Source: Hyperoplus lanceolatus
Lineage: Eukaryota > Chordata > Actinopteri > Uranoscopiformes > Ammodytidae
DNA length: 64,000 nt
Assembly: GCA_026929865.2 (NCBI GenBank)
Contig: CM049400.1
Coordinates: forward strand, 28,133,501 to 28,197,500
Direction of reading: 5' to 3'
Of this stretch, positions 1 through 64,000 are shown piece by piece. Made by a program: the position numbers and the translations under genes. Below the pieces are notes generated by a model, which saw only the letters and a list, made by a program, of their open reading frames with translations, was not told where the DNA came from and searched no databases. The first letter of the stretch is position 1. Every line of letters begins with the position of its first letter.

Positions 1-2294
1 TCCGAAGGCCCTTGTAGTGCAAACTGGAGCACCCTTTCCTAAAATTTCCTGCTGGCCTGGTTGAACTGGCTCAGTGGTATAATGAGGTTTTCTCAATTAT
101 CCCGGCGATAAGTCTTTGCTAATCTTTCCAATCAGATTTCCGATGCCTTGGGCTTCTGTTGACCAGCTAACCAGCCGCCTCCCATGGGAGCCCCTTGTTG
201 TGTGTTTAATTTCTATTCCCGTCATTCACTCCTGTGCAGTCTGGTCTCGTCCTTGGGGCTCCAAGGACAGTGGAGCGGATGTCTCCCTTCACGCTGGACT
301 GAACCGTGTTTGCCCTCATCTCCTGTTTTTGAAGATGTTCACCGGAGACGTTCCTGGGCTGTTATTAAGGCTCCGGGCTTGGTTTGTCTCATCAAGTTCA
401 GAACACAAAGACACTGTTCACCGTCCTCGACTGCGAGCCTGGGAATCATGGGAATGCGTGTTGCGTCTGAAGATGGCGGAGCAGTCAGACTGAATCATTT
501 CCATGATGTTTGCCTTTTATTCACGGGCTGAAGGTTTCACAGGAGTTTCTCAAACTCTTTCACCTCAGGAGTATTGTTCAAATCCTTGGGGATAAAGATT
601 CCTGTCAAGCAGTTTCTTCTTTTATAAAAACAAACTGTCTGTCTAGCACAACTTCAATTTGTTATCAGAAAGCTTTGTGAGTTTCAAAACATCTTCAACA
701 CACATTTCAACGGAAATATGTAGCCTGATTTTAATCCAAGTCTAGCGTTCAAAGTGACATTTACAACCTGTTTGGATCCCCCCCCCGTGTCAACTCCTCC
801 TCAGATCTCTCTTTAATTTACCATTTAGCAGACATTTTTTGTTGTGTTCAAAATCACATCTCTCAGCCTTTCAGTTGATGGAATATATCAGTAAGGATCA
901 GTGTGTGCTCTGTCACAAAGTAAAAAGTTGAACATCACCGTTTAAGGACTCCATACATTGCTTATGTCACTGTCACATGTAACCTCCTGCATGACAAATC
1001 TCTTTATACAGACTGTATGTACGCACGCTTCCTTTGTTCTGTCCAGTTCATATCATAAATACCTTGTGCGTTATGACACCCTGTCTGTTCATTGTGCTCC
1101 TTGTATGACCTAAACAGTGTATTTGCACACACCGACTTCAAGAAGGAGCACCTTAAAAACGACTTGTTGAAAAAAAGTTTGAAAAAGAAGAATCGCAGAG
1201 GTTTTCTTTACTGCATTAAAAAAAACACACAGATCTGTTTGTCTCCTGGACGACTGCGGCGCCACGAAGATCACATCAAACAAACAATTGAATTATCTGT
1301 TTTCTTAATGGATGAATTTATGACAATTAACATGACCTCTGCAGAGGCCACATACAATACATGTTATGTAAGTTTTTATGTGGTTTGCATGTTCTCCTCA
1401 GGCCTCTGGGCTGATGATAAATCAGCGCTTCAGTAAACAGGGCACTGGGTTTTATAATCGTGAAAATCCGTACCTAGTACACATTGGTTACGCAACCTGG
1501 ACCTAAGTAAATGTAATCATTTTTTAAGCCACTTTCCTCACCTCTGTGTTTGAAAAAGAAAATAGCACAGAAGGCTCACCAATAGACAAATGATTGACCA
1601 CAAAACACGTAGCTTTCATTTTTATTATTAAGGCTATATAGGCTTTCTATAGGAACCAAGGCAAGTAGCCATACCTGCTAAATACATTCTTGTTATAATT
1701 ACCACTTAGGAATCAATAGGGTGCCATTTAATGAGTCTGAAATCGTTACAAAGCTGGCAAAAGGAAAAGGACCCAGACACAAACAGATTGACAGAGACTG
1801 AGTGGTGAGGTGATTATTTCTTGCAGGAACACGATGCAACAACACTGGTAAAGCTGAAAGACTGTCCAACCTGACGAAAAAATAATTATAGATAAACACA
1901 GGCACAGAGGCAACAGAGGATGTCACCCTGACCGATTGAGTCGTACGTGTACTGGGTGTTGTTTGTTACATGATGGGAAGCAGGTGACAGGGAGCATTGA
2001 TGAGCTGACTGTAGGAAGGTGTGTAGGATAAGCAGTCAGGAGCGTGACAAAGAGAGAGCACATCCACGACAAACACTCACAAGGGGAAACAATGGGGAAC
2101 ACAAGGGACTCCACTAAAGACACAGAAAGGACAGCATGCCAGCAGCATTTTCAGTGACATTGTATTTAATACGTTTTTTTCCTGCAGTGCTCTTCTAATA
2201 CAACATCCTCTTGGACTCACTTGGTTAAAGCTAAGAAGGAAAGATTGTTGTCTTGGTTCAATATTGAAAAAAATCCCTGAGACTTAAGGCATTA
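1..2294. other. Non-coding stretch, nothing recognised
   Basis: Open frames here (for example 116-493 and 184-531 on the plus strand) overlap each other in different frames and show no domain, no biased composition and no consistent splice context. I see no RNA gene or clear transposon. Short C-runs occur near 780. Confidence 0.5.
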
Positions 2295-2343
2295 GATGCA
2301 ACGTTTACTTTATTTAAACTTTAAATAAAGCAAACGTTGCATC
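2295..2343. repeat. Near-perfect 49-bp hairpin
   Basis: Two 23-bp arms (2295-2317 and 2321-2343) are reverse complements with one mismatch, separated by 3 bases. Each arm starts from the outside as GATGCAACGTTT. It directly abuts a transposon fragment related to the one at 6895-7135, so it may be a rearranged end of that element. Confidence 0.75.
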
Positions 2344-2475
2344 GAGGAACTTTTAGATGTTTATGAAACAGTCACATTTTTCCTCTGATGATCATAGATG
2401 ACCTGTTACAGAAAAAACGAGACCATCAGTGAAAAGAATGCAATTTTTTGTATTTCTATTATTAATGCCTTTGCT
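2344..2475 (+). mobile_element. Fragment of a short DNA transposon (same family as 6895-7135)
   Basis: The sequence aligns by eye with the interior of the element at 6895-7135: both have GGAACTTT, then GAAACAGTCACATTTTTCC, then TGATGATCAT, then ACCATCAGTG, in the same order. Its left end is replaced by the 2295-2343 hairpin and its right end is not recognisable. Confidence 0.6.
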
Positions 2476-5400
2476 TTCGTCAGAATCCCCGCCAACTCAG
2501 ACGAAATGATTCACAGCAGCAGGCAGACCAGAACATCCTGTGATACTGAGCGCTACTAAATCAAAGTTTACTTTGCTTCACCATCGTCATATTACCATTA
2601 TTAATCGTACATAGTCACATTGAGATATTACCTCATCGCAATCAATCCTGCGGTCACTTGCTTCCAAAACAAATGCACGCGCCATCTACAATTTTTATCT
2701 GTTTGTAGTGACTACAACATTATTTTTATGGTCATTGTTTCGCTCATGGTTAATGTTAGGGAAATTAAGCGGTCTTTAACCGTAACCACTATCTTTCCAG
2801 ATTGCTTTTGATACCCTAAACTGTACCTCAGATGTGAGTCTGGTTGTGAACTGTGCACTGTTCCGTCAAAGTGCTGCACACTGTGTGCTCATCATCCCAC
2901 CCCGCCCACCCCCCAGTGAGTCTGTTGCTGTAGATCAATGCAGCGCTTCATTCCTTCAGAGAAATGCCTCTGAACATAATTAAGGTGGCAATTACGTTTG
3001 TCACCACAACGTTCGGAGGACAATTTAGTGAACTCAATATCTGTAGGACAAAGGGTTCTGCTTCTTGGTTTTGGAATGAGATGTTATGTTTAGGTATCCA
3101 AATGAGAACAGTTTGAAGTAAGGATCAAAGACAAAAGGTGGAGGAGTGGGCCAAGTTTTGAAATTCACGAGTGAGATAAATGTACGCAGAGTTTTGAGAC
3201 AAAACAACAAGCAATAGTACGACCCTCACAAAGCTGAAAGAACTTCCATTCTGTAGCTGATCCAAATCTTGCGATAAAAAGCACAAAACCTCAGGACCTC
3301 AGACCTACGTAAACAGATATTGTTAAATGTTCTAATGTTGCGTTTTCGACCTCAAACCTACTCAGAAGTAGGCTCATTTTAAACCAACAACAAGGAAGAA
3401 TAATGTAACGTGAACCGGTCTAATCAAGTTATTGGGAAAGATAATAGTGTTACTTTGATAAGAAATCACTCCTTCATCCACAGAAAGAGGAAATATGGGT
3501 GTTTTTTTCTTCTTCTCTCAAAAGATCCCGCAGTACAGTGCTTAATCATAATAGCTCTGCTGAATTGTTCCGACATTTTCATCAAGATGTTCGAGACCGT
3601 TTCCTCCGACTTCAGGTCTGCTTGACCTGCGTAATAACATACAATGGAGTCTGATACCGTCTTGTGCAAGATCCTGGGGCCATTAGAATCACATTAACAC
3701 ATTTCCCTTCACTTTTCATTGCCCTTTGGTTTCCTATTCAATCCACTGCTTTATTAGATCATGTTGAGTTTTGTACTTAGAGCTACATTCAGATATATGT
3801 TTTAGCCATGCAGGCGAAGTGGCTCCACTGATGGCAATTTGTGAGACGGTATCCGCAGACTGAAACTATAAAAGCTATTAGACAGATTGCATTTTTTACA
3901 CACACAACCTACAGTTGACACATCTTTTTGTTTTGGGGATCCCCTGACTTTTAATTTAGTGCCACCTGCTAGTCAAACTATCCAGGGAAATATCTCAACA
4001 TCTCTTACATGGATTGCACTTACCTTTACACACATATTAGTGCCTTCTATAAGATATACTGATAATTTTGGTGATCACATGAAATATCTTTAGCACATTC
4101 GGTGTAGACATTCATTTCTCCCCTGGAGGTGAATTGGAATAATTGTGTGAATCCCCTGACCTTCCATCTAGCAAAGTCAAGTCAAAATTACAATTACTAC
4201 ATAATTTTTTATTTATGACCGAATACTAGCACAACTAATGACATACTCAACAGCCTCAGCTGTCATTTGTGTTCAGTAGAAGCAGATGTTGTGCTAATAG
4301 GCTAAACTAAGAGGGTGAATATGGTTAACATTACCAGATAAACAATTGCATATATTGCATTATCAACCAATATGTTTTTGTAAAACATCAGACAAGCAAA
4401 ATAGGGGTTTGGGAATTGTCAGACAATGTGACTGAAGGAGCACTGAAGCCATCTCGGAGGCTCTTATTGCCTCGACAAAGTACTAAGACACATTCTGTTT
4501 ATTTCCCATTATCCTTTCATTGGTTACACATGTGTCTCATTACCAGTATGCTTAAATCACTGCTGTGTTATTTTTTTTATTTTTTTTTATGGATGCATTG
4601 TTTACAGGAATGGACACACACAGCAGCTGCATAGCTTTTGGCATGTGGATCTTGCTTTCCCTGCTGTAGTCTTGACCTGTGGTACTTGAACGAAAGGGTC
4701 AGCTTGCAAATGTTCATCCATCTCCGATACATCTTTCAGGAAATTGCAGGGCAAATGAAGCCACTAGCAGCTTGAAGCTCTGTCTCAGATGGCTTCAATT
4801 TAAAATGAATCTCAACTGTGGCTTTCAAGTGTGTATTTTTCTATTTAAATAGCACATAAGAAATAGTACAAAGGCCATAGAGACCGAGATGAAATGAGCA
4901 TGCAGAGTGTGTTCATATTCAACACATGACATTCTGTATACACCAAACTGCCATATATACACACATATATACACACATATATACATATATATATATCTAT
5001 ATCTGAAAGGCTTATCTTTTGTCAGAGTATTAAGTTCATAAGGGCATCACCCACGTGGAAAATGTAATTGCTTAATCAGATTTACTGTTCACTAATCTAG
5101 ATTGACTGCCCTCAAGTGGTTCTGATAAACAGTGTGATATATTGGACATGTGCCACTGGGCCCAGCTAATACAGTAGACGGTAAGCCTTAATATCTTCAG
5201 TGTATAGTGCGGACATCTGTTTTGAGGTATGATCACGTTGTTCTCTTTGTGATTAAAGCTACCGTTAGATTTCCTCTGGAAAAGGCTCTGAAACCGCCGC
5301 TGCAGTCAACATCAGTCAAAATGTCGAGGCTGTTGCACACTGTAAATAAAAGATTAAAAAATTGAACAAAAAGACTATTACGTCATCCGAAGAGAAACAA

Positions 5401-6309
5401 GAGACGGTACCTTGATCTTTCAAGCTAAATTGGAGCAAAACATTTTTTTCACAAAAATTCCTCGCAGGTTGTTCCTGATCATGTAAATATTTCGCCCGTG
5501 GACATGAGCCATTTCAGGTTTTGTCCTCAATGTGATCAAACATTCCATGTGAGACATTTGAAAAGGACATGCACGAAGTGCTGATGAGAAAGTTGCTTTC
5601 AATATGAACCGCAAAATGAAGGTTATTTATATGAAGATAGATTATCAGATAGTGGAATTTCCGAAGGCTTGTGAGCGAGCTTTCTCTGCAGACGAGCGTG
5701 CACATGGTGGTTCCTGTGTGCACGTGTGTGTCTTGCAATCAGAGTTTATGGGAAACTCGGATGCATCGACACAACTTATCATCTATCAAGGCTATAGACG
5801 GCAATGTTCTCTCTGCTGTTCCAAACTGGGACCCCATATCATCAACCCTCCAGGGAGAGCATCCAGGCTTCACTCTGATCCCGTTCATTCATTTGGCTCA
5901 GAGGCATCTAGGCTGTGGAGTAAAGACAAAAACAAGATGTCTACACCACAAACCATTCTGTTTGATTATTTAAAGATTCTTTCAGTCTCCCTCTCTACGC
6001 TCTTTTATTGGTTTGCTCTTCTGAGACTGTTTGTGGGGCAAACTGCTGCCTACGACTAAGCAACAAGCATGCATTTTTGGGCAATCTTTTTGAAGAAAGG
6101 AGGGGATTCATTTTAATTAGAAGGTGCATAAATGTCTTCCTAACTTTAAGCCTATATGCGTGTATGTCTGATACTTAGACGTAAGTAGAAAACTAGACGG
6201 TGCATCACAGAATAACTCGGACGTTGTTTACATTCTCTTAGTCACTATCTTTAGGAAACACATGGCTCCACACCATTATGGTACAGACACAAATGCACAC
6301 ACCCCTCCC

Positions 6310-6340
<31 letters not shown>

Positions 6341-6890
6341 TGGTGTGTCATTGTGTATGCTGGCCCCAATGCACACCACTGTTTCTTTCATTTCACTTTT
6401 AATTTCAACAGACGCAGGAAGTAAAATTCTCATTTTTTTCTTTCTGCTAGCCTCAAAAGACTGAACAACTGCTGCCAGTAAGTTAATTTAAGGCTCAATC
6501 TACATGTTCAGATGTTGGCTAAACATGGAGTCCAATCTCTGTCTCTGTCCCTCTCTCTAGAGACATACATCGACTTCTTGCTTGAAGTCGCCAGTGGAAA
6601 CAGTTCAGAGGAAACCCATAAAAGTATGGCCACACGCTAGAGCAAAACAAAAAAGTAACCCCAAAAAGCATGGGTCAATGGATTTATGATTATTTTCCTT
6701 TAAGATAACATTGTATGTCATAACTCAGTAAGTGGGCCTTTGACAATTTTCCAAGAAGCCAAGAAGCGGAAATAAATGCCTTGGTACTGTAATGAGCACT
6801 AACATGTTGAAAACGAACATTGCAAACGCGTACCAATGTAAAAAAGTATGTGACCTGTCACCATTAAAAAAAATGGAATTGTTTGTCAGC
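2476..6890. other. Non-coding stretch, nothing recognised
   Basis: There is no supported gene. It holds an alternating CACATATATA-type tract near 4955-5000 and a CA microsatellite at about 6308-6337. The longest frame (5604-6059, plus) has no domain and no clear codon signal. Confidence 0.5.
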
Positions 6891-6894
6891 TTAA

Positions 6895-7135
6895 AGGCGC
6901 CTGAAGGAACTTTAAAATATTTCTGAAACAGTCACATTTTTCCAATGATGATCATTACATGTAACAGCAAACGAAACCATCAGTGCAAAGAATGCTATTT
7001 TGATATTGTTTTTCGTAATACCTTTGTCATGGGTACACTCACCCAGGAACTACAGCTGGTTTAGTAAAAACACTACCGCTTTTGTCCAAACGGGGTGCAA
7101 GAATTTACACAAACTGAAAGTTCCTCGGCGCACCT
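6895..7135. mobile_element. 241-bp inverted-repeat MITE with TTAA target duplication
   Basis: The ends are inverted copies: AGGCGCCTGAAGGAACTTT on the left and, reverse-complemented, AGGTGCGCCGAGGAACTTT on the right. TTAA flanks both sides (6891-6894 and 7136-7139), the duplication typical of piggyBac-type transposition. It has no coding capacity. A diverged relative lies at 2344-2475. Confidence 0.7.
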
Positions 7136-7139
7136 TTAA

Positions 7140-10100
7140 GCTTCCGCTATTCCAACTCTAATTCTTTGAATTCAACACTGGATAACTTAAAAATAAAATT
7201 CAAACAAATAAATGAACCTCTTTCACAGTATGAACACTTTATAACAGTTTTAATTTCAGTGTTTTACATTATTAAAAAGGTGCTGGTGACTTAACCGTCC
7301 CTTTGATGCCTTGTTGAGAGAGTTGAAGGGCAAATATAAATAGATGTGTCTGAGTTTGGGGCGACCTTGCTGATAATGACACACAGAGCACTCCAGCTTG
7401 GCCTTTTACCCAATTACAATCCTCCTTGACATGTGTTCCTTGCTCTTACTGTATTGTGTGTGATTTACTCACTGTGTGGTCTAGTGCCTGCCATTCATGC
7501 TGGCTGATGTAAATATTGGACTGCTTCTTGTATGTTTATCCCTACGGTGCATGCATGTGAGTGTTTATACGTATACACACGAGATTGAGCTCATTTGGAA
7601 CAGAAGGATGTTTTCAGAAGATGGAGTCCAATGTGGAGTTGTAGACTTCTTTGTTGATGAAATGCTAATGGGATGTGGAAATCAAGAATTTTACTAAGGT
7701 AGGATTTTTTTGGTCCAGTGGTCAGAGAGGTCAAGAGATGTTATTGCCAAACAAACAAGCACACCAATTCTGGATGACTCTGCAAAGTCTTGGATTACAT
7801 TTATTGACACTAATTTAAATTCTTATGTTCTACAACATCTGGACGTAACACTTTTGGTATGGTCAGATTAATATTGTGGTTTAGGAACATAAATTAGATT
7901 AGGTTAGTGGTAGGCAAAACTCTCGGTTAAATTCGGGGATTTTTATTTTTATTTATTTTTTTACAATTGATAAAAATGTAAGATTGACCGATGTTGTGTG
8001 ACAGAACGAGAGTCTACTGCATTAGAGTCAGATGGACTACACATCCATCCAACACCTCAACCACCACTCCCTTACAACCTGCCTCGCTTCGTAAACGACA
8101 CACTGCCTACCAAGATTGGCGCTATTGGCGCTAAAAGGTCACATATCGTAGTTTGAATGTCTTCACTAACAGCACTCTGTCTTATGATAATGTCTTAGGG
8201 CAAAACATCCGATGCGACACTTGACACTTTTGTCCAAAGTGACATAAAATAAGAGCACTCAAAGGGAAGGAAAGAAAAAAAAACATGCACTCTTAGAATT
8301 TGAACCTTCAAACCAGTGGTGAAAAAAAAAAAGAAAAATACAACCGCCAAGCTAAAGCCACCACAGATACACGTTAAAGTCAACGTTAATGTTCCTTATG
8401 TTGCAGCTCCTCCAATGATTGTAACATTAAAGTCTCGTTAAAATGTCTGTTCTTGTTTGAATTGTGGCTTTTTTATGAAGAACATAATAAAGGAATGGGG
8501 TAAATGTATGTATTATTTTATTTATTATTTGAGTGGTATCAATTTTCTCCTCCACAAAAGTGAAACATTGCTTTCTTTCTAGAACCTTTTGAAGCATCCC
8601 TTTTGAAGTTTATTACGCCGTTGGTGAAGGTGTGACAGGGATGTTTTTTCTTTGTTGAAAAGTGTTTCATCCTATAATTCAAGGCTGTGGGGATCAATGT
8701 CCTTCTTGTCTCACTTCTTCTCACTTTGTTGTCTACTAAAAGAACAAAGTATGTGTATAAGTGGCAAGCTGTTTCGAAATTTCACTATTTCAAGCCATAT
8801 GGTGTTGTCACAAACACTGTGTTTATGTTTTTTCTCCAGTCTTTGGTTTTTCCCTTTATAAGCTAAAGAAAAAAGAAATCATTCACAGGGGAAGTTTTCC
8901 CCATTTGCTCTCTGTACATCTGTTCAGTACGTGAGCACATGTTCAGCAGCACATGGTCTAAAAAGCACCCAGCGGGCCTTTGCTTGGTGATGAATTGTTT
9001 AATTTCACATGCTCAGCTGTTCAATCTATTTTATATTTAGAAGTTGAGGTTATACATGTCCCAGATCTGTCCCTAAAAGTCCTTTCTACATATTTCTTTG
9101 ATTAGATTGCACCCAGTACAATGGTCAGCCCATAATGACCAATCATGGTAAAACAGCGGCACAAGACCAATACGTGTTAAACTACCGATGTATACAAAGG
9201 CAATTGTTTTTCCGGCACAGAAAACAAAGCAGAAGCGTGGATTGTGTGGAATTGTAAACATGTTGGCGAGAGGTCGACTGGTCTCAGGCTGGTCACAGTG
9301 AATGGGAAAGAGGCCACTCTAACCCCGCTGACTCTGCTTTCCGTAAAGGATGACCCACAGATCCGGTTCACAGGGGAAACTGCTCAGTATTCACACCCCA
9401 CACACATCCTCAGAGGACAAGACCCGACCACCACCACCCCTCCACACACATACACAAAAGTCAAAGAAATTTCCAAGAAATCGTCTTTTTTAGGAGGAAT
9501 AAGCTATGGGATAACAAAATACTATAGAAACTGCAGCCAGACTAAAAGCTCTATTAGGCTCTTGTTTGATAGGCCATTCTTTGATCCAAATGCTAAATTC
9601 AGTATGCTATCATGACGCTAACATTCAGCAAATGTAATGTTCACCAGTGTGTTAGCATGCTAGAAATGTAGCGCTAAAGACTCACTAGAACAAATGCTGG
9701 TGGTAATATCGTTAGTCAAAGTAATACAAAAAAAAAATGTTGATCTGATGATTGAGTTAGAATACAATAAACCCCAAGGAGAACATGAATGTCCATGCAA
9801 TAGTTGGCATTTCCATGCATGCCTAACCCATGCTTTATCATATTCCTATCATATTAAAAACTAAGTTGTGAATAACTTAAGCTGATCAAATTGATTTCTC
9901 TCCGAGGCAAGATATATCCATATTATTCAAAAGGTGTTACATTGTATGTGATGGGGAACTAAAAATACTATTTGATAGTTGCACAGTGTCTATTTTTAAA
10001 CTTTCACATCCTTTATGTCTGCCAGCTGGAGACATCGACTTGGCCTGAGTCAGCTGACAAGCTTGAATCAACATTCTGTCCGTTTTTTGTCCTGCTTTTT

Positions 10101-11090
10101 AAACATAAAGAGACCATTCCACTTACTTCCACTACGATGGTGCATCGTTAAACAGTTTAGAAGTAGATAGCGTCAAGAGAGCAAAATGCAAGACACACTT
10201 TTAGCTCTCTGAGTCGAGACAACATTTTGTTTTCTCCAGATAACCACAAAAAAGTCCATTGAGCCACACACCATTATGTCAGCCCACTTCACTGTTATTG
10301 CTTTGTGTCACGCCTCGGGACTCGGCTATCACAATGAAGGACTTTTGGGATCACTGGTCAAGTTTCTTCTTTTGTTTTGCCATTTTGATCAGCAGCAGCT
10401 TGGCTTACTGCTGGCCCGGTAGTCATTTCAATGATTGCCAGGAGAGTTTGAAATTGTCTCCATCAGTCTTTCTCACCAAAGTTGGAGTCCAATCTTTGCC
10501 AAACCGATTCCGGTAGCTTGTGAGTCATGGAGGGCATTTGGTCCCTTGACATTGTGTTGCTGTGAATTCCCAAAAAAACGAGTATAAAATGCTGGTGAAA
10601 TGCACTTCAAGCCAATTGGTATGCTCTGTGAGGTCGCGTAATGTTCTTGATCTTGTGGGAGAGCTTATTTTGGACTGCTGAATTTCCATTTGGTGCGGCT
10701 AAATCTTTATCAGTAAGTAAGTACAGAACTGAATGGTTTTAGATTATTTGCCTTTTTGTTGTGACTAATATACGGTCTGTATCTGTGAATACATTTCATA
10801 ACGTCTTTCCGTGCATGGCTTAAGTGACTCAAAACGGCAATAAAAACAACTCATCTAAACATTGCATCATGGAGTTAGGCCAGAGACATGATCGGACTGT
10901 ATGGTAAATCCATGTAGACCCTTGAGATGGATGTGCCACTTCTTTTTACTTAAGTGGAATCATGGTTTAAATAAATAGATTTGAAGCCCTTGACTTTGAG
11001 CAACAGACCCCAAGAAGTGATGTCATCATATCAGGCTACCGGACTCTGTTTTTTCTCTCTATACATTAACACTGCACATGCAACATGCAG
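7140..11090. other. Non-coding stretch, nothing recognised
   Basis: No gene could be supported. A frame at 10259-10516 contains a methionine at about 10334 followed by a hydrophobic run, but there is no splice context or second exon to support it. Confidence 0.45.
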
Positions 11091-11102
11091 AATCTATTTT
11101 CT

Positions 11103-11277
11103 GGGCGCTCCGGTGGCGTGTGGATAGAGCGCATACTATATTGGCTCCGGCCTTCGTTGCAGTGGTCGCGGGCTCAAATCTGACCCATGGACCTTTACTG
11201 CAGGTCATCCCCCCTCTCTCTCTGTATCCCCATTTCAACTCTGTACTATCTAATAAATCTTGAAAATGCCAAAAAAT
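11103..11277 (+). mobile_element. tRNA-derived SINE with 12-bp target-site duplication
   Basis: The head resembles a degenerate tRNA (GGATAGAGC as a box-A remnant, GGTCGCGGGCTCAAATC as a box-B remnant). It is followed by a pyrimidine-rich body and a short A-rich tail typical of teleost SINEs. The 12-mer AATCTATTTTCT occurs directly before (11091-11102) and after (11278-11289), which defines the insertion precisely. Confidence 0.8.
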
Positions 11278-11289
11278 AATCTATTTTCT

Positions 11290-11524
11290 TTTTCTTTTGC
11301 AAACTGAGCTGGCAAATTAATGTATTTATTTTGTCTTGTTTGTCTGCCACGTGCAATGCTGGTAAGTGCTGAAGGGTGTCAACTCTTTCAGATAAAAGTC
11401 ATCACACTTACCATGTGTTACAGAGTGAGCTGCTGCATTAGGACAACGCCAGTCACATATGACCAGCTCCATAGTGTTGACTGAAGTGTCTGGACTGGAC
11501 ACTGAGCCGCCGTCCGTGTGTGTG

Positions 11525-11562
<38 letters not shown>

Positions 11563-14500
11563 TCTCCCTCTCCTGTTTTCTCTCAGGGTCCTGCAGAGGA
11601 TGTCATAAGGGCTTCTGCTGATAAGAGACTTATTTTTTAAGGGGGGCACGGGGGACGGGTTTGGTTTGCCCAGTCAGCTTGCGTCTGGTCTAATCTCTGC
11701 TCAGTATTAGCAGTTTGAAATGTGGTGTTGGTTTAACATCAGATTGTTGACATTGAGTGTGAGCATGATGTATACCACAATGAAGATTTATGTCATGCAA
11801 ATAGACATGCTATGGATACATTTAAACAAAGCTTTCAAAGCATACAACCTGAGCTGATAATCTTTATTCATGGATGCAAACACACGTCACTGCCCTCAGC
11901 CACCTCTTTACAACCAGGAAATGTCACGGCCATTGATTGAGCATGGAAAATGTTCCTTTTTAGAACTTAAACATTCAGTCTAATGCACATTCAGTAATGC
12001 ATTCTATTATTGAGCTGTCCAAAACAATAATCAAGTCTAATTAAAAAAAATAAATATATACAGTAAATGCATTTCAAAACAATCACTGTTGGCACTAATA
12101 GTCTCTCCCTGTGCCTATCATGCCGACACAGGCGGCTTGGCACAACACAGCTCAAATGGAGTGGCTCCTATTCTTGTCTCAGCTGACAGGACGTGTTTCC
12201 TCAGGAGGCCACTTATCATGTTTGTCTCGACATTCCAGACCCGACCATACAACGTGACAAGGAGGCACAACTGAGCTGGCAGTAAATGTCTCCACTGCAC
12301 CTGTATTTCTACAGACTCATTGATTCAACCAAACTACACAACTTTTATGTGACTGCTTTACTGTCTCAGAATTGTTCTTGAGAGACCGACTTTAAAAACA
12401 AATTAAAATAGCACTCTGGCAACTGCACTACCATGAAATGTTGTATGGAATTTTCAAGAGAGAGACAAAATACTGAACAAACAAAATGCAATTATTTTTT
12501 TTCAAGTCTATCATTGCATATCTGTTTTCTTTCTGATTATAGGCTTTAAGGTTTAGTTTAGTTAAGTGCATTAGTTAAGTTATGAAAAAATCCTTAATCT
12601 CACAGAGAAAAGATGCTTTGCACTAGATTATAGCAGTTAGCTAATTTCCGTCTTCATGCCTTCATCTGGTTTCCCAAGTGATTTCCACATTATATAAACT
12701 CTTATAACATCAGGTTTGATGATGATATTGGCCCCTTATGTTGCTGCAATTTTTGTGATCTATAACGGGGTGAGTATGAGGCAACTACAATTTGACATTT
12801 GTATATATAACAGAACTTGGGCTGTAAAGTTGACACGCTTAGCAGTGACTTCCTTCCTCCTTTTAACATAAAACCTCCACTTGTCTGTCCCATGAAGTTT
12901 CGGCTCTCGAGAATCTTCGTGGACACTTTGGAAAGTAATTTTTTATACAAATAATAGGGCCATTGGCTAAGTATGACACTTTAAACACTACCAAAAACTA
13001 TTTTCTCAATCATCACGGTATTAAGCGTGTTTCTTTTTAGCTGCCCCACCTCGATGCCAGTGAATAAAAATTTGGTTGGGTTTGGTGAGAACCACAATTG
13101 TTGATTGTGATTGCTTTCGTTTATTTAAAAATAAAAATATAGAATAATAATGTTAAGAAATTACATAAGCTAATGTGGCAACCACAATCCTATAAAGCTC
13201 TTTTTTTAAAACGTAAATTGGTGTTGTATCGCTTTAGGAATAAAAAGTGGCTCATCATTACTGAAGGAGGAAACTGCATACCACTAGCGACCTTTCTAGT
13301 CCAAATTAAGTGAGTAACTATTTGACATTAAAAAAAAATCAAATTATTTTATACCTGCTGTTTTTCTTCCATCGCTCCATTCCGAGACATTGAGACAGAG
13401 GAACATTTTAATGAACTCCACTGAAATTCCAGAACCATCCCATAATGTAACAGCTGCTACTATGAGGCAGTTTTGAGAGCAAATTTAGAAAACTATACAA
13501 TTTTCAGCAGGGGCTCATTGCACTGGAGAAAAGTGCCATTTTACATTGCCTTGACTTGAATGAAGTAATAACTGTTATTTAGCACATCTGTACACGAATA
13601 CGGACAAACTGACAAGCGGTAATGAAGCTTGGATATATGTGTGCAGGAGCTTAGGGGGTCAAGTTAAAACAACATGAAAGCCATTCTTGAGGATTACATG
13701 GAGTGCCCTCGCCCCACTACACTTTTAACATGCGTACAGGCAACATGATCACATGGCAGCACTTTTTTTTATTTTTTTTTTCCATTTTTTACGTGGGACA
13801 CCTAATCCATACTAACTCAGTTTTAATTGAACTGCAGCACTCAGTGAGAGGACATTTCCACCTATCAAGCACAGTGATAATTGAATGGGTGCACTGTGAC
13901 CCACGCATCACCCCGCTGACATGCAATCTTGGTCTGGTTGATATTACCAGCAGTGTTTTTTTTACTGTTTGTTAGCATTTGTTGCTACAGTTCCCCTCAG
14001 GCAACAGCTTCATGTCTCTCTTTCATATCCTGAATCCCGTCACCGAATGTTGTAAAGGACAGCAAATATTGATCCTTTTTCTGTGGTACATGGCGGCATC
14101 GCGTCTCAAACAGGTCTTTGTTTCTGATAAGGTGGCTTCAGTGGAAAAGGTCAACAAACTCTTTTTTCAAAAGAGCAACAGATAAGACAATCTCATACCT
14201 GAGGTTGTCTTAAGCCCCAGACCTGACATATAATAAAAACTTATACAACCAGTTAGATGTATGAAGCCGCTGACTCAGTTCGAAAAAAAAAAGGGACTTA
14301 ATGAGGACTCCATGCTTAACCATTCTCACTTTCTGAAAGTGAACCCCAAAGGGCAACTGTGTGAATTATGTTATTAAACTTTAAAAATATATGTAATTTG
14401 GTATTGAAAGTAAATCTGTCATCTCCTAAGTTACTATAGAAATTATTATTTAAAAAGTAAACTGACTTTGTACAGTAGGTCCATATTTGTTGAGTCTCTT

Positions 14501-16615
14501 TATGCCAAATGGTCACTTCAATGTTTTTTAAATTATTATTAGGAGGTTCTTTTACCTTAAATATCTGTCGATTATACCTTATATTGTCTATTTTCAACAG
14601 CTTAATGGTTTTGGTTTAAGTGCACCATTCTCTTCCGTGCAACAAAACACAAATACAAAACATTTTTTAAAGACCCTAGCTTGTAAATATGACATATAGA
14701 CGATTGGGTTATGCAGCAAGATGTAGATGTTCCTATATTTATTTTCTGTCTATTGCATGTTTCTATGAATATATTGCAGGTACTATACTCTATAAATAGA
14801 GGCTGAAAGATCCAGCAAATATCTCAGCATAAAAGAAGTATACTGTAAATTACTATTCATGAATTGATAATCAAGCACATGTTAGCTAATCACGTTGAAT
14901 TCTAATGACTTGATCATTTATTAATAAGGAGCTTCAGGAATTCATGCAATGAATGGGGCTTGCAATAGTTGAGTATTTATCAACTATATCTAACCTTTTT
15001 TTACCCCTATTATCAAATGTCAATATTAGTGTCATACATTTTAGATACATATGTGTTATTATCAGGAGAGTGCCCAGGGTGCTCTTCTTGTCTCCATTAC
15101 CATTCAGTGTGATTTATTCTGAGAACTCATAGCACTGTAAAAGAAAGAGAACACATGGAGACTGTTTCTATGGTACACTAAAAAGTGATGAATGTGGCTG
15201 CCATGCTTGTTGTTGCCATGGCTTGTGATTGATTGTTAGTTATTTTAGTTGTGAGAGGTGTTGGGAAATGAGCCAAAATGTGTGATTTTTGGAGAAACAA
15301 GGTGTCTTTGCATATTTTAGAATCTCCTGGAAAGTTTGTATCATAATTTGTTCAAGTGTTTTCTCCATGTTTAAAAAAACAACTAAGATCTATTTTATTT
15401 GCTTGCCTTCTGTCTATTTGCCTGTGTTTTCTGAGTGTCGGTGCTTTGAGCTTTAAGGGCTATTGTATTTTCCTCGCCAGTGAAATTATTGATGCAATGA
15501 TTAAACAAAAACTATGCTTGTGATGTAATACTCTTTTTTATTGCATTTGTCAACAATAGAAATAGCTTTATGGTATAACACAAACATTTTGCTTATGCAA
15601 GTTAAATTTTTGAACTGTCCGAGTGGTAAAATGCATATTTTCTTATCTGTTGTCTGTGTTTTGGTATATACGTGGTATGGAGAAAACCACACTAAAGAAG
15701 AGTAACAGAGAACTTTTGTTCTAAAATGCAGAACGTAATTTAGTATCCAATAACATAGGAATCTTTAAATAAAAGAAGATGCATGTAAAAGTTCCATTCG
15801 GATACGCTATAAAGGATAGAAACCAGCGAATAACATAACAATTTGCAATATTAATCATATTTTTATAAAGATATAACAGTTTCCAATAATGCTGACCACA
15901 TTGCTGCTTTTATACTGTATCCTAACTCTAATGGATAAACTTGGTTTATCTCAGGATATTCAGGGAAGCGGAAAAGAGTCAAATGATGCTACTGAGCTTT
16001 GGACACTAGCATTACTCAATGAAACCTATAAGAATGTCAACGTCCATATACAAGTTACTACATCTGACTATTGATGAATGGTACCTGGCTGTTGTCACTG
16101 ATAAATACAAATTATGCAAAAGAACCCTTTGCATGGAAGGTCTTTTGGCACTTTAGCAGATATTTGAAAAAAAGAAAAATACTTATTTGCCCCTTAGTCC
16201 TTTTGACTACTCTTATTTTCTAAGTCCTTGACTTTCTAGTAAATTATTTTAACTTTTTATGAAGTAAGCCACCTTCTAAAATTACACCAGACGTAATATT
16301 GTTCAAAACTATTCAAAACTAAATGGGTTCTGCTTATAATGCAAATCTGTCACTCTATCTCCAACACTACTGCTTGATAAGTTAAGAGCAAGTAAGGATG
16401 AGTGATGAAAAAAGAAAAGAATTGTAGCCTTTTTTAATGAAGGCAACACAATTTTCAATTGAATTGCTTCGATGTCTTGGGAATCTTGCTTGGGTTTTTG
16501 AAATGTTGGGTCCATTGTGTAAAAATAAAAAAAATCCGAATTGTGTGACTTGATTCACTACTAGTCTTGACTTAGTAGTAAATTGCAGGTCCACTCATTT
16601 TCTATACTGTTATTG
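11290..16615. other. Non-coding stretch with CT microsatellite
   Basis: A (CT)n tract lies at about 11527-11575. No gene is supported. A plus-strand frame at 15889-16074 (61 codons) begins with a hydrophobic stretch like a signal peptide, but is too short and isolated to call. The end of this stretch adjoins the 3' side of TIR gene A. Confidence 0.45.
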
Positions 16616-17158
16616 CTATCCCCATTGCTCTGTACTCAGCTGCTTGGAGACGTACTGACAGAAACACACCCCTCCCTCCAGGTGACCGGTGGAGCTGGGC
16701 TGGGGAAAGGGAAAGTCTCTTTTAGCAAGGCAGCAGGCGTATCCTGGTGAGAAGTAGATCAGAGCTCTTTGGAACATATCCTCAGCTTCAGCCAACTCAG
16801 AGAAGGTTTCTGCAAACTCACGTTTGCAACCGTCCAGAGAAACATACACCAGATAGATTTTTGAATTCGACCGGCAGCCCATTAACACTTTCTCTACAGA
16901 GAGCATTGTGTTTGCCATGCCGACAGCTTTCTGCATCTCCCTTACAATGTACTTCTCATCATCGTTCTTCCAGAGACTAATCTGAATAAGCAAACCCAAT
17001 GGAACACAGTATATACTGGAAATAAAAAGTATCCAAATTATTATAGGGGCAACACTAATATCTATGAACACAATTAAGTATGTAGAAAATGCTATTTCTG
17101 ACAAAATAAAGAAGGCACCAGTGATATAGATGAGAACTCTAACCCAGAGAGGGCGCAG
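16616..17158 (-). pseudogene. Gene A, membrane and C-terminal part beyond a premature TAG
   Basis: This is the continuation of gene A in exactly the same reading frame after the TAG at 17159-17161. It encodes, without further interruption, the two predicted membrane helices and the C-terminal domain (motifs WKNDDEKYIVRE, KIYLVYVSLDGC, YFSPGYACCLAKR) and ends at the family's usual C-terminus STEQWG. It can only be translated through stop-codon readthrough, or if the TAG is an assembly error or a polymorphism. The uninterrupted 180 codons show that the nonsense change is recent or tolerated. Confidence 0.75.
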
Positions 17159-17879
17159 CTAGACTTTATTTTTAGAGACATTGTTGATCATCCTCACAGC
17201 CTCTTTGTACTTCTCGTGGTCCTCAATGATCAGGCGAAGTTGGTCTGGGACCTCCGTCTCACTGAACCGACCACAATCCCATTTACAGAGTCCCTCATCA
17301 TTGACAGCAGTCAAAGGCTGAAGGGCCTTCCCGTTGTAGATGGAGGGAGGCTGGAAGGGCACCACAGTGGAGCCTTGAAGCTGCTGGTTGGGGGTGCAGA
17401 GCACCTTGAGCAGCTTATTCATGAAGTCTGGGTCGTTGGCCTCCAGGTAGGTGAGGTGGCAGAGGTGGAGAGGAACAGAGACTCCTGGCTCCAGCAGCAC
17501 TGGGACGATGGGCGTCCTCTCCAGGCAATCTCTGAACAAAGACATGTTGGCCTCCAGGAGACACCAGCGGCTCCTCACAAACTCTGGGCTGAGAACCAGC
17601 AGAACCTTCTGGCTCTCCTGGATGCAGTCGGACATGTTCTCCAACACGGTGCGGCCGGGGGTGAAGTCACGCTCATGGTAGCAGACCTGCAGGCCGGAGG
17701 ACTCCAGCTGCTTGATGATGGAGTGGGTCCACTGGTAGTCAGTGCTGCTGTAGCTAATGAAGACATGGTAACACTCACCATCTCTCAGTGTGGGAGGATC
17801 ATGAACAGTGGGAGACAGCGAGACAGTAGGCTGAAAGTCTGCAGTCTGCACTTCAAGGACTCCATTATCTATGACACAA
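17159..17879 (-). CDS. Gene A exon 2: TIR-domain protein truncated before the membrane helices
   Basis: Minus strand. Exon 2 begins at 17879 after a polypyrimidine tract and CTTACAG, and joins exon 1 (ATG at 19678-19676) in frame, so the N-terminus reads MTSCVIDNGVLEVQTADF. The ATG that could start exon 2 in genes B and D is ATA here, so A depends on the exon-1 start. A complete TLR-like TIR domain follows (box 1 YHVFISYSS, BB loop RDFTPGR, WCLLE motif). Next comes the linker KALQPLTAVNDEG...VSKNKV, then TAG where B and D have TGG (Trp). As read, the product is a soluble, roughly 240-residue TIR-only protein that could act as a decoy or be a dying copy. Intron 1 is 17880-19670. Confidence 0.6.
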
Positions 17880-18041
17880 CTGTAAGTGAGAAAGAAAATA
17901 TAATGAAGTATTGAAGGGATCTTTCATAAACAGTTCACATAGACATGTTTTTAATGTTAGTACTATAGATCCAAGAGTCATTCAAAAAATCCCAGACAAG
18001 CCCCCAAATATGTAACGTCCCGATGGGGATCAGAGAGTAAG

Positions 18042-18543
18042 GCCCGGTCCACAAATCCACGTCTGGAGCGGGTCTGCATCTGTTACTGCTACGTCTCTCT
18101 TTCTGTTGTCGGCCACCCATCCAGCGTCACAACTGCTGGAGCGCTGATCTAAAAGCCCTGTCTTTCTACTTAGAGTTTTCCTTTAGTATTCCCATTCATA
18201 TGAAGATGTGTCATGTAATGTTATGAAACATATGGTTAAAATTAAGTTTCGACAGAAATCCGTGTGCTTCATTGCCTTTAAAAAGAAAAATCTTCACATT
18301 TGCGCTTGTGGGAATTTTTATTTTGTAAGAGACACACCAGGCAATGGTGAATTAATAGTGAATGCTGCTGGTAAGAAGTCAATTTGACTGTCACCAGAGT
18401 TTTTCTCTATCAGTAAAAGCGGAGAGCCGTTAGAAATGCACGTCTCACCGGAAAAATAGATGAGCCTCCTGAGGTGAAGTGGAGCATTGCCCCAGACGCG
18501 CCTCCAACGGGCGTCGGCAGAGCATCAGTGGTTGCCCGGGCCT
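18042..18543. mobile_element. Dispersed repeat in gene A intron 1
   Basis: The ends are imperfect inverted copies (TAAGGCCCGGTCC on the left and TTAGGCCCGGGCA on the right, reverse-complemented). Most of its body recurs at about 25500-25945 in the matching position of gene C and, more diverged, at about 55100-55460 outside the cluster. The copy outside shows it is a mobile repeat and not gene sequence. The frame at 18445-18870 on the minus strand lies partly in it and is not coding. Confidence 0.55.
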
Positions 18544-18715
18544 AACAGTTGATGTTGAATGGATATAAGGATGAATGGGAGAAAGCTGTTTAAAATACTT
18601 CAGACTCAACTCAACCACCCAAAGGGAGAGAGGAAGTCTCTGGCTCTCCTCCTGAGTGATTGAGTTACTCAACACACCTGTGCTCACTGAATTAGTGGCA
18701 AAGAAAGCAAAAACC

Positions 18716-18880
18716 TTAGCCTGGAAATCCAGACCCTGATATATTGAACGATAGAGGGTCTGGCCATGATCAATAGTAATTCCCAACTCAAGGGGCGGCT
18801 CATACTCGTGCATTTCAAATGCCACTGCACGCAATTGGATAGCACTACAACCAATCAGAGCAATGAACAAGGTGACGTAT
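18716..18880. repeat. Repeat beginning AGCCTGGAAATCCAGACCCT
   Basis: This contains a stem-loop (CAGACCCT ... AGGGTCTGG around 18731-18763). A truncated copy occurs at 27628-27681 on the C-D side of the cluster. The sequence resembles dispersed teleost short repeats. I infer a non-autonomous transposon but cannot fix its ends. Confidence 0.4.
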
Positions 18881-19274
18881 TAAGTTCCGTTCATTTAGCG
18901 AACAGCGGGGTAACTGTTTAGACTTTTGCCGTGGTCGGTCGGTGACCTTATGTATAACCATATCCAAAATCTTAAACCAGTGATAATACATTACTCACTG
19001 CAGAAAACTCAGTATCAAACAATGCAGTAATGCTCCAAATACACAATGGGTAGTAAGTTTGTATATACATATGTATAGTTCTAATATCATAAGATAAGGT
19101 ACATAGTTATTCAGAGTTATAGGCCTACATTTCTGTAATGTATAAAGAAATCCAAATTTGACATAACAGACTCAAAGGTGGAGTCAGCGATGCTGTGAAA
19201 CTCTCTTTTTGTTCAAATCAGTGGATATCTCCTAATGGACGTCTACATGTCTGTACTGTGTGGAGGCAGAACAC

Positions 19275-19397
19275 AATCCAGTGTTAATACACAGGCCCAG
19301 GCTGTGCAAACAGGCATGCTGCCAACTACAGTCTGTTTACAAACCTTTTGTTGACAAACCAGTTTACAGAGCATGCGCTGTGTATTAACACTGGATT
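19275..19397. repeat. 20-bp perfect inverted repeat in gene A intron 1
   Basis: AATCCAGTGTTAATACACAG at 19275-19294 is the exact reverse complement of 19378-19397, with 83 bases between them. It lies about 275 bp inside intron 1 of gene A and could form a hairpin in the pre-mRNA. It has no counterpart that I can see in genes B or D. Confidence 0.7.
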
Positions 19398-19670
19398 TTC
19401 TTTTTCCGCACACACAAAGTACATACAGGTAGCAGATTGTGAGGAGATATTCACTGATTTTGCCAAAAATAAATTTTGCCAATACGTTTTCCCCAGAGTT
19501 GCTGATGCCACATATAACTGAAAAATTAAAATGAAATCACTCTTAGACCCGTACGCTTTTAAACCTACACTCATTTAGGTGAAAACAACAACCACAGTGT
19601 CCGTCTTTTCTTTTTAATAATCAAAACTTAGCATTCTAGAAAAACAACAAATAGTAATGTTTATTCATAC

Positions 19671-19766
19671 CTGGTCATGATAAAGAAACAGTTAATCCAA
19701 GGATACACAACGAAGAGTCATCACACTGCGTGGATGACAGAAGTGAAACTTTATTCAGGAAGAGGA
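19671..19766 (-). other. Gene A exon 1 (start codon) and upstream block
   Basis: The exon ends at 19671 with ATGACCAG followed by the donor GTATGAAT. The ATG is at 19678-19676 with A at -3, and two in-frame TGA codons lie 12-13 codons upstream of it. The same block, with the same donor, precedes genes B and D and the D' remnant. The transcription start cannot be read; an AATAAAG motif about 70-80 bp upstream of the ATG could serve as an A/T box. Confidence 0.65.
19741..19748 (+). promoter_or_regulatory. IRF-type site AAGTGAAA near gene A exon 1
   Basis: AAGTGAAA matches the core bound by interferon regulatory factors (the PRDI-type half of an ISRE). It sits in the conserved block just upstream of gene A's start exon and is exact also before remnant D' (32373-32380). 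In B and D the same position reads AAGTAAAA. Function is inferred from position and motif only. Confidence 0.35.
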
Positions 19767-20224
19767 AACCAAAAAGTTAGCCGTCCTGTTTTTAGGTATG
19801 TTAAACAAATAGCTTTATCCCTGATGTCAAAAAGGCTTCTAAGATGAATAATGGAGCTGTGCCATTAATAACTCTCAGTGGCTCCTAATAATCCAGATAT
19901 GCTCAAAGGCTGGGGTTCTTCACTGCTTAAGAGTTATATTATTTACAGAAGTGTTTGCAACCAAGTGTCTTATGTTTAACCTTGGTGTTATCTGTTCTTC
20001 ACCAGGATAACTGGGTTTATATTCAGGAGATTGCGATACTGGCTCTCAGAGTATGTCACTCTTCACCCTGATTACAGTAACCTGGGATTCGACTCATCTA
20101 ATTCACTCCCTCATAATCAAACACCTTGTTTGTGATTAAATGCATTTAATGCATGTAAGTGACAGTGGAATCAGCAAGAAAAGTATCAAACTAAAACATA
20201 TATCAAGCAATGTTATTTGTTTAA

Positions 20225-20797
20225 AGAGGACCTATTATACTACTTTTCTGGTCTTAATTTCTTGTTTTACACTGCTATAGAGCAACCTGACACGAATCAC
20301 ATCACAAAAAACTATGTAGATTTTCGGGAAGCTCTTTCTCTTATTTTGGCGATCCAGCATGCACTGTAAACACTTTGCTTTTGACATTTCCGCCCCTCCC
20401 CTCCCTTCCTGAAAACACAACTTCGTTGTGATTGGTTACCTTCCTTCCGGAACACTTTCAGTGGCGGGAGGTGCGAGCATGGACCTATAAGGGCGCGAGG
20501 CAGACGCGAGTAGGAAATTGGCAGCATTACCATACATGGAAACATCCGCGTGGTGACGACACCAAGTTACACGCGACGTCACGAAGTTACAAAGCGTCAA
20601 GCCGCTTTGAACACGTGACTTCTCGATTGGCTAGAATAGTGTCTCGTGCTCTGCACAGACACCCCAGACGGTAAGCAGGGAACACGTCGAAATGCATGTA
20701 CGTCATTATTTGATAATCTAGTATGGTTAAACATGACTATAAATCATCATAACAACGTTTATAGGTCATAAAAGTCAAAAAATATCATAGGTCCGCT
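20225..20797. mobile_element. 573-bp piggyBac-like MITE downstream of gene B
   Basis: Inverted ends are AGAGGACCTATTATACTA and, reverse-complemented from the right, AGCGGACCTATGATATTT. TTAA flanks both sides (20221-20224, 20798-20801). The matching flank of gene D at 28939-28942 has one TTAA and no insertion (an empty site), proving insertion after duplication. It has no open frame for a transposase. The family also occurs at 25992-26960. Confidence 0.85.
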
Positions 20798-20966
20798 TTA
20801 AGTACAATTATTTAAAAGTGCAAATTTAAAATCCTTTCATTCTGTCTTTGTTTTGTTCCTTCTTGATGTGGACAAAACATGTGGACACTGAAAGAAAGAC
20901 ACAGGGACCTATAGGGGATGATTCCCAGATGCAGAATGTAAATTAATCTGCAGGTCCACACTGTCA

Positions 20967-22251
20967 CTATCCCCATTTCTCTGTACTCAGCTGCTGGGAG
21001 ACGTACTGACAGAAACACACCCCTCCCTCCAGGTGATCAGTGGAGCTGGGCTGGGCAAAGGGAAAGTGTCTTTTAGCAAGGCAGCAGGCGTATCCTGGTG
21101 AGAAGTAGATCAGAGCTCTTTGGAACATATCCTCAGCTCCAGCCAGCTGAGAGAAGGTTTCTGAAAACTCCTGTTTGCAACCGTCCAGAGAAACATACAC
21201 CAGATAGATTTTTGAATTGGACTGACAGCCCATTAACACTTTGTCTTCAGAGAGGATTGTGTTTGCCTGGCCGACAGCTTTCAGCAACTCCCTCACAATG
21301 TACTTCTCATCATCGTTCTTCCAGAGACTAATCTGAATGATCAAACCCAATGGAACACAGTAGAAACTGAACATTAAAAGCCCCCATATTATAATAGGGG
21401 TATTGCCGTCTTTGTAGGGCCAGGCTTCAGGACCAAAACTAAAAATAATTTCCAAAGAAAATCCTATCAGGGTTGTAAAAAACAAGATACCTGTAATATA
21501 GATGAGAACTCTCATCCAGAGGGGACGCAGCCACACTTTATTTTTAGAGACATTGTTGATCATCCTCACAGCCTCTTTGTACTTCTCGTGGTCCTCAATG
21601 ATCAGGCGAAGTTGGTCTGGGACCTCCATCTCACTGAACCGACCACAATCCCATTTACAGAGTCCCTCATCATTGACAGCAGTCAAAGGCTGAAGGGCCT
21701 TCCCGTTGTAGATGGAGGGAGGCTGGAAGGGCACCACAGTGGAGCCTTGAAGCTGCCAGTTGGGGGTACAGAGCACCTTGAGCAGCTTATTCATGAAGTC
21801 TGGGTCGTTGGCCTCCAGGTAGGTGAGGTGGCAGAGGTGGAGAGGAACAGAGACTCCTGGCTCCAGCAGCACTGGGACGATGGGCGTCCTCTCCAGGCAA
21901 TCTCTGAACAAAGACATGTTGGCCTCCAGGAGACACCAGCGGCTCCTCACAAACTCTGGGCTGAGAACCAGCAGAACCTTCTGGCTCTCCTGGATGCAGT
22001 CGGACATGTTCTCCAACACGGTGCGGCCGGGGGTGAAGTCACGCTCATGGTAGCAGACCTGCAGGCCGGAGGACTCCAGCTGCTTGATGATGGAGTGGGT
22101 CCACTGGTAGTCAGTGCTGCTGTAGCTAATGAAGACATGGTAACACTCACCATCTCTCAGTGTGGAAGGAACATGAACAGAGGGAGAGAGTGATACAGCA
22201 GGCTGAATGTCAGCAGTCTGCACTTCAAGGACTACATTATCCATGACAAAA
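20967..22251 (-). CDS. Gene B exon 2: intact TIR, two-helix, TMEM268-like protein
   Basis: Minus strand; joins exon 1 (22771-22778, ATG ACC AG) across a 519-bp intron (acceptor CTCTTACAG, donor GTATGCAT) for 430 codons. An in-frame ATG at 22244 is a possible second start. Residues about 39-170 form a TLR-type TIR domain: box 1 YHVFISYSS at 40-48, BB loop RDFTPG at 73-78, WCLLE at 108-112. A linker to about 245 is followed by helix 1 (251-273), a short loop, helix 2 (287-310), then a cytosolic domain (311-430) with KVLMGC and KIYLVYVSLDGC. There is no signal peptide, so the TIR and the C-terminus should both face the cytosol. Role: probable innate immune signalling or its modulation (inferred from TIR). 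The helix pair and C-terminal domain resemble TMEM268/DUF4481 from memory. I do not know an established name. Confidence 0.88.
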
Positions 22252-22770
22252 CTGTAAGAGAAAAAGAAAATATAATTTAGGAGTTCAGGAATCTTTTATT
22301 AACAGTTAATGAAGCAATGTTTTAATGCTAATAGGTCCAACTGTCATAAAAAACACATTTTGAGGTCATCTTACTGCTTATTGATCACACTGCTCAGCAT
22401 AAATCACAAGTCCATTCAGGTTTGGATATGATGTGAAAAAAAAAACTTTCCTCCAAATAATCAACTAGAAAAACAATGACAACGGTGAATTAGGCCATAA
22501 GTTACCTTCAAATTGATATATTGTTGTTTCAGAGCTTTGTGTTTTGAGGTATCATAGAAGCTGAATGTATATGCCCCTGAATATTTTGAAAAACTCATAT
22601 TATCTATTATCTAAGAGAAACATGAAATGTCGACATATCACACTTGAATGAAAAATGCACACCACCTACATTGATCTTTGCTGTAAACCACACCAACCAC
22701 AGCTTCCTACTGCACATTAAATTATTTGTAACTAATCACCCAAACAACATATAGTTATGTACATGCATAC

Positions 22771-22868
22771 CTGGTCATGATAAAGTAACAGTTAATCCAG
22801 CGATATACAACAAAGAGTGATCACACTGTGTGGGTGATCTAGAAGTAAAACTTTATTCAGGAAGAAGA
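22771..22868 (-). other. Gene B exon 1 (start codon) and upstream block
   Basis: The exon ends at 22771 with ATGACCAG|GTATGCAT (ATG at 22778-22776). An in-frame TGA lies 15 codons upstream, and no other in-frame ATG intervenes. The block is nearly identical to that of gene D. The IRF-like position reads AAGTAAAA (22843-22850), one base from the motif in gene A. Confidence 0.7.
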
Positions 22869-23164
22869 AATAAAAAAAACATAGGTTGTGTTTTCAGGTT
22901 TGTTAAAGGAACAGCCTCAGTCCTAATGTCTGAAGAGCTTCTAACATGAATAACGGAGCTGTGCCTTTAAAAAATTCTCAGTGGCTCCTATCAGTCCAAA
23001 CATGTTGAAAGGGTGGAATTTTTCACTGCGTAAGAGTTCTATTATTTACAGGAACTATTTAGAATAAAACAAATATAGAGTATACAATATGTTTTTCAGA
23101 GGCGGACAAGTACATTTTCTGTGCAGTTAATTTAAGAAAAAAATCATATACTCTTTATTTTACT

Positions 23165-23210
23165 CTCCTCATCTCAGCTGCTGGCAGACACACTCACAGA
23201 AACACACACC
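23165..23210 (-). pseudogene. Remnant B': last codons of another TIR gene copy
   Basis: A short match to the C-terminal end of the family (CVCFCECVCQQL, compare CFCQYVSQQLS in gene B). It lies directly upstream of gene B's duplicated block and is cut off by the homopolymer-rich sequence that follows. Confidence 0.6.
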
Positions 23211-24480
23211 CCCCCCCAACAATCCCCCCCCCCCTTTTTTTTCCCCCCCCCCCCCCCCCCCCCCCCCCCTTAACAAAAAAAACCCTATCCTACAAAAAAA
23301 AACCCCTAAATTTACACCCCCCCCCCCCCCACAAAAGACACCCCCCCTCACCCCCGGGCCCCAAAAATTTTAAAACCCTTTTAAATCCACCCCCCCCAAA
23401 ATAAAAAATATTTTTAAGGCCCCCTCCTCTCTCTCTCATAAGTAGAATAAATTCAATCAAAAAATTCCCCCCAAACCCCATATCTATTCCAACCCCCCAT
23501 CTTTCTCCCCAAATCCTTTTTTCAGGCCCTTACTCTTTAATATAAATTATATTTAATAAACACCTCTTAAGAAACATTTCTACCAAAAAAACAGCATGGC
23601 CCCCCTAATTCAATCCCCCGTAACAGGAGAGGGTTAGCATCTTATTCCTCTCCCCCCCCCTCCTTTTGAATTTTGGAATCAGAATTTTTCCTTTTCAGCC
23701 CAATTCACACCCATTTTTTTTCTCCCCCACCGGGGGAGGTTGCACTCAAAATCTGGCATAAAAAAGGCTTAAAATGATGTGATTTATTTATTAATATCTA
23801 TTTCTACTTTTTCCCAATTGACAAAACATTTTGACAAAGACAAATTTTTCCATTTCTGCAACAGCAAAAGTTATTCCCCAATTCCCTTATAAACCCCAGC
23901 CAATCATTTATTTGTTCTCTTAAACCACATTAAAACTCAATTTCTTTTCACTATTAAAAACCCCCTTCACTTAGACTAGTCCCATATAAAACAGCGTAGA
24001 CACAAAACACTCTTTCACATACTGTTTCCCACCTTCTTTCTCATCTTTTTAAACAAATTTTTAAAAATCTCCCCCTCAAATTAACCGAACTTTCTAATTT
24101 TATGAAAATAGTATAAACCCCCCCCCGATGACATAATGGCATGTATGAATTTAGAGAAAAACGTTACACAACCCAGGGTTCTGAGAATAAATTTGACCGA
24201 ATTGGCGCCCCCCCTTTTTAAATTTATTAAAAAAAAAAAATAAAATAGAAAAACTACCCCCCCCTTTTTTTTTAATTCTTTAATTTGATTTAATTTTATT
24301 TCTTTAGTTTTTTTTTTTTTTTTCATATTAATTTTTATTTTTTTTTGTAGGGTATATTTTGTGCTGTTGGGGAGGGGGGGGGGTGGGGTATGTTCGGGGG
24401 GGAAAAATTTGAACTAATGTGCACAATTTCTTTGTTACGAACATTTAATAAAAAAACCTTTGAAAGAAGAAACACACACC
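23205..24480. other. Homopolymer-rich, G-depleted stretch; possible assembly fault over a retroelement tail
   Basis: From 23205 to about 24320 the plus strand is almost all A, C and T with many C-runs and A-runs. It then turns T- and G-rich (24330-24420). The last part (about 24260-24475) matches 51820-52025, sharing TGTTCGGG, TTCGTTAC-like and AACATTTAATAAAAAAACCTTTGA, which looks like the 3' tail of a non-LTR retrotransposon. The rest could be a badly called retroelement and gene sequence. No coding call is made. Confidence 0.6.
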
Positions 24481-24660
24481 CATCCCTGGAATGATTTAAA
24501 ATGGGGAAATTCAAATCCTTTCCTCCTGTCTTTGTTGTTTCTCTTCTTGATTTGGAAAAAAAGATGTGGACACTGACAGAAAAAAACAGGGACCTACTAT
24601 AGGGGATGATTCTGAGATGCAGAACTTCATTTAGTAAACTGCAGGTCCACACTCTCTCTG

Positions 24661-25369
24661 CTATCCCCATTGATCTGTATTCAGCTGATGGCAGACATAC
24701 TGACAGAAACAATCAGTGGAGCTGGGCTGGGGAAAGGGAAAGTCTCTTTTAGCAAGGCAGCAGGCGTATCCTGGTGAGAAGTAGATCAGAGCTCTTTGAA
24801 ACATATCCTCAGCTTCTGCCAGCTCAGAAAATGTTTCTGCAAACTCACGTTTTGCAACCGTCCACAGAAACATACACCAGATAGATTTTTGAATTAGACT
24901 GGAAGCCCATTAACACCTTATCCTCAGAGAGCATTGTGTTTGCCTGGCCGACAGCTTTCTGCATCTCCCTCACTATGTACTTCTCATCATCGTTCTTCCA
25001 GAGACTAATCTGAATAATCAAACCCAATGGAACACAAAAGGAAACACAACTGGAAATAAAAAGTATCAAAATTATTATAGCGGCAGAATGGTCGTTATAG
25101 GGCCATGAGTATGTAATAATACTTATAAACACAGCTGTATGTAGAAAATGCTGTCACTGACATAATAAGGAAGAAACCTGTGATATAGATCAGAACTCTA
25201 ACCCAGAGGGCACGCAGCCACACTTTATTTTTGGAGACATTGTTGATCATCCTCACAGCCTCTTTGTACTTCTCGTGGTCCTCAATGATCAGGCGAAGTT
25301 GGAGACAATAAGAAAGCAGGCTGAATGTCTGCAGTCTGCACTTCAAGGACTCCATGATCTATGACACAA
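24661..25369 (-). pseudogene. Gene C: TIR-less, frameshifted copy
   Basis: Minus strand. Exon 2 starts at 25369 behind CTTAAAG. It keeps the first ~20 codons (..VLEVQTADIQPA) and then jumps at about 25300-25305 straight to QLRLIIEDHEKYKEAVRM. About 570 bp are gone relative to gene B, i.e. the complete TIR domain. The deletion shifts the frame, although an ATG at 25355 in the other frame would restore reading into the linker. Further frameshifts occur near 25110 (after helix 1) and near 24860 (before FAETFSELAEAEDMF), and the HLEGGV segment near the end is missing. It corresponds to gene A in the duplicated A-B unit. Non-functional as a TIR protein. Confidence 0.85.
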
Positions 25370-25991
25370 CTTTAAGTGAGAAAGAAAATATAATCTTTAA
25401 TAAACCATGTTTTTAATGTTAGTAATATAGATCCAGGAGTCATTAAAAAAATCCCGGACAAGCCCCCAAATATGTAAAGTCCCGATGGGGATCAGAGAGT
25501 AAGGCCCGCGGGCCACACATACTGCATCTGTTACTGCTGCGTCTGTCTCTCTGTTGTCGGCCACACATCCAGCGTCTCAACTGCTGCAGCGCTGCTCTAA
25601 AAGCCCTGTCTTTCTACTTAGAGTTTTCCTTTAGCATTCCCATTCATATAAAGATGTGTCATGTCATTTTATTATACATATGGATATGGTTAATACAGTA
25701 TTAAGTTTCGACAGAAATCCGTGTGCTTCATTGCCTTTAAAAAATAAATACAATTCTCCAATTTTCTCAACTTAACTGTCACCAGAGTATTTCTCAATCA
25801 GTTAAAGCAGAGAGAGCCGGAGAAACGCGCGCCTCGCCAGAAAAATAGACGAGCCTCCTGAGGTGAAGTGGAGCATTGCCGCAGACGCAACTCCAACGGG
25901 CGTCGGCAGAGCATCAGCGGTTGTATGTGTAGCCCAGGCCTAACAGTGGATGTTGAATGGATATAAGGACAAATGGGAGAAAATTGTTTAA

Positions 25992-26960
25992 CGTGGACCT
26001 ATTATACTTTTTCAACTTTTATGACCTATAAACGTTGTTATAATGATTTATAGTCATATTTAACCATACTAAAGTATCAAATAATGACTTACATGCATTT
26101 AGACGTATTCCCTGCTGACCGTCTGGGGTTGCTGTGCAGAGCGCTAAACACTAGGGCAGCCGGTCGAGAATTCACTTGTTCAAATCGGTTCAAATTTCCT
26201 GCAATCGTGTCGTCACGATTCCGGATTTTTCAATGTATGGTAATGCTGCAACGTGCTGGTGCGCACCGGCCATGCCCCCACCTGCCTGCTCAAATCTGCC
26301 CGCGCGCTGCTGAAAGTGTTCCGGAAGGTCCGATCACAGCCTCCGGTCCCTGGACTTCATCTCATTTGCCATCCCGTCAGTCCGTACTGAACTGGGCAAG
26401 AAGGCATTTTCCTACGCTGCGCCTGCAACCTGGAACAAGCTCCAGCAGAGGCTGAAGCTGTCCAGTTTTATTTCTTTAGGGGATTTTAGACTGCTAGTAG
26501 GAAGGCTGTTGAGACAGTCCGTGGGGGTCTGCACTTGTACATAACTTAACTTGTTCTTTGCCCTTTGTACTGCGTTATTTTACCGTTTGTGTTCTGTGTT
26601 GTGTCTCCTGTATGTTTAGTTAGTCTGTAACTTTGTGTTGCTGCTGATGCCTACCTGAACAGGTCTCTCTTGTAAATGAGACCCTGGGTCTCAATGAGAT
26701 TTTACCTGTATAAATAAAGGTTAATAAAATAAAAAAGGAAGCTAACCAATCACAACGGAGTGGGGTTTGCAGGAGGGGGGGAGGGGCGTAGATGGCCGAA
26801 GCGCAGTGTTGACTGAGCATGCTGAATCGCCCAGATGAGAGGAATGATGAGAGTTTCCCGAAAATCTACATGGTTTTTTGTGATGTGATTCGTGTGAGGT
26901 TGCTCTATAGCAGTTTTTAACAAGAAATTAAGAGCAGAAAAGTAGTATAATAGGAGATCT
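25992..26960. mobile_element. 969-bp piggyBac-like MITE (carrying a nested LINE) upstream of gene C
   Basis: The ends are CGTGGACCTATTATACTT and, reverse-complemented from the right, AGATCTCCTATTATACTACT, of the same family as 20225-20797 but in the opposite orientation. TTAA flanks it (25988-25991, 26961-26964). The matching point in gene A intron 1 (near 18593, GTTTAAAATACTTCAG) is an empty site. Confidence 0.82.
26320..26745 (+). mobile_element. 3' fragment of a non-LTR retrotransposon (LINE)
   Basis: Plus strand. Codons from about 26322 to 26542 read D-H-S-L-R-S-L-D-F-I-S-F-A-I-P, then TELGKKAFSYAAPATWNKLQ, and end at TAA. This is the typical C-terminus of teleost LINE reverse-transcriptase ORFs. 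A 3' UTR follows with GAGACCCTGGGTCTCAATGAG and a terminal AATAAAGG...AATAAAATAAA tail. GGAAG flanks both ends as a probable target duplication. It is inserted into the MITE 25992-26960 and is 5'-truncated. Confidence 0.8.
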
Positions 26961-27420
26961 TTAAAATACTTCAGACTCAACTCAACCACCCACAGGATGG
27001 GATGCTGCCAAATGGCAAAAAGGGAGAAAGGAAGTCTCCAGCTGTCCTCCTGGTTGTATGCTGCTTCCAGAGGCAAAGCTGATTGGGCACACCTGTGAGT
27101 GATCGAATTACTCAACACACCTGTGCTCACTGAATTAGTGGCAAAGAAAGCAAAAACCTGAGAAATGGCGGAGGAGGAGAGAACAGCAAACGCACACAAA
27201 ACCCATGTTGAACACACATCTGATGTCCTCCTACTGCTCAGTAATCATGCTGCTTAGTATAACTCATACGTACATTCAGGTTTGGATATGATGTAAGGTA
27301 CAGCAAAACACAGAGAAGGCGTTGTGCCGTTAAGAACTGCTCTACTGATTTAAGGGATTATTCTGACATGCAGAATGTCACATTATGGAAAAAGTTATCT
27401 GCAGGTCCACACTTTAACAG

Positions 27421-27617
27421 CTTTCCCCATTGCTCTGTTCTCAGCTGCTGGGAGACATAGAAGAAGATCAGAGCTCTTTTAAAAAAACATATCCTCAACA
27501 TCAACAAGCTCAGAAAAGGTTTCTGCAAACTCATGTTTGCAACTGTCCAGAGAAACATACACCAGATAGATGTTTCAATAGGACAGACAGCCCATTAACA
27601 CTTTCTCTTCAGAGAAC
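27421..27617 (-). pseudogene. Remnant C': truncated C-terminal exon piece
   Basis: Minus strand. It matches the family's C-terminal coding region (IYLVYVSLDSC-like, then FAETFSEL and QLSTEQWG equivalents), but with an internal deletion of about 110 bp and frame changes. It ends abruptly at 27617 against the AGCCTGGAAATCC repeat. Not translatable as a family member. Confidence 0.75.
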
Positions 27618-27784
27618 CAATCAACTAGCCTGGAAATCCAGACCCTGATATATTGAACGATACAGGGTCTAGCCACGATCAGAGTATGTCACTCTTCACC
27701 CTGATTACAGTAACCTGGGATTCGACTCATCTACTTCACTCCCTCATAATCAAACACCTTGTTTGTGATTAAATGCATTTAATG

Positions 27785-28861
27785 CAGGGCTGTACAGTGC
27801 GACAGTTTTGATCGCATTTGCTACTAAAATTGATTACGTGCGATGATGAATACAAGTCCACTCGCACTAGTGCGACAGCTTGCTAATGAGTAGATGCTGT
27901 CTCTTTGAAACACAGAGGTGCGCTGCACAACACTGCTTAAAGGGCTCTACATTAACACTCTCCAAGTGCGGGTAAATATAGTCTTCTTAGGCAAGTAAGT
28001 TATTGAGTCCACCCGCTACTTTGGCTGGTGAAAGATGTGTGCTTTGGATCTGTGCTTGTGCAGCGGTTCTAGCGTCTAATCAATTTCCCCAACGGCAATA
28101 ACCGGAAGGAGACGGCTCTTAACATTAACACAGTTAAGTTAGCGCGTGTGCAAACAGAACATTTCCTGTGCACCTTCACATTAAAAGCCTGTTACTAGCC
28201 AAACATTAGTTGACTTTTATTTTGAAGCCGGTAAGAACAGGAAGTTAGCGTTTGACAGCCCTGCAGTGCTCTAGCAACAAAGGCAACTCATTCAGATGCA
28301 GAGAGCACAACACAGTAGTCTATTTAAACAAATACTCCCAACACATTCACAACAACCTATTTAATTTATCCTAAATTGTACCAATATGTATACTTATTTA
28401 TTTAATAGGCTATGTTTCATGTTTTAACTGTTTAAAGTTTGGTTTTAATTAACAGATGGATATTTTCTAAAAAAAAATATTATTATTAATATATATGTAA
28501 GAGGCTACAAAAATATATATAGATATAGATATTATTTTTATATTTTTATGGAAAGAAATAATTCTGAATCAGCAAAAAATTGCAATTGGCAGGTTGGATT
28601 ATTTTGTCTAAATTGCAATCAGTGCACCCCTATTTATTGTTCTACAATTATTACTGCACACCCTAGGATATAATATTAATTGAGAATCTCAAATGAGACC
28701 AAGATGACATGCTCAATGGTAATTAGAGCGAAATGCAAGGGTTAAGGTTATGAAAGTTTTCGATCATACTTTGTGTGCTACCGAATTTATTTTTGTGCTA
28801 CTGATTTTTTTTGCTTGCTAGCACCAGTGCTACCACCTAAAAAAATAAGCATACAGCCCTG
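27785..28861. mobile_element. 1077-bp hAT-like non-autonomous transposon
   Basis: Its ends are CAGGGCTGTA and TACAGCCCTG (inverted). The 8-bp duplication ATTTAATG is present on both sides (27777-27784 and 28862-28869). The matching site near 20145 downstream of gene B has a single ATTTAATG and no insert. An 8-bp duplication with CAGGG-type ends is characteristic of the hAT superfamily. No transposase frame is visible. Confidence 0.85.
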
Positions 28862-29107
28862 ATTTAATGCATGTAAGTGACAGTGGAATCAGCAAGAAAA
28901 GTATCAAACTAAAACATATATCAAGCAATGTTATTTGTTTAAGTACAATTATTTAAAAGTGCAAATTTAAAATCCTTTTATTCTGTCTTTGTTGTGTCCC
29001 TTCTTGATGTGGACAAAACATGTGGACACTGAAAGAAAGACACAGGGACCTATAGGGGATGATTCCCAGATGCAGAATGTAAATTAATCTGCAGGTCCAC
29101 ACTGTAA

Positions 29108-30383
29108 CTATCCCCATTGCGCTGTATTCAGCTTCTGGGTGACATACTGACAGAAACAAACTCCTCTCTCCAGGTGACCGGTGGAGCTGGGCTGGGGAAA
29201 GGGAAAGTCTCTTTTAGCAAGGCAGCAGGCGTATCCTGGTGAGAAGTAGATCAGAGCTCTTTGGAACATATCCTCAGCTTCAGCCAGCTCAGAGAAGGTT
29301 TCTGCAAACTCACGTTTGCAACCGTCCAGAGAAACATACACCAGATAGATTTTTGAATTGGACTGACAGCCCATTAACACTTTCTCTCCAAAGAGCATTG
29401 TGTTTGCCTGGCCGACAGCTTTCAGCAACTCCCTCACGATGTACTTCTCATCATCTTTCTTCCAGAGACTAATCTGAATAATCAAACCCAATGGAACAAA
29501 GTAGAAACTGGAACAAGGAGGCACCCACATTGTTAAAGGGGTATTGTCAATATAAATGGGCCAAGCTATAGAAAAAAAAACAAACATAGAAAATATTATC
29601 ATGGATAAAAAAAAGATGACGCCAATAAAGTAAATCAGAACTCTAATCCAGAGAGGGCGAAACCAGACATTATTTTTAGAGACATTGTTGATCATCCTCA
29701 CAGCCTCTTTGTACTTCTCGTGGTCCTCAATGATCAGGCGAAGTTGGTCTGGGACCTCCGTCTCACTGAACCGACCACAATCCCATTTATAGAGTCCCTC
29801 ATCATTGACAGCAGTCAAAGGCTGAAGGGCCTTCCCGTTGTAGATGGAGGGAGGCTGGAAGGGCACCACAGTGGAGCCTTGAAGCTGCCGGTTGGGGGTA
29901 CAGAGCACCTTGAGCAGCTTATTCATGAAGTCTGGGTCGTTGGCCTCCAGGTAGGTGAGGTGGCAGAGGTGGAGAGGAACAGAGACTCCTGGCTCCAGCA
30001 GCACTGGGACGATGGGCGTCCTCTCCAGGCAATCTCTGAACAAAGACATGTTGGCCTCCAGGAGACACCAGCGGCTCCTCACAAACTCTGGGCTGAGAAC
30101 CAGCAGAACCTTCTGGCTCTCCTGGATGCAGTCGGACATGTTCTCCAACACGGTGCGGCCGGGGGTGAAGTCACGCTCATGGTAGCAGACCTGCAGGCCG
30201 CAGGACTCCAGCTGCTTGATGATGGAGTGGGTCCACTGGTAGTCATTGCTGCTGTAGCTAATGAAGACATGGTAACACTCACCATCTCTCAGTGTGGGAG
30301 GAACATGAACAGAGGGAGACAGTGATACAGCAGGCTGAATGTCAGCAGTCTGCACTTCAAGGACTACATTATCCATGACAAAA
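29108..30383 (-). CDS. Gene D exon 2: intact TIR, two-helix, TMEM268-like protein
   Basis: Minus strand; joins exon 1 (30900-30907) across a 516-bp intron for 427 codons; second possible ATG at 30376. The TIR domain differs from gene B at few positions (YSSNDY, ESCGLQ); box 1, the RDFTPGR loop and WCLLE are kept. Helix 1 region (VLIYFIGVIFFLSMIIFSMF) and the loop and start of helix 2 (PLTMWVPPCSSFYFVPLGL) are quite different from B. The C-terminal domain is again close to A and B (SELAEAEDMF, YFSPGYACCLAKRDF) and ends NTAQWG. It is the duplicate of gene B, 8.14 kb away. The predicted product is a membrane-anchored cytosolic TIR protein; function is inferred from the domain only. Confidence 0.88.
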
Positions 30384-30899
30384 CTGTAAGAGAAAAAGAA
30401 AATATAATTTAGGAGTTCAGGAATCTTTTATTAACAGTTAATGATGCAATGTTTTAATGCTAATAGGTCCAACTGTCATAAAAACACATTTTGAGGTCAT
30501 CTTACTGCTTATTGATCACGCTGCTCAGCATAAATCACAAGTCCATTCAGGTTTGGATATTATGTGAAAAGAAAAACTTTACACTAAATAATCAACTAGA
30601 AAAACAATGACAACGGTGAATTAGGACATAAGTTACCTTCAAATTGATATATTGTTGTTTCAGAGCTTTGTGTTTTGAGGTATCATAGAAGCTGAATGTA
30701 TATGCCCCTGAATATTTTGAAAAACTCATATTATCTATTATCTAAGAGAAACATGAAACGTCGACATATCACACTTGAATGAAAAATGCACACCACCTAC
30801 ATTGATCTTTGCTGTAAACCACACCAACCAGCTTCCTACTGCACATTAAATTATTTTTAACTAATCACCCAAACAACATATAGTTATGTACATGCATAC

Positions 30900-30997
30900 C
30901 TGGTCATGATAAAGTAACAGTTAATCCAGCGATATACAACAAAGAGTGATCACACTGTGTGGGTGATCTAGAAGTAAAACTTTATTCAGGAAGAAGA
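30900..30997 (-). other. Gene D exon 1 (start codon) and upstream block
   Basis: ATG at 30907-30905, donor after 30900 (ATGACCAG|GTATGCAT). Almost identical to gene B exon 1, including the AAGTAAAA variant of the IRF-like site at 30972-30979. Confidence 0.7.
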
Positions 30998-31287
30998 AAT
31001 AAAAAAAACATAGGTTGTGTTTTCAGGTTTGTTAAAGGAACAGCCTCAGTCCTAATGTCTGAAGAGCTTCTAACATGAATAACGGAGCTGTGCCTTTAAA
31101 AAATTCTCAGTGGCTCCTATCAGTCCAAACATGTTGAAAGGGTGGAATTTTTCACTGCGTAAGAGTTCTATTATTTACAGGAACTATTTAGAATAAAACA
31201 AATATAGAGTATACAATAAGTTTTTCAGAGGCGGACAAGTACATTTTCTGTGCAGTTAATTTAAGAAAAAAATCATATACTCTTTGA

Positions 31288-31345
31288 GGCAGCAGGCATA
31301 ACATCTGCAGTCTGTACTTCAAGGACTCCATTTTCTATGACAAAA
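31288..31345 (-). pseudogene. Remnant D': first codons of exon 2 of another copy
   Basis: Minus strand. Behind an acceptor-like tract (TTCTCACATAG) the sequence TTTTGTCATAGAAAATGGAG continues as VLEVQTAD-like codons (VLEVQTADVMPAA), then stops at the border of the gene D block. The remainder of exon 2 is deleted. Its exon 1 is preserved at 32301-32308. Confidence 0.75.
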
Positions 31346-32300
31346 CTATGTGAGAAAGAAAATATAATTTAGGAATGTAGGAATCTTTGATAAACAGTTC
31401 ACATAGCCATGTTTTTAATGTTAGTATAGATCAAAGACTCATTAAAAACACATTTTGAGGTCATCCTATTGATCAGTGATCACGCTGAAATCTTTTGAGG
31501 TGTTTTATAATCTGAATGTATATGCCACTGAAGATTTAGAAAAACTGATATTACCTCATTTCAATTCATAAGAGGTGTCATCATTACTTATCTGATCAAC
31601 CATCAGCATGCTGCTTAGAAAATTAAAATGCATGGGTTTTGAATGACCAAAAAGTATCCGTCTCAAAAAAGCACACAATTCTTATAGGTAATGTCACATA
31701 AAAGGCTCCTTTTCCAATGCGTGGTTGTTTACTCATCATGAAAAGTCAAATGCTGACATGCAAAAACACTTATACTTTGTTCCTCTATTTCTGACCCTCA
31801 GTAGTAGATTTGTATCTTGTTTGCTCAAATACTTCAATTATTCGAAACAAAGGATTCTCAAACAAGCTTCGGTCTGTGGCAAACATGAGCTATGTCTCTA
31901 AAAAGGTGACAACATACTACACAATAGTCTGTGAAATCAAACATAGTAAAGATTTCAAATCTACTTCAAGTATAACCATATCAAAAATATAAAATCTGTG
32001 ATGGCACATTACTCAATGTAAAAACAGTTTTCAATCAATACAGTGCTGATCCTAATAAGTGGATAGTGTGTTTGTGTATGAAGAAATATAGTTGTAATAT
32101 CATGAGCTAAAGTACAAGGTTTCTGAGGGGTATTCTTTTCCATGATGTAGAGAAACATGAAAGGTGAACATATCACACTTGAAGGAAAAATACACCCCAA
32201 CTAGACTGATCTTTGCTACAAACAACACCGACCACAGTGTCCTACAGCAATTTTTTTTTAAGGAAAACTAATCACACAAACAAAACATGTACATGCATAC

Positions 32301-32398
32301 CTGGTCATGATAAAGTAACAGTAAATCCAATGATATACAACAGAGAGTGAGCACACTGGATGGGTGATCTAGAAGTGAAACTTTATTCAGGAAGAGGA
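32301..32398 (-). other. Orphan exon 1 and upstream block of remnant D'
   Basis: An intact copy of the family start exon (ATG at 32308-32306; ATGACCAG|GTATGCAT) with its upstream block, but now followed only by the 31288-31345 stub. If transcribed, it could splice onward to the acceptor of gene D exon 2 and so act as an extra promoter for gene D (inference). Confidence 0.6.
32373..32380 (+). promoter_or_regulatory. IRF-type site AAGTGAAA in orphan upstream block
   Basis: The same motif and position as 19741-19748 in gene A, in the context AGAAGTGAAACTTTATTCAG. Assignment rests on motif and conservation alone. Confidence 0.35.
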
Positions 32399-33420
32399 TT
32401 TTCTTTTTTTTAACTCTGTTGTCAGGTTTGTTAAAGGGACAGCCTCAGTCCCTGATGTCTGAAGGGCTTCTAACATTACTAACGGAGCTGTGCCTTTAAC
32501 CCCTTCAGACCCTGCGTCCATTGGAATGGACATGACATATTTCTTTCTCTTTTTTTTTTTCCAATGCTCTTTTTTTTTCTCTCTAAACCAATAAATACTA
32601 ATTGGATGATGTCAGCACTGCTGGTTACTGATTGGATCCTGATTATCCAATCAAAATCATGTAATGACTTTGAGCATGCTCTGAGAGAGTGACAGACATC
32701 TGACAAGACAAGTATGGCAGAGCCGATCCAGAGAGGGAAGAGTAACTGCCCATTTTCAATCTAAAATCTACATTTATGTTCATGCTAGCCAAACAAACGT
32801 GCTCTCAGTGTAATTTCAACTATTACAAGTGATAATATTTTAAGTTATTTTGAACATATGTCACGTAATTAATTTGTAGGATTTTTTCAAAGTCCGATGT
32901 CCATTGCAATGGACATCAGGAGTCGGGCGAATAACCTTTTTAAAGGTTCATTAGCCTACTATAAAAAGCATGGTTATGTGTTGGAAGTACCATGATCGTT
33001 TACTGAAGGCAAAACTGATTTCTTTTTTACGTCATGTTATCTTCAATCCTACATATTGTCTTGCATGTGCATGTTCAGACCGCGTCATAGCATTTCCCTC
33101 TCATCTAGTAGGCACTGGGCTTTCCTGGTGACCTCACTGCTGTTGCCTACCCTCGCTGTGATACACCTATCAAGTTGATGTGCATGTTCAGAAACTTACA
33201 CAGACTCAAAAACATCCAGTTCCAGATGTTTAGTAGTAGTAGTAAGTAGTAAAAAAAAATATTTTCAGTCCATGACCACAAGACACAACACAAACAAGAT
33301 AAACAACTTTCCTTAAAAGCATCAATGGCCGAAAAAGGGTATAGGATGAAGCCGAGGCTTATTATGCCTACCCTCTTTACATACTGCTATAAAACAATAA
33401 TACAATGTATCACAAAAACA

Positions 33421-33615
33421 AAATATAACATAACATAACATAATACAATACAATACAATACAATACAATACAATACAATACAATACAATACAATACAATA
33501 CAACATAACACAAACATAATACAATCAACACAATACACTATACCATAATATAATATAATATAACATAATACAATACAATGCAATATAATATACTATAATA
33601 TAATACAATATAATA
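33421..33615. repeat. (ATACA)n-type microsatellite
   Basis: About 20 tandem ATACA-type units, degenerating on both sides to ATAAC and ATATA variants, inside the 32500-34755 element. Confidence 0.9.
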
Positions 33616-34030
33616 TTTGAGAAAAAGCAAAGCAAAAAAACAAAAACAAAACAAAAAAACAAAAAAAACAAAGCAATAGCCTAAAAATATAAAACAACGC
33701 AACTTATAGTTTAGTTGTAGTTAAGTTATTATAATGAATTACACAGTTATAGTTTGATTATACTTATACATTACTATATACTTTCCATACATTCTATTCC
33801 ATATTTCATAGTGCACAGTGTTACCATATAAATATATATCAACATTTTACTGGGGACTCCCTCTATATGCAAGTGCAATACATTTCCTTGTATTGATTTC
33901 CACAGTTAGTTTGATTATAGTTAGTTAGTATTATTACGTTTAGAGTTATTGAAAAAAAGAAGAAGATCCAGAAGAAGAAAAGAAAAACAACTACAAATAA
34001 ACAAAAACAAAAGGAAGCAACAAAAAAAAC

Positions 34031-34483
34031 GGTAACACTTTATAATAACTATCCGTTTAACTGTTATAGATCATTATAAACTCTTAATTAATATTATTAA
34101 TATTTGTTAGGTTTGTTAAGATTTATAACAATGGTAGATAGTTAATAGCTTAATAATTGAATCATTCATCTGGGAGGTAATCCGAGATACCGCGAGCTGA
34201 AATAGGTATAGACTATACACAGTCATGGGCAACTGAGGGCAGACCCATTTTCAATATTTTTAAATAAACTCAATACACACTGTGCATGCCATGGACTTGA
34301 ACGACGTGATCAATTAATCTCGGATTACCTCCCAGATGAACTGATTCAATTATAAATATTAACTATCTACCATTTTATAAATCCTTAACAAACTCTAACA
34401 ACACTTAACAAATCATTAATAATCATTAATTAGAGTTTCTAATATCTATTAACAAGTTACAATGATAGTTATTATAAAGGTAC
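34031..34483. mobile_element. Nested MITE with long inverted ends
   Basis: The ends read GGTAACACTTTATAATAACT on the left and, reverse-complemented, GGTACCTTTATAATAACTATC-like on the right. Inner inverted segments (CATCTGGGAGGTAATCCGAG near 34166 and its complement near 34321) make the element largely foldable. It lies within the piggyBac-like element. Confidence 0.75.
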
Positions 34484-34885
34484 CCAAAAAACAAAAAATA
34501 TAAGTATATATACACATTTCCTCCATACACATGTTTAGGCCATACCTGAGGACATATATGTCTTTTATTTTTAATGTTTTTATGGCATGTTACGTGCATC
34601 GTGTCCTGGCGTCCATTGGAATGGACATGAAAAAAGACTCATAAAAACATGAGTTTGAAAAAAAAAAATATCCACTCTGTTTTTATGTTGAAGAGTAGTC
34701 TGAATCAGTTAAAAAAAATTATTTGCCCAGCAGAAAAAATGCGGGTCTGAAGGGGTTAATAACTCCTATTTATTTCAACCTTTATTTATACTCAGTCTGT
34801 CATTGTGGAGTGAATATTTACAACAAAGTCAAGTCAAACAAAACGATGCAAAGTTAAAACAGCACAAAAAGTATTCAAAGTAAAA

Positions 34886-34960
34886 GCTGCTGGGAGACAC
34901 ACTGACAGAATCACACACCCCTCCAGCTCAACAGCTGAGCTGTGCTGGGGGAAATGGGAA
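34886..34960 (-). pseudogene. Remnant: C-terminal codons of a further copy
   Basis: It matches the end of the family's coding region (the CAGCTGCTGGGAGAC...CTGACAGAA...CACACCCCTCC pattern and an AGCTCAACAGCTGAGCTG stretch) but is isolated and degenerate. It is followed by intergenic sequence homologous to that between genes A and B. Confidence 0.55.
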
Positions 34961-35394
34961 ATATTTTGAGTTTAGCTCTAGTTTTACTGTTATCTGTTCT
35001 AGACCAATATGAATGTGTTTTTTTTTTCCAGGAGATTGCCCTGCTTGCTCTAAGTGCACTGTGATCATTTACCCTGATTTATGCTTGGGTTCTACTCATT
35101 TCTCTCTCCCTCAGATTCAAACACCTTGTTTATGATGAAATGCATTTATTTGATGAGAGTACCAGTTTAATCAGCAAGACAATTATCAAACTCAAACATA
35201 TTACAAGCAATGTTATTTGTTAAAGTACAATTATTTAAAAGTGCAAATTTAATATCCCTTCATCTTGTCTGTGTTGTGTCCCTTCTTGATGTGGACAAAA
35301 CATGTGGACACTGAACGACAGACACAGGGACCTATAGGGGATGATCCTGAGTTGCAGAATGTAATTCAGTAATCTGCAGGTCCACGCTGTCTCT

Positions 35395-35562
35395 GCTATC
35401 CCCATTGCTCTGTACTCAGCTGCTGGGTGACATACTGACAGAAACAAACCCCTCCCTCCAGGTGACCAGTGGAGCTGGGCTGGGGAAAGGGAAAGTCTCT
35501 TTTTAGCAAGGCAGCAGGCGTATCCTGGTGAGAAGTAGATCAGAGCTCTTTGGAACATATCC
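35395..35562 (-). pseudogene. Gene E, out-of-frame remains of the C-terminus
   Basis: This matches the family's last ~55 codons but is out of frame with the upstream part. A 2-bp deletion near 35570 (GCTTCCCAGC against GCTTCAGCCAGC in gene D) and an extra T near 35503 (CTTTTTAGC) break the frame twice. The conserved EAEDMFQRALIYFSPGYACC block is readable only in the intermediate frame. Confidence 0.75.
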
Positions 35563-36624
35563 TCAGCTTCCCAGCTCAGAGAAGGTTTCTGCAAACTCGC
35601 GTTTGCAACCGTCCAGAGAAACATACACCAGATAGATTTTTGAATTGGACTGACAGCCCATTAACACTTTGTCTTCAGAGAGGATTGTGTTTGCCTGGCT
35701 AACAGCTTTCTGCATCTCCCTCACAATGTATTTCATCACATCTTTTTCCCAGATACCAGTCTCAATAATCAAACCCAAAAGAACACAGGAGAGACAAAAA
35801 AGAGTAAGCCCACAGAGAGCTGTATTCTTCTTCTCGCCTTCTATTAAATATGATATTAACGGTGCGGAAAGAGCTATCGTAAAGAGAATAAATATTACAG
35901 CAGTACAGGCCATCAGTGCTACAGACCAGGTAGAGTACACTTTATTTTTAGAGACATTGTTGATCATCCTCACAGCCTCTTTGTACTTCTCGTGGTCCTC
36001 AATGATCAGGCAAAGTTGGTCTGGGACCTCCGTCTCACTGAACCGACCACAATCCCATTTATTGAGTCCCTCATCATTGACAGCAGTCAAAGGCTGAAGG
36101 GCTTTCCCGTTGTAGATGGAGGGAGGCTGGAAGGGCACCACAGTGGAGCCTTGAAGCAGCTGGTTGGGGGTGCAGAGCACCTTGAGCAGCTTATTCATGA
36201 AGTCTGGGTCGTTGGCCTCCAGGTAGGTGAGGTGGCAGAGGTGGAGAGGAACAGAGACTCCTGGCTCCAGCAGCACTGGGACGATGGGCGTCCTCTCCAG
36301 GCAATCTCTGAACAAAGACATGTTGGCCTCCAGGAGACACCAGCGGCTCCTCACAAACTCTGGGCTGAGAACCAGCAGAACCTTCTGGCTCTCCTGGATG
36401 CAGTCGGACATGTTTTCCAACACGGTGCGGCCGGGGGTGAAGTCACGCTCATGGTAGCAGACCTGCAGGCCGGAGGACTCCAGTTGCTTGATGATGGAGT
36501 GGGTCCACTGGTAGTCAGTGCTGCTGTAGCTAATGAAGACATGGTAACACTCACCATCTCTCAGTGTGGGAGGAACATGAACAGCCCCAATGTCTGCAGT
36601 CTCAGGTGAATACAATGCCATTAT
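35563..36624 (-). CDS. Gene E: divergent TIR, two-helix protein with shortened C-terminus
   Basis: Minus strand. Start ATG at 36621 (MALYSPETADIGAVHVPP). A splice acceptor TTCTATTTAG lies 3 bases upstream, with an in-frame TAG within it, so this is the first usable ATG of the exon. The TIR domain is nearly identical to the others (YHVFISYSSTDY, RDFTPGR, WCLLE). The membrane part is the most divergent (helix 1 about VALMACTAVIFILFTIALSA, helix 2 about ALCGLTLFCLSCVLLGLI, preceded by a charged loop EGEKKN). The C-terminal domain is kept to FAETFSEL and then ends at GS-stop after a frameshift, about 60 residues early; 352 codons. It could be functional with a truncated tail or be an early pseudogene. 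A possible upstream exon ends near 36721 (TTTTAG|GTAAAT). Confidence 0.7.
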   Translation of the reverse strand: MMALYSPETADIGAVHVPPTLRDGECYHVFISYSSTDYQWTHSIIKQLESSGLQVCYHERDFTPGRTVLENMSDCIQESQKVLLVLSPEFVRSRWCLLEANMSLFRDCLERTPIVPVLLEPGVSVPLHLCHLTYLEANDPDFMNKLLKVLCTPNQLLQGSTVVPFQPPSIYNGKALQPLTAVNDEGLNKWDCGRFSETEVPDQLCLIIEDHEKYKEAVRMINNVSKNKVYSTWSVALMACTAVIFILFTIALSAPLISYLIEGEKKNTALCGLTLFCLSCVLLGLIIETGIWEKDVMKYIVREMQKAVSQANTILSEDKVLMGCQSNSKIYLVYVSLDGCKREFAETFSELGS

Positions 36625-36639
36625 CTAAATAGAAGATGG

Positions 36640-38792
36640 GGGTTAAAACATTGCAAGCACCAATGCCAAATGCCCTTGACAATTATGATACAACTACAAA
36701 GTGTATTTTAGAATATTTACCTAAAACCTAAAACACAATGTGCAAGAAATAATTCAGAGCAGTCACACAGTTTCTTCACAGTGTGGCTTTGTATATATTC
36801 AATACCTGAGAGTTTGGAATATACATATAGTATGTATTTTCAGCTTTAGAAATACAAAATGTTGCTATCATTTAAATGTAAGTTAAAGGCATACTATGCA
36901 ACATTTTAATGAAAAAACAATCCCTCTCAATGATCACTTCTGCCCCACTATAATATATGGTGGTGTGTTTATCTGCAGAGTCCTCCTCTCTCTCGCTGTA
37001 TTTAACATAACAATTGTTGGTATTGTTTTGTAAACAGAAGACTCAGGTCTAAGCTCTACCCAAGCTCCACTCTGCTACTTTGCGGGGCCCAGAGAACAGA
37101 TCAGAAGCCTCTCCCCACTATCTTGACTGGGTTAGCTTTGGTTAGCTCAGTGGCTAATACACATGTAGGCCTACTGTATGTCCAACTGGAAAGTGTCCTC
37201 TCTCCCACAGGTCCCAATCCCTGGACCTATACCTTCACCTGCTTCCTTGTTCCTCATACCGCCACATCATTTGTATCATCCCATCTCCACCTGCTAGCCA
37301 AATTGTCAGGACTGCAATATTGCTTTGTGCCTACAATTACAATATATTCTTCCCGACGGCAAAACTGTACCTGCCCATGCATGTCTGCCCGCCTGTAAAT
37401 TTCCCTTCCCTGCTTCTTCTAACCTGTGGACTCTTGGCTACACCCGTTTGATTTTTTTTTTGTATCATGTGAACATTTAAATCAGTGATCTGATTCTTAG
37501 GAGACTTAGGGAAAACAATCCATATTCTCATACCTTTTGACAATAAACACACCGATCAGTGCTGCAATGGCTCGCCTCTGTCCAACAGTATGAGGAAGTT
37601 GAGAAAATAGAAAACAAGTACCTGCACTGTTGGGCGTTTTATTAAAGGCATATACTGTATTCTCTTGTACTAATTGCTTTATAAAATGGGTGAAGTCAGT
37701 ACAGACAATGTACCTTTAAACACAATGTCTATAAAGTTACATAACCATTGCCCTGTCAGCTTTGACCTGTCTTTCTGGTTGGTTTGTTCCAACCAGTTCC
37801 AATCTGCAAATTGTCCTATATGATGCACACATGAATGAACTAGGTTAGATTTGATCATCTGCAGAATATTAATTGAACACATTAAAGTAGAATTTATTTC
37901 ATACGATCAATCCAATTGCATCATGTACTTCAACATTTTTTAGGGAATATAGGAACTTCTTCTTAAGAGCAGTGAGATAACATATGGGCTTGTTGTATGG
38001 CTGTTTATGAATTCAGTCTACATGACATAAATGTGTTTTTCAAATGGTTCTATATTGACCGCCATTAGCTGCCAGTTCTAGGACAGCCAGAACATATCCT
38101 GTATAAAGACAAGCTTCATGACTCATATTCTCCAATCCCAATAGTAACTCTAGGGTCCCCTTCATTGTCAAGAGAAGTGACCCAATAAAGATCAGTAAGC
38201 AAGGCCTGTCTGTGTCAACTACCTAGGGCCCTTTTAATATCTGTGCGATATTGAAAATCAAAGTGAATTTCGTTCATCTCAACCACCTTCCTGTCCCAAC
38301 TGACATTAAAAAACAATTTGGAGGATAGGAAATCAAACTGTGCCATATCTCTCATCTTATGACTTTTTTTCAAAAATTAGGTTCTACACATTTTTCCAAG
38401 ACCAAGATGGAGAATATGAAAGCTCTTGACCACAGGGTTGTAAGAAAAACATGTTTGTGTGCTTCAGTGGTTTTATACAGCCTGCCGTCCACTTCTAATC
38501 TTTCAGTAACAGAATTGAACAAGTACCTCGGGGTAAAGAGGAAAGAAGCTCTAACAACGTAATATGACTTTAATTGAGACCAACATCTGCTGCTTTTTTT
38601 ATGCACCTGGGCTGGAAGAGCACTGAGCGGACCTGATTCTTCATGCTTTGACACCCTTCCCTAGACCCAACCCCAGGACCGAAATAAACGTTACTGTATA
38701 AAATGTTTCAGAATGAAAGTCAATTATTGTACATACTAAAAGCTTACTGAAAAATAGTTGCATGTTCAACCCCATTATGTGGGGTTGAACGC
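36640..38792. other. Upstream flank of gene E; no gene recognised
   Basis: Contains a possible 5' UTR exon of gene E (donor near 36721). A stretch from about 36889 begins TTAAAGGCATACTATGCAAC, which resembles a common teleost dispersed repeat, but its end is not clear. A small hairpin CAACCCC...GGGGTTG lies at about 38768-38788. The frames here are not supported as genes. Confidence 0.4.
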
Positions 38793-39760
38793 AACACTTT
38801 TGTTTCGACTCTGAAATCAAACATCTCAGACTTTCATGTGCATAATAGGTCTATTTCTCCCAAATTGTGTCCATAAATTTGTATATGTGTAAGTGAGCAT
38901 TTCTCCTTTGCTGAGATAATTCATTCAACTGACGAGTCTGGCATAACAAGATGCTTATCAGACAGCCTGAATATTGCACAGGTGTGTGCCTTAGTCTGGT
39001 CACAAAAAAAGGCCACTCAAAAATGTGCAGATGTGATCAGACTGTGTTAGCAAGAACAGTCCGCTGACAATTGAGAGGAATATCACAGTTAGGTTTGCAG
39101 TGCATACACCACTCATTGCAAAGTTGACTGCTGACAAATTTCAGTGGTGTAAATAGGGAATGATCTATAGAGGAAAAAAACGATGTGGTCAGATGAATCA
39201 TCCTTGACATTATTCTGGACAAGTGGGTGAGGGCATACGGTACAGGCCTGAATGATTGGGGATCTGGTATTTCTGATGTGGGGATTTTTTTTTTCTGACA
39301 AGTTTATGTTTAGGCCACTTGTTACTTTAGATGGAATAGACATTGCAAATAAGTACAATGTTGTTCTGTGTGATGAATTCTATCCTTCGATGAAACATAT
39401 CTATCCTTATTGGAATGGTCTCTTCCAATATTACAATGCCCACATCCATAGGGGTCACTGAATGGTTTGATGGGTATGGAAATGATGTGAATCATATGCT
39501 ATGGAGTTCATAATCACCAGATCTAAACCCAGTTGAACACCTGTGGAAGATTATGGACAAGATGGGCTAGACAGCGCTCAATACAATCATCAAAACAAAA
39601 AATTAGGGATTTTCTTTTGGAAGAATAGTGGTAGATCCTTCCAGTAGAGGTCCAATAACTTGGCAAGCAAGTAGTGGAGCAACACCTAAGACACTTCATG
39701 TGGGTTTAATTTGTCACCCATCCGTATTTTCCTCTACATAGAACTGATCAATATGACGGT
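38793..39760 (+). mobile_element. Decayed Tc1/mariner-like transposon with transposase remnant
   Basis: The left part (CAACACTTTTGTTTCG..., GCACAGGTGTGTGCCTTAG, AAAGGCCACTCAAAAATGTGCAG) has the layout of a widespread fish Tc1-like element. Within the remnant, codons near 39517-39564 read SPDLNPVEHLWKIMD, a typical Tc1/mariner transposase C-terminal motif, followed by multiple stops and frame breaks. No intact transposase. Confidence 0.75.
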
Positions 39761-39894
39761 AATGTAATAGCATTTGCTTAAATGGGTTGTGCCTCTTTAA
39801 ATGAGAGAGTATTGTCTATTTGAAAAATGCCATCAGAAAACCTATTTTTGATTTTACACTATATATATATATTTTTTGATTTTACACCATTTTA

Positions 39895-39900
<6 letters not shown>

Positions 39901-39974
<74 letters not shown>
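39901..39974. repeat. (TA)n microsatellite
   Basis: About 37 uninterrupted TA units, merging into the inverted arm of the element 39963-40535. Confidence 0.95.
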
Positions 39975-39977
<3 letters not shown>

Positions 39978-40535
39978 TAAAATCAAAAATAAGTTTAAAT
40001 AAATATGGACAATATGATTAATTGATTCTCAGTTGGCACATTGGCAAATACAAAGAAGTAAAACACCATGGAGGATGTGACAGCAGATTTATGCACAGCA
40101 GGTACTGCAATAGATGTGTTGACAAACAAGCTGGGTCAAACTACATTTTTCATCCTCTGAGACACTAATGTAAAATGTAATGCCTAAAACCTACCTGGAT
40201 ACGGAGACACAAACAGACACAAATTATGTTCCGCTGCCTCTTCCATCGTCTCATCACCCATCTACCTGTCCTAAAACTGTCACAAGTAATAAATAGTTTT
40301 TATGTCTGCGTGGATAATGGTTTATGCACGGTGAGACCTGGGATAGATATACTTACGCAAGTGGAAAATATTGCTCAAATGTACTAAATGACACTGTCAA
40401 AGTGTTTGATTGAGGTTGTAGGTTCAATTTACTCAAAATCTGAACTGAGTTTGCATTTATTTAATTTAAATTAATGTTATTGAATTGTCCATATTTATTT
40501 AAACTTATTTTTGATTTTACACTATATATATATAT
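39963..40535. mobile_element. MITE with perfect 50-bp inverted arms
   Basis: Positions 39963-40012 and 40486-40535 are exact reverse complements (core TAGTGTAAAATCAAAAATAA). A third partial copy of the arm lies at about 39844-39870. TA-rich borders suggest a TA-target (mariner-type) element. There is no coding capacity. Confidence 0.75.
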
Positions 40536-42128
40536 ACCTCATCATCACCATAAAAAAAAAATCCCACTATTTGGGTTGACCATATCTAAAGCAGTTATTT
40601 ACATGGACCTCAGCTATGTTTATCACCAATGAATTAGCAAATAGTTTTCTGTCTCATAATCATGGATTACATTTTAATATCACATTGTTAGCATGAAGAC
40701 ATTAGCATTAAGCATAAAGTACCAATGTGTTTATGTAAGCCTCACAGAGGATCCTTATCATGCATATACTGTACGTATGCCACACAACTTTTAGACGTGA
40801 TGTACAGCACATTGTACCCCCTTCCTTCATGGTTTTGTCTCAGGCCTGCAAGAATAAGAAGTGCATTTTGATGTTAACAAAAGACACATCTTAAAACACA
40901 TCTCTTCAGACTGTACTTTGACTGAAAAAAAGGTGCACATGTTACATCTCCATGTAGCACTAACAGGTGGCACTGTAGTTTAGTTTATTTGAAGCTAAAG
41001 TACTTATGTGTTTCCTGTTGTTCTGAGTTTGTACCTTCATGGTGGAATGCAATTAATGGAAGTCGTTTTGGATAAAAGCGTCAGCTAAATAAAATGTAAT
41101 GCAACAAATTGCGTACATTATTCCATATGTTGGCATTAGTCACTGATTTCTTCACTGTTCACATTTGTATTTATTATCTTATCCATCGTATTTCTTATTA
41201 TAAGCATGTGAGTCATCTCTGTAAAGCACTTTCGATTGCACAATCAAGAAAGATGAATTGATGGAATATTTTAGCACACGTATAATAGGGTTTTAACAAG
41301 AGAATAGTGATCAAATGAGGAGTACAGGGCATGGAATCATGAAATATATGTCAGGTTTAAAGCCTTCGGTTACATGGCTTTTTTAATTGCATATCATGAT
41401 GTTCCACAAATGTTTTTCTAGTGATAAAACACAGTTGAACTCATAGCACTTTATCATTATCCAACTAAACTGATTACAAAGCGGGTTTACCCAACCCGGT
41501 GGTAAAAATGTAGCTTTGTGTGTACATATAAGATTGCATTATCATATCAAATTCTTTAACAAACACAGTGTATAATCAGAGCTAATATTTAGCTTTGGTC
41601 TCAAATCATAATCAGTCACTTGACTCAGATCTTGGAGGTAATTTAAAGATATTTATTGACTTAATTGATGACAGAATGAACCGATTTAAAAGGCCTGGGT
41701 TAGAGGGTGAATGTGATCTATCAACCTACAGTAACTTGATATAGATAGGAATGCAACATCAAGTTAAAAGAAAGTTCGAAGAGAAGTGAAGGAAAAAAAG
41801 AATTGCATATACAGTATATTTGGGTATTTTTCGTTTTTTTTCAAGAAGTAATGGCAGTTCCTAACAAAGTGGGGAAAGGCTTTTGGCTTGACAGCTGGAT
41901 ATATATTTATCTTATTGGAAGCATATCTGGATCTCTGTGCACACACACATTACGAAATGCGTTTGTCATTTTTAGCTATGCTGACATTTCCAGGAAGGTT
42001 TAGGAAAGAAAAACATAAAAGAACTATGAGAAATCCTACAATTCTTACAGGTGCTGATAACCTATTTGACTTTTTCCATAAGTTTCTATTGCAAACTTTG
42101 AGCATCTGAAAACTTTAAGAACAAAGTA
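40536..42128. other. Non-coding stretch, nothing recognised
   Basis: AT-rich sequence without supported frames or clear repeats. A tail-like stretch (GATAAAAGCGTCAGCTAAAT near 41071) resembles a common fish repeat ending but is too short to assign. Confidence 0.4.
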
Positions 42129-43368
42129 GGGGAGAACGGGGTAATCTGAGCCACTTTTTACATTTGCTCACCTCTAAGCGAGCTAAAATTATTTATCACT
42201 CAAATTTACACATTTCCCATTAATTCAGGATGTTTCCTAGAAATGGGGATTAGCAGAATTTTTTCAAGACAAAGGGCAGTGAAAATATGATTTAAAAAAT
42301 GTTGTCATGTGGTTCACTTTACCCCAGCTGTGGGGTAAACTGATCCACTTACTTTTTCCACTCTGAAACTACCATAACAACACATATCGTAACAGTAAGA
42401 ATCCTGAAAGCTAGCCACACATTCCAGAACTAATGTCGGACTAGTAAAAGAATGATGGGGTTTGGTCAATTAAGCAAAGCAAATGTTCTTGAAAGTAACT
42501 CTGAACAAAATCAAATACAACATAATAATTCAAAAGGTTTTAATAAGATTCAAATGAAAGATAGAATCAGTTAGATTAGAACACAGTCTGGGGGTCAGAA
42601 CACAGGACCCTTAGAGCCAGCTTGTGTCTGGGGGTCAAAGCATAGGAAAATCAGAACCAGCAAGAACAGCCTGGGACTCAGAACACAGGAGAAGACCCAA
42701 CTGGATTATAACATCAGCCTGTCATATTCTACAACTAGGCCTACTCTACATTCCAGCCCTGAAGGTTACAGGGAAAGATGAGAAGGTGCTCTTTCCGTGT
42801 GGTTGCCCCAGGTCGTCTTCCTGGTGTATTTCCTTGGCATGATGGCTTTTCTACAATGTGTATGACATTAAAATAAAACATATGTTATGTAATATTACAT
42901 TAAAATATGTTTAAGACTAAACTTAACTTGTGCCTCATGGTGGGGGAAAGTGAGACAGTGGCTCACGTTCCCCCACAGCATTTGGCTCACTTTCCCCCAC
43001 CACCACAATTTGAGAAAAAACTATCTCTCTTAGCATTTCAGGCTAATCTTCAGTTATCAGCATCACATGGTTTCATATGTTGGTAGTTCATCAACACATA
43101 TGATACAGGTTTTTCTACGTGAATACATTTGCTTTGGCACAACAGTTGATTAAGTTGGCAGCAAGAAAATTTACTTTTACATGCAAAATACCTATTTTGG
43201 TGAAAAAAACATGCTTACCACAGCACCATGAGGTCCTCTCTTTCAGGGCCATGGGGAAATGAGAGGAGCTTGAAAACATATATCTCACATGACCCCAAAT
43301 GTTTTCCGTTGCCTAGATACAGGGGGTGGCTCACATTACCCGATGCCTCAGATTCCCCCGTTCTCCCC
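42129..43368. mobile_element. 1240-bp TA-target DNA transposon, copy 1
   Basis: Inverted ends GGGGAGAACGGGGTAATCTG (left) and GGGGAGAACGGGGGAATCTG (right, reverse-complemented), flanked by TA on both sides. Subterminal motifs such as GGGGTAAACTGATCCACTTA and TGGCTCACTTTCCCCCAC recur in both orientations. No transposase frame. A near-identical copy lies at 59117-60296. Confidence 0.85.
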
Positions 43369-43370
43369 TA

Positions 43371-46300
43371 ATTCAAAAATTAATGTGAAATACAACACCT
43401 GTGTATTAATCTGATCTAGTCATCAGTTTAAAAAAGAAATGTCTCCTAGGGTTACATTTATACTGTATAGTACTTTATTTTTCCTCCAATTACTTTTATT
43501 GTTTGCTGACATGTAACTTCACGAGGTGTGTTCACAGCCCCCAAAGTGGCCAAAACATATATTCCTGCAGGTTTAGGTACTTTCTGTAAATCGTAGAAGA
43601 CAATAAGCATATAAAAAATAAATGTTTCCATTTGAAATGCACCAGCCCACACACACTTCACTCACCCAGGGCACAAATAGTTTTAAATCCAATTGAAGAA
43701 GAAAAGACAGAAATTCTTAAACAAAAATTGCCCCTCCATCCCCAAATACAGATAGAGGTGATGTAATACTGGTAGCTAGCCAGAGACATGACACTATAAA
43801 AACTGATGAACACTTCTGCTCTGTGTTTATTTTGTTCATTGACGTATATCCTGTGCAAATACATTATGGCAATCTGTGTTGACTCTGGGAATACACAGAC
43901 AGGGTTAGGGCATCACTTCCCCAGTTTTAAAATAGGTCAGCTGAAGGTGCCACAGACAAGGGCCCCATCTCAGTCAGATCGATCTTGTTATGTCTTACAG
44001 CAGTAAGACGGTGCCTGTTCTGTGCATATAAACATTAATGCATCACTCCAGACTGCACAGTGGGAATCTTCAAATCTTCGTATATTCTCTGTTCCTGTAA
44101 TCATCAAGCGTCACATGTCTTAAAATCAAAATTTGAATCAAATGTAATCTAATTGAAACTCTACCTCAATATGCTGCAATACTACCAGCAGCAAAATTTG
44201 ATTTTAACATGCATTTTTCTTTTTTATAGTCCTGCAATTGTAGAGGCTTGTAAATCCTGAGGGGTGGAAAATACAAGGTTATCCCTTGTAATGGCCTAAT
44301 CCACTATATTTGTTTCTCTCAAAAGTGCAACTTTCCTGCCCTATTAAAATCATACATCAAGACCGATAAAAAAATGTATTTATAAATTGTGCCAGTGTTT
44401 GTGGCTCCTGTTGATTTAATGAAATTAAAAAATTAACATTAATCATTTCTCTATTTACTTTCTAGTTGTAAATGCTACAGAGAGTGGCCGGCATCTACCT
44501 AAGGAACACACCACTTCAACACAAGTTAAAGTAAAATATGCTCAAAACATGGTCTGAATAACTATGACTGTAAGAATAACAACACATCCGTCTAGAATTT
44601 CCATTTGAACTTACTGCCATCAGCACATCCATCTTGTTTTGTGTTTAAACCCGCCGAAATGTATTGACATCTCACAAGAAGTGCTTAGTTGTGTTTGTAT
44701 TAAACTGTTTATCTATGTATACTGCTTACACTTTGCTTGTCATTTGTCATCCATCAGCCTCCAAACTGTCAGATATGTAAACTCAACCACGGTGAACCTC
44801 AATGTTACATGCTGAAGTGTGCGTGCATTTAAATGTTGAACAGTAACATGGTATGTGAGTATAATGGAATATATGCATTTGAATGTTGTGCGGATGTCAA
44901 GGGGACCTTAACATGCTGATGCTGGCAAGCAGAGTGCGCTTAAGCATTGTTTCCACTGAGAAGGAAAGTTCGGCTTGGTAAGGTATCGGTTTGGTCCGGA
45001 ACGGAATGGTAACCCTAGATCTGGCTTGCGTTTCCAATACTGACAGTACCCTGACTTTGTGGGTGGGCAGCTGCGTAAGTAATGTGGCATCATAGCAGCG
45101 AGACACAGTGTAGCTAGGCCATACATCTAATGAAGGAGAATAATGCGACATAATAAACAAAGAGCAGTGCGCCGACATCTGTGCGGGTATTGTGTTTCTC
45201 CTTTTAATTCCCCTGTTGATGGACCACAGTGTCTTGGGACCCCAACGACAGAGTGACCAAAATAGGTATGGCACGGTATGGTTTTGCCAGTAAAAATGCA
45301 AATAAATGTGTGCCGTACCTTACCAAACTGTTCCACTCATTCGAAACAAGGCTTTAGGATCGGATGAGAAGGAATGTCTTTAGTCAAGTCTCAGCAAATT
45401 TTCAGACAAAATAGTACCCGTTTCCTGCCGTTGCAAATCCAGTATATCCGGAAAATCTGACTGTGTGAGTTGAAATGTGACCTCACACCATGTCCTCCGT
45501 CCTATTGGTTTTGACAGGTGCACAAAATAGCATGATGGTCACACACACATTCTTCCCTCTGGGTTTGCAGATTTTGTGGCAAAAGTGCAAAAAGCCCTTT
45601 TCAATATGTTACTTTGAACACTGTTTGTAACTAAGCCTAGAGGATCAATAGCTGGACATACAATTCTTGAATAGATAGACATTAAAAAACATGCACACAG
45701 TCTGGTTGTGTGTGTATTAGACAATATTAAACAAATCCCAAAAAAATCATGACTCTTAATCTTAGAACAATGCACACATGCTGATGCTTTTTTAGTGCGA
45801 CTGGCTTGGTATCACTTTACACTAAAGGTCACCGTGGAGCTAGTTCTGTCAGCCGACTCACATGGAATAGATTATTGTGTGGCAATGTACAGTATTAATG
45901 TACAGGCTCTGATCCCATCACTCAACCTAGCAGAGACAGTGGAGTATGGGGAGCCATGATTAACTTTCCCCCAAGGAGAATTGTAAACTTAGAGGATACA
46001 GGTTGAGGCTTTAGAGTGTTGGTTTGGCTCTTGAAGTGTTGTAGGAACAGCAGCACTGGTGTTAACAGACAGTATCAGCAATGACGACACATCTGTAAGT
46101 GAGCCATGTGGCAGAAGGCCCACTGATGTCAAGTATAGTATCCTACAACACAGAAAAGCCATGAGTTCAACATGGCCACACATAACATAGCAGAGATTTT
46201 TCATACATGTTAGAACATGACAATCGGAAATGTTGAAGTTTCGTTTCATCTATAAAAATGTGTGCTAACACTCACAGATGGCCGACTGGAACACAGAGGG

Positions 46301-46723
46301 CAAGAGAGCAAAAGTTAAGACCAGACATTCAATCAAAGAAACCTCTCCAGGCACAGATGTATTCTGGTGTATTATGTAACTGCTCTTACCTGACTTGTGT
46401 ATACCAAGTGAGCTATACACCATGTTACATGAAGAAAATGAAACATTCAAAGGCAAACTCACGAGCCATAGAGTATTCATGACATAGAGCACTGTTAATC
46501 AAGAAAATATATGAGGTTTAGTGTTTAGCTTATGATATAATTCGTATAACAGTTTAGGGAACACCAGAACCCGGGCTGCTTTTCATCTCAGGGAAAGTTG
46601 ACCTCTTGTTTTTGCCAAGGTTTCTATGATGTCAAGCCAAAGAAATATCACTGAAATGCATACAACATGTCTGAGGGAACCTGCAGCTGTAGAAATGTAC
46701 AGCTGTACACCAAGATTAAGTCC

Positions 46724-46726
<3 letters not shown>
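43371..46726. other. Non-coding stretch with one probable MITE
   Basis: The part 44936-45349 is described separately. The rest shows no supported gene; frames at 43458-43864 and 45989-46492 overlap on both strands without domain content. Confidence 0.4.
44936..45349. mobile_element. Probable MITE with GGTAAGGTA / TACCTTACC ends
   Basis: The left part (GTTTCCACTGAGAAGG...GGTAAGGTATCGG) and right part (CCGTACCTTACCAAACTGTTCCACT) are imperfect inverted copies. The sequence resembles a common teleost repeat from memory. The minus-strand frames across it (44897-45336) are not genes. Confidence 0.5.

Positions 46727-46801
<75 letters not shown>
46727..46801. repeat. (GT)n microsatellite
   Basis: About 37 GT units followed by AAGAGT repeats. 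Confidence 0.95.
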
Positions 46802-46805
<4 letters not shown>

Positions 46806-48513
46806 TAAGAGTAAGAGGAGGTGCTCTTGTATTTACTTACTATAAAGAGGCATAGGGGATCTTTCAACTGAGCTGCCCTGGCTGTCCTCTAGTCCCACAC
46901 AAGATAAGGAGGAAAGACCAAAACCATAATTTCTTTCAAAACAATAACTTTCCCATTGTGCTCTGGCCCCCCCACGAGAATGGTCATCCTTTTTCAAAAT
47001 CCAATAAGCTTGTAAAGTATATATTTTATGTTTTTCTTGTTTTGTTTTTCATTTTAATTTTGTTTCTGGATATATATGTGAGCTAATTCCAGGAATTATA
47101 CAAAAACAGTCAGTGTTTTCATTAAAGTGGTGCTATTAAAGAGCATGTATTCATCTGTCCTCTACTATCTTTATTAAAAATGTGTGCTTTTCAAAAAAAG
47201 ATACAAACAACCTAGAACCGACAAGACACAGACAGGTCATCATCCTCCCACCAAAACCAAGTACCAAAAGAAGATTAGAAGATTTCCTCGGTTTCCTTGA
47301 TAAAAAAAACCTAACCCTAACATTCAGACTACTTTGTTTTATCTTCAACGATAAGACCAGCAGTGAATCAAGTTTTTTTTTAGAAGATATAACAATAATT
47401 TCTCAAAACTCTTGGAACAGTGTGTCTAAACGGTCATTCTGAACAAGTCGCTGTTAATAAAACTAAGCTCTTCGGTAACCTACCTGTTCATCCATGAGGA
47501 CCTGCTTCCTTTCTTGTTAATCCTCTTAAAAGTTTGACCAACTTCCTGAGCTGTTACAATAACCAGGGCCAAGTTGTTGCCAAATCAAAATCTGCTCAGT
47601 ATTATAGTCTGATGTATCAAACCTGCCATATAATTTGTTTAATTTGTTTACAAAGGTCAGATTGTCCTCAGGATTTCCAGCAAGTGATTTTTTATATTCC
47701 TGACCTATCGTTGGGTGAGCTCCCATCTCCCCATCATATTCTGCTTACATTTATGTTTACACCTGTAGGCTAATTCCCTTTTAAATAACTCCAACATGTG
47801 TAATGTTTTCAACCTGCTGAAAAGGCCATATTTTTTTTCCTTTACCCATGAAGGTGTCTGTCCAATTAAAACGTCCTAAGACAGTCCCAAGTGTATGGTT
47901 CTTAACTACTTCAATAGCTGGCAAACTCCCTAAGGAAGCTGAAGGGTCTAAATTAATCTTCTCATGACTTCACCAGTTAAATCCTGGCTGTGACCCTTAA
48001 TGAAGTCAAGATCTCCAGATTGACAACCATTGATTTTTGGACTGATCTTGAGCTTTCAGAAGCACGCAATTTCCTGAAGTGTTCTAAATAAAGAATCCCT
48101 TACAGCCTCAGAGCCACTGCTGTGCAGCTGACACCAACCCATCGCTCTGCCGTCTGCAGCAATCAGAATACATTTTAACAAAACTTAAAGGCACCCTATT
48201 CAACATTGTAATGACAAAGTTGAATAGCAGCCTTAACACGTGTTATTTAAATAAACGTTTTTGATCAAGTTTGTGTTCAGTTCATGTTACGTAACCATCT
48301 CCATTTAAAATACCTTTCAGTCCACACTAAAAACCTCAAACCATTGTTATCAAGAAACACATTTATCATTTCTTCCTAAGTACTACCATGTGTTGCACTC
48401 AAAATACAATCTTTAAAAAAGGCAATAAGTAATCCATACTGATATCTGCTTTGCTACAAAATCAACAGGTGTCTGGCACAACTTTTTTTTTTTTTTTATA
48501 ATACCAAGGTCAC
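46802..48513. other. Non-coding stretch, nothing recognised
   Basis: Short frames on both strands overlap near 47151-47773 and lack domains. A start TTAAAGGCACCCTATTCAAC near 48187 resembles a dispersed repeat of the type at 36889. Confidence 0.4.
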
Positions 48514-48521
48514 ATTTTACT

Positions 48522-48898
48522 ACGGAGCCCCTAAAAGGACATGGAGGAAAAAAAATTTTGGTTCAGAAAAAAAAAAAAAAAACGGAGGAAAAAAAATGTT
48601 GGTTGAAAAAAAAATCAAACTCGAGATTCTCGACTTTAAACTCGAGAATCTCGACTTTGCCTTCAAACCTCACTCACCGTCACCAATGGTCCATGCATCA
48701 AAGGCATATCAATTAATTTATGGGAAACCACACAACAGTGTCATGGAGGAGTACTTGGAGCATTCTCTCTCACACTAACACCAAACTACAACCTATTAGG
48801 CCTAAATCTAACGTTGATTATGCACATTGGAGAGAAAAGTGACAGTGCTTCACTTCATTTTGGCGCACCATGGACAGAGAGCGGAGGTCTAATTGTCA

Positions 48899-48933
<35 letters not shown>

Positions 48934-49903
48934 CCATATGAAAATCAACCGGATTATGCGAACTTTCTATTTTTCCTCACTTGGAGAGAGAAAAAGCGCT
49001 GTTCCTGTGCGCTCTGGTACTACACCAGCTGTGCCCGGCGTGAGCCTCAAACTGTGTCTTAATAGAAAAAATAACTACAGGTCATATGACAAAACTAGCG
49101 ATCGGACTAGGTTAGTAAAGCCGCATTCACACTTTCAGCCTTTCCCAGGAAGGGATCGTGCGTGAATAAAACACAGTCTGTTCTACAATAATAATAATTA
49201 AATAAAAAAGCAAATTTGTTTCACTTCAGTTCTGAGGGAAGCTTTCGTGCGTAAAAGTGCCACACCGCTACATGCCTACATGTTTGTCTCTGTGTACAAA
49301 TGAAACAATCGATCGCTGATTATAAAAACTAAATTGAACTAATAGTTTGAGGAGAGTCTGCACTGGTGAATTCTAATTATAGCAGAAATTCCTCTGCTGT
49401 GCGCTGGGGAGAAACAGCGCCTGATTTGTTTTGCCTCGCACACGGTCGAGAGAGATAAGAGGCTTAACCCGACGGCACATGTTATTAATCTATTGCACCC
49501 AAAAAAATCACAAATTTGACTAAATAGCAGCAAAACTGTCAGGATCGCGTGGCGCTGTCCAATGTGCAGATCTGGAGTAGAACAGTTACCAGCGTGTCTG
49601 TTTCTCCCCAGCGCACAGCAAAGGAAGTTCTGCTATATTAAAAATACGCCAGTCCAGACTCTGTGTTTTATTCACACACGATCTCTTCCTGGGAAAGGCT
49701 GAAAGTGTGAATGAGGCTTTACTAACCTAGTCCGATCGCTAGTTTTGTCATATGACCTGTAGTTATTTTTTCTATTAAGACACAGTTTGAGGCTCACGCC
49801 GGGCACAGCTGGTGTAGTACCAGAGCGCACAGGAACAGCGCTTTTTCTCTCTCCAAGTGAGGAAAAATAGAAAGTTCGCATAATCCGGTTGATTTTCATA
49901 TGG

Positions 49904-49938
<35 letters not shown>

Positions 49939-50457
49939 TGACGATTAGACCTCCGCTCTCTGTCCATGGTGCGCCAAAATGAAGTGAAGCACTGTCACTT
50001 TTCTCTCCAATGTGCATAATCAACGTTAGATTTAGACCTAATAGGTTGTAGTTTGGTGTTAGTGTGAGAGAGAATGCTCCAAGTACTCCTCCATGACACT
50101 GTGGTGTGGTTTCCCATAAATTAATTGATATGCCTTTGATGCATGGACCATTGGTGACGGTGAGTGAGGTTTGAAGGCAAAGTCGAGATTCTCGAGTTTA
50201 AAGTAGAGATTCTCTAGTTTAAAGTCGAGAATCTCGAGTTTGATTTTTTTTTTTTCAACCAACATTTTTTTTCCTCCATGTCCCTTTAGGGGCTCCGTAC
50301 ATGGACCATTAGTGATGGTGCGTGAGGTTTGAAGGCAAAGTCGAGATTCTCGAGTTTAAAGTCGAGATTCTCGAGTTTAAAGTCGTGAATCTCGAGTTTG
50401 ATTTTTTTTTTTTTCCAACCAACATTTTTTTCCTCCATGTCCCTTTAGGGGCTCCGT
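48522..50457. mobile_element. 1.9-kb foldback (palindromic) transposon, hAT-like target duplication
   Basis: Arms 48522-49176 and 49653-50298 are reverse complements over about 650 bp (including a CA/GT tract in each). A second inverted pair lies inside (49354-49416 with 49599-49661). The ends are ACGGAGCCCCTAAA / TTTAGGGGCTCCGT. Flanks ATTTTACT (48514-48521) and ATTTTACC (50458-50465) fit an 8-bp duplication. The right end is duplicated in tandem (50143-50298 and 50302-50457). Clusters of CTCGAGATTCTCGA-type palindromes sit near both ends. Mirror-image frames (48596-48778, 50059-50265) arise from the palindrome. Confidence 0.85.
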
Positions 50458-50465
50458 ATTTTACC

Positions 50466-51628
50466 AATACGGATGAGTAAGTGTTGCTGGAATACTGTAC
50501 ACCGTAGACCCATGAGAAAAACGGTAATATTGTGTGAGGACCGGATATTTCACAATAAAAAAATAAAAAAAAATGTTCGGATAAAAATATATTTTATCGT
50601 TGAGCTTCTTGGCGTGACAACACATGTATGAGCGTGCTTCTTCCAAACAAACAAAACAAGCTGCAAAGTGGATTCAGACAGAAAAAGAAAAACAGCATCT
50701 GGCAAAACAACCATTGTCTCACTGTGATTATTCAATGACAAAACCACTTTCGCTAGTGTATTATAATCTGTTGTTGTTGTTGTTGACCAAGGATATTTCA
50801 TTTCAGCATCCACCTTACATGGTCAGAAATGCTAGAAGATTCCAGAAATCATCAGAAGATGACTGCGGATAGTTTTGGAAAACCTACATTCAAAATATTA
50901 ATGATTCAAACTATGTTTGACATATTTATTACATTCTCATGGAACATTCGGCAAGCAAAGAAGTTGAAGTATATCAGCTACCAAACTACAAATAGACAGG
51001 AGGCTTCATCAAAACCAGATTTTTCATACGTGGCCAAATTCCACTTTCTTTCACAATATCTCTGTCTAAGTTCTGTTGCTTATCAGAAAACAAAAGCACA
51101 AAAAAATTGATGCACAAGTTAACAGAGTGTTAGTTTTCTATGATTGTCTCAATTTATTGACAAACCTCACATCTAATTGTCCTTTCATAACTCAAAAATA
51201 ATTTAAATACTTTCACATTTCTATGCAGGGGGAGTTCCCCTGGAGTGCATGCTGTTTTGCAGCAGTGCTTATTAAAAAGAGTTACACAACTGACCATTCA
51301 CTAAACCCCTCTGCTGTACAGCAATTATACAATAATATCCTTAGCAAGTAGTGTGGTTAGTACCTTATCTAATGTAGGTTTGCCATCTTTTGCACATCCT
51401 CAAACAAATAACTGAGCAAAACATCCAAAGCTCAGGACCACATCCTTAACTAATTGCTAGTCATTTTGTGGGCTTACGGGTTACATCTGTGTGGAAGCTA
51501 TCAGAGTTCTATCAGAGTTTAAGGTAATGTTAGCAGCTCCGTCCTGCTCTCAGTTGAATTAGGGGAAGTTCACTGTCCAGGAACCCCATGCCAAGGTTAT
51601 CCGAGATGGTGTTAAATTTGACAAACAC
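50466..51628. other. Non-coding stretch, nothing recognised
   Basis: No gene or clear repeat. Frames at 50550-51110 overlap on both strands. Confidence 0.4.
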
Positions 51629-51790
51629 GGGGCGCCCTTAGCTCAGTTGGTAGGGCGTCCCACCACCCCACCCCCCCCCCAGCAGCAGACCCGGGTTCGA
51701 TACCCGCCCGTGGTCGTTCTCTGCATGTCATGTGGGTAAACATTAAACATCTGCCATTGAAAAGCATTATTTAAAAAAAAAAAAAACAAC
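51629..51790 (+). mobile_element. tRNA-derived SINE
   Basis: The head carries pol III box A (TTAGCTCAGTTGGTAGGGC) and box B (GGGTTCGATACCC) as in a tRNA, but the anticodon region is replaced by a C-run (about 51662-51680). A unique body and A-rich tail follow. It is therefore a SINE and not a functional tRNA. Confidence 0.8.
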
Positions 51791-51819
51791 AACTATAGAA
51801 GAGTAGCTACCTCCCCCCC

Positions 51820-52025
51820 TCTTTTATTTGATTAAATTTCATTTCTTTATGTGTTTTTTTTTCATATTGATTGTTTATTTCTGTTTCTTGTAGTGTATAT
51901 TTCGTGTTGTTGGGTGTGAGGGTGGGATGTGGGTGGGGTATGTTCGGGAAAAAAAGGGGAAACAATTTGTATTCATTGTGCTACAATTTCGTTACTAACA
52001 TTTAATAAAAAAAACCTTTGACAGA
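51820..52025 (+). mobile_element. Probable LINE 3' tail
   Basis: Matches 24260-24475 over about 200 bp, ending in AACATTTAATAAAAAAAACC. The repeated occurrence with a fixed A-rich end suggests a non-LTR retrotransposon tail. The coding part is not seen. Confidence 0.5.
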
Positions 52026-54990
52026 AAGAAAAGCTGTAATTTTGGGCAACAAAATGCCAGCTAGAAAAGAAGAGCCTCCTTTTGATTGTCTACTTTTGTG
52101 TCAAATCAGGGGACCTGTCAATTTAAAATATTCAAATGGTGCATCTGCCTCTATTATCAATATAACAAACTGCAGTACGAGTTGTGCTAGACTAGAAAGC
52201 CTGTCAGGTGTAGTATCAGGGGATTCAGCAACCAGTCAATTCTGACCAATCCCCTTACAAGTAACTGCGTCTTACATGTACCATTATGGGTGATACTTTC
52301 ATCAGCAATCTAGTACCTAACTTATTGAGTATCCAGCAGAGAAAAATGTACGTATTATTTACAGTAATATGTATGACTACTGGTTATATTACTTTTGGGT
52401 TCTTTCACATACAAACTCTATAACAGCTGCATAGACAGAGTAACTTTAAAATGTACAAAACAGCCACAAAATGGTGGTTTCCTGCTGTGGTGAGTCAGTT
52501 CGAATATCACTATATATTTTTTAATAAGGTTCAAGAAGCTCAGACAGGAAAATTATAATGTTCTATCTGTATTAATTATTTTATTTTATTTTTTATAGGG
52601 AGTGGGAGGTTTTTCCAAAGAAGATGAGTTGAGAAATATAAAATTGTACCAGGACATCTTACTTTATGGACTGTGACAAAATTAAAATTCCTATAGAAGT
52701 CCCGTAGACTTCTGCCGCCAGGTCCTATCTGTACATATTATTTAACTTTGATCTGGAAGAGGTTCAAGTGTTTTGTTGGATTTGGAAAGTGAAATATTCG
52801 CTGGTAACAGTATGCAGGCCTGTCAACATAGGACATTGCATTTACACATCTCTTTTGTATGTGGATAGTCCTTTCTTTGACTCCTGTCAGATAAAAGGCC
52901 AAGCTGAGTGGAAACATGCCTCAATTGATAATATGGACACTAGCATAGCAAGCCATAATTTTTACCAATAATCCCTCTTAATCCCAGGCTCCTAAAGTAA
53001 ACCAGGATTCCAGATGAGCTGTAAGAGACAGCGGCTGTTTTCAGCGTAGCAGGGCTGCAAAGAAAACATGCACAGAAGCAGTTTGGCTTTCAAGGCCCCC
53101 TCATCAGAAGGGTTATATGCCAATAACATTCCTTTATCTACTTGCACACTGTCAATTCACCCTCATTTATATGATAATTTAACAGTGGATGTGCAAAATG
53201 CACCAAAGGAGGGAGCTACCAAATACCTTTTAACATGGTTAATGTGGATTTGAAGTTTGGCTCTTCTTAAATCTTCTTCCCCTCCTCTGAGTGGCTGAGC
53301 CCCACAGGCTATGCAAATATATGATATTATTAGTTTGTTGAGTGAATCCTGGACCCTGTCTTGGTATTGCTCAACTCAGTTTGAAACATGAAACACACAG
53401 AATTGCCAAAGAAAAAAAGGTAGACACAGGTTTGGCATAGATCATTTAAATGTTGTAATTGACCTGACAAGCTGCACATGAAAGAGGGAAGCGGTCTTCA
53501 GTCATACTCAGAGGTCAGTAAGAGGAAAGAATGTGTATCATGTTGGTCACTATCAAAGTTTTATTTATATGCAGACATGGACGTTTTTCGATGCTGTTTT
53601 TCAGTGTAAATGTTGAACCGATACCAGAAGAGGGGAGCCTCTCTCGATCACAGCTGCAAAAAACAACACCCTTGCCAAGTTCTTGGTATCATCCTCCGAT
53701 CTGCAGTATTTAGCAATGGTTTGCAAGAGGTTGAACGATTAATTATTATTTTTGTGTAGAGCCAAGTTTAGATCATTTCAACACACTTTGTCATAATATA
53801 AAGAGACAATGAAATGTTCCCCATTAAAACAATGCCTCCTCCTCACTAATCATTGCCTAATCCAGATATTATATCAAATACTGCCAAACCCATACGTCTT
53901 GTAAATGAATAAGCTGATGGTAGAGATGGAAGTTAAAAATGCGTATTTACTGTAAAAAAGTACAGTTTATTAGATTTAGCTTTAGATTAAGGTCTAGTAG
54001 TACAATAGTTACGATTAGCTCCATGCAAACCAGCTACAAGACAACATTCAGACTCCCCCTCTTTCCTAAGAGGTCCATTAAGTATTGAAGGACAGTGCAG
54101 GCAAACGGTTTTACAACAGTAATATATTTTCAAAGTGTTTCTTCCGCTGTCTTCTCAAGCATGTTTGACTAAAACTTATTCATAAAACAATGGGACTATG
54201 AGGTTTCGATACAGGGTGTTTTCATCTATATTGGGTGAAAAGTTTAAACTTTTCACCCAATAATTTTTGACAATGCAACATGGACAATCGGTCCTGAACA
54301 AAAATACAAGCTAAGTATGGAATTTTAGACAGTTCAAACTTGCCAAAGACCAAACTGAAGCCAACATCACTGCGAACAAGCGAGAAGATGACTGTTGCAA
54401 ATGCCTGGTGAAGCATTAGCACTTAGCAGCCTAGGAGGATGCCACGTTTCTGATTATGTCTATTGGATATAGACTTTGGAAGGCCATTGAATTTCTGAAC
54501 ATTGCTTTTATGGTCCCCAGTGGTTTCAAAAACCTACAATTGTACATGTGGTCATGTTGGCTAACATCAAATTTAACTAGGGGTCAGCTACAGGACAACA
54601 CAACAAATGAGATATACTCCATACCATCACAATAAGGAAATGCGATCCAATCGGGCAGAAAATTGCAATTGAAAAAGAACATAAACAAACAATTGATAAA
54701 CTTCAATTGAATTGCACAAAATTGTGGCATTGTGCACTACAGTTTCAACATGCATGTGCTCTCCAAAATGACCTCGCTTCCACAATGTCATCTCGGATGT
54801 GCTTTCTGTAAATGGCAGGCATAGCTGCATTGCGTCAACATGTGGGGTGTTTGCATTCCGCCAGCTGTGGGAGCAGCTGAGTGGAATAACGGTAGCAAGA
54901 AAAAAAGCCTCAGCGGGGTCTGAAAAACAACAGGCCAATGTGATGTGTTGAGGTCCTGCTGCTAAAGTGCTCTCGTGTGAAAGGAACGTA
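52026..54990. other. Non-coding stretch, one perfect palindrome
   Basis: Apart from the palindrome at 54229-54262, I see nothing supported. Short plus-strand frames (52768-53713) have no domain or splice signal. Confidence 0.4.
54229..54262. repeat. Perfect 34-bp palindrome
   Basis: The sequence equals its own reverse complement from 54229 to 54262 (half-site TATTGGGTGAAAAGTTT, centre TTTAAA) with no spacer. It is isolated; no flanking transposon ends are visible. Confidence 0.85.
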
Positions 54991-54993
54991 TTA

Positions 54994-55901
54994 CGGCCTC
55001 TGCACACATCCTGCGTCTACCTCTGGAGCGCGTCGCCTTACCTTACTGCTGCGTCTCTCCGACTTTTCTCGGACACACATGGAACATCTCAGCAGCTGCT
55101 GCTGCTGCAGTGCTGCTTCTAAAAGCCCTATCTTTCTACATAGAGTTTTCATAGATAATTCCCATTAAAAATTAAGTTCTTTCGTGTCATGTATGATGCA
55201 TATGATTTATATTGAGTCTAATATTGAGTCTGGACAGTAATCCGTGCGCCCCATTGCCTTTCTTTTCTTTTCTTTTTTTTTGCCACATTTTCCCTTGTTG
55301 GAAGTTTTATTTTGAAAGGGACACACCAGGAAATGGTGAAACTACAGCGAAAGCTGCCGGTATGAAGTCAATATGACTCTCAGCAGAGTATTTCTCTATC
55401 AGTTAAAGCAGAGAGACCAGAGAGAGACGTGCGGCTCTCAGAAAAAAATAGGCGAGCCTCCTGAGGTAACGGCCTCCACACACATCCTACCTCTACTGCG
55501 CGTCTACCTCGCGTCTGCGTCTGACTTTTTGTCACTGACCGTGTAATCAACCTAGAGCGAGCACACATCCAACCTCAGACGCACTGCTGATGCACGTCGG
55601 AGGCACGTCTGCAGCGACGCTCTCCTTTACCTCAGCTGCTGCTGAGACGTTCCATGTGTGTCCGAGAAAAGTCCGAGAGACGCAGCAGTAAGGTAAGGCG
55701 ACACGCTCCAGAGGTAGACGCAGGATGTGTGTGGAGGCTGTAAAGGGGAGCGTCGCTGCAGACGTGCCTCCGACGTGCATCAGCAGTGCGTCTGAGGTTC
55801 GATGTGTGCCCGCTCTAGGTTGATTACACGGTCAGTGACAAAAAGTCAGACACAGACGCGAGGTAGACGCGCAGTAGAGGTAGGATGTGTGTGGAGGCCG
55901 T
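54994..55901. mobile_element. Composite palindromic repeat with ACGGCCTC ends
   Basis: Two nested inverted pairs: 54994-55100 with 55635-55741, and 55469-55623 with 55746-55901. Each outer end begins ACGGCCTC(T/C)(G/A)CACACATCC. The interval 55100-55460 matches the dispersed repeat in the introns of genes A and C (18042-18543). The arrangement suggests several insertions or a foldback family member. Confidence 0.65.
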
Positions 55902-58459
55902 AGTTTCATTTGTCTGCAGTCACTGAAGCCTTGCCTCACACCTGCTGACTTTAGTGTCTTGTCCTTCAGAAAGACTGGTACTATATATATATCCTCTTGG
56001 TGCATACCTATTTATTTGACTCGTAGGCCAAAATTCTCTCATGTGTTGTCATTTTAAGGTATGGTTCTCAAGACAAATGAGGAATCTTTCAAGTTCAATG
56101 AGAGGAATCCCGACTGCCTGACTTTCATCTGTCAGTGATCTGCTGAGAGCTGCTCCTCGGTGAATGAATAGCAGGCTGATGATGGGCCTTTTACAACTTG
56201 TATCTTGCCATTACTAAACCGCCATATGCTTTAATTTTGCTCAAGAACGCAAACATCTGTGGAGCTATATGTCTGTCAATGGCATGACTCATTTAAGACC
56301 TTTGTCCTAGCTTTCAGCGAAAGTAGCAAATGCTTCACAGTGTGAGATCATTTTGTTGGCAATGCCATGAACTCTTCTATGATTATTAGTAATTACAAAC
56401 AGGCAAACATATCGTTTAAAGTTAACAAATGATACACAATTTCAAGGTCTGCAATAACTCAGCACATCTGTATCATTTCTACTTACAAATTCTTGACCAG
56501 GTTTTGAAATAAAAACAAACTATTGACGTATTCAAGTACTTGAACTCATACATACATACAGTACATGATCAAAAGGGAAGGCACTTCTCTCTCCTCATAC
56601 TTCAGCGTACTTTTGTTGTTGATGTTTTGTTTCTATTGATTTCTTCATTTTCCACTTGAGTGAAGCAATGCTATGCTTTCAACTTGGAGACAAACGTTTT
56701 GGGACATTTTTTTCTTGTTCTAACATGAAATACATAGTTTTTAAAGTTTGGTCTAGAAGAGCATGACTGGTTTCATCTGTCTAGTTCTAACACATACTTA
56801 GTTTGAATTAATTCGAGCCAGAGTGGAAGCTATTCACTGCTAGTCATAAATTGCACCGAAAGCAGCAGAGGAATCTTCTACAACATACTTAAATATAATT
56901 TTAAATGGCGTATCGGTGCTGTTGGTGTTTCTTTCTTTCTTTTTATCTCACTCAGTTATTTGTGGCCAAATGCCCATCATATGTGTATAGTTAAGGCTCT
57001 AGTAAAAATAAATATTTAAAAAAATCCCCCAAATGCTGCTGCCCATCAATTTCTCACTGTGCTTCCCAGATGCTGGTACAGTGTTGACTGAGCCGTCAGT
57101 GTTATTAGTGGTAAAAGAAGGCCTTAACTGAAGTCCAAGGGGGAAGATTTATGTGTGTATATGTCAGGAAATTACTGCCTAAAAAACAAGCTTTTAAATA
57201 TATGACTTCCCTTTAGGTATGTGAGTTAGAAACCAGACAAGTGAGCAAATAGAATGGAGTCTTATGCAACTTCGGTCCAAATACTGTCCAATTATATCTA
57301 TTACATCCTTATAATGAATGTACATTGTACAAGGAAATTAGTGTCAGGCATCATGCCAAACGTATCACTCTTCTATAAGTCTGAGTTGAATGATGCATAT
57401 CATTTGGGTGAAAGCCACTCCAAGACAAACATTGTTTTACCTCAGTGAGCCTGAGAATGTTGTTTTAGGTAAAGGCAAGATGCCAAAGTGTCTTTGTTAG
57501 TTAAAAAACAAATGTATACTCTTTTCTAGACAGTATATACAATAGTACAGTAGATAGCACCTTCTTAACTCTGACTGAAGTCATTTCAAGTACACAATAC
57601 AAATACAAACATATAATTAATGCTTATTTAATAATATTTAGGAACTATTTAGAGAGAATATGTTTCATCCATAAGGAGGAGAATGCTTGGATTCCCTACA
57701 TTTAAGTAAAGTTAAACTCATTAGGAATTAATATTATCCAGCCGTAAACATGCAATGAAGTGTGGGCATGATATATTATGATAAAAATGTTCACTGAATT
57801 ACTAAATTAACCCTTTCATAGGCTAATGCATGCGAAAGCATACAACTGAAATAATTTATTCGATTCCATCCTGTCACTTCCAAGTCTTCATCCTTCATCT
57901 GTTGATATAAAACACATCTCTCAGTCCTGTTTTCCAGCTCAGTGGCTTTTTTGATTCAACATCTGCCTGCAATATCTCAAGTGTGTATCTTTCCAGAGGC
58001 ATTGTATTCCGGAGATTATGCTTTGGTATTCTTGAGGAGTATAACAACATGGAAATCTGGAAGAAACGAGTTTCACCTTGAGTAAAGTCAAACTGTGGCT
58101 TTTCCAGGTCAGGAAGCGCCATCGAAAAAGTCTCTGAGGAAATCTCTGATGATAATTACATTTGACGAGTAGTATGAGAAGAAATTTGCATTATGTCCAC
58201 GGATGTGAATACATGTAATTAAAGGAGGCATGGCCAGACTGGCCTCCTTACTGCCACACAGAATCAAGATCTGAACAATTATAATAAGAGTTTTTGGGTT
58301 GATTATAATAAGAGTTTTAGGGTTGATTTTATGTCAAAGATGTCTGTGCACTTTCATGTACATCATCACCTGGCTGATTTGTGTGAAGGAGCGATTGGTC
58401 ACTCTGTCTTATTAATTTGTGCGGATGAGTCACTTTCCACACGCACACCCACACCTACA

Positions 58460-58460
<1 letters not shown>
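55902..58460. other. Non-coding stretch, nothing recognised
   Basis: AT-rich sequence without supported frames or clear repeats. Confidence 0.4.

Positions 58461-58520
<60 letters not shown>
58461..58520. repeat. (CA)n microsatellite
   Basis: About 29 CA units, preceded by a CACACCCACACC variant tract. Confidence 0.95.
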
Positions 58521-58938
58521 CTGTGATGTTCTCAGTTAAGAAAAAGTAATAAGGAGAAAGAGAAAAAGAAATAAAATATTTTTTTCCAAGTTTGTGGACC
58601 AAGTATTACATTCTGATGATTTATTCCTGGCACTGTATTGACCACAAAAGCAGCCTTCGTAAACGATGGTAAGGTGATTTTAATGGTGAAAGTGAACTGT
58701 GGTGAAAGATGTAGACTGGGAAGCAGACCACAAGCAACCATAAATGTGGCTCAGAGTTTTTTTCCTAATTGCTAAACAATTTTAACACTCACACATACTT
58801 TTTATTTTTCCATTCGGGGACATTTAATCAATTTATGTGTCCTAAAATGTCCTATCTAATATTACACTAAAAATCATGGAAATGTAGCGGTCTTAACTTG
58901 AAAATAACACCCCAGTGGAAACTGAACAATCTTGCCTC

Positions 58939-58939
<1 letters not shown>

Positions 58940-59031
<92 letters not shown>

Positions 59032-59056
59032 CTATCTACTATCTATCATCTATCTA

Positions 59057-59116
<60 letters not shown>
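58940..59116. repeat. Compound (CTAT)n-(TA)n microsatellite
   Basis: About 23 CTAT units and imperfect repeats to about 59060, then (TA)n up to the transposon border at 59116. The TA tract resumes at 60297-60346 on the other side of the inserted element. Confidence 0.95.
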
Positions 59117-59119
<3 letters not shown>

Positions 59120-60293
59120 GAGAACGGGGTAACCTGAGCCACTTTTTACATTTGCTCCCCTCTAAGGGAGCTACAATTATTTATCACTCAAATTTACTCA
59201 TTTCGCATTAATTCAGGATGTTTCCTAGAAATGGGCATTAGCAGAATTTTTTCAAGACAAAGGGCAGTGAAAATATGATTGTTTTAAAAAAAGTTGTTAT
59301 GTGGCTCACTTTACCCCAGCTGTGGGGTAAACTGATCCACTTACGTTTTCCACTCTGAAACTACCATAACAACACATATTGTAACCTGAAAGCTAGCCAC
59401 ACATTCCAGAAATAATGTTGGACTCGTAAAAGAATGATGGGGTTTGGTCAATTAAGCAAAGCAAATTTACTAAACACTTGAAAGTAACTCTGAACAAAAT
59501 CAAATACAACATATTATAATTCAAAAGGTTTTAATAAGATTCAAATGAAAGATAGAACCAGTTAGATTAGAACACAGTCTGGGGGTCAGAACACAGGACC
59601 CTTAGAGCCAGCTTGTGTCTGGGGGTCAAAGCATAGGAAAATCAGAACCAGCGAGAACAGCCTGGGACTCAGAACACAGGCGAAGACACAACTGGATTAT
59701 AACATCAGCCTGTCATACTCTTCAACTAGGCCTACTCTACATTCCAGCCTGAAGGTTACAAGGAAAGATGAGAAGGTGCTCTTTCTGTGTGGTTGTCCCA
59801 GGTCGTCTTCCTGGTGTATTTCCTTGGCATGATGGCTTTTCTACAATGTGTATGACATTAAAATAAAACATATGTTATGTAATATTACATTAAAATATGT
59901 TTAAGACCAAACTTAACTTGTGCCTCATGGTGAGCCACTGTCTCACTTTCCCCCACAGCATTTGGCTCACTTACCCCCACAATTTGAGAAAAAACTACCT
60001 CTCTTAGCATTTCAGGCTAATCTTCAGTTATCAGCATCACATGGTTTCATATGTTGGTAGTTCATCAACACGTATGATAGAAGTTTTTCTACGTGAATAC
60101 ATTTGCTTTGGCAAAATACCTATTTTGGTGAAAAAAACATGCTTACCACAGCACCATGAGGTCCTCTCTTTCAGGGCAATGGGGAAATGAGAGGGGATTG
60201 AAAACATATATCTCACATGACCACAAATGTTTTCCGTTGCCTAGATACAGGGGGTGGCTCACATTACCCGATGCCTCAGATTCCCCCGTTCTC

Positions 60294-60296
<3 letters not shown>
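59117..60296. mobile_element. 1180-bp TA-target DNA transposon, copy 2
   Basis: Near-identical to 42129-43368, with the same ends (GGGGAGAACGGGGTAACCTG and the inverted right end). It sits inside a (TA)n microsatellite, which it split in two. No transposase frame. Confidence 0.87.
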
Positions 60297-60346
<50 letters not shown>

Positions 60347-60349
<3 letters not shown>

Positions 60350-63300
60350 TGTGTGTCTACATAAAACATGCTCCTATTTTTACACACTCAATCGAAGCAT
60401 GATTATGTGTTTCTCATTTCTCTCCTCCGTCTCTAAGGGGAACTTTGATGTGCACTTGCGCCATGGAATTTCATGGGATTCCCATTTCTTAGCACTGTTG
60501 TTGCCTTCTTCCATATGTTCCGATTATAGCCTATTTTTGGCAGACACTCGCAAACTGGCAAAATCGGTCTCCAATGAGAAAATATGATGATGAACAGCTT
60601 CTTTTCTGAGCCAGAATTCCCCGCTGTGAATTCCCTGAACACTGTGCACAGCAGGTGGAAACAGTTACACTCACTCCATCAAATGTGTTTATGTCATGAG
60701 GGTATTTAGTATATTTTGGTTGCAAGGGATTTGCTGTGATGTTTGTTCCTATTAAATCAATAAGGCATGTGAGAGTTGGTTTAAAAAATGCTTGGAACAT
60801 GTATACAAAATTGGATTTGTCTACAAAACAATAAGGCATGTCAGACATATTTTGATTTGGCCATTTAGAAAGTACCAGTATGTACCATAGCAATGAGCAT
60901 CGTTTTAGTATTATATCTTTTTTTTAAGGGATATATTGCCAATTTTGGATGCTGTTCTTGATCCTATGGGGCTTGAATCCATTTCCTCCATTATTTCATT
61001 TATTTTATTGTATTTTCTTGTATTAGATAAACTATCTACTAATCCAATTTGTTAGCCTTGTTTGGAAGCCTATCTCTTCTCTTGACCTGCTTCCTTCATG
61101 TATTTTGATTCTCATTTGAGTTGAATGGGTATATGTATACAATCACAAACTACTCTGACAATCAATTACCACCATATGCAGTTTAAAGAATATAAATCTG
61201 AATACATATCTGCTTCATATGTTTTTGCATATTGTATAGCCAGACAATTAATTTATCCTCTTGCATTCAACACAACGCCGCTTTGTGTTAGGCTTTCATC
61301 AATGGGCAGGGTTTTTTCTCAGTCGTCATGGAGATGGCTCTTACCTGTGCGACTATATAAGATACAAAAAATCCAAAAAGCAGAGCCTATACAGGGTCTT
61401 CCTTGTAGGCCTATTACAGTAAGGCATCGTGCCAGCATCTATATCATTACCAATCTCTTTCTAATTTTTTGGGAGATCCTTTTACTGCATTGTCTTTAAA
61501 GTGTTTCCTCATGGTCGGTGTCGACTCATCGAACAACAACTGTTGAGTGATTTCATGCCTGCACACACACTCCCTCCCACCTCTTTGATTCTCAGCTGAC
61601 TTGGGCTATTGCTGTGCTTTCCTGACTGCGAGCCAAGGTTCCCAGCCAAGCAGATGATGAGAAACAAGCAAATCCTTTCCAGATGTTGCAACCGGTGGCC
61701 CTCATTTATCAACGGAGGAGTCCCACAAAAACAGGGCTGCTTTGCGTTCCTTCTACAGCAGCAGCAGCAGCACTATCCCCTGGTGTCCCCGACTGGTGGT
61801 GGAGATATAATAAACCCACATCTGTGACCTCACTCACTGACCCCTTGAATGGCTCATGAATTGGAATAACACTACCCGAATTTACGTTTCCAGCAGACAA
61901 TGTTTACATGTTAAAGACAGGAAGACAAAGCACATCTGACCATCAGACTAAAGCTTTTTCAATGCATGAAAGGAATATTGTTTTAGAGAAGAAAAAAAAA
62001 TCCTACTTAATTGTAAGGAAAATAAGCCTTGGATTTCGTGGTTTGTGCTCTTGCGGTTTCGAACATCTGTGTCAATTGCCCCGTCTTTGCTCGTGTTACT
62101 GTATCCTGCCTTGTCTTACCTAATGTCTGCTGGCCACCGTGCTCCTGTCAGGCAAGTGTGCGTAGTGTTTTCTTATAATGAAAATCATCTAGGTGCTTTG
62201 AATGTGGTTAAAACTCTATACGACTGGAGAGAAATAAAGTTAATCAAAGGTAAACACAAATTGAATCTTTTCAATTCAAAAGAAGGAATACAATCCGAGC
62301 TCGACCACCATAGCCTTACCTCATGTAGAAACACTGACCATGTTGTTGAAATAACTTAGAATTCCTCATGGGGGCGACAGAAGTTAAGCACTATAGCTTT
62401 AAACCTGGTTCCAGGGTGAAATATTTTGATATATTCCATTTGTTAATTGGATGCTCTGCTTTGTTAGAATCAAGACTTAACAAGCAGCTGCCCCATTTTT
62501 AACTAATGGTGTGTGTCCATTGTACACAGCCCTGTGTCATGTTCTAGTTCAAGTTTTGTGTTTGCACCACAGGGTCAATTTATTAGCTGTCCTGAAACTT
62601 CCCATCATTTCACAACATAATCTCTTCATGAGCAGATGGAGTCTGCTAAATTGTCATGGAGGTCGAAATGAACATTTACAATTGCATGACAACTGGGCAA
62701 GCGCTATCTTCTGATTAAAATCATGCAACATAATCAAAGGCTTCAAGCGTCCTAATGCACCTTGTGGTGAGATTATTTTTATGACTGCTGTTTCCCAACA
62801 ACCAGAATGAACTTTAATTTTCAGACCTCTCTTATTTTAGATGATATGGTATAAGGCTTTGCTTAATCAAATTACAACAAACCGATTGATCAAATTAACA
62901 TATATCCTATGAACAAGTTGTGTCATTCCAGTGTAGATGAATTGTTTTGCGCTCAGTGTCTCTGGGAATGGTGAGCCTGGTATAAATAGAAGTCTGTGTG
63001 CATTCCACTGTACCTAATTCAATCTTCAAGGCATCAGGGCACATACGCAATGTACAGCGAGCAATAGATAGAGGTTGCATGTGTGGGCCCAATAGGGGCA
63101 TGATGGCAAATGTTTGCCTTACAGCTGGTTAAGCTATGTCTAGAAAAACATCTGACACACATCGAATGACTGATTGCGTAAGTGTTGTGACCGAAACTTT
63201 GTGTGCAAGAAGGCAGACTCCTAGTAGAAACAAAGCAGAGTTTCTGTCAGGCTGTTCCAGGGCAGGAATTGCCTGGAAGAAGTTCAAAGTGTTTGAAGAC

Positions 63301-64000
63301 ATCTCCTAATTCTGCTGACGGCACCTCTACCACCTCACTAAGCTGCTACTGGTTCTTATCACCACTCCTTGGACAGCCTGCTGAAGCCCAGAGAGATACC
63401 TCAGTAACACGGGGTGTAAACACCATCAATCATCACTGCAGGACAAAAATCTCAACTTCGCCAGCAGGACCTTTATTCAGCCTCCAACCTTCTAATGCAT
63501 TGGCGTTACCCAATTCCATCTTAATCAGTGGCTTTACTAATTAGTAAATTCAAGGTCTCTTCTTATGGTATCAGAAATTCAAAACAAAGAGTGCCCTCTT
63601 ACATCAAAGCAAGTCACGTGAAGTGCACCTTCTGTGCTGCCTGTCAGAAAGAAGCTGTGATAACTATGATTAATAAAGGGAGCCGCTTGTGTCAGAATCG
63701 GCTTCAACTGGTTCTTCAGGCATATGTGTCATAACAAATAAATCATGATGTTAATCATATTTGCATTGACTAACACAGATTTAAAATATACGGAATAACA
63801 AATGCACTTACGACTGTCACCTCAGTTTAACTCTTCTTCTTATTGGGACAGCTTGTACTTTGATTCCTTCTGTATTTTAGTAACAGTAAGCACAACGGAC
63901 TATAAAATGAGAGCTGGTGAAGCTCAAACAGTTGGAGTCTATTCAACCCAGCTCCATGTTTTACACCTGAACCATTTCAGATCCAGGTCTAAGTTTTCCT
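60347..64000. other. Non-coding stretch, nothing recognised
   Basis: Frames such as 61125-61499 and 63203-63544 on the plus strand have no domain and the latter lacks an ATG start. A CAG run (about 61757-61772) is present. No RNA gene or transposon end was recognised. Confidence 0.4.

Follow-up and report, generated by a model that had tools for sequence, protein, structure and literature searches.

Cluster layout and predicted exons

The window analysed, a 64,000-nucleotide stretch of the Hyperoplus lanceolatus genome, holds between 16.6 and 36.6 kb a cluster of genes that join a TIR domain to a TMEM268-like membrane module. Five gene bodies (A to E) and several fragments were found, all of them on the minus strand. 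The features are listed below in window coordinates.

16619-17872, minus strand: gene A, with TIR, linker, hairpin and tail and one in-frame TAG
19671-19678, minus strand: gene A, predicted coding exon 1 (ATGACCAG, then a gta donor)
20970-22244, minus strand: gene B, unbroken main coding exon of 425 codons
20988-21707, minus strand: gene B, TMEM268/DUF4481-like module
21309-21536, minus strand: gene B, two-helix hairpin
21345-21518, minus strand: gene B, diverged hairpin core (codons 243-300), the island differing between near-identical copies
21771-22148, minus strand: gene B, TIR
22771-22778, minus strand: gene B, predicted coding exon 1 (ATGACCAG, then a gta donor), with the acceptor assigned by sequence inspection
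23173-23218, minus strand: short tail fragment bordering low-complexity sequence
24664-25362, minus strand: body D, with the TIR lost by deletion and the frame disrupted; an N-terminal remnant is fused to linker, hairpin and tail
27211-27615, minus strand: fragments of a further copy (intron piece and tail pieces)
29111-30376, minus strand: gene C, unbroken main coding exon of 422 codons; architecture as in B
30900-30907, minus strand: gene C, predicted coding exon 1 (ATGACCAG, then a gta donor)
31290-31556 with 32149-32398, minus strand: 5' remnant of a further copy (orphan first exon, with its ATG at 32308, and main-exon start)
34885-34961, minus strand: short tail fragment
35399-36603, minus strand: body E, with TIR and linker intact, a diverged hairpin and a frameshift near 35566

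The first-pass annotation had described five bodies of one uniform plan and at least four fragments. Four fragment loci are listed above and the five minus-strand bodies are present, but the full plan of TIR, linker, two hydrophobic helices and tail is recognisable in only four of them (A, B, C and E), D being without a TIR. An uninterrupted frame is seen in B and C alone. The in-frame TAG of gene A lies at 17159-17161, between the linker and the first helix, and as sequenced this gene is predicted to encode a soluble product of TIR and linker. The 5' end of body E is unlike that of A to C.

A predicted layout of a first exon of the form ATG..AG|gta, coding for about three residues, followed by the main exon is common to A, B, C and a paralogue on contig C18. 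A first exon was also sought for D, E and a copy on contig C9, and was not found. In gene B the first exon would be in frame with the main exon and give the N-terminus MTSFVMDN. An alternative start at the MDN methionine was rejected, since A and the copies on C9 and C18 lack this methionine and A, B, C and the C18 paralogue carry an in-frame first exon.

The first-pass annotation spoke of a local expansion, but the family is not confined to this locus: contig C18 carries one intact fusion paralogue with a splice layout like that of the cluster genes, and contig C9 carries one broken copy. The genome also contains an ordinary multi-exon TMEM268, matched as five separate pieces; the module of the fusion, unlike such TMEM268 genes, lies in a single exon. 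Human TMEM268 is described as a protein of 342 residues encoded by nine exons (PMC6748091), whereas here TIR and module share one main exon.

Domain composition of the fusion

The TIR assignment, judged by the curated cut-offs of PF13676 and PF01582, is unambiguous and the match well outside chance expectation. All four TIR-bearing bodies (A, B, C and E) matched TIR_2 with E values of 2.3e-21 to 4.8e-21, and these copies together with the C18 paralogue scored 74.7-77.0 bits against a cut-off of 28. The best PDB relatives were TLR15/TLR2-named, TLR1 and TLR6 chains (E 6e-22 to 6e-20), in agreement with the TLR-type TIR that had been proposed. Weaker matches included a metazoan TIR-STING chain (6wt6) and bacterial TIRs; the NCBIfam scan returned nothing but matches far below cut-offs, among them the TIR part of a retron-type model. 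The BB-loop-like motif RDFTPGR and the WCxxE motif are intact. In the frames scanned with Pfam, no leucine-rich ectodomain, death domain, STING module or other signalling domain was detected at E<=1.

The region after the TIR, including the part previously set apart as a linker, is collinear in profile–profile comparison with nearly the whole of DUF4481. With hhalign, the comparison of the module with TMEM268 gave 92.4% over 224 columns (TMEM268 39-331), while the best of 200 column-shuffled decoys reached 4.2%; the E value was 5e-7 for one comparison. The linker is thus the N-terminal part of the TMEM268 domain rather than a separate element, and the fusion contains nearly all of DUF4481, although about 62 TMEM268 residues before the last segment are missing. 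The claim of a TIR–TMEM268-like fusion, which hinged on such a profile match, is therefore supported, even though the Pfam scores stay below threshold. DUF4481 (PF14800) was the top non-TIR family in four of seven frames, with 21.7 bits in A (E 1.4e-4), 19.3 and 19.6 bits in the tails of B and C, and at best 23.3 bits in the C9 copy (E 4.7e-5), so that no copy passed the curated cut-off of 25 bits, and for E, D and the C18 paralogue the scan returned nothing from DUF4481 at E<=1.

Pairwise scores of the module against TMEM268 beat all 500 shuffles in ten of ten overlapping comparisons. With hmmsearch, human TMEM268 ranked first of 4002 sequences and the joined local TMEM268 exon pieces fourth, with two shuffled decoys ahead of them. 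Common to TMEM268 and the fusion are the collinear run from NGxxL to CxCQ, the two-helix hairpin and the VLxG...VYxxL..C motif. The human TMEM268 sequence used here has no TIR match in Pfam. Taken alone, the hairpin does not resemble human TMEM268, since 1595 and 1256 out of 2000 shuffles scored at least as high.

Two hydropathy peaks and a net positive charge ahead of helix 1 were present in all six copies tested (D left out). The charge past helix 2 was only -1 to +1 in five of the six, so that the positive-inside argument stands on one side only. An AlphaFold2 model of gene B was poor (pLDDT 42).

Divergence of the hairpin between copies

From copy to copy, TIR and tail hardly differ, whereas the two-helix hairpin has diverged strongly. 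This is so even for B and C, a pair with introns approximately 97% identical. Mismatches between B and C number 49 in 165 positions inside the hairpin island and 52 in 1924 outside it. Long-term constraint acts on both TIR and tail: in comparisons of the C18 paralogue with A, B and C, dN/dS was 0.42-0.43 for the TIR and 0.37-0.48 for the tail. Overall dN/dS between B and C was 0.86.

For the hairpin, dN/dS was 0.55-0.78 in the five pairs where it was computable, with high dS. These values do not support point-by-point positive selection and are better accounted for by old divergence or by the exchange of cassettes. A non-exhaustive DNA search for a hairpin donor, using the B and C hairpins and not recovering E and C18, returned only the known copies A, B, C, D and C9, with whole-hairpin matches of 70-73% and shorter pieces of up to 100% over 39 bases. 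Gene conversion has most likely homogenised the copies except at the hairpin. A similar case is TLR1/TLR6, described as tandem paralogues homogenised over a stretch with most of the TIR and diverged in the rest (PMC2077338). The cluster would resemble it in that the stretch holding the TIR is homogenised and other parts diverge, but the transmembrane domain of TLR1/TLR6 lies inside the homogenised stretch according to the same source, whereas in the cluster the hairpin is left diverged.

Proposed function and its alternatives

We put at about even odds a reading, built from sequence, in which these genes encode TMEM268-anchored TIR adaptors or regulators whose copies are homogenised by gene conversion except at the hairpin. 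A cytosolic TLR1/2-type TIR would be attached at the N-terminal end of an almost complete TMEM268 module, ordered as N-terminal part, two-helix hairpin and C-terminal tail. Both ends of the hairpin are probably cytosolic, which would leave no ectodomain and let the protein act, tethered to the membrane, as a TIR adaptor or regulator. Its TMEM268 part may take it to the plasma membrane or that of endosomes, perhaps next to integrin tails in the manner of TMEM268 itself; mammalian TMEM268 is reported to bind CD11b and ITGB4 (PMC11169502, PMC6748091). The TIR would make homotypic contacts with TLR1/2-type receptors or MyD88/TIRAP, and conversion would keep TIR and tail alike while the hairpin, exempt from it, became copy-specific. 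Compared with TLR1, TLR2, TLR6 and TLR15, whose TIR sequence it resembles, the fusion has no detected leucine-rich ectodomain, an N-terminal TIR and two helices instead of one. TIRAP, TRAM and MyD88 are receptor-less TIR proteins that act at membranes; the fusion resembles them in being receptor-less, but has no detected death domain and a TMEM268-type two-helix anchor in place of lipid binding or myristoylation.

A membrane-held TIR without a death domain could also be a decoy that sequesters MyD88/TIRAP or the TIRs of receptors and weakens signalling through TLRs, with copy A as a soluble form. The absence of detected death, leucine-rich or other signalling domains and the stop in A after TIR and linker are in keeping with this possibility, which we regard as real but distinctly less probable; the intact RDFTPGR and WCxxE motifs make active scaffolding equally possible. 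A more speculative and rather doubtful reading, separate from the decoy, is a modular immune family in which the TIR head is kept identical by conversion and the hairpin is an exchangeable cassette that would direct each copy to a different membrane partner or compartment. That the cluster consists of currently functionless remnants of a retrogene-like fusion seems unlikely: three of five bodies are broken, as is the C9 copy, fragments are present and the overall B–C dN/dS is 0.86, but B, C and the C18 paralogue remain open, TIR and tail are constrained between contigs and the predicted splice layout is conserved.

Very little probability falls to membrane-tethered NAD+ cleavage of the SARM1 or TIR-STING kind. 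The WCxxE glutamate is present, and the TIR-STING, bacterial and retron-type matches could be read in this way; TIR-STING also joins a TIR to another module, albeit a different one. The nearest relatives are nevertheless TLR TIRs, which are scaffolds. Least probable of all is an unrelated two-helix anchor whose likeness to TMEM268 is chance or convergence. The sub-cut-off or absent DUF4481 scores, the unalignable hairpin and the local TMEM268 pieces that fail to outrank all decoys would suit it, but the profile match is collinear over nearly the whole of DUF4481 with decoys far off, and every pairwise comparison exceeded its shuffles.

No description of the TIR and TMEM268-like combination was found among the papers listed by the literature searches, and the words "vertebrate", "zebrafish" and "Danio" are absent from the available portion of a TIR atlas preprint (PMC13142454). 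Beyond the first-pass annotation, sequence comparison shows that the linker belongs to the TMEM268 domain and that the hairpin has diverged while TIR and tail are near-identical. Recent work ties TMEM268 to integrin CD11b and, in mice, to the defence against infection (PMC11169502). Since proteins that become fused often work together, a natural fusion of a TMEM268-like module to a TLR-type TIR hints that both belong to one process; whether the handling of integrins and signalling by TLRs are linked could be tested directly in fish cells. The pattern at the hairpin, the reverse of the TLR1/TLR6 case, suggests that it is the membrane segment whose differences are maintained by selection or recombination.

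The cluster and its relatives in the genome

Stop-to-stop frames and tblastn located five gene bodies (A to E) and further family fragments in one minus-strand cluster on contig C6, bearing out the tandem arrangement described in the first-pass annotation.

Gene bodies of the cluster
A, 16619-17872, minus strand: one in-frame stop, TAG at 17159-17161, after the linker and ahead of the first helix
B, 20970-22244, minus strand: open, 425 codons
D, 24664-25362, minus strand: TIR lost
C, 29111-30376, minus strand: open, 422 codons
E, 35399-36603, minus strand: frameshift near 35566, 5' end unlike that of A, B and C

A genome search with protein B recovered this cluster and single copies on contigs C18 (28405613-28406806, intact, 67% to protein B) and C9 (9402865-9404119, broken). 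The proposed local expansion thus holds for C6, but the family is not confined to it. The genome search with PF14800 matched TMEM268 at a single locus, C19:9850550-9853069, as five separate pieces, one of them spanning a stop. The single-exon module, set against its multi-exon parent, suggests that the fusion module may have arisen via a spliced copy of TMEM268.

A conserved stretch ending in ATGACCAG before gta lies upstream of the main exon, ~0.5 kb away in B and C and 1.8 kb away in A, and was found at an orphan copy too; once joined to the acceptor, the predicted exon 1 keeps the reading frame of the main exon. A related stretch (76% over 75 bases) occurs at the C18 paralogue, where it extends to ATGGACAG before gta, ~2.5 kb upstream, with identical acceptor phase as read by eye. 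For D, E and C9, the sequence searched yielded no exon 1. Given this in-frame layout, C18 included, and the absence from A, C9 and C18 of the MDN methionine, translation probably starts in predicted exon 1 rather than at that methionine.

Other features were seen in the window. An odd C-, A- and T-rich homopolymer run (23200-24470) begins within a tail fragment and may be poor-quality assembly, and 32496-34759, inside the cluster, ends in TTAACCCCTTCAGACCC and its reverse complement (by eye), a possible 2.3-kb DNA transposon. A near-perfect inverted repeat (48617-50220, arms of 560 nt, 98%), with 21-base AAAGTCGAGATTCTCGAGTTT repeats within and adjoining it, looks like a fold-back element. Another inverted repeat occupies 55469-55901 (arms 162 nt, 98%), and one 40-base tandem unit is common to 42586-42661 and 59577-59652, 17 kb apart.

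Domains of the fusion protein

Pfam confirmed the TIR domain in four bodies (TIR_2, E 2.3e-21 to 4.8e-21; TIR, E 1.3e-15 to 1.8e-14), and the best-matching solved structures are chains from TLRs of the 1/2/6/15 group. The top six of 20 TIR_2 matches in the 807-Mb assembly were the six TIR-bearing fusion copies. The closest non-family frames to protein B (42% and 39% identity) have, by eye, a leucine-rich Toll-like receptor appearance. Five short TIR_2 matches of ~42 residues each share one stretch, C19:1182407-1685367, apparently outside the fusion family.

The Pfam search proposed in the first-pass annotation returned TIR (E ~1e-21), and DUF4481 as the leading non-TIR family in four of seven frames (tails of A, E 1.4e-4; B, 7.9e-4; C, 6.4e-4; C9, 4.7e-5 and 23.3 bits), every DUF4481 match falling below the 25-bit cut-off and near profile positions 141-185. 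In the remaining three frames (E, D and C18), DUF4481 did not match at E<=1.

Six tails were compared with TMEM268: B, C, E (partial), C18, and A and C9, both joined across breaks. The hhalign target was a two-row TMEM268 alignment of local fish pieces and the human sequence, which on checking agreed with PMC6748091 (342 residues, DUF4481 38-328, hydrophobic segments 104-126 and 130-152). Over 224 columns, B ~180-419 aligned with TMEM268 39-331 at 92.4% (E 5e-7, single comparison), against a best of 4.2% among 200 column-shuffled decoys (scores 53.0 and 25.2). With hmmsearch over 4002 sequences, human TMEM268 ranked first and the joined local pieces fourth, below two shuffled decoys. In 10/10 mutually overlapping pairwise comparisons, each of the 500 shuffles scored lower than the real pair. 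For the last segment, shuffles reached the score in 92/2000 (B), 2/2000 (C) and 14/2000 (A) cases; for the B linker against the TMEM268 N-part, 15/2000 were as good, or 38/2000 with the TIR included. The hairpin alone carried no signal (1595/2000 for B, 1256/2000 for C).

From the hhalign, hmmsearch and shuffle comparisons, we conclude that the TIR is fused to almost the entire TMEM268 domain and that the 'linker' is part of it. The TMEM268-like C-terminus first suggested is upheld by profile-profile comparison, but Pfam evidence is sub-cut-off or absent and a linker separate from the TMEM268 part is not retained. No description of a TIR-TMEM268/DUF4481 fusion was found among the matches listed in open-licence literature; unnamed protein-database entries of this architecture may well exist.

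Hairpin divergence and constraint

Nucleotide identity in A/B/C pairs was 99-100% in the TIR, 98% in the linker and 93-94% in the tail, and 71-74% in the hairpin, which is less diverged among A, C9 and D (85-89%). Between A, B and C, the TIR had 0 synonymous differences over ~84 sites, and dS was 0.08-0.12 in the tail and 0.40-0.52 in the hairpin. B-C is the sharpest case: across 2089 aligned bases, including intron and flanks, mismatches number 49/165 in codons 243-300 (21345-21518 in B) and 52/1924 elsewhere (Fisher p 6e-30, with bounds picked after inspecting the profile). Post-duplication drift is unlikely as the source of this pattern. Since dS is raised along with dN, an older diverged hairpin, exchanged in or excluded from conversion, is a better fit than selection on single points; our searches turned up no donor. 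The two hydrophobic peaks are retained in six copies tested.

Among A, B, C and C18, dN/dS was 0.42-0.43 in the TIR, 0.37-0.48 in the tail and 0.82-0.92 in the linker, values that support long-term constraint on TIR and tail. For B vs C it was 0.86 overall, from few changes (TIR: 0 synonymous, two replacement).

Possible mode of action

Net positive charge ahead of helix 1, in 6/6 copies, suggests that the N-side of the hairpin lies in the cytosol; a pair of helices would then bring the tail back to that side as well. Five of the six copies have almost no net charge after helix 2, so this end adds little. PMC11169502 and PMC6748091 describe mammalian TMEM268 residues 1-152 as binding CD11b and 104-342 as binding ITGB4, with more degradation of both upon TMEM268 loss. 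A TIR on a TMEM268 platform could place a TLR-type contact surface adjacent to receptors such as these. A pure decoy seems to us rather unlikely, and we rank above it, at about even chances, a fusion protein that would act as an adaptor or regulator, promoting or damping signalling.
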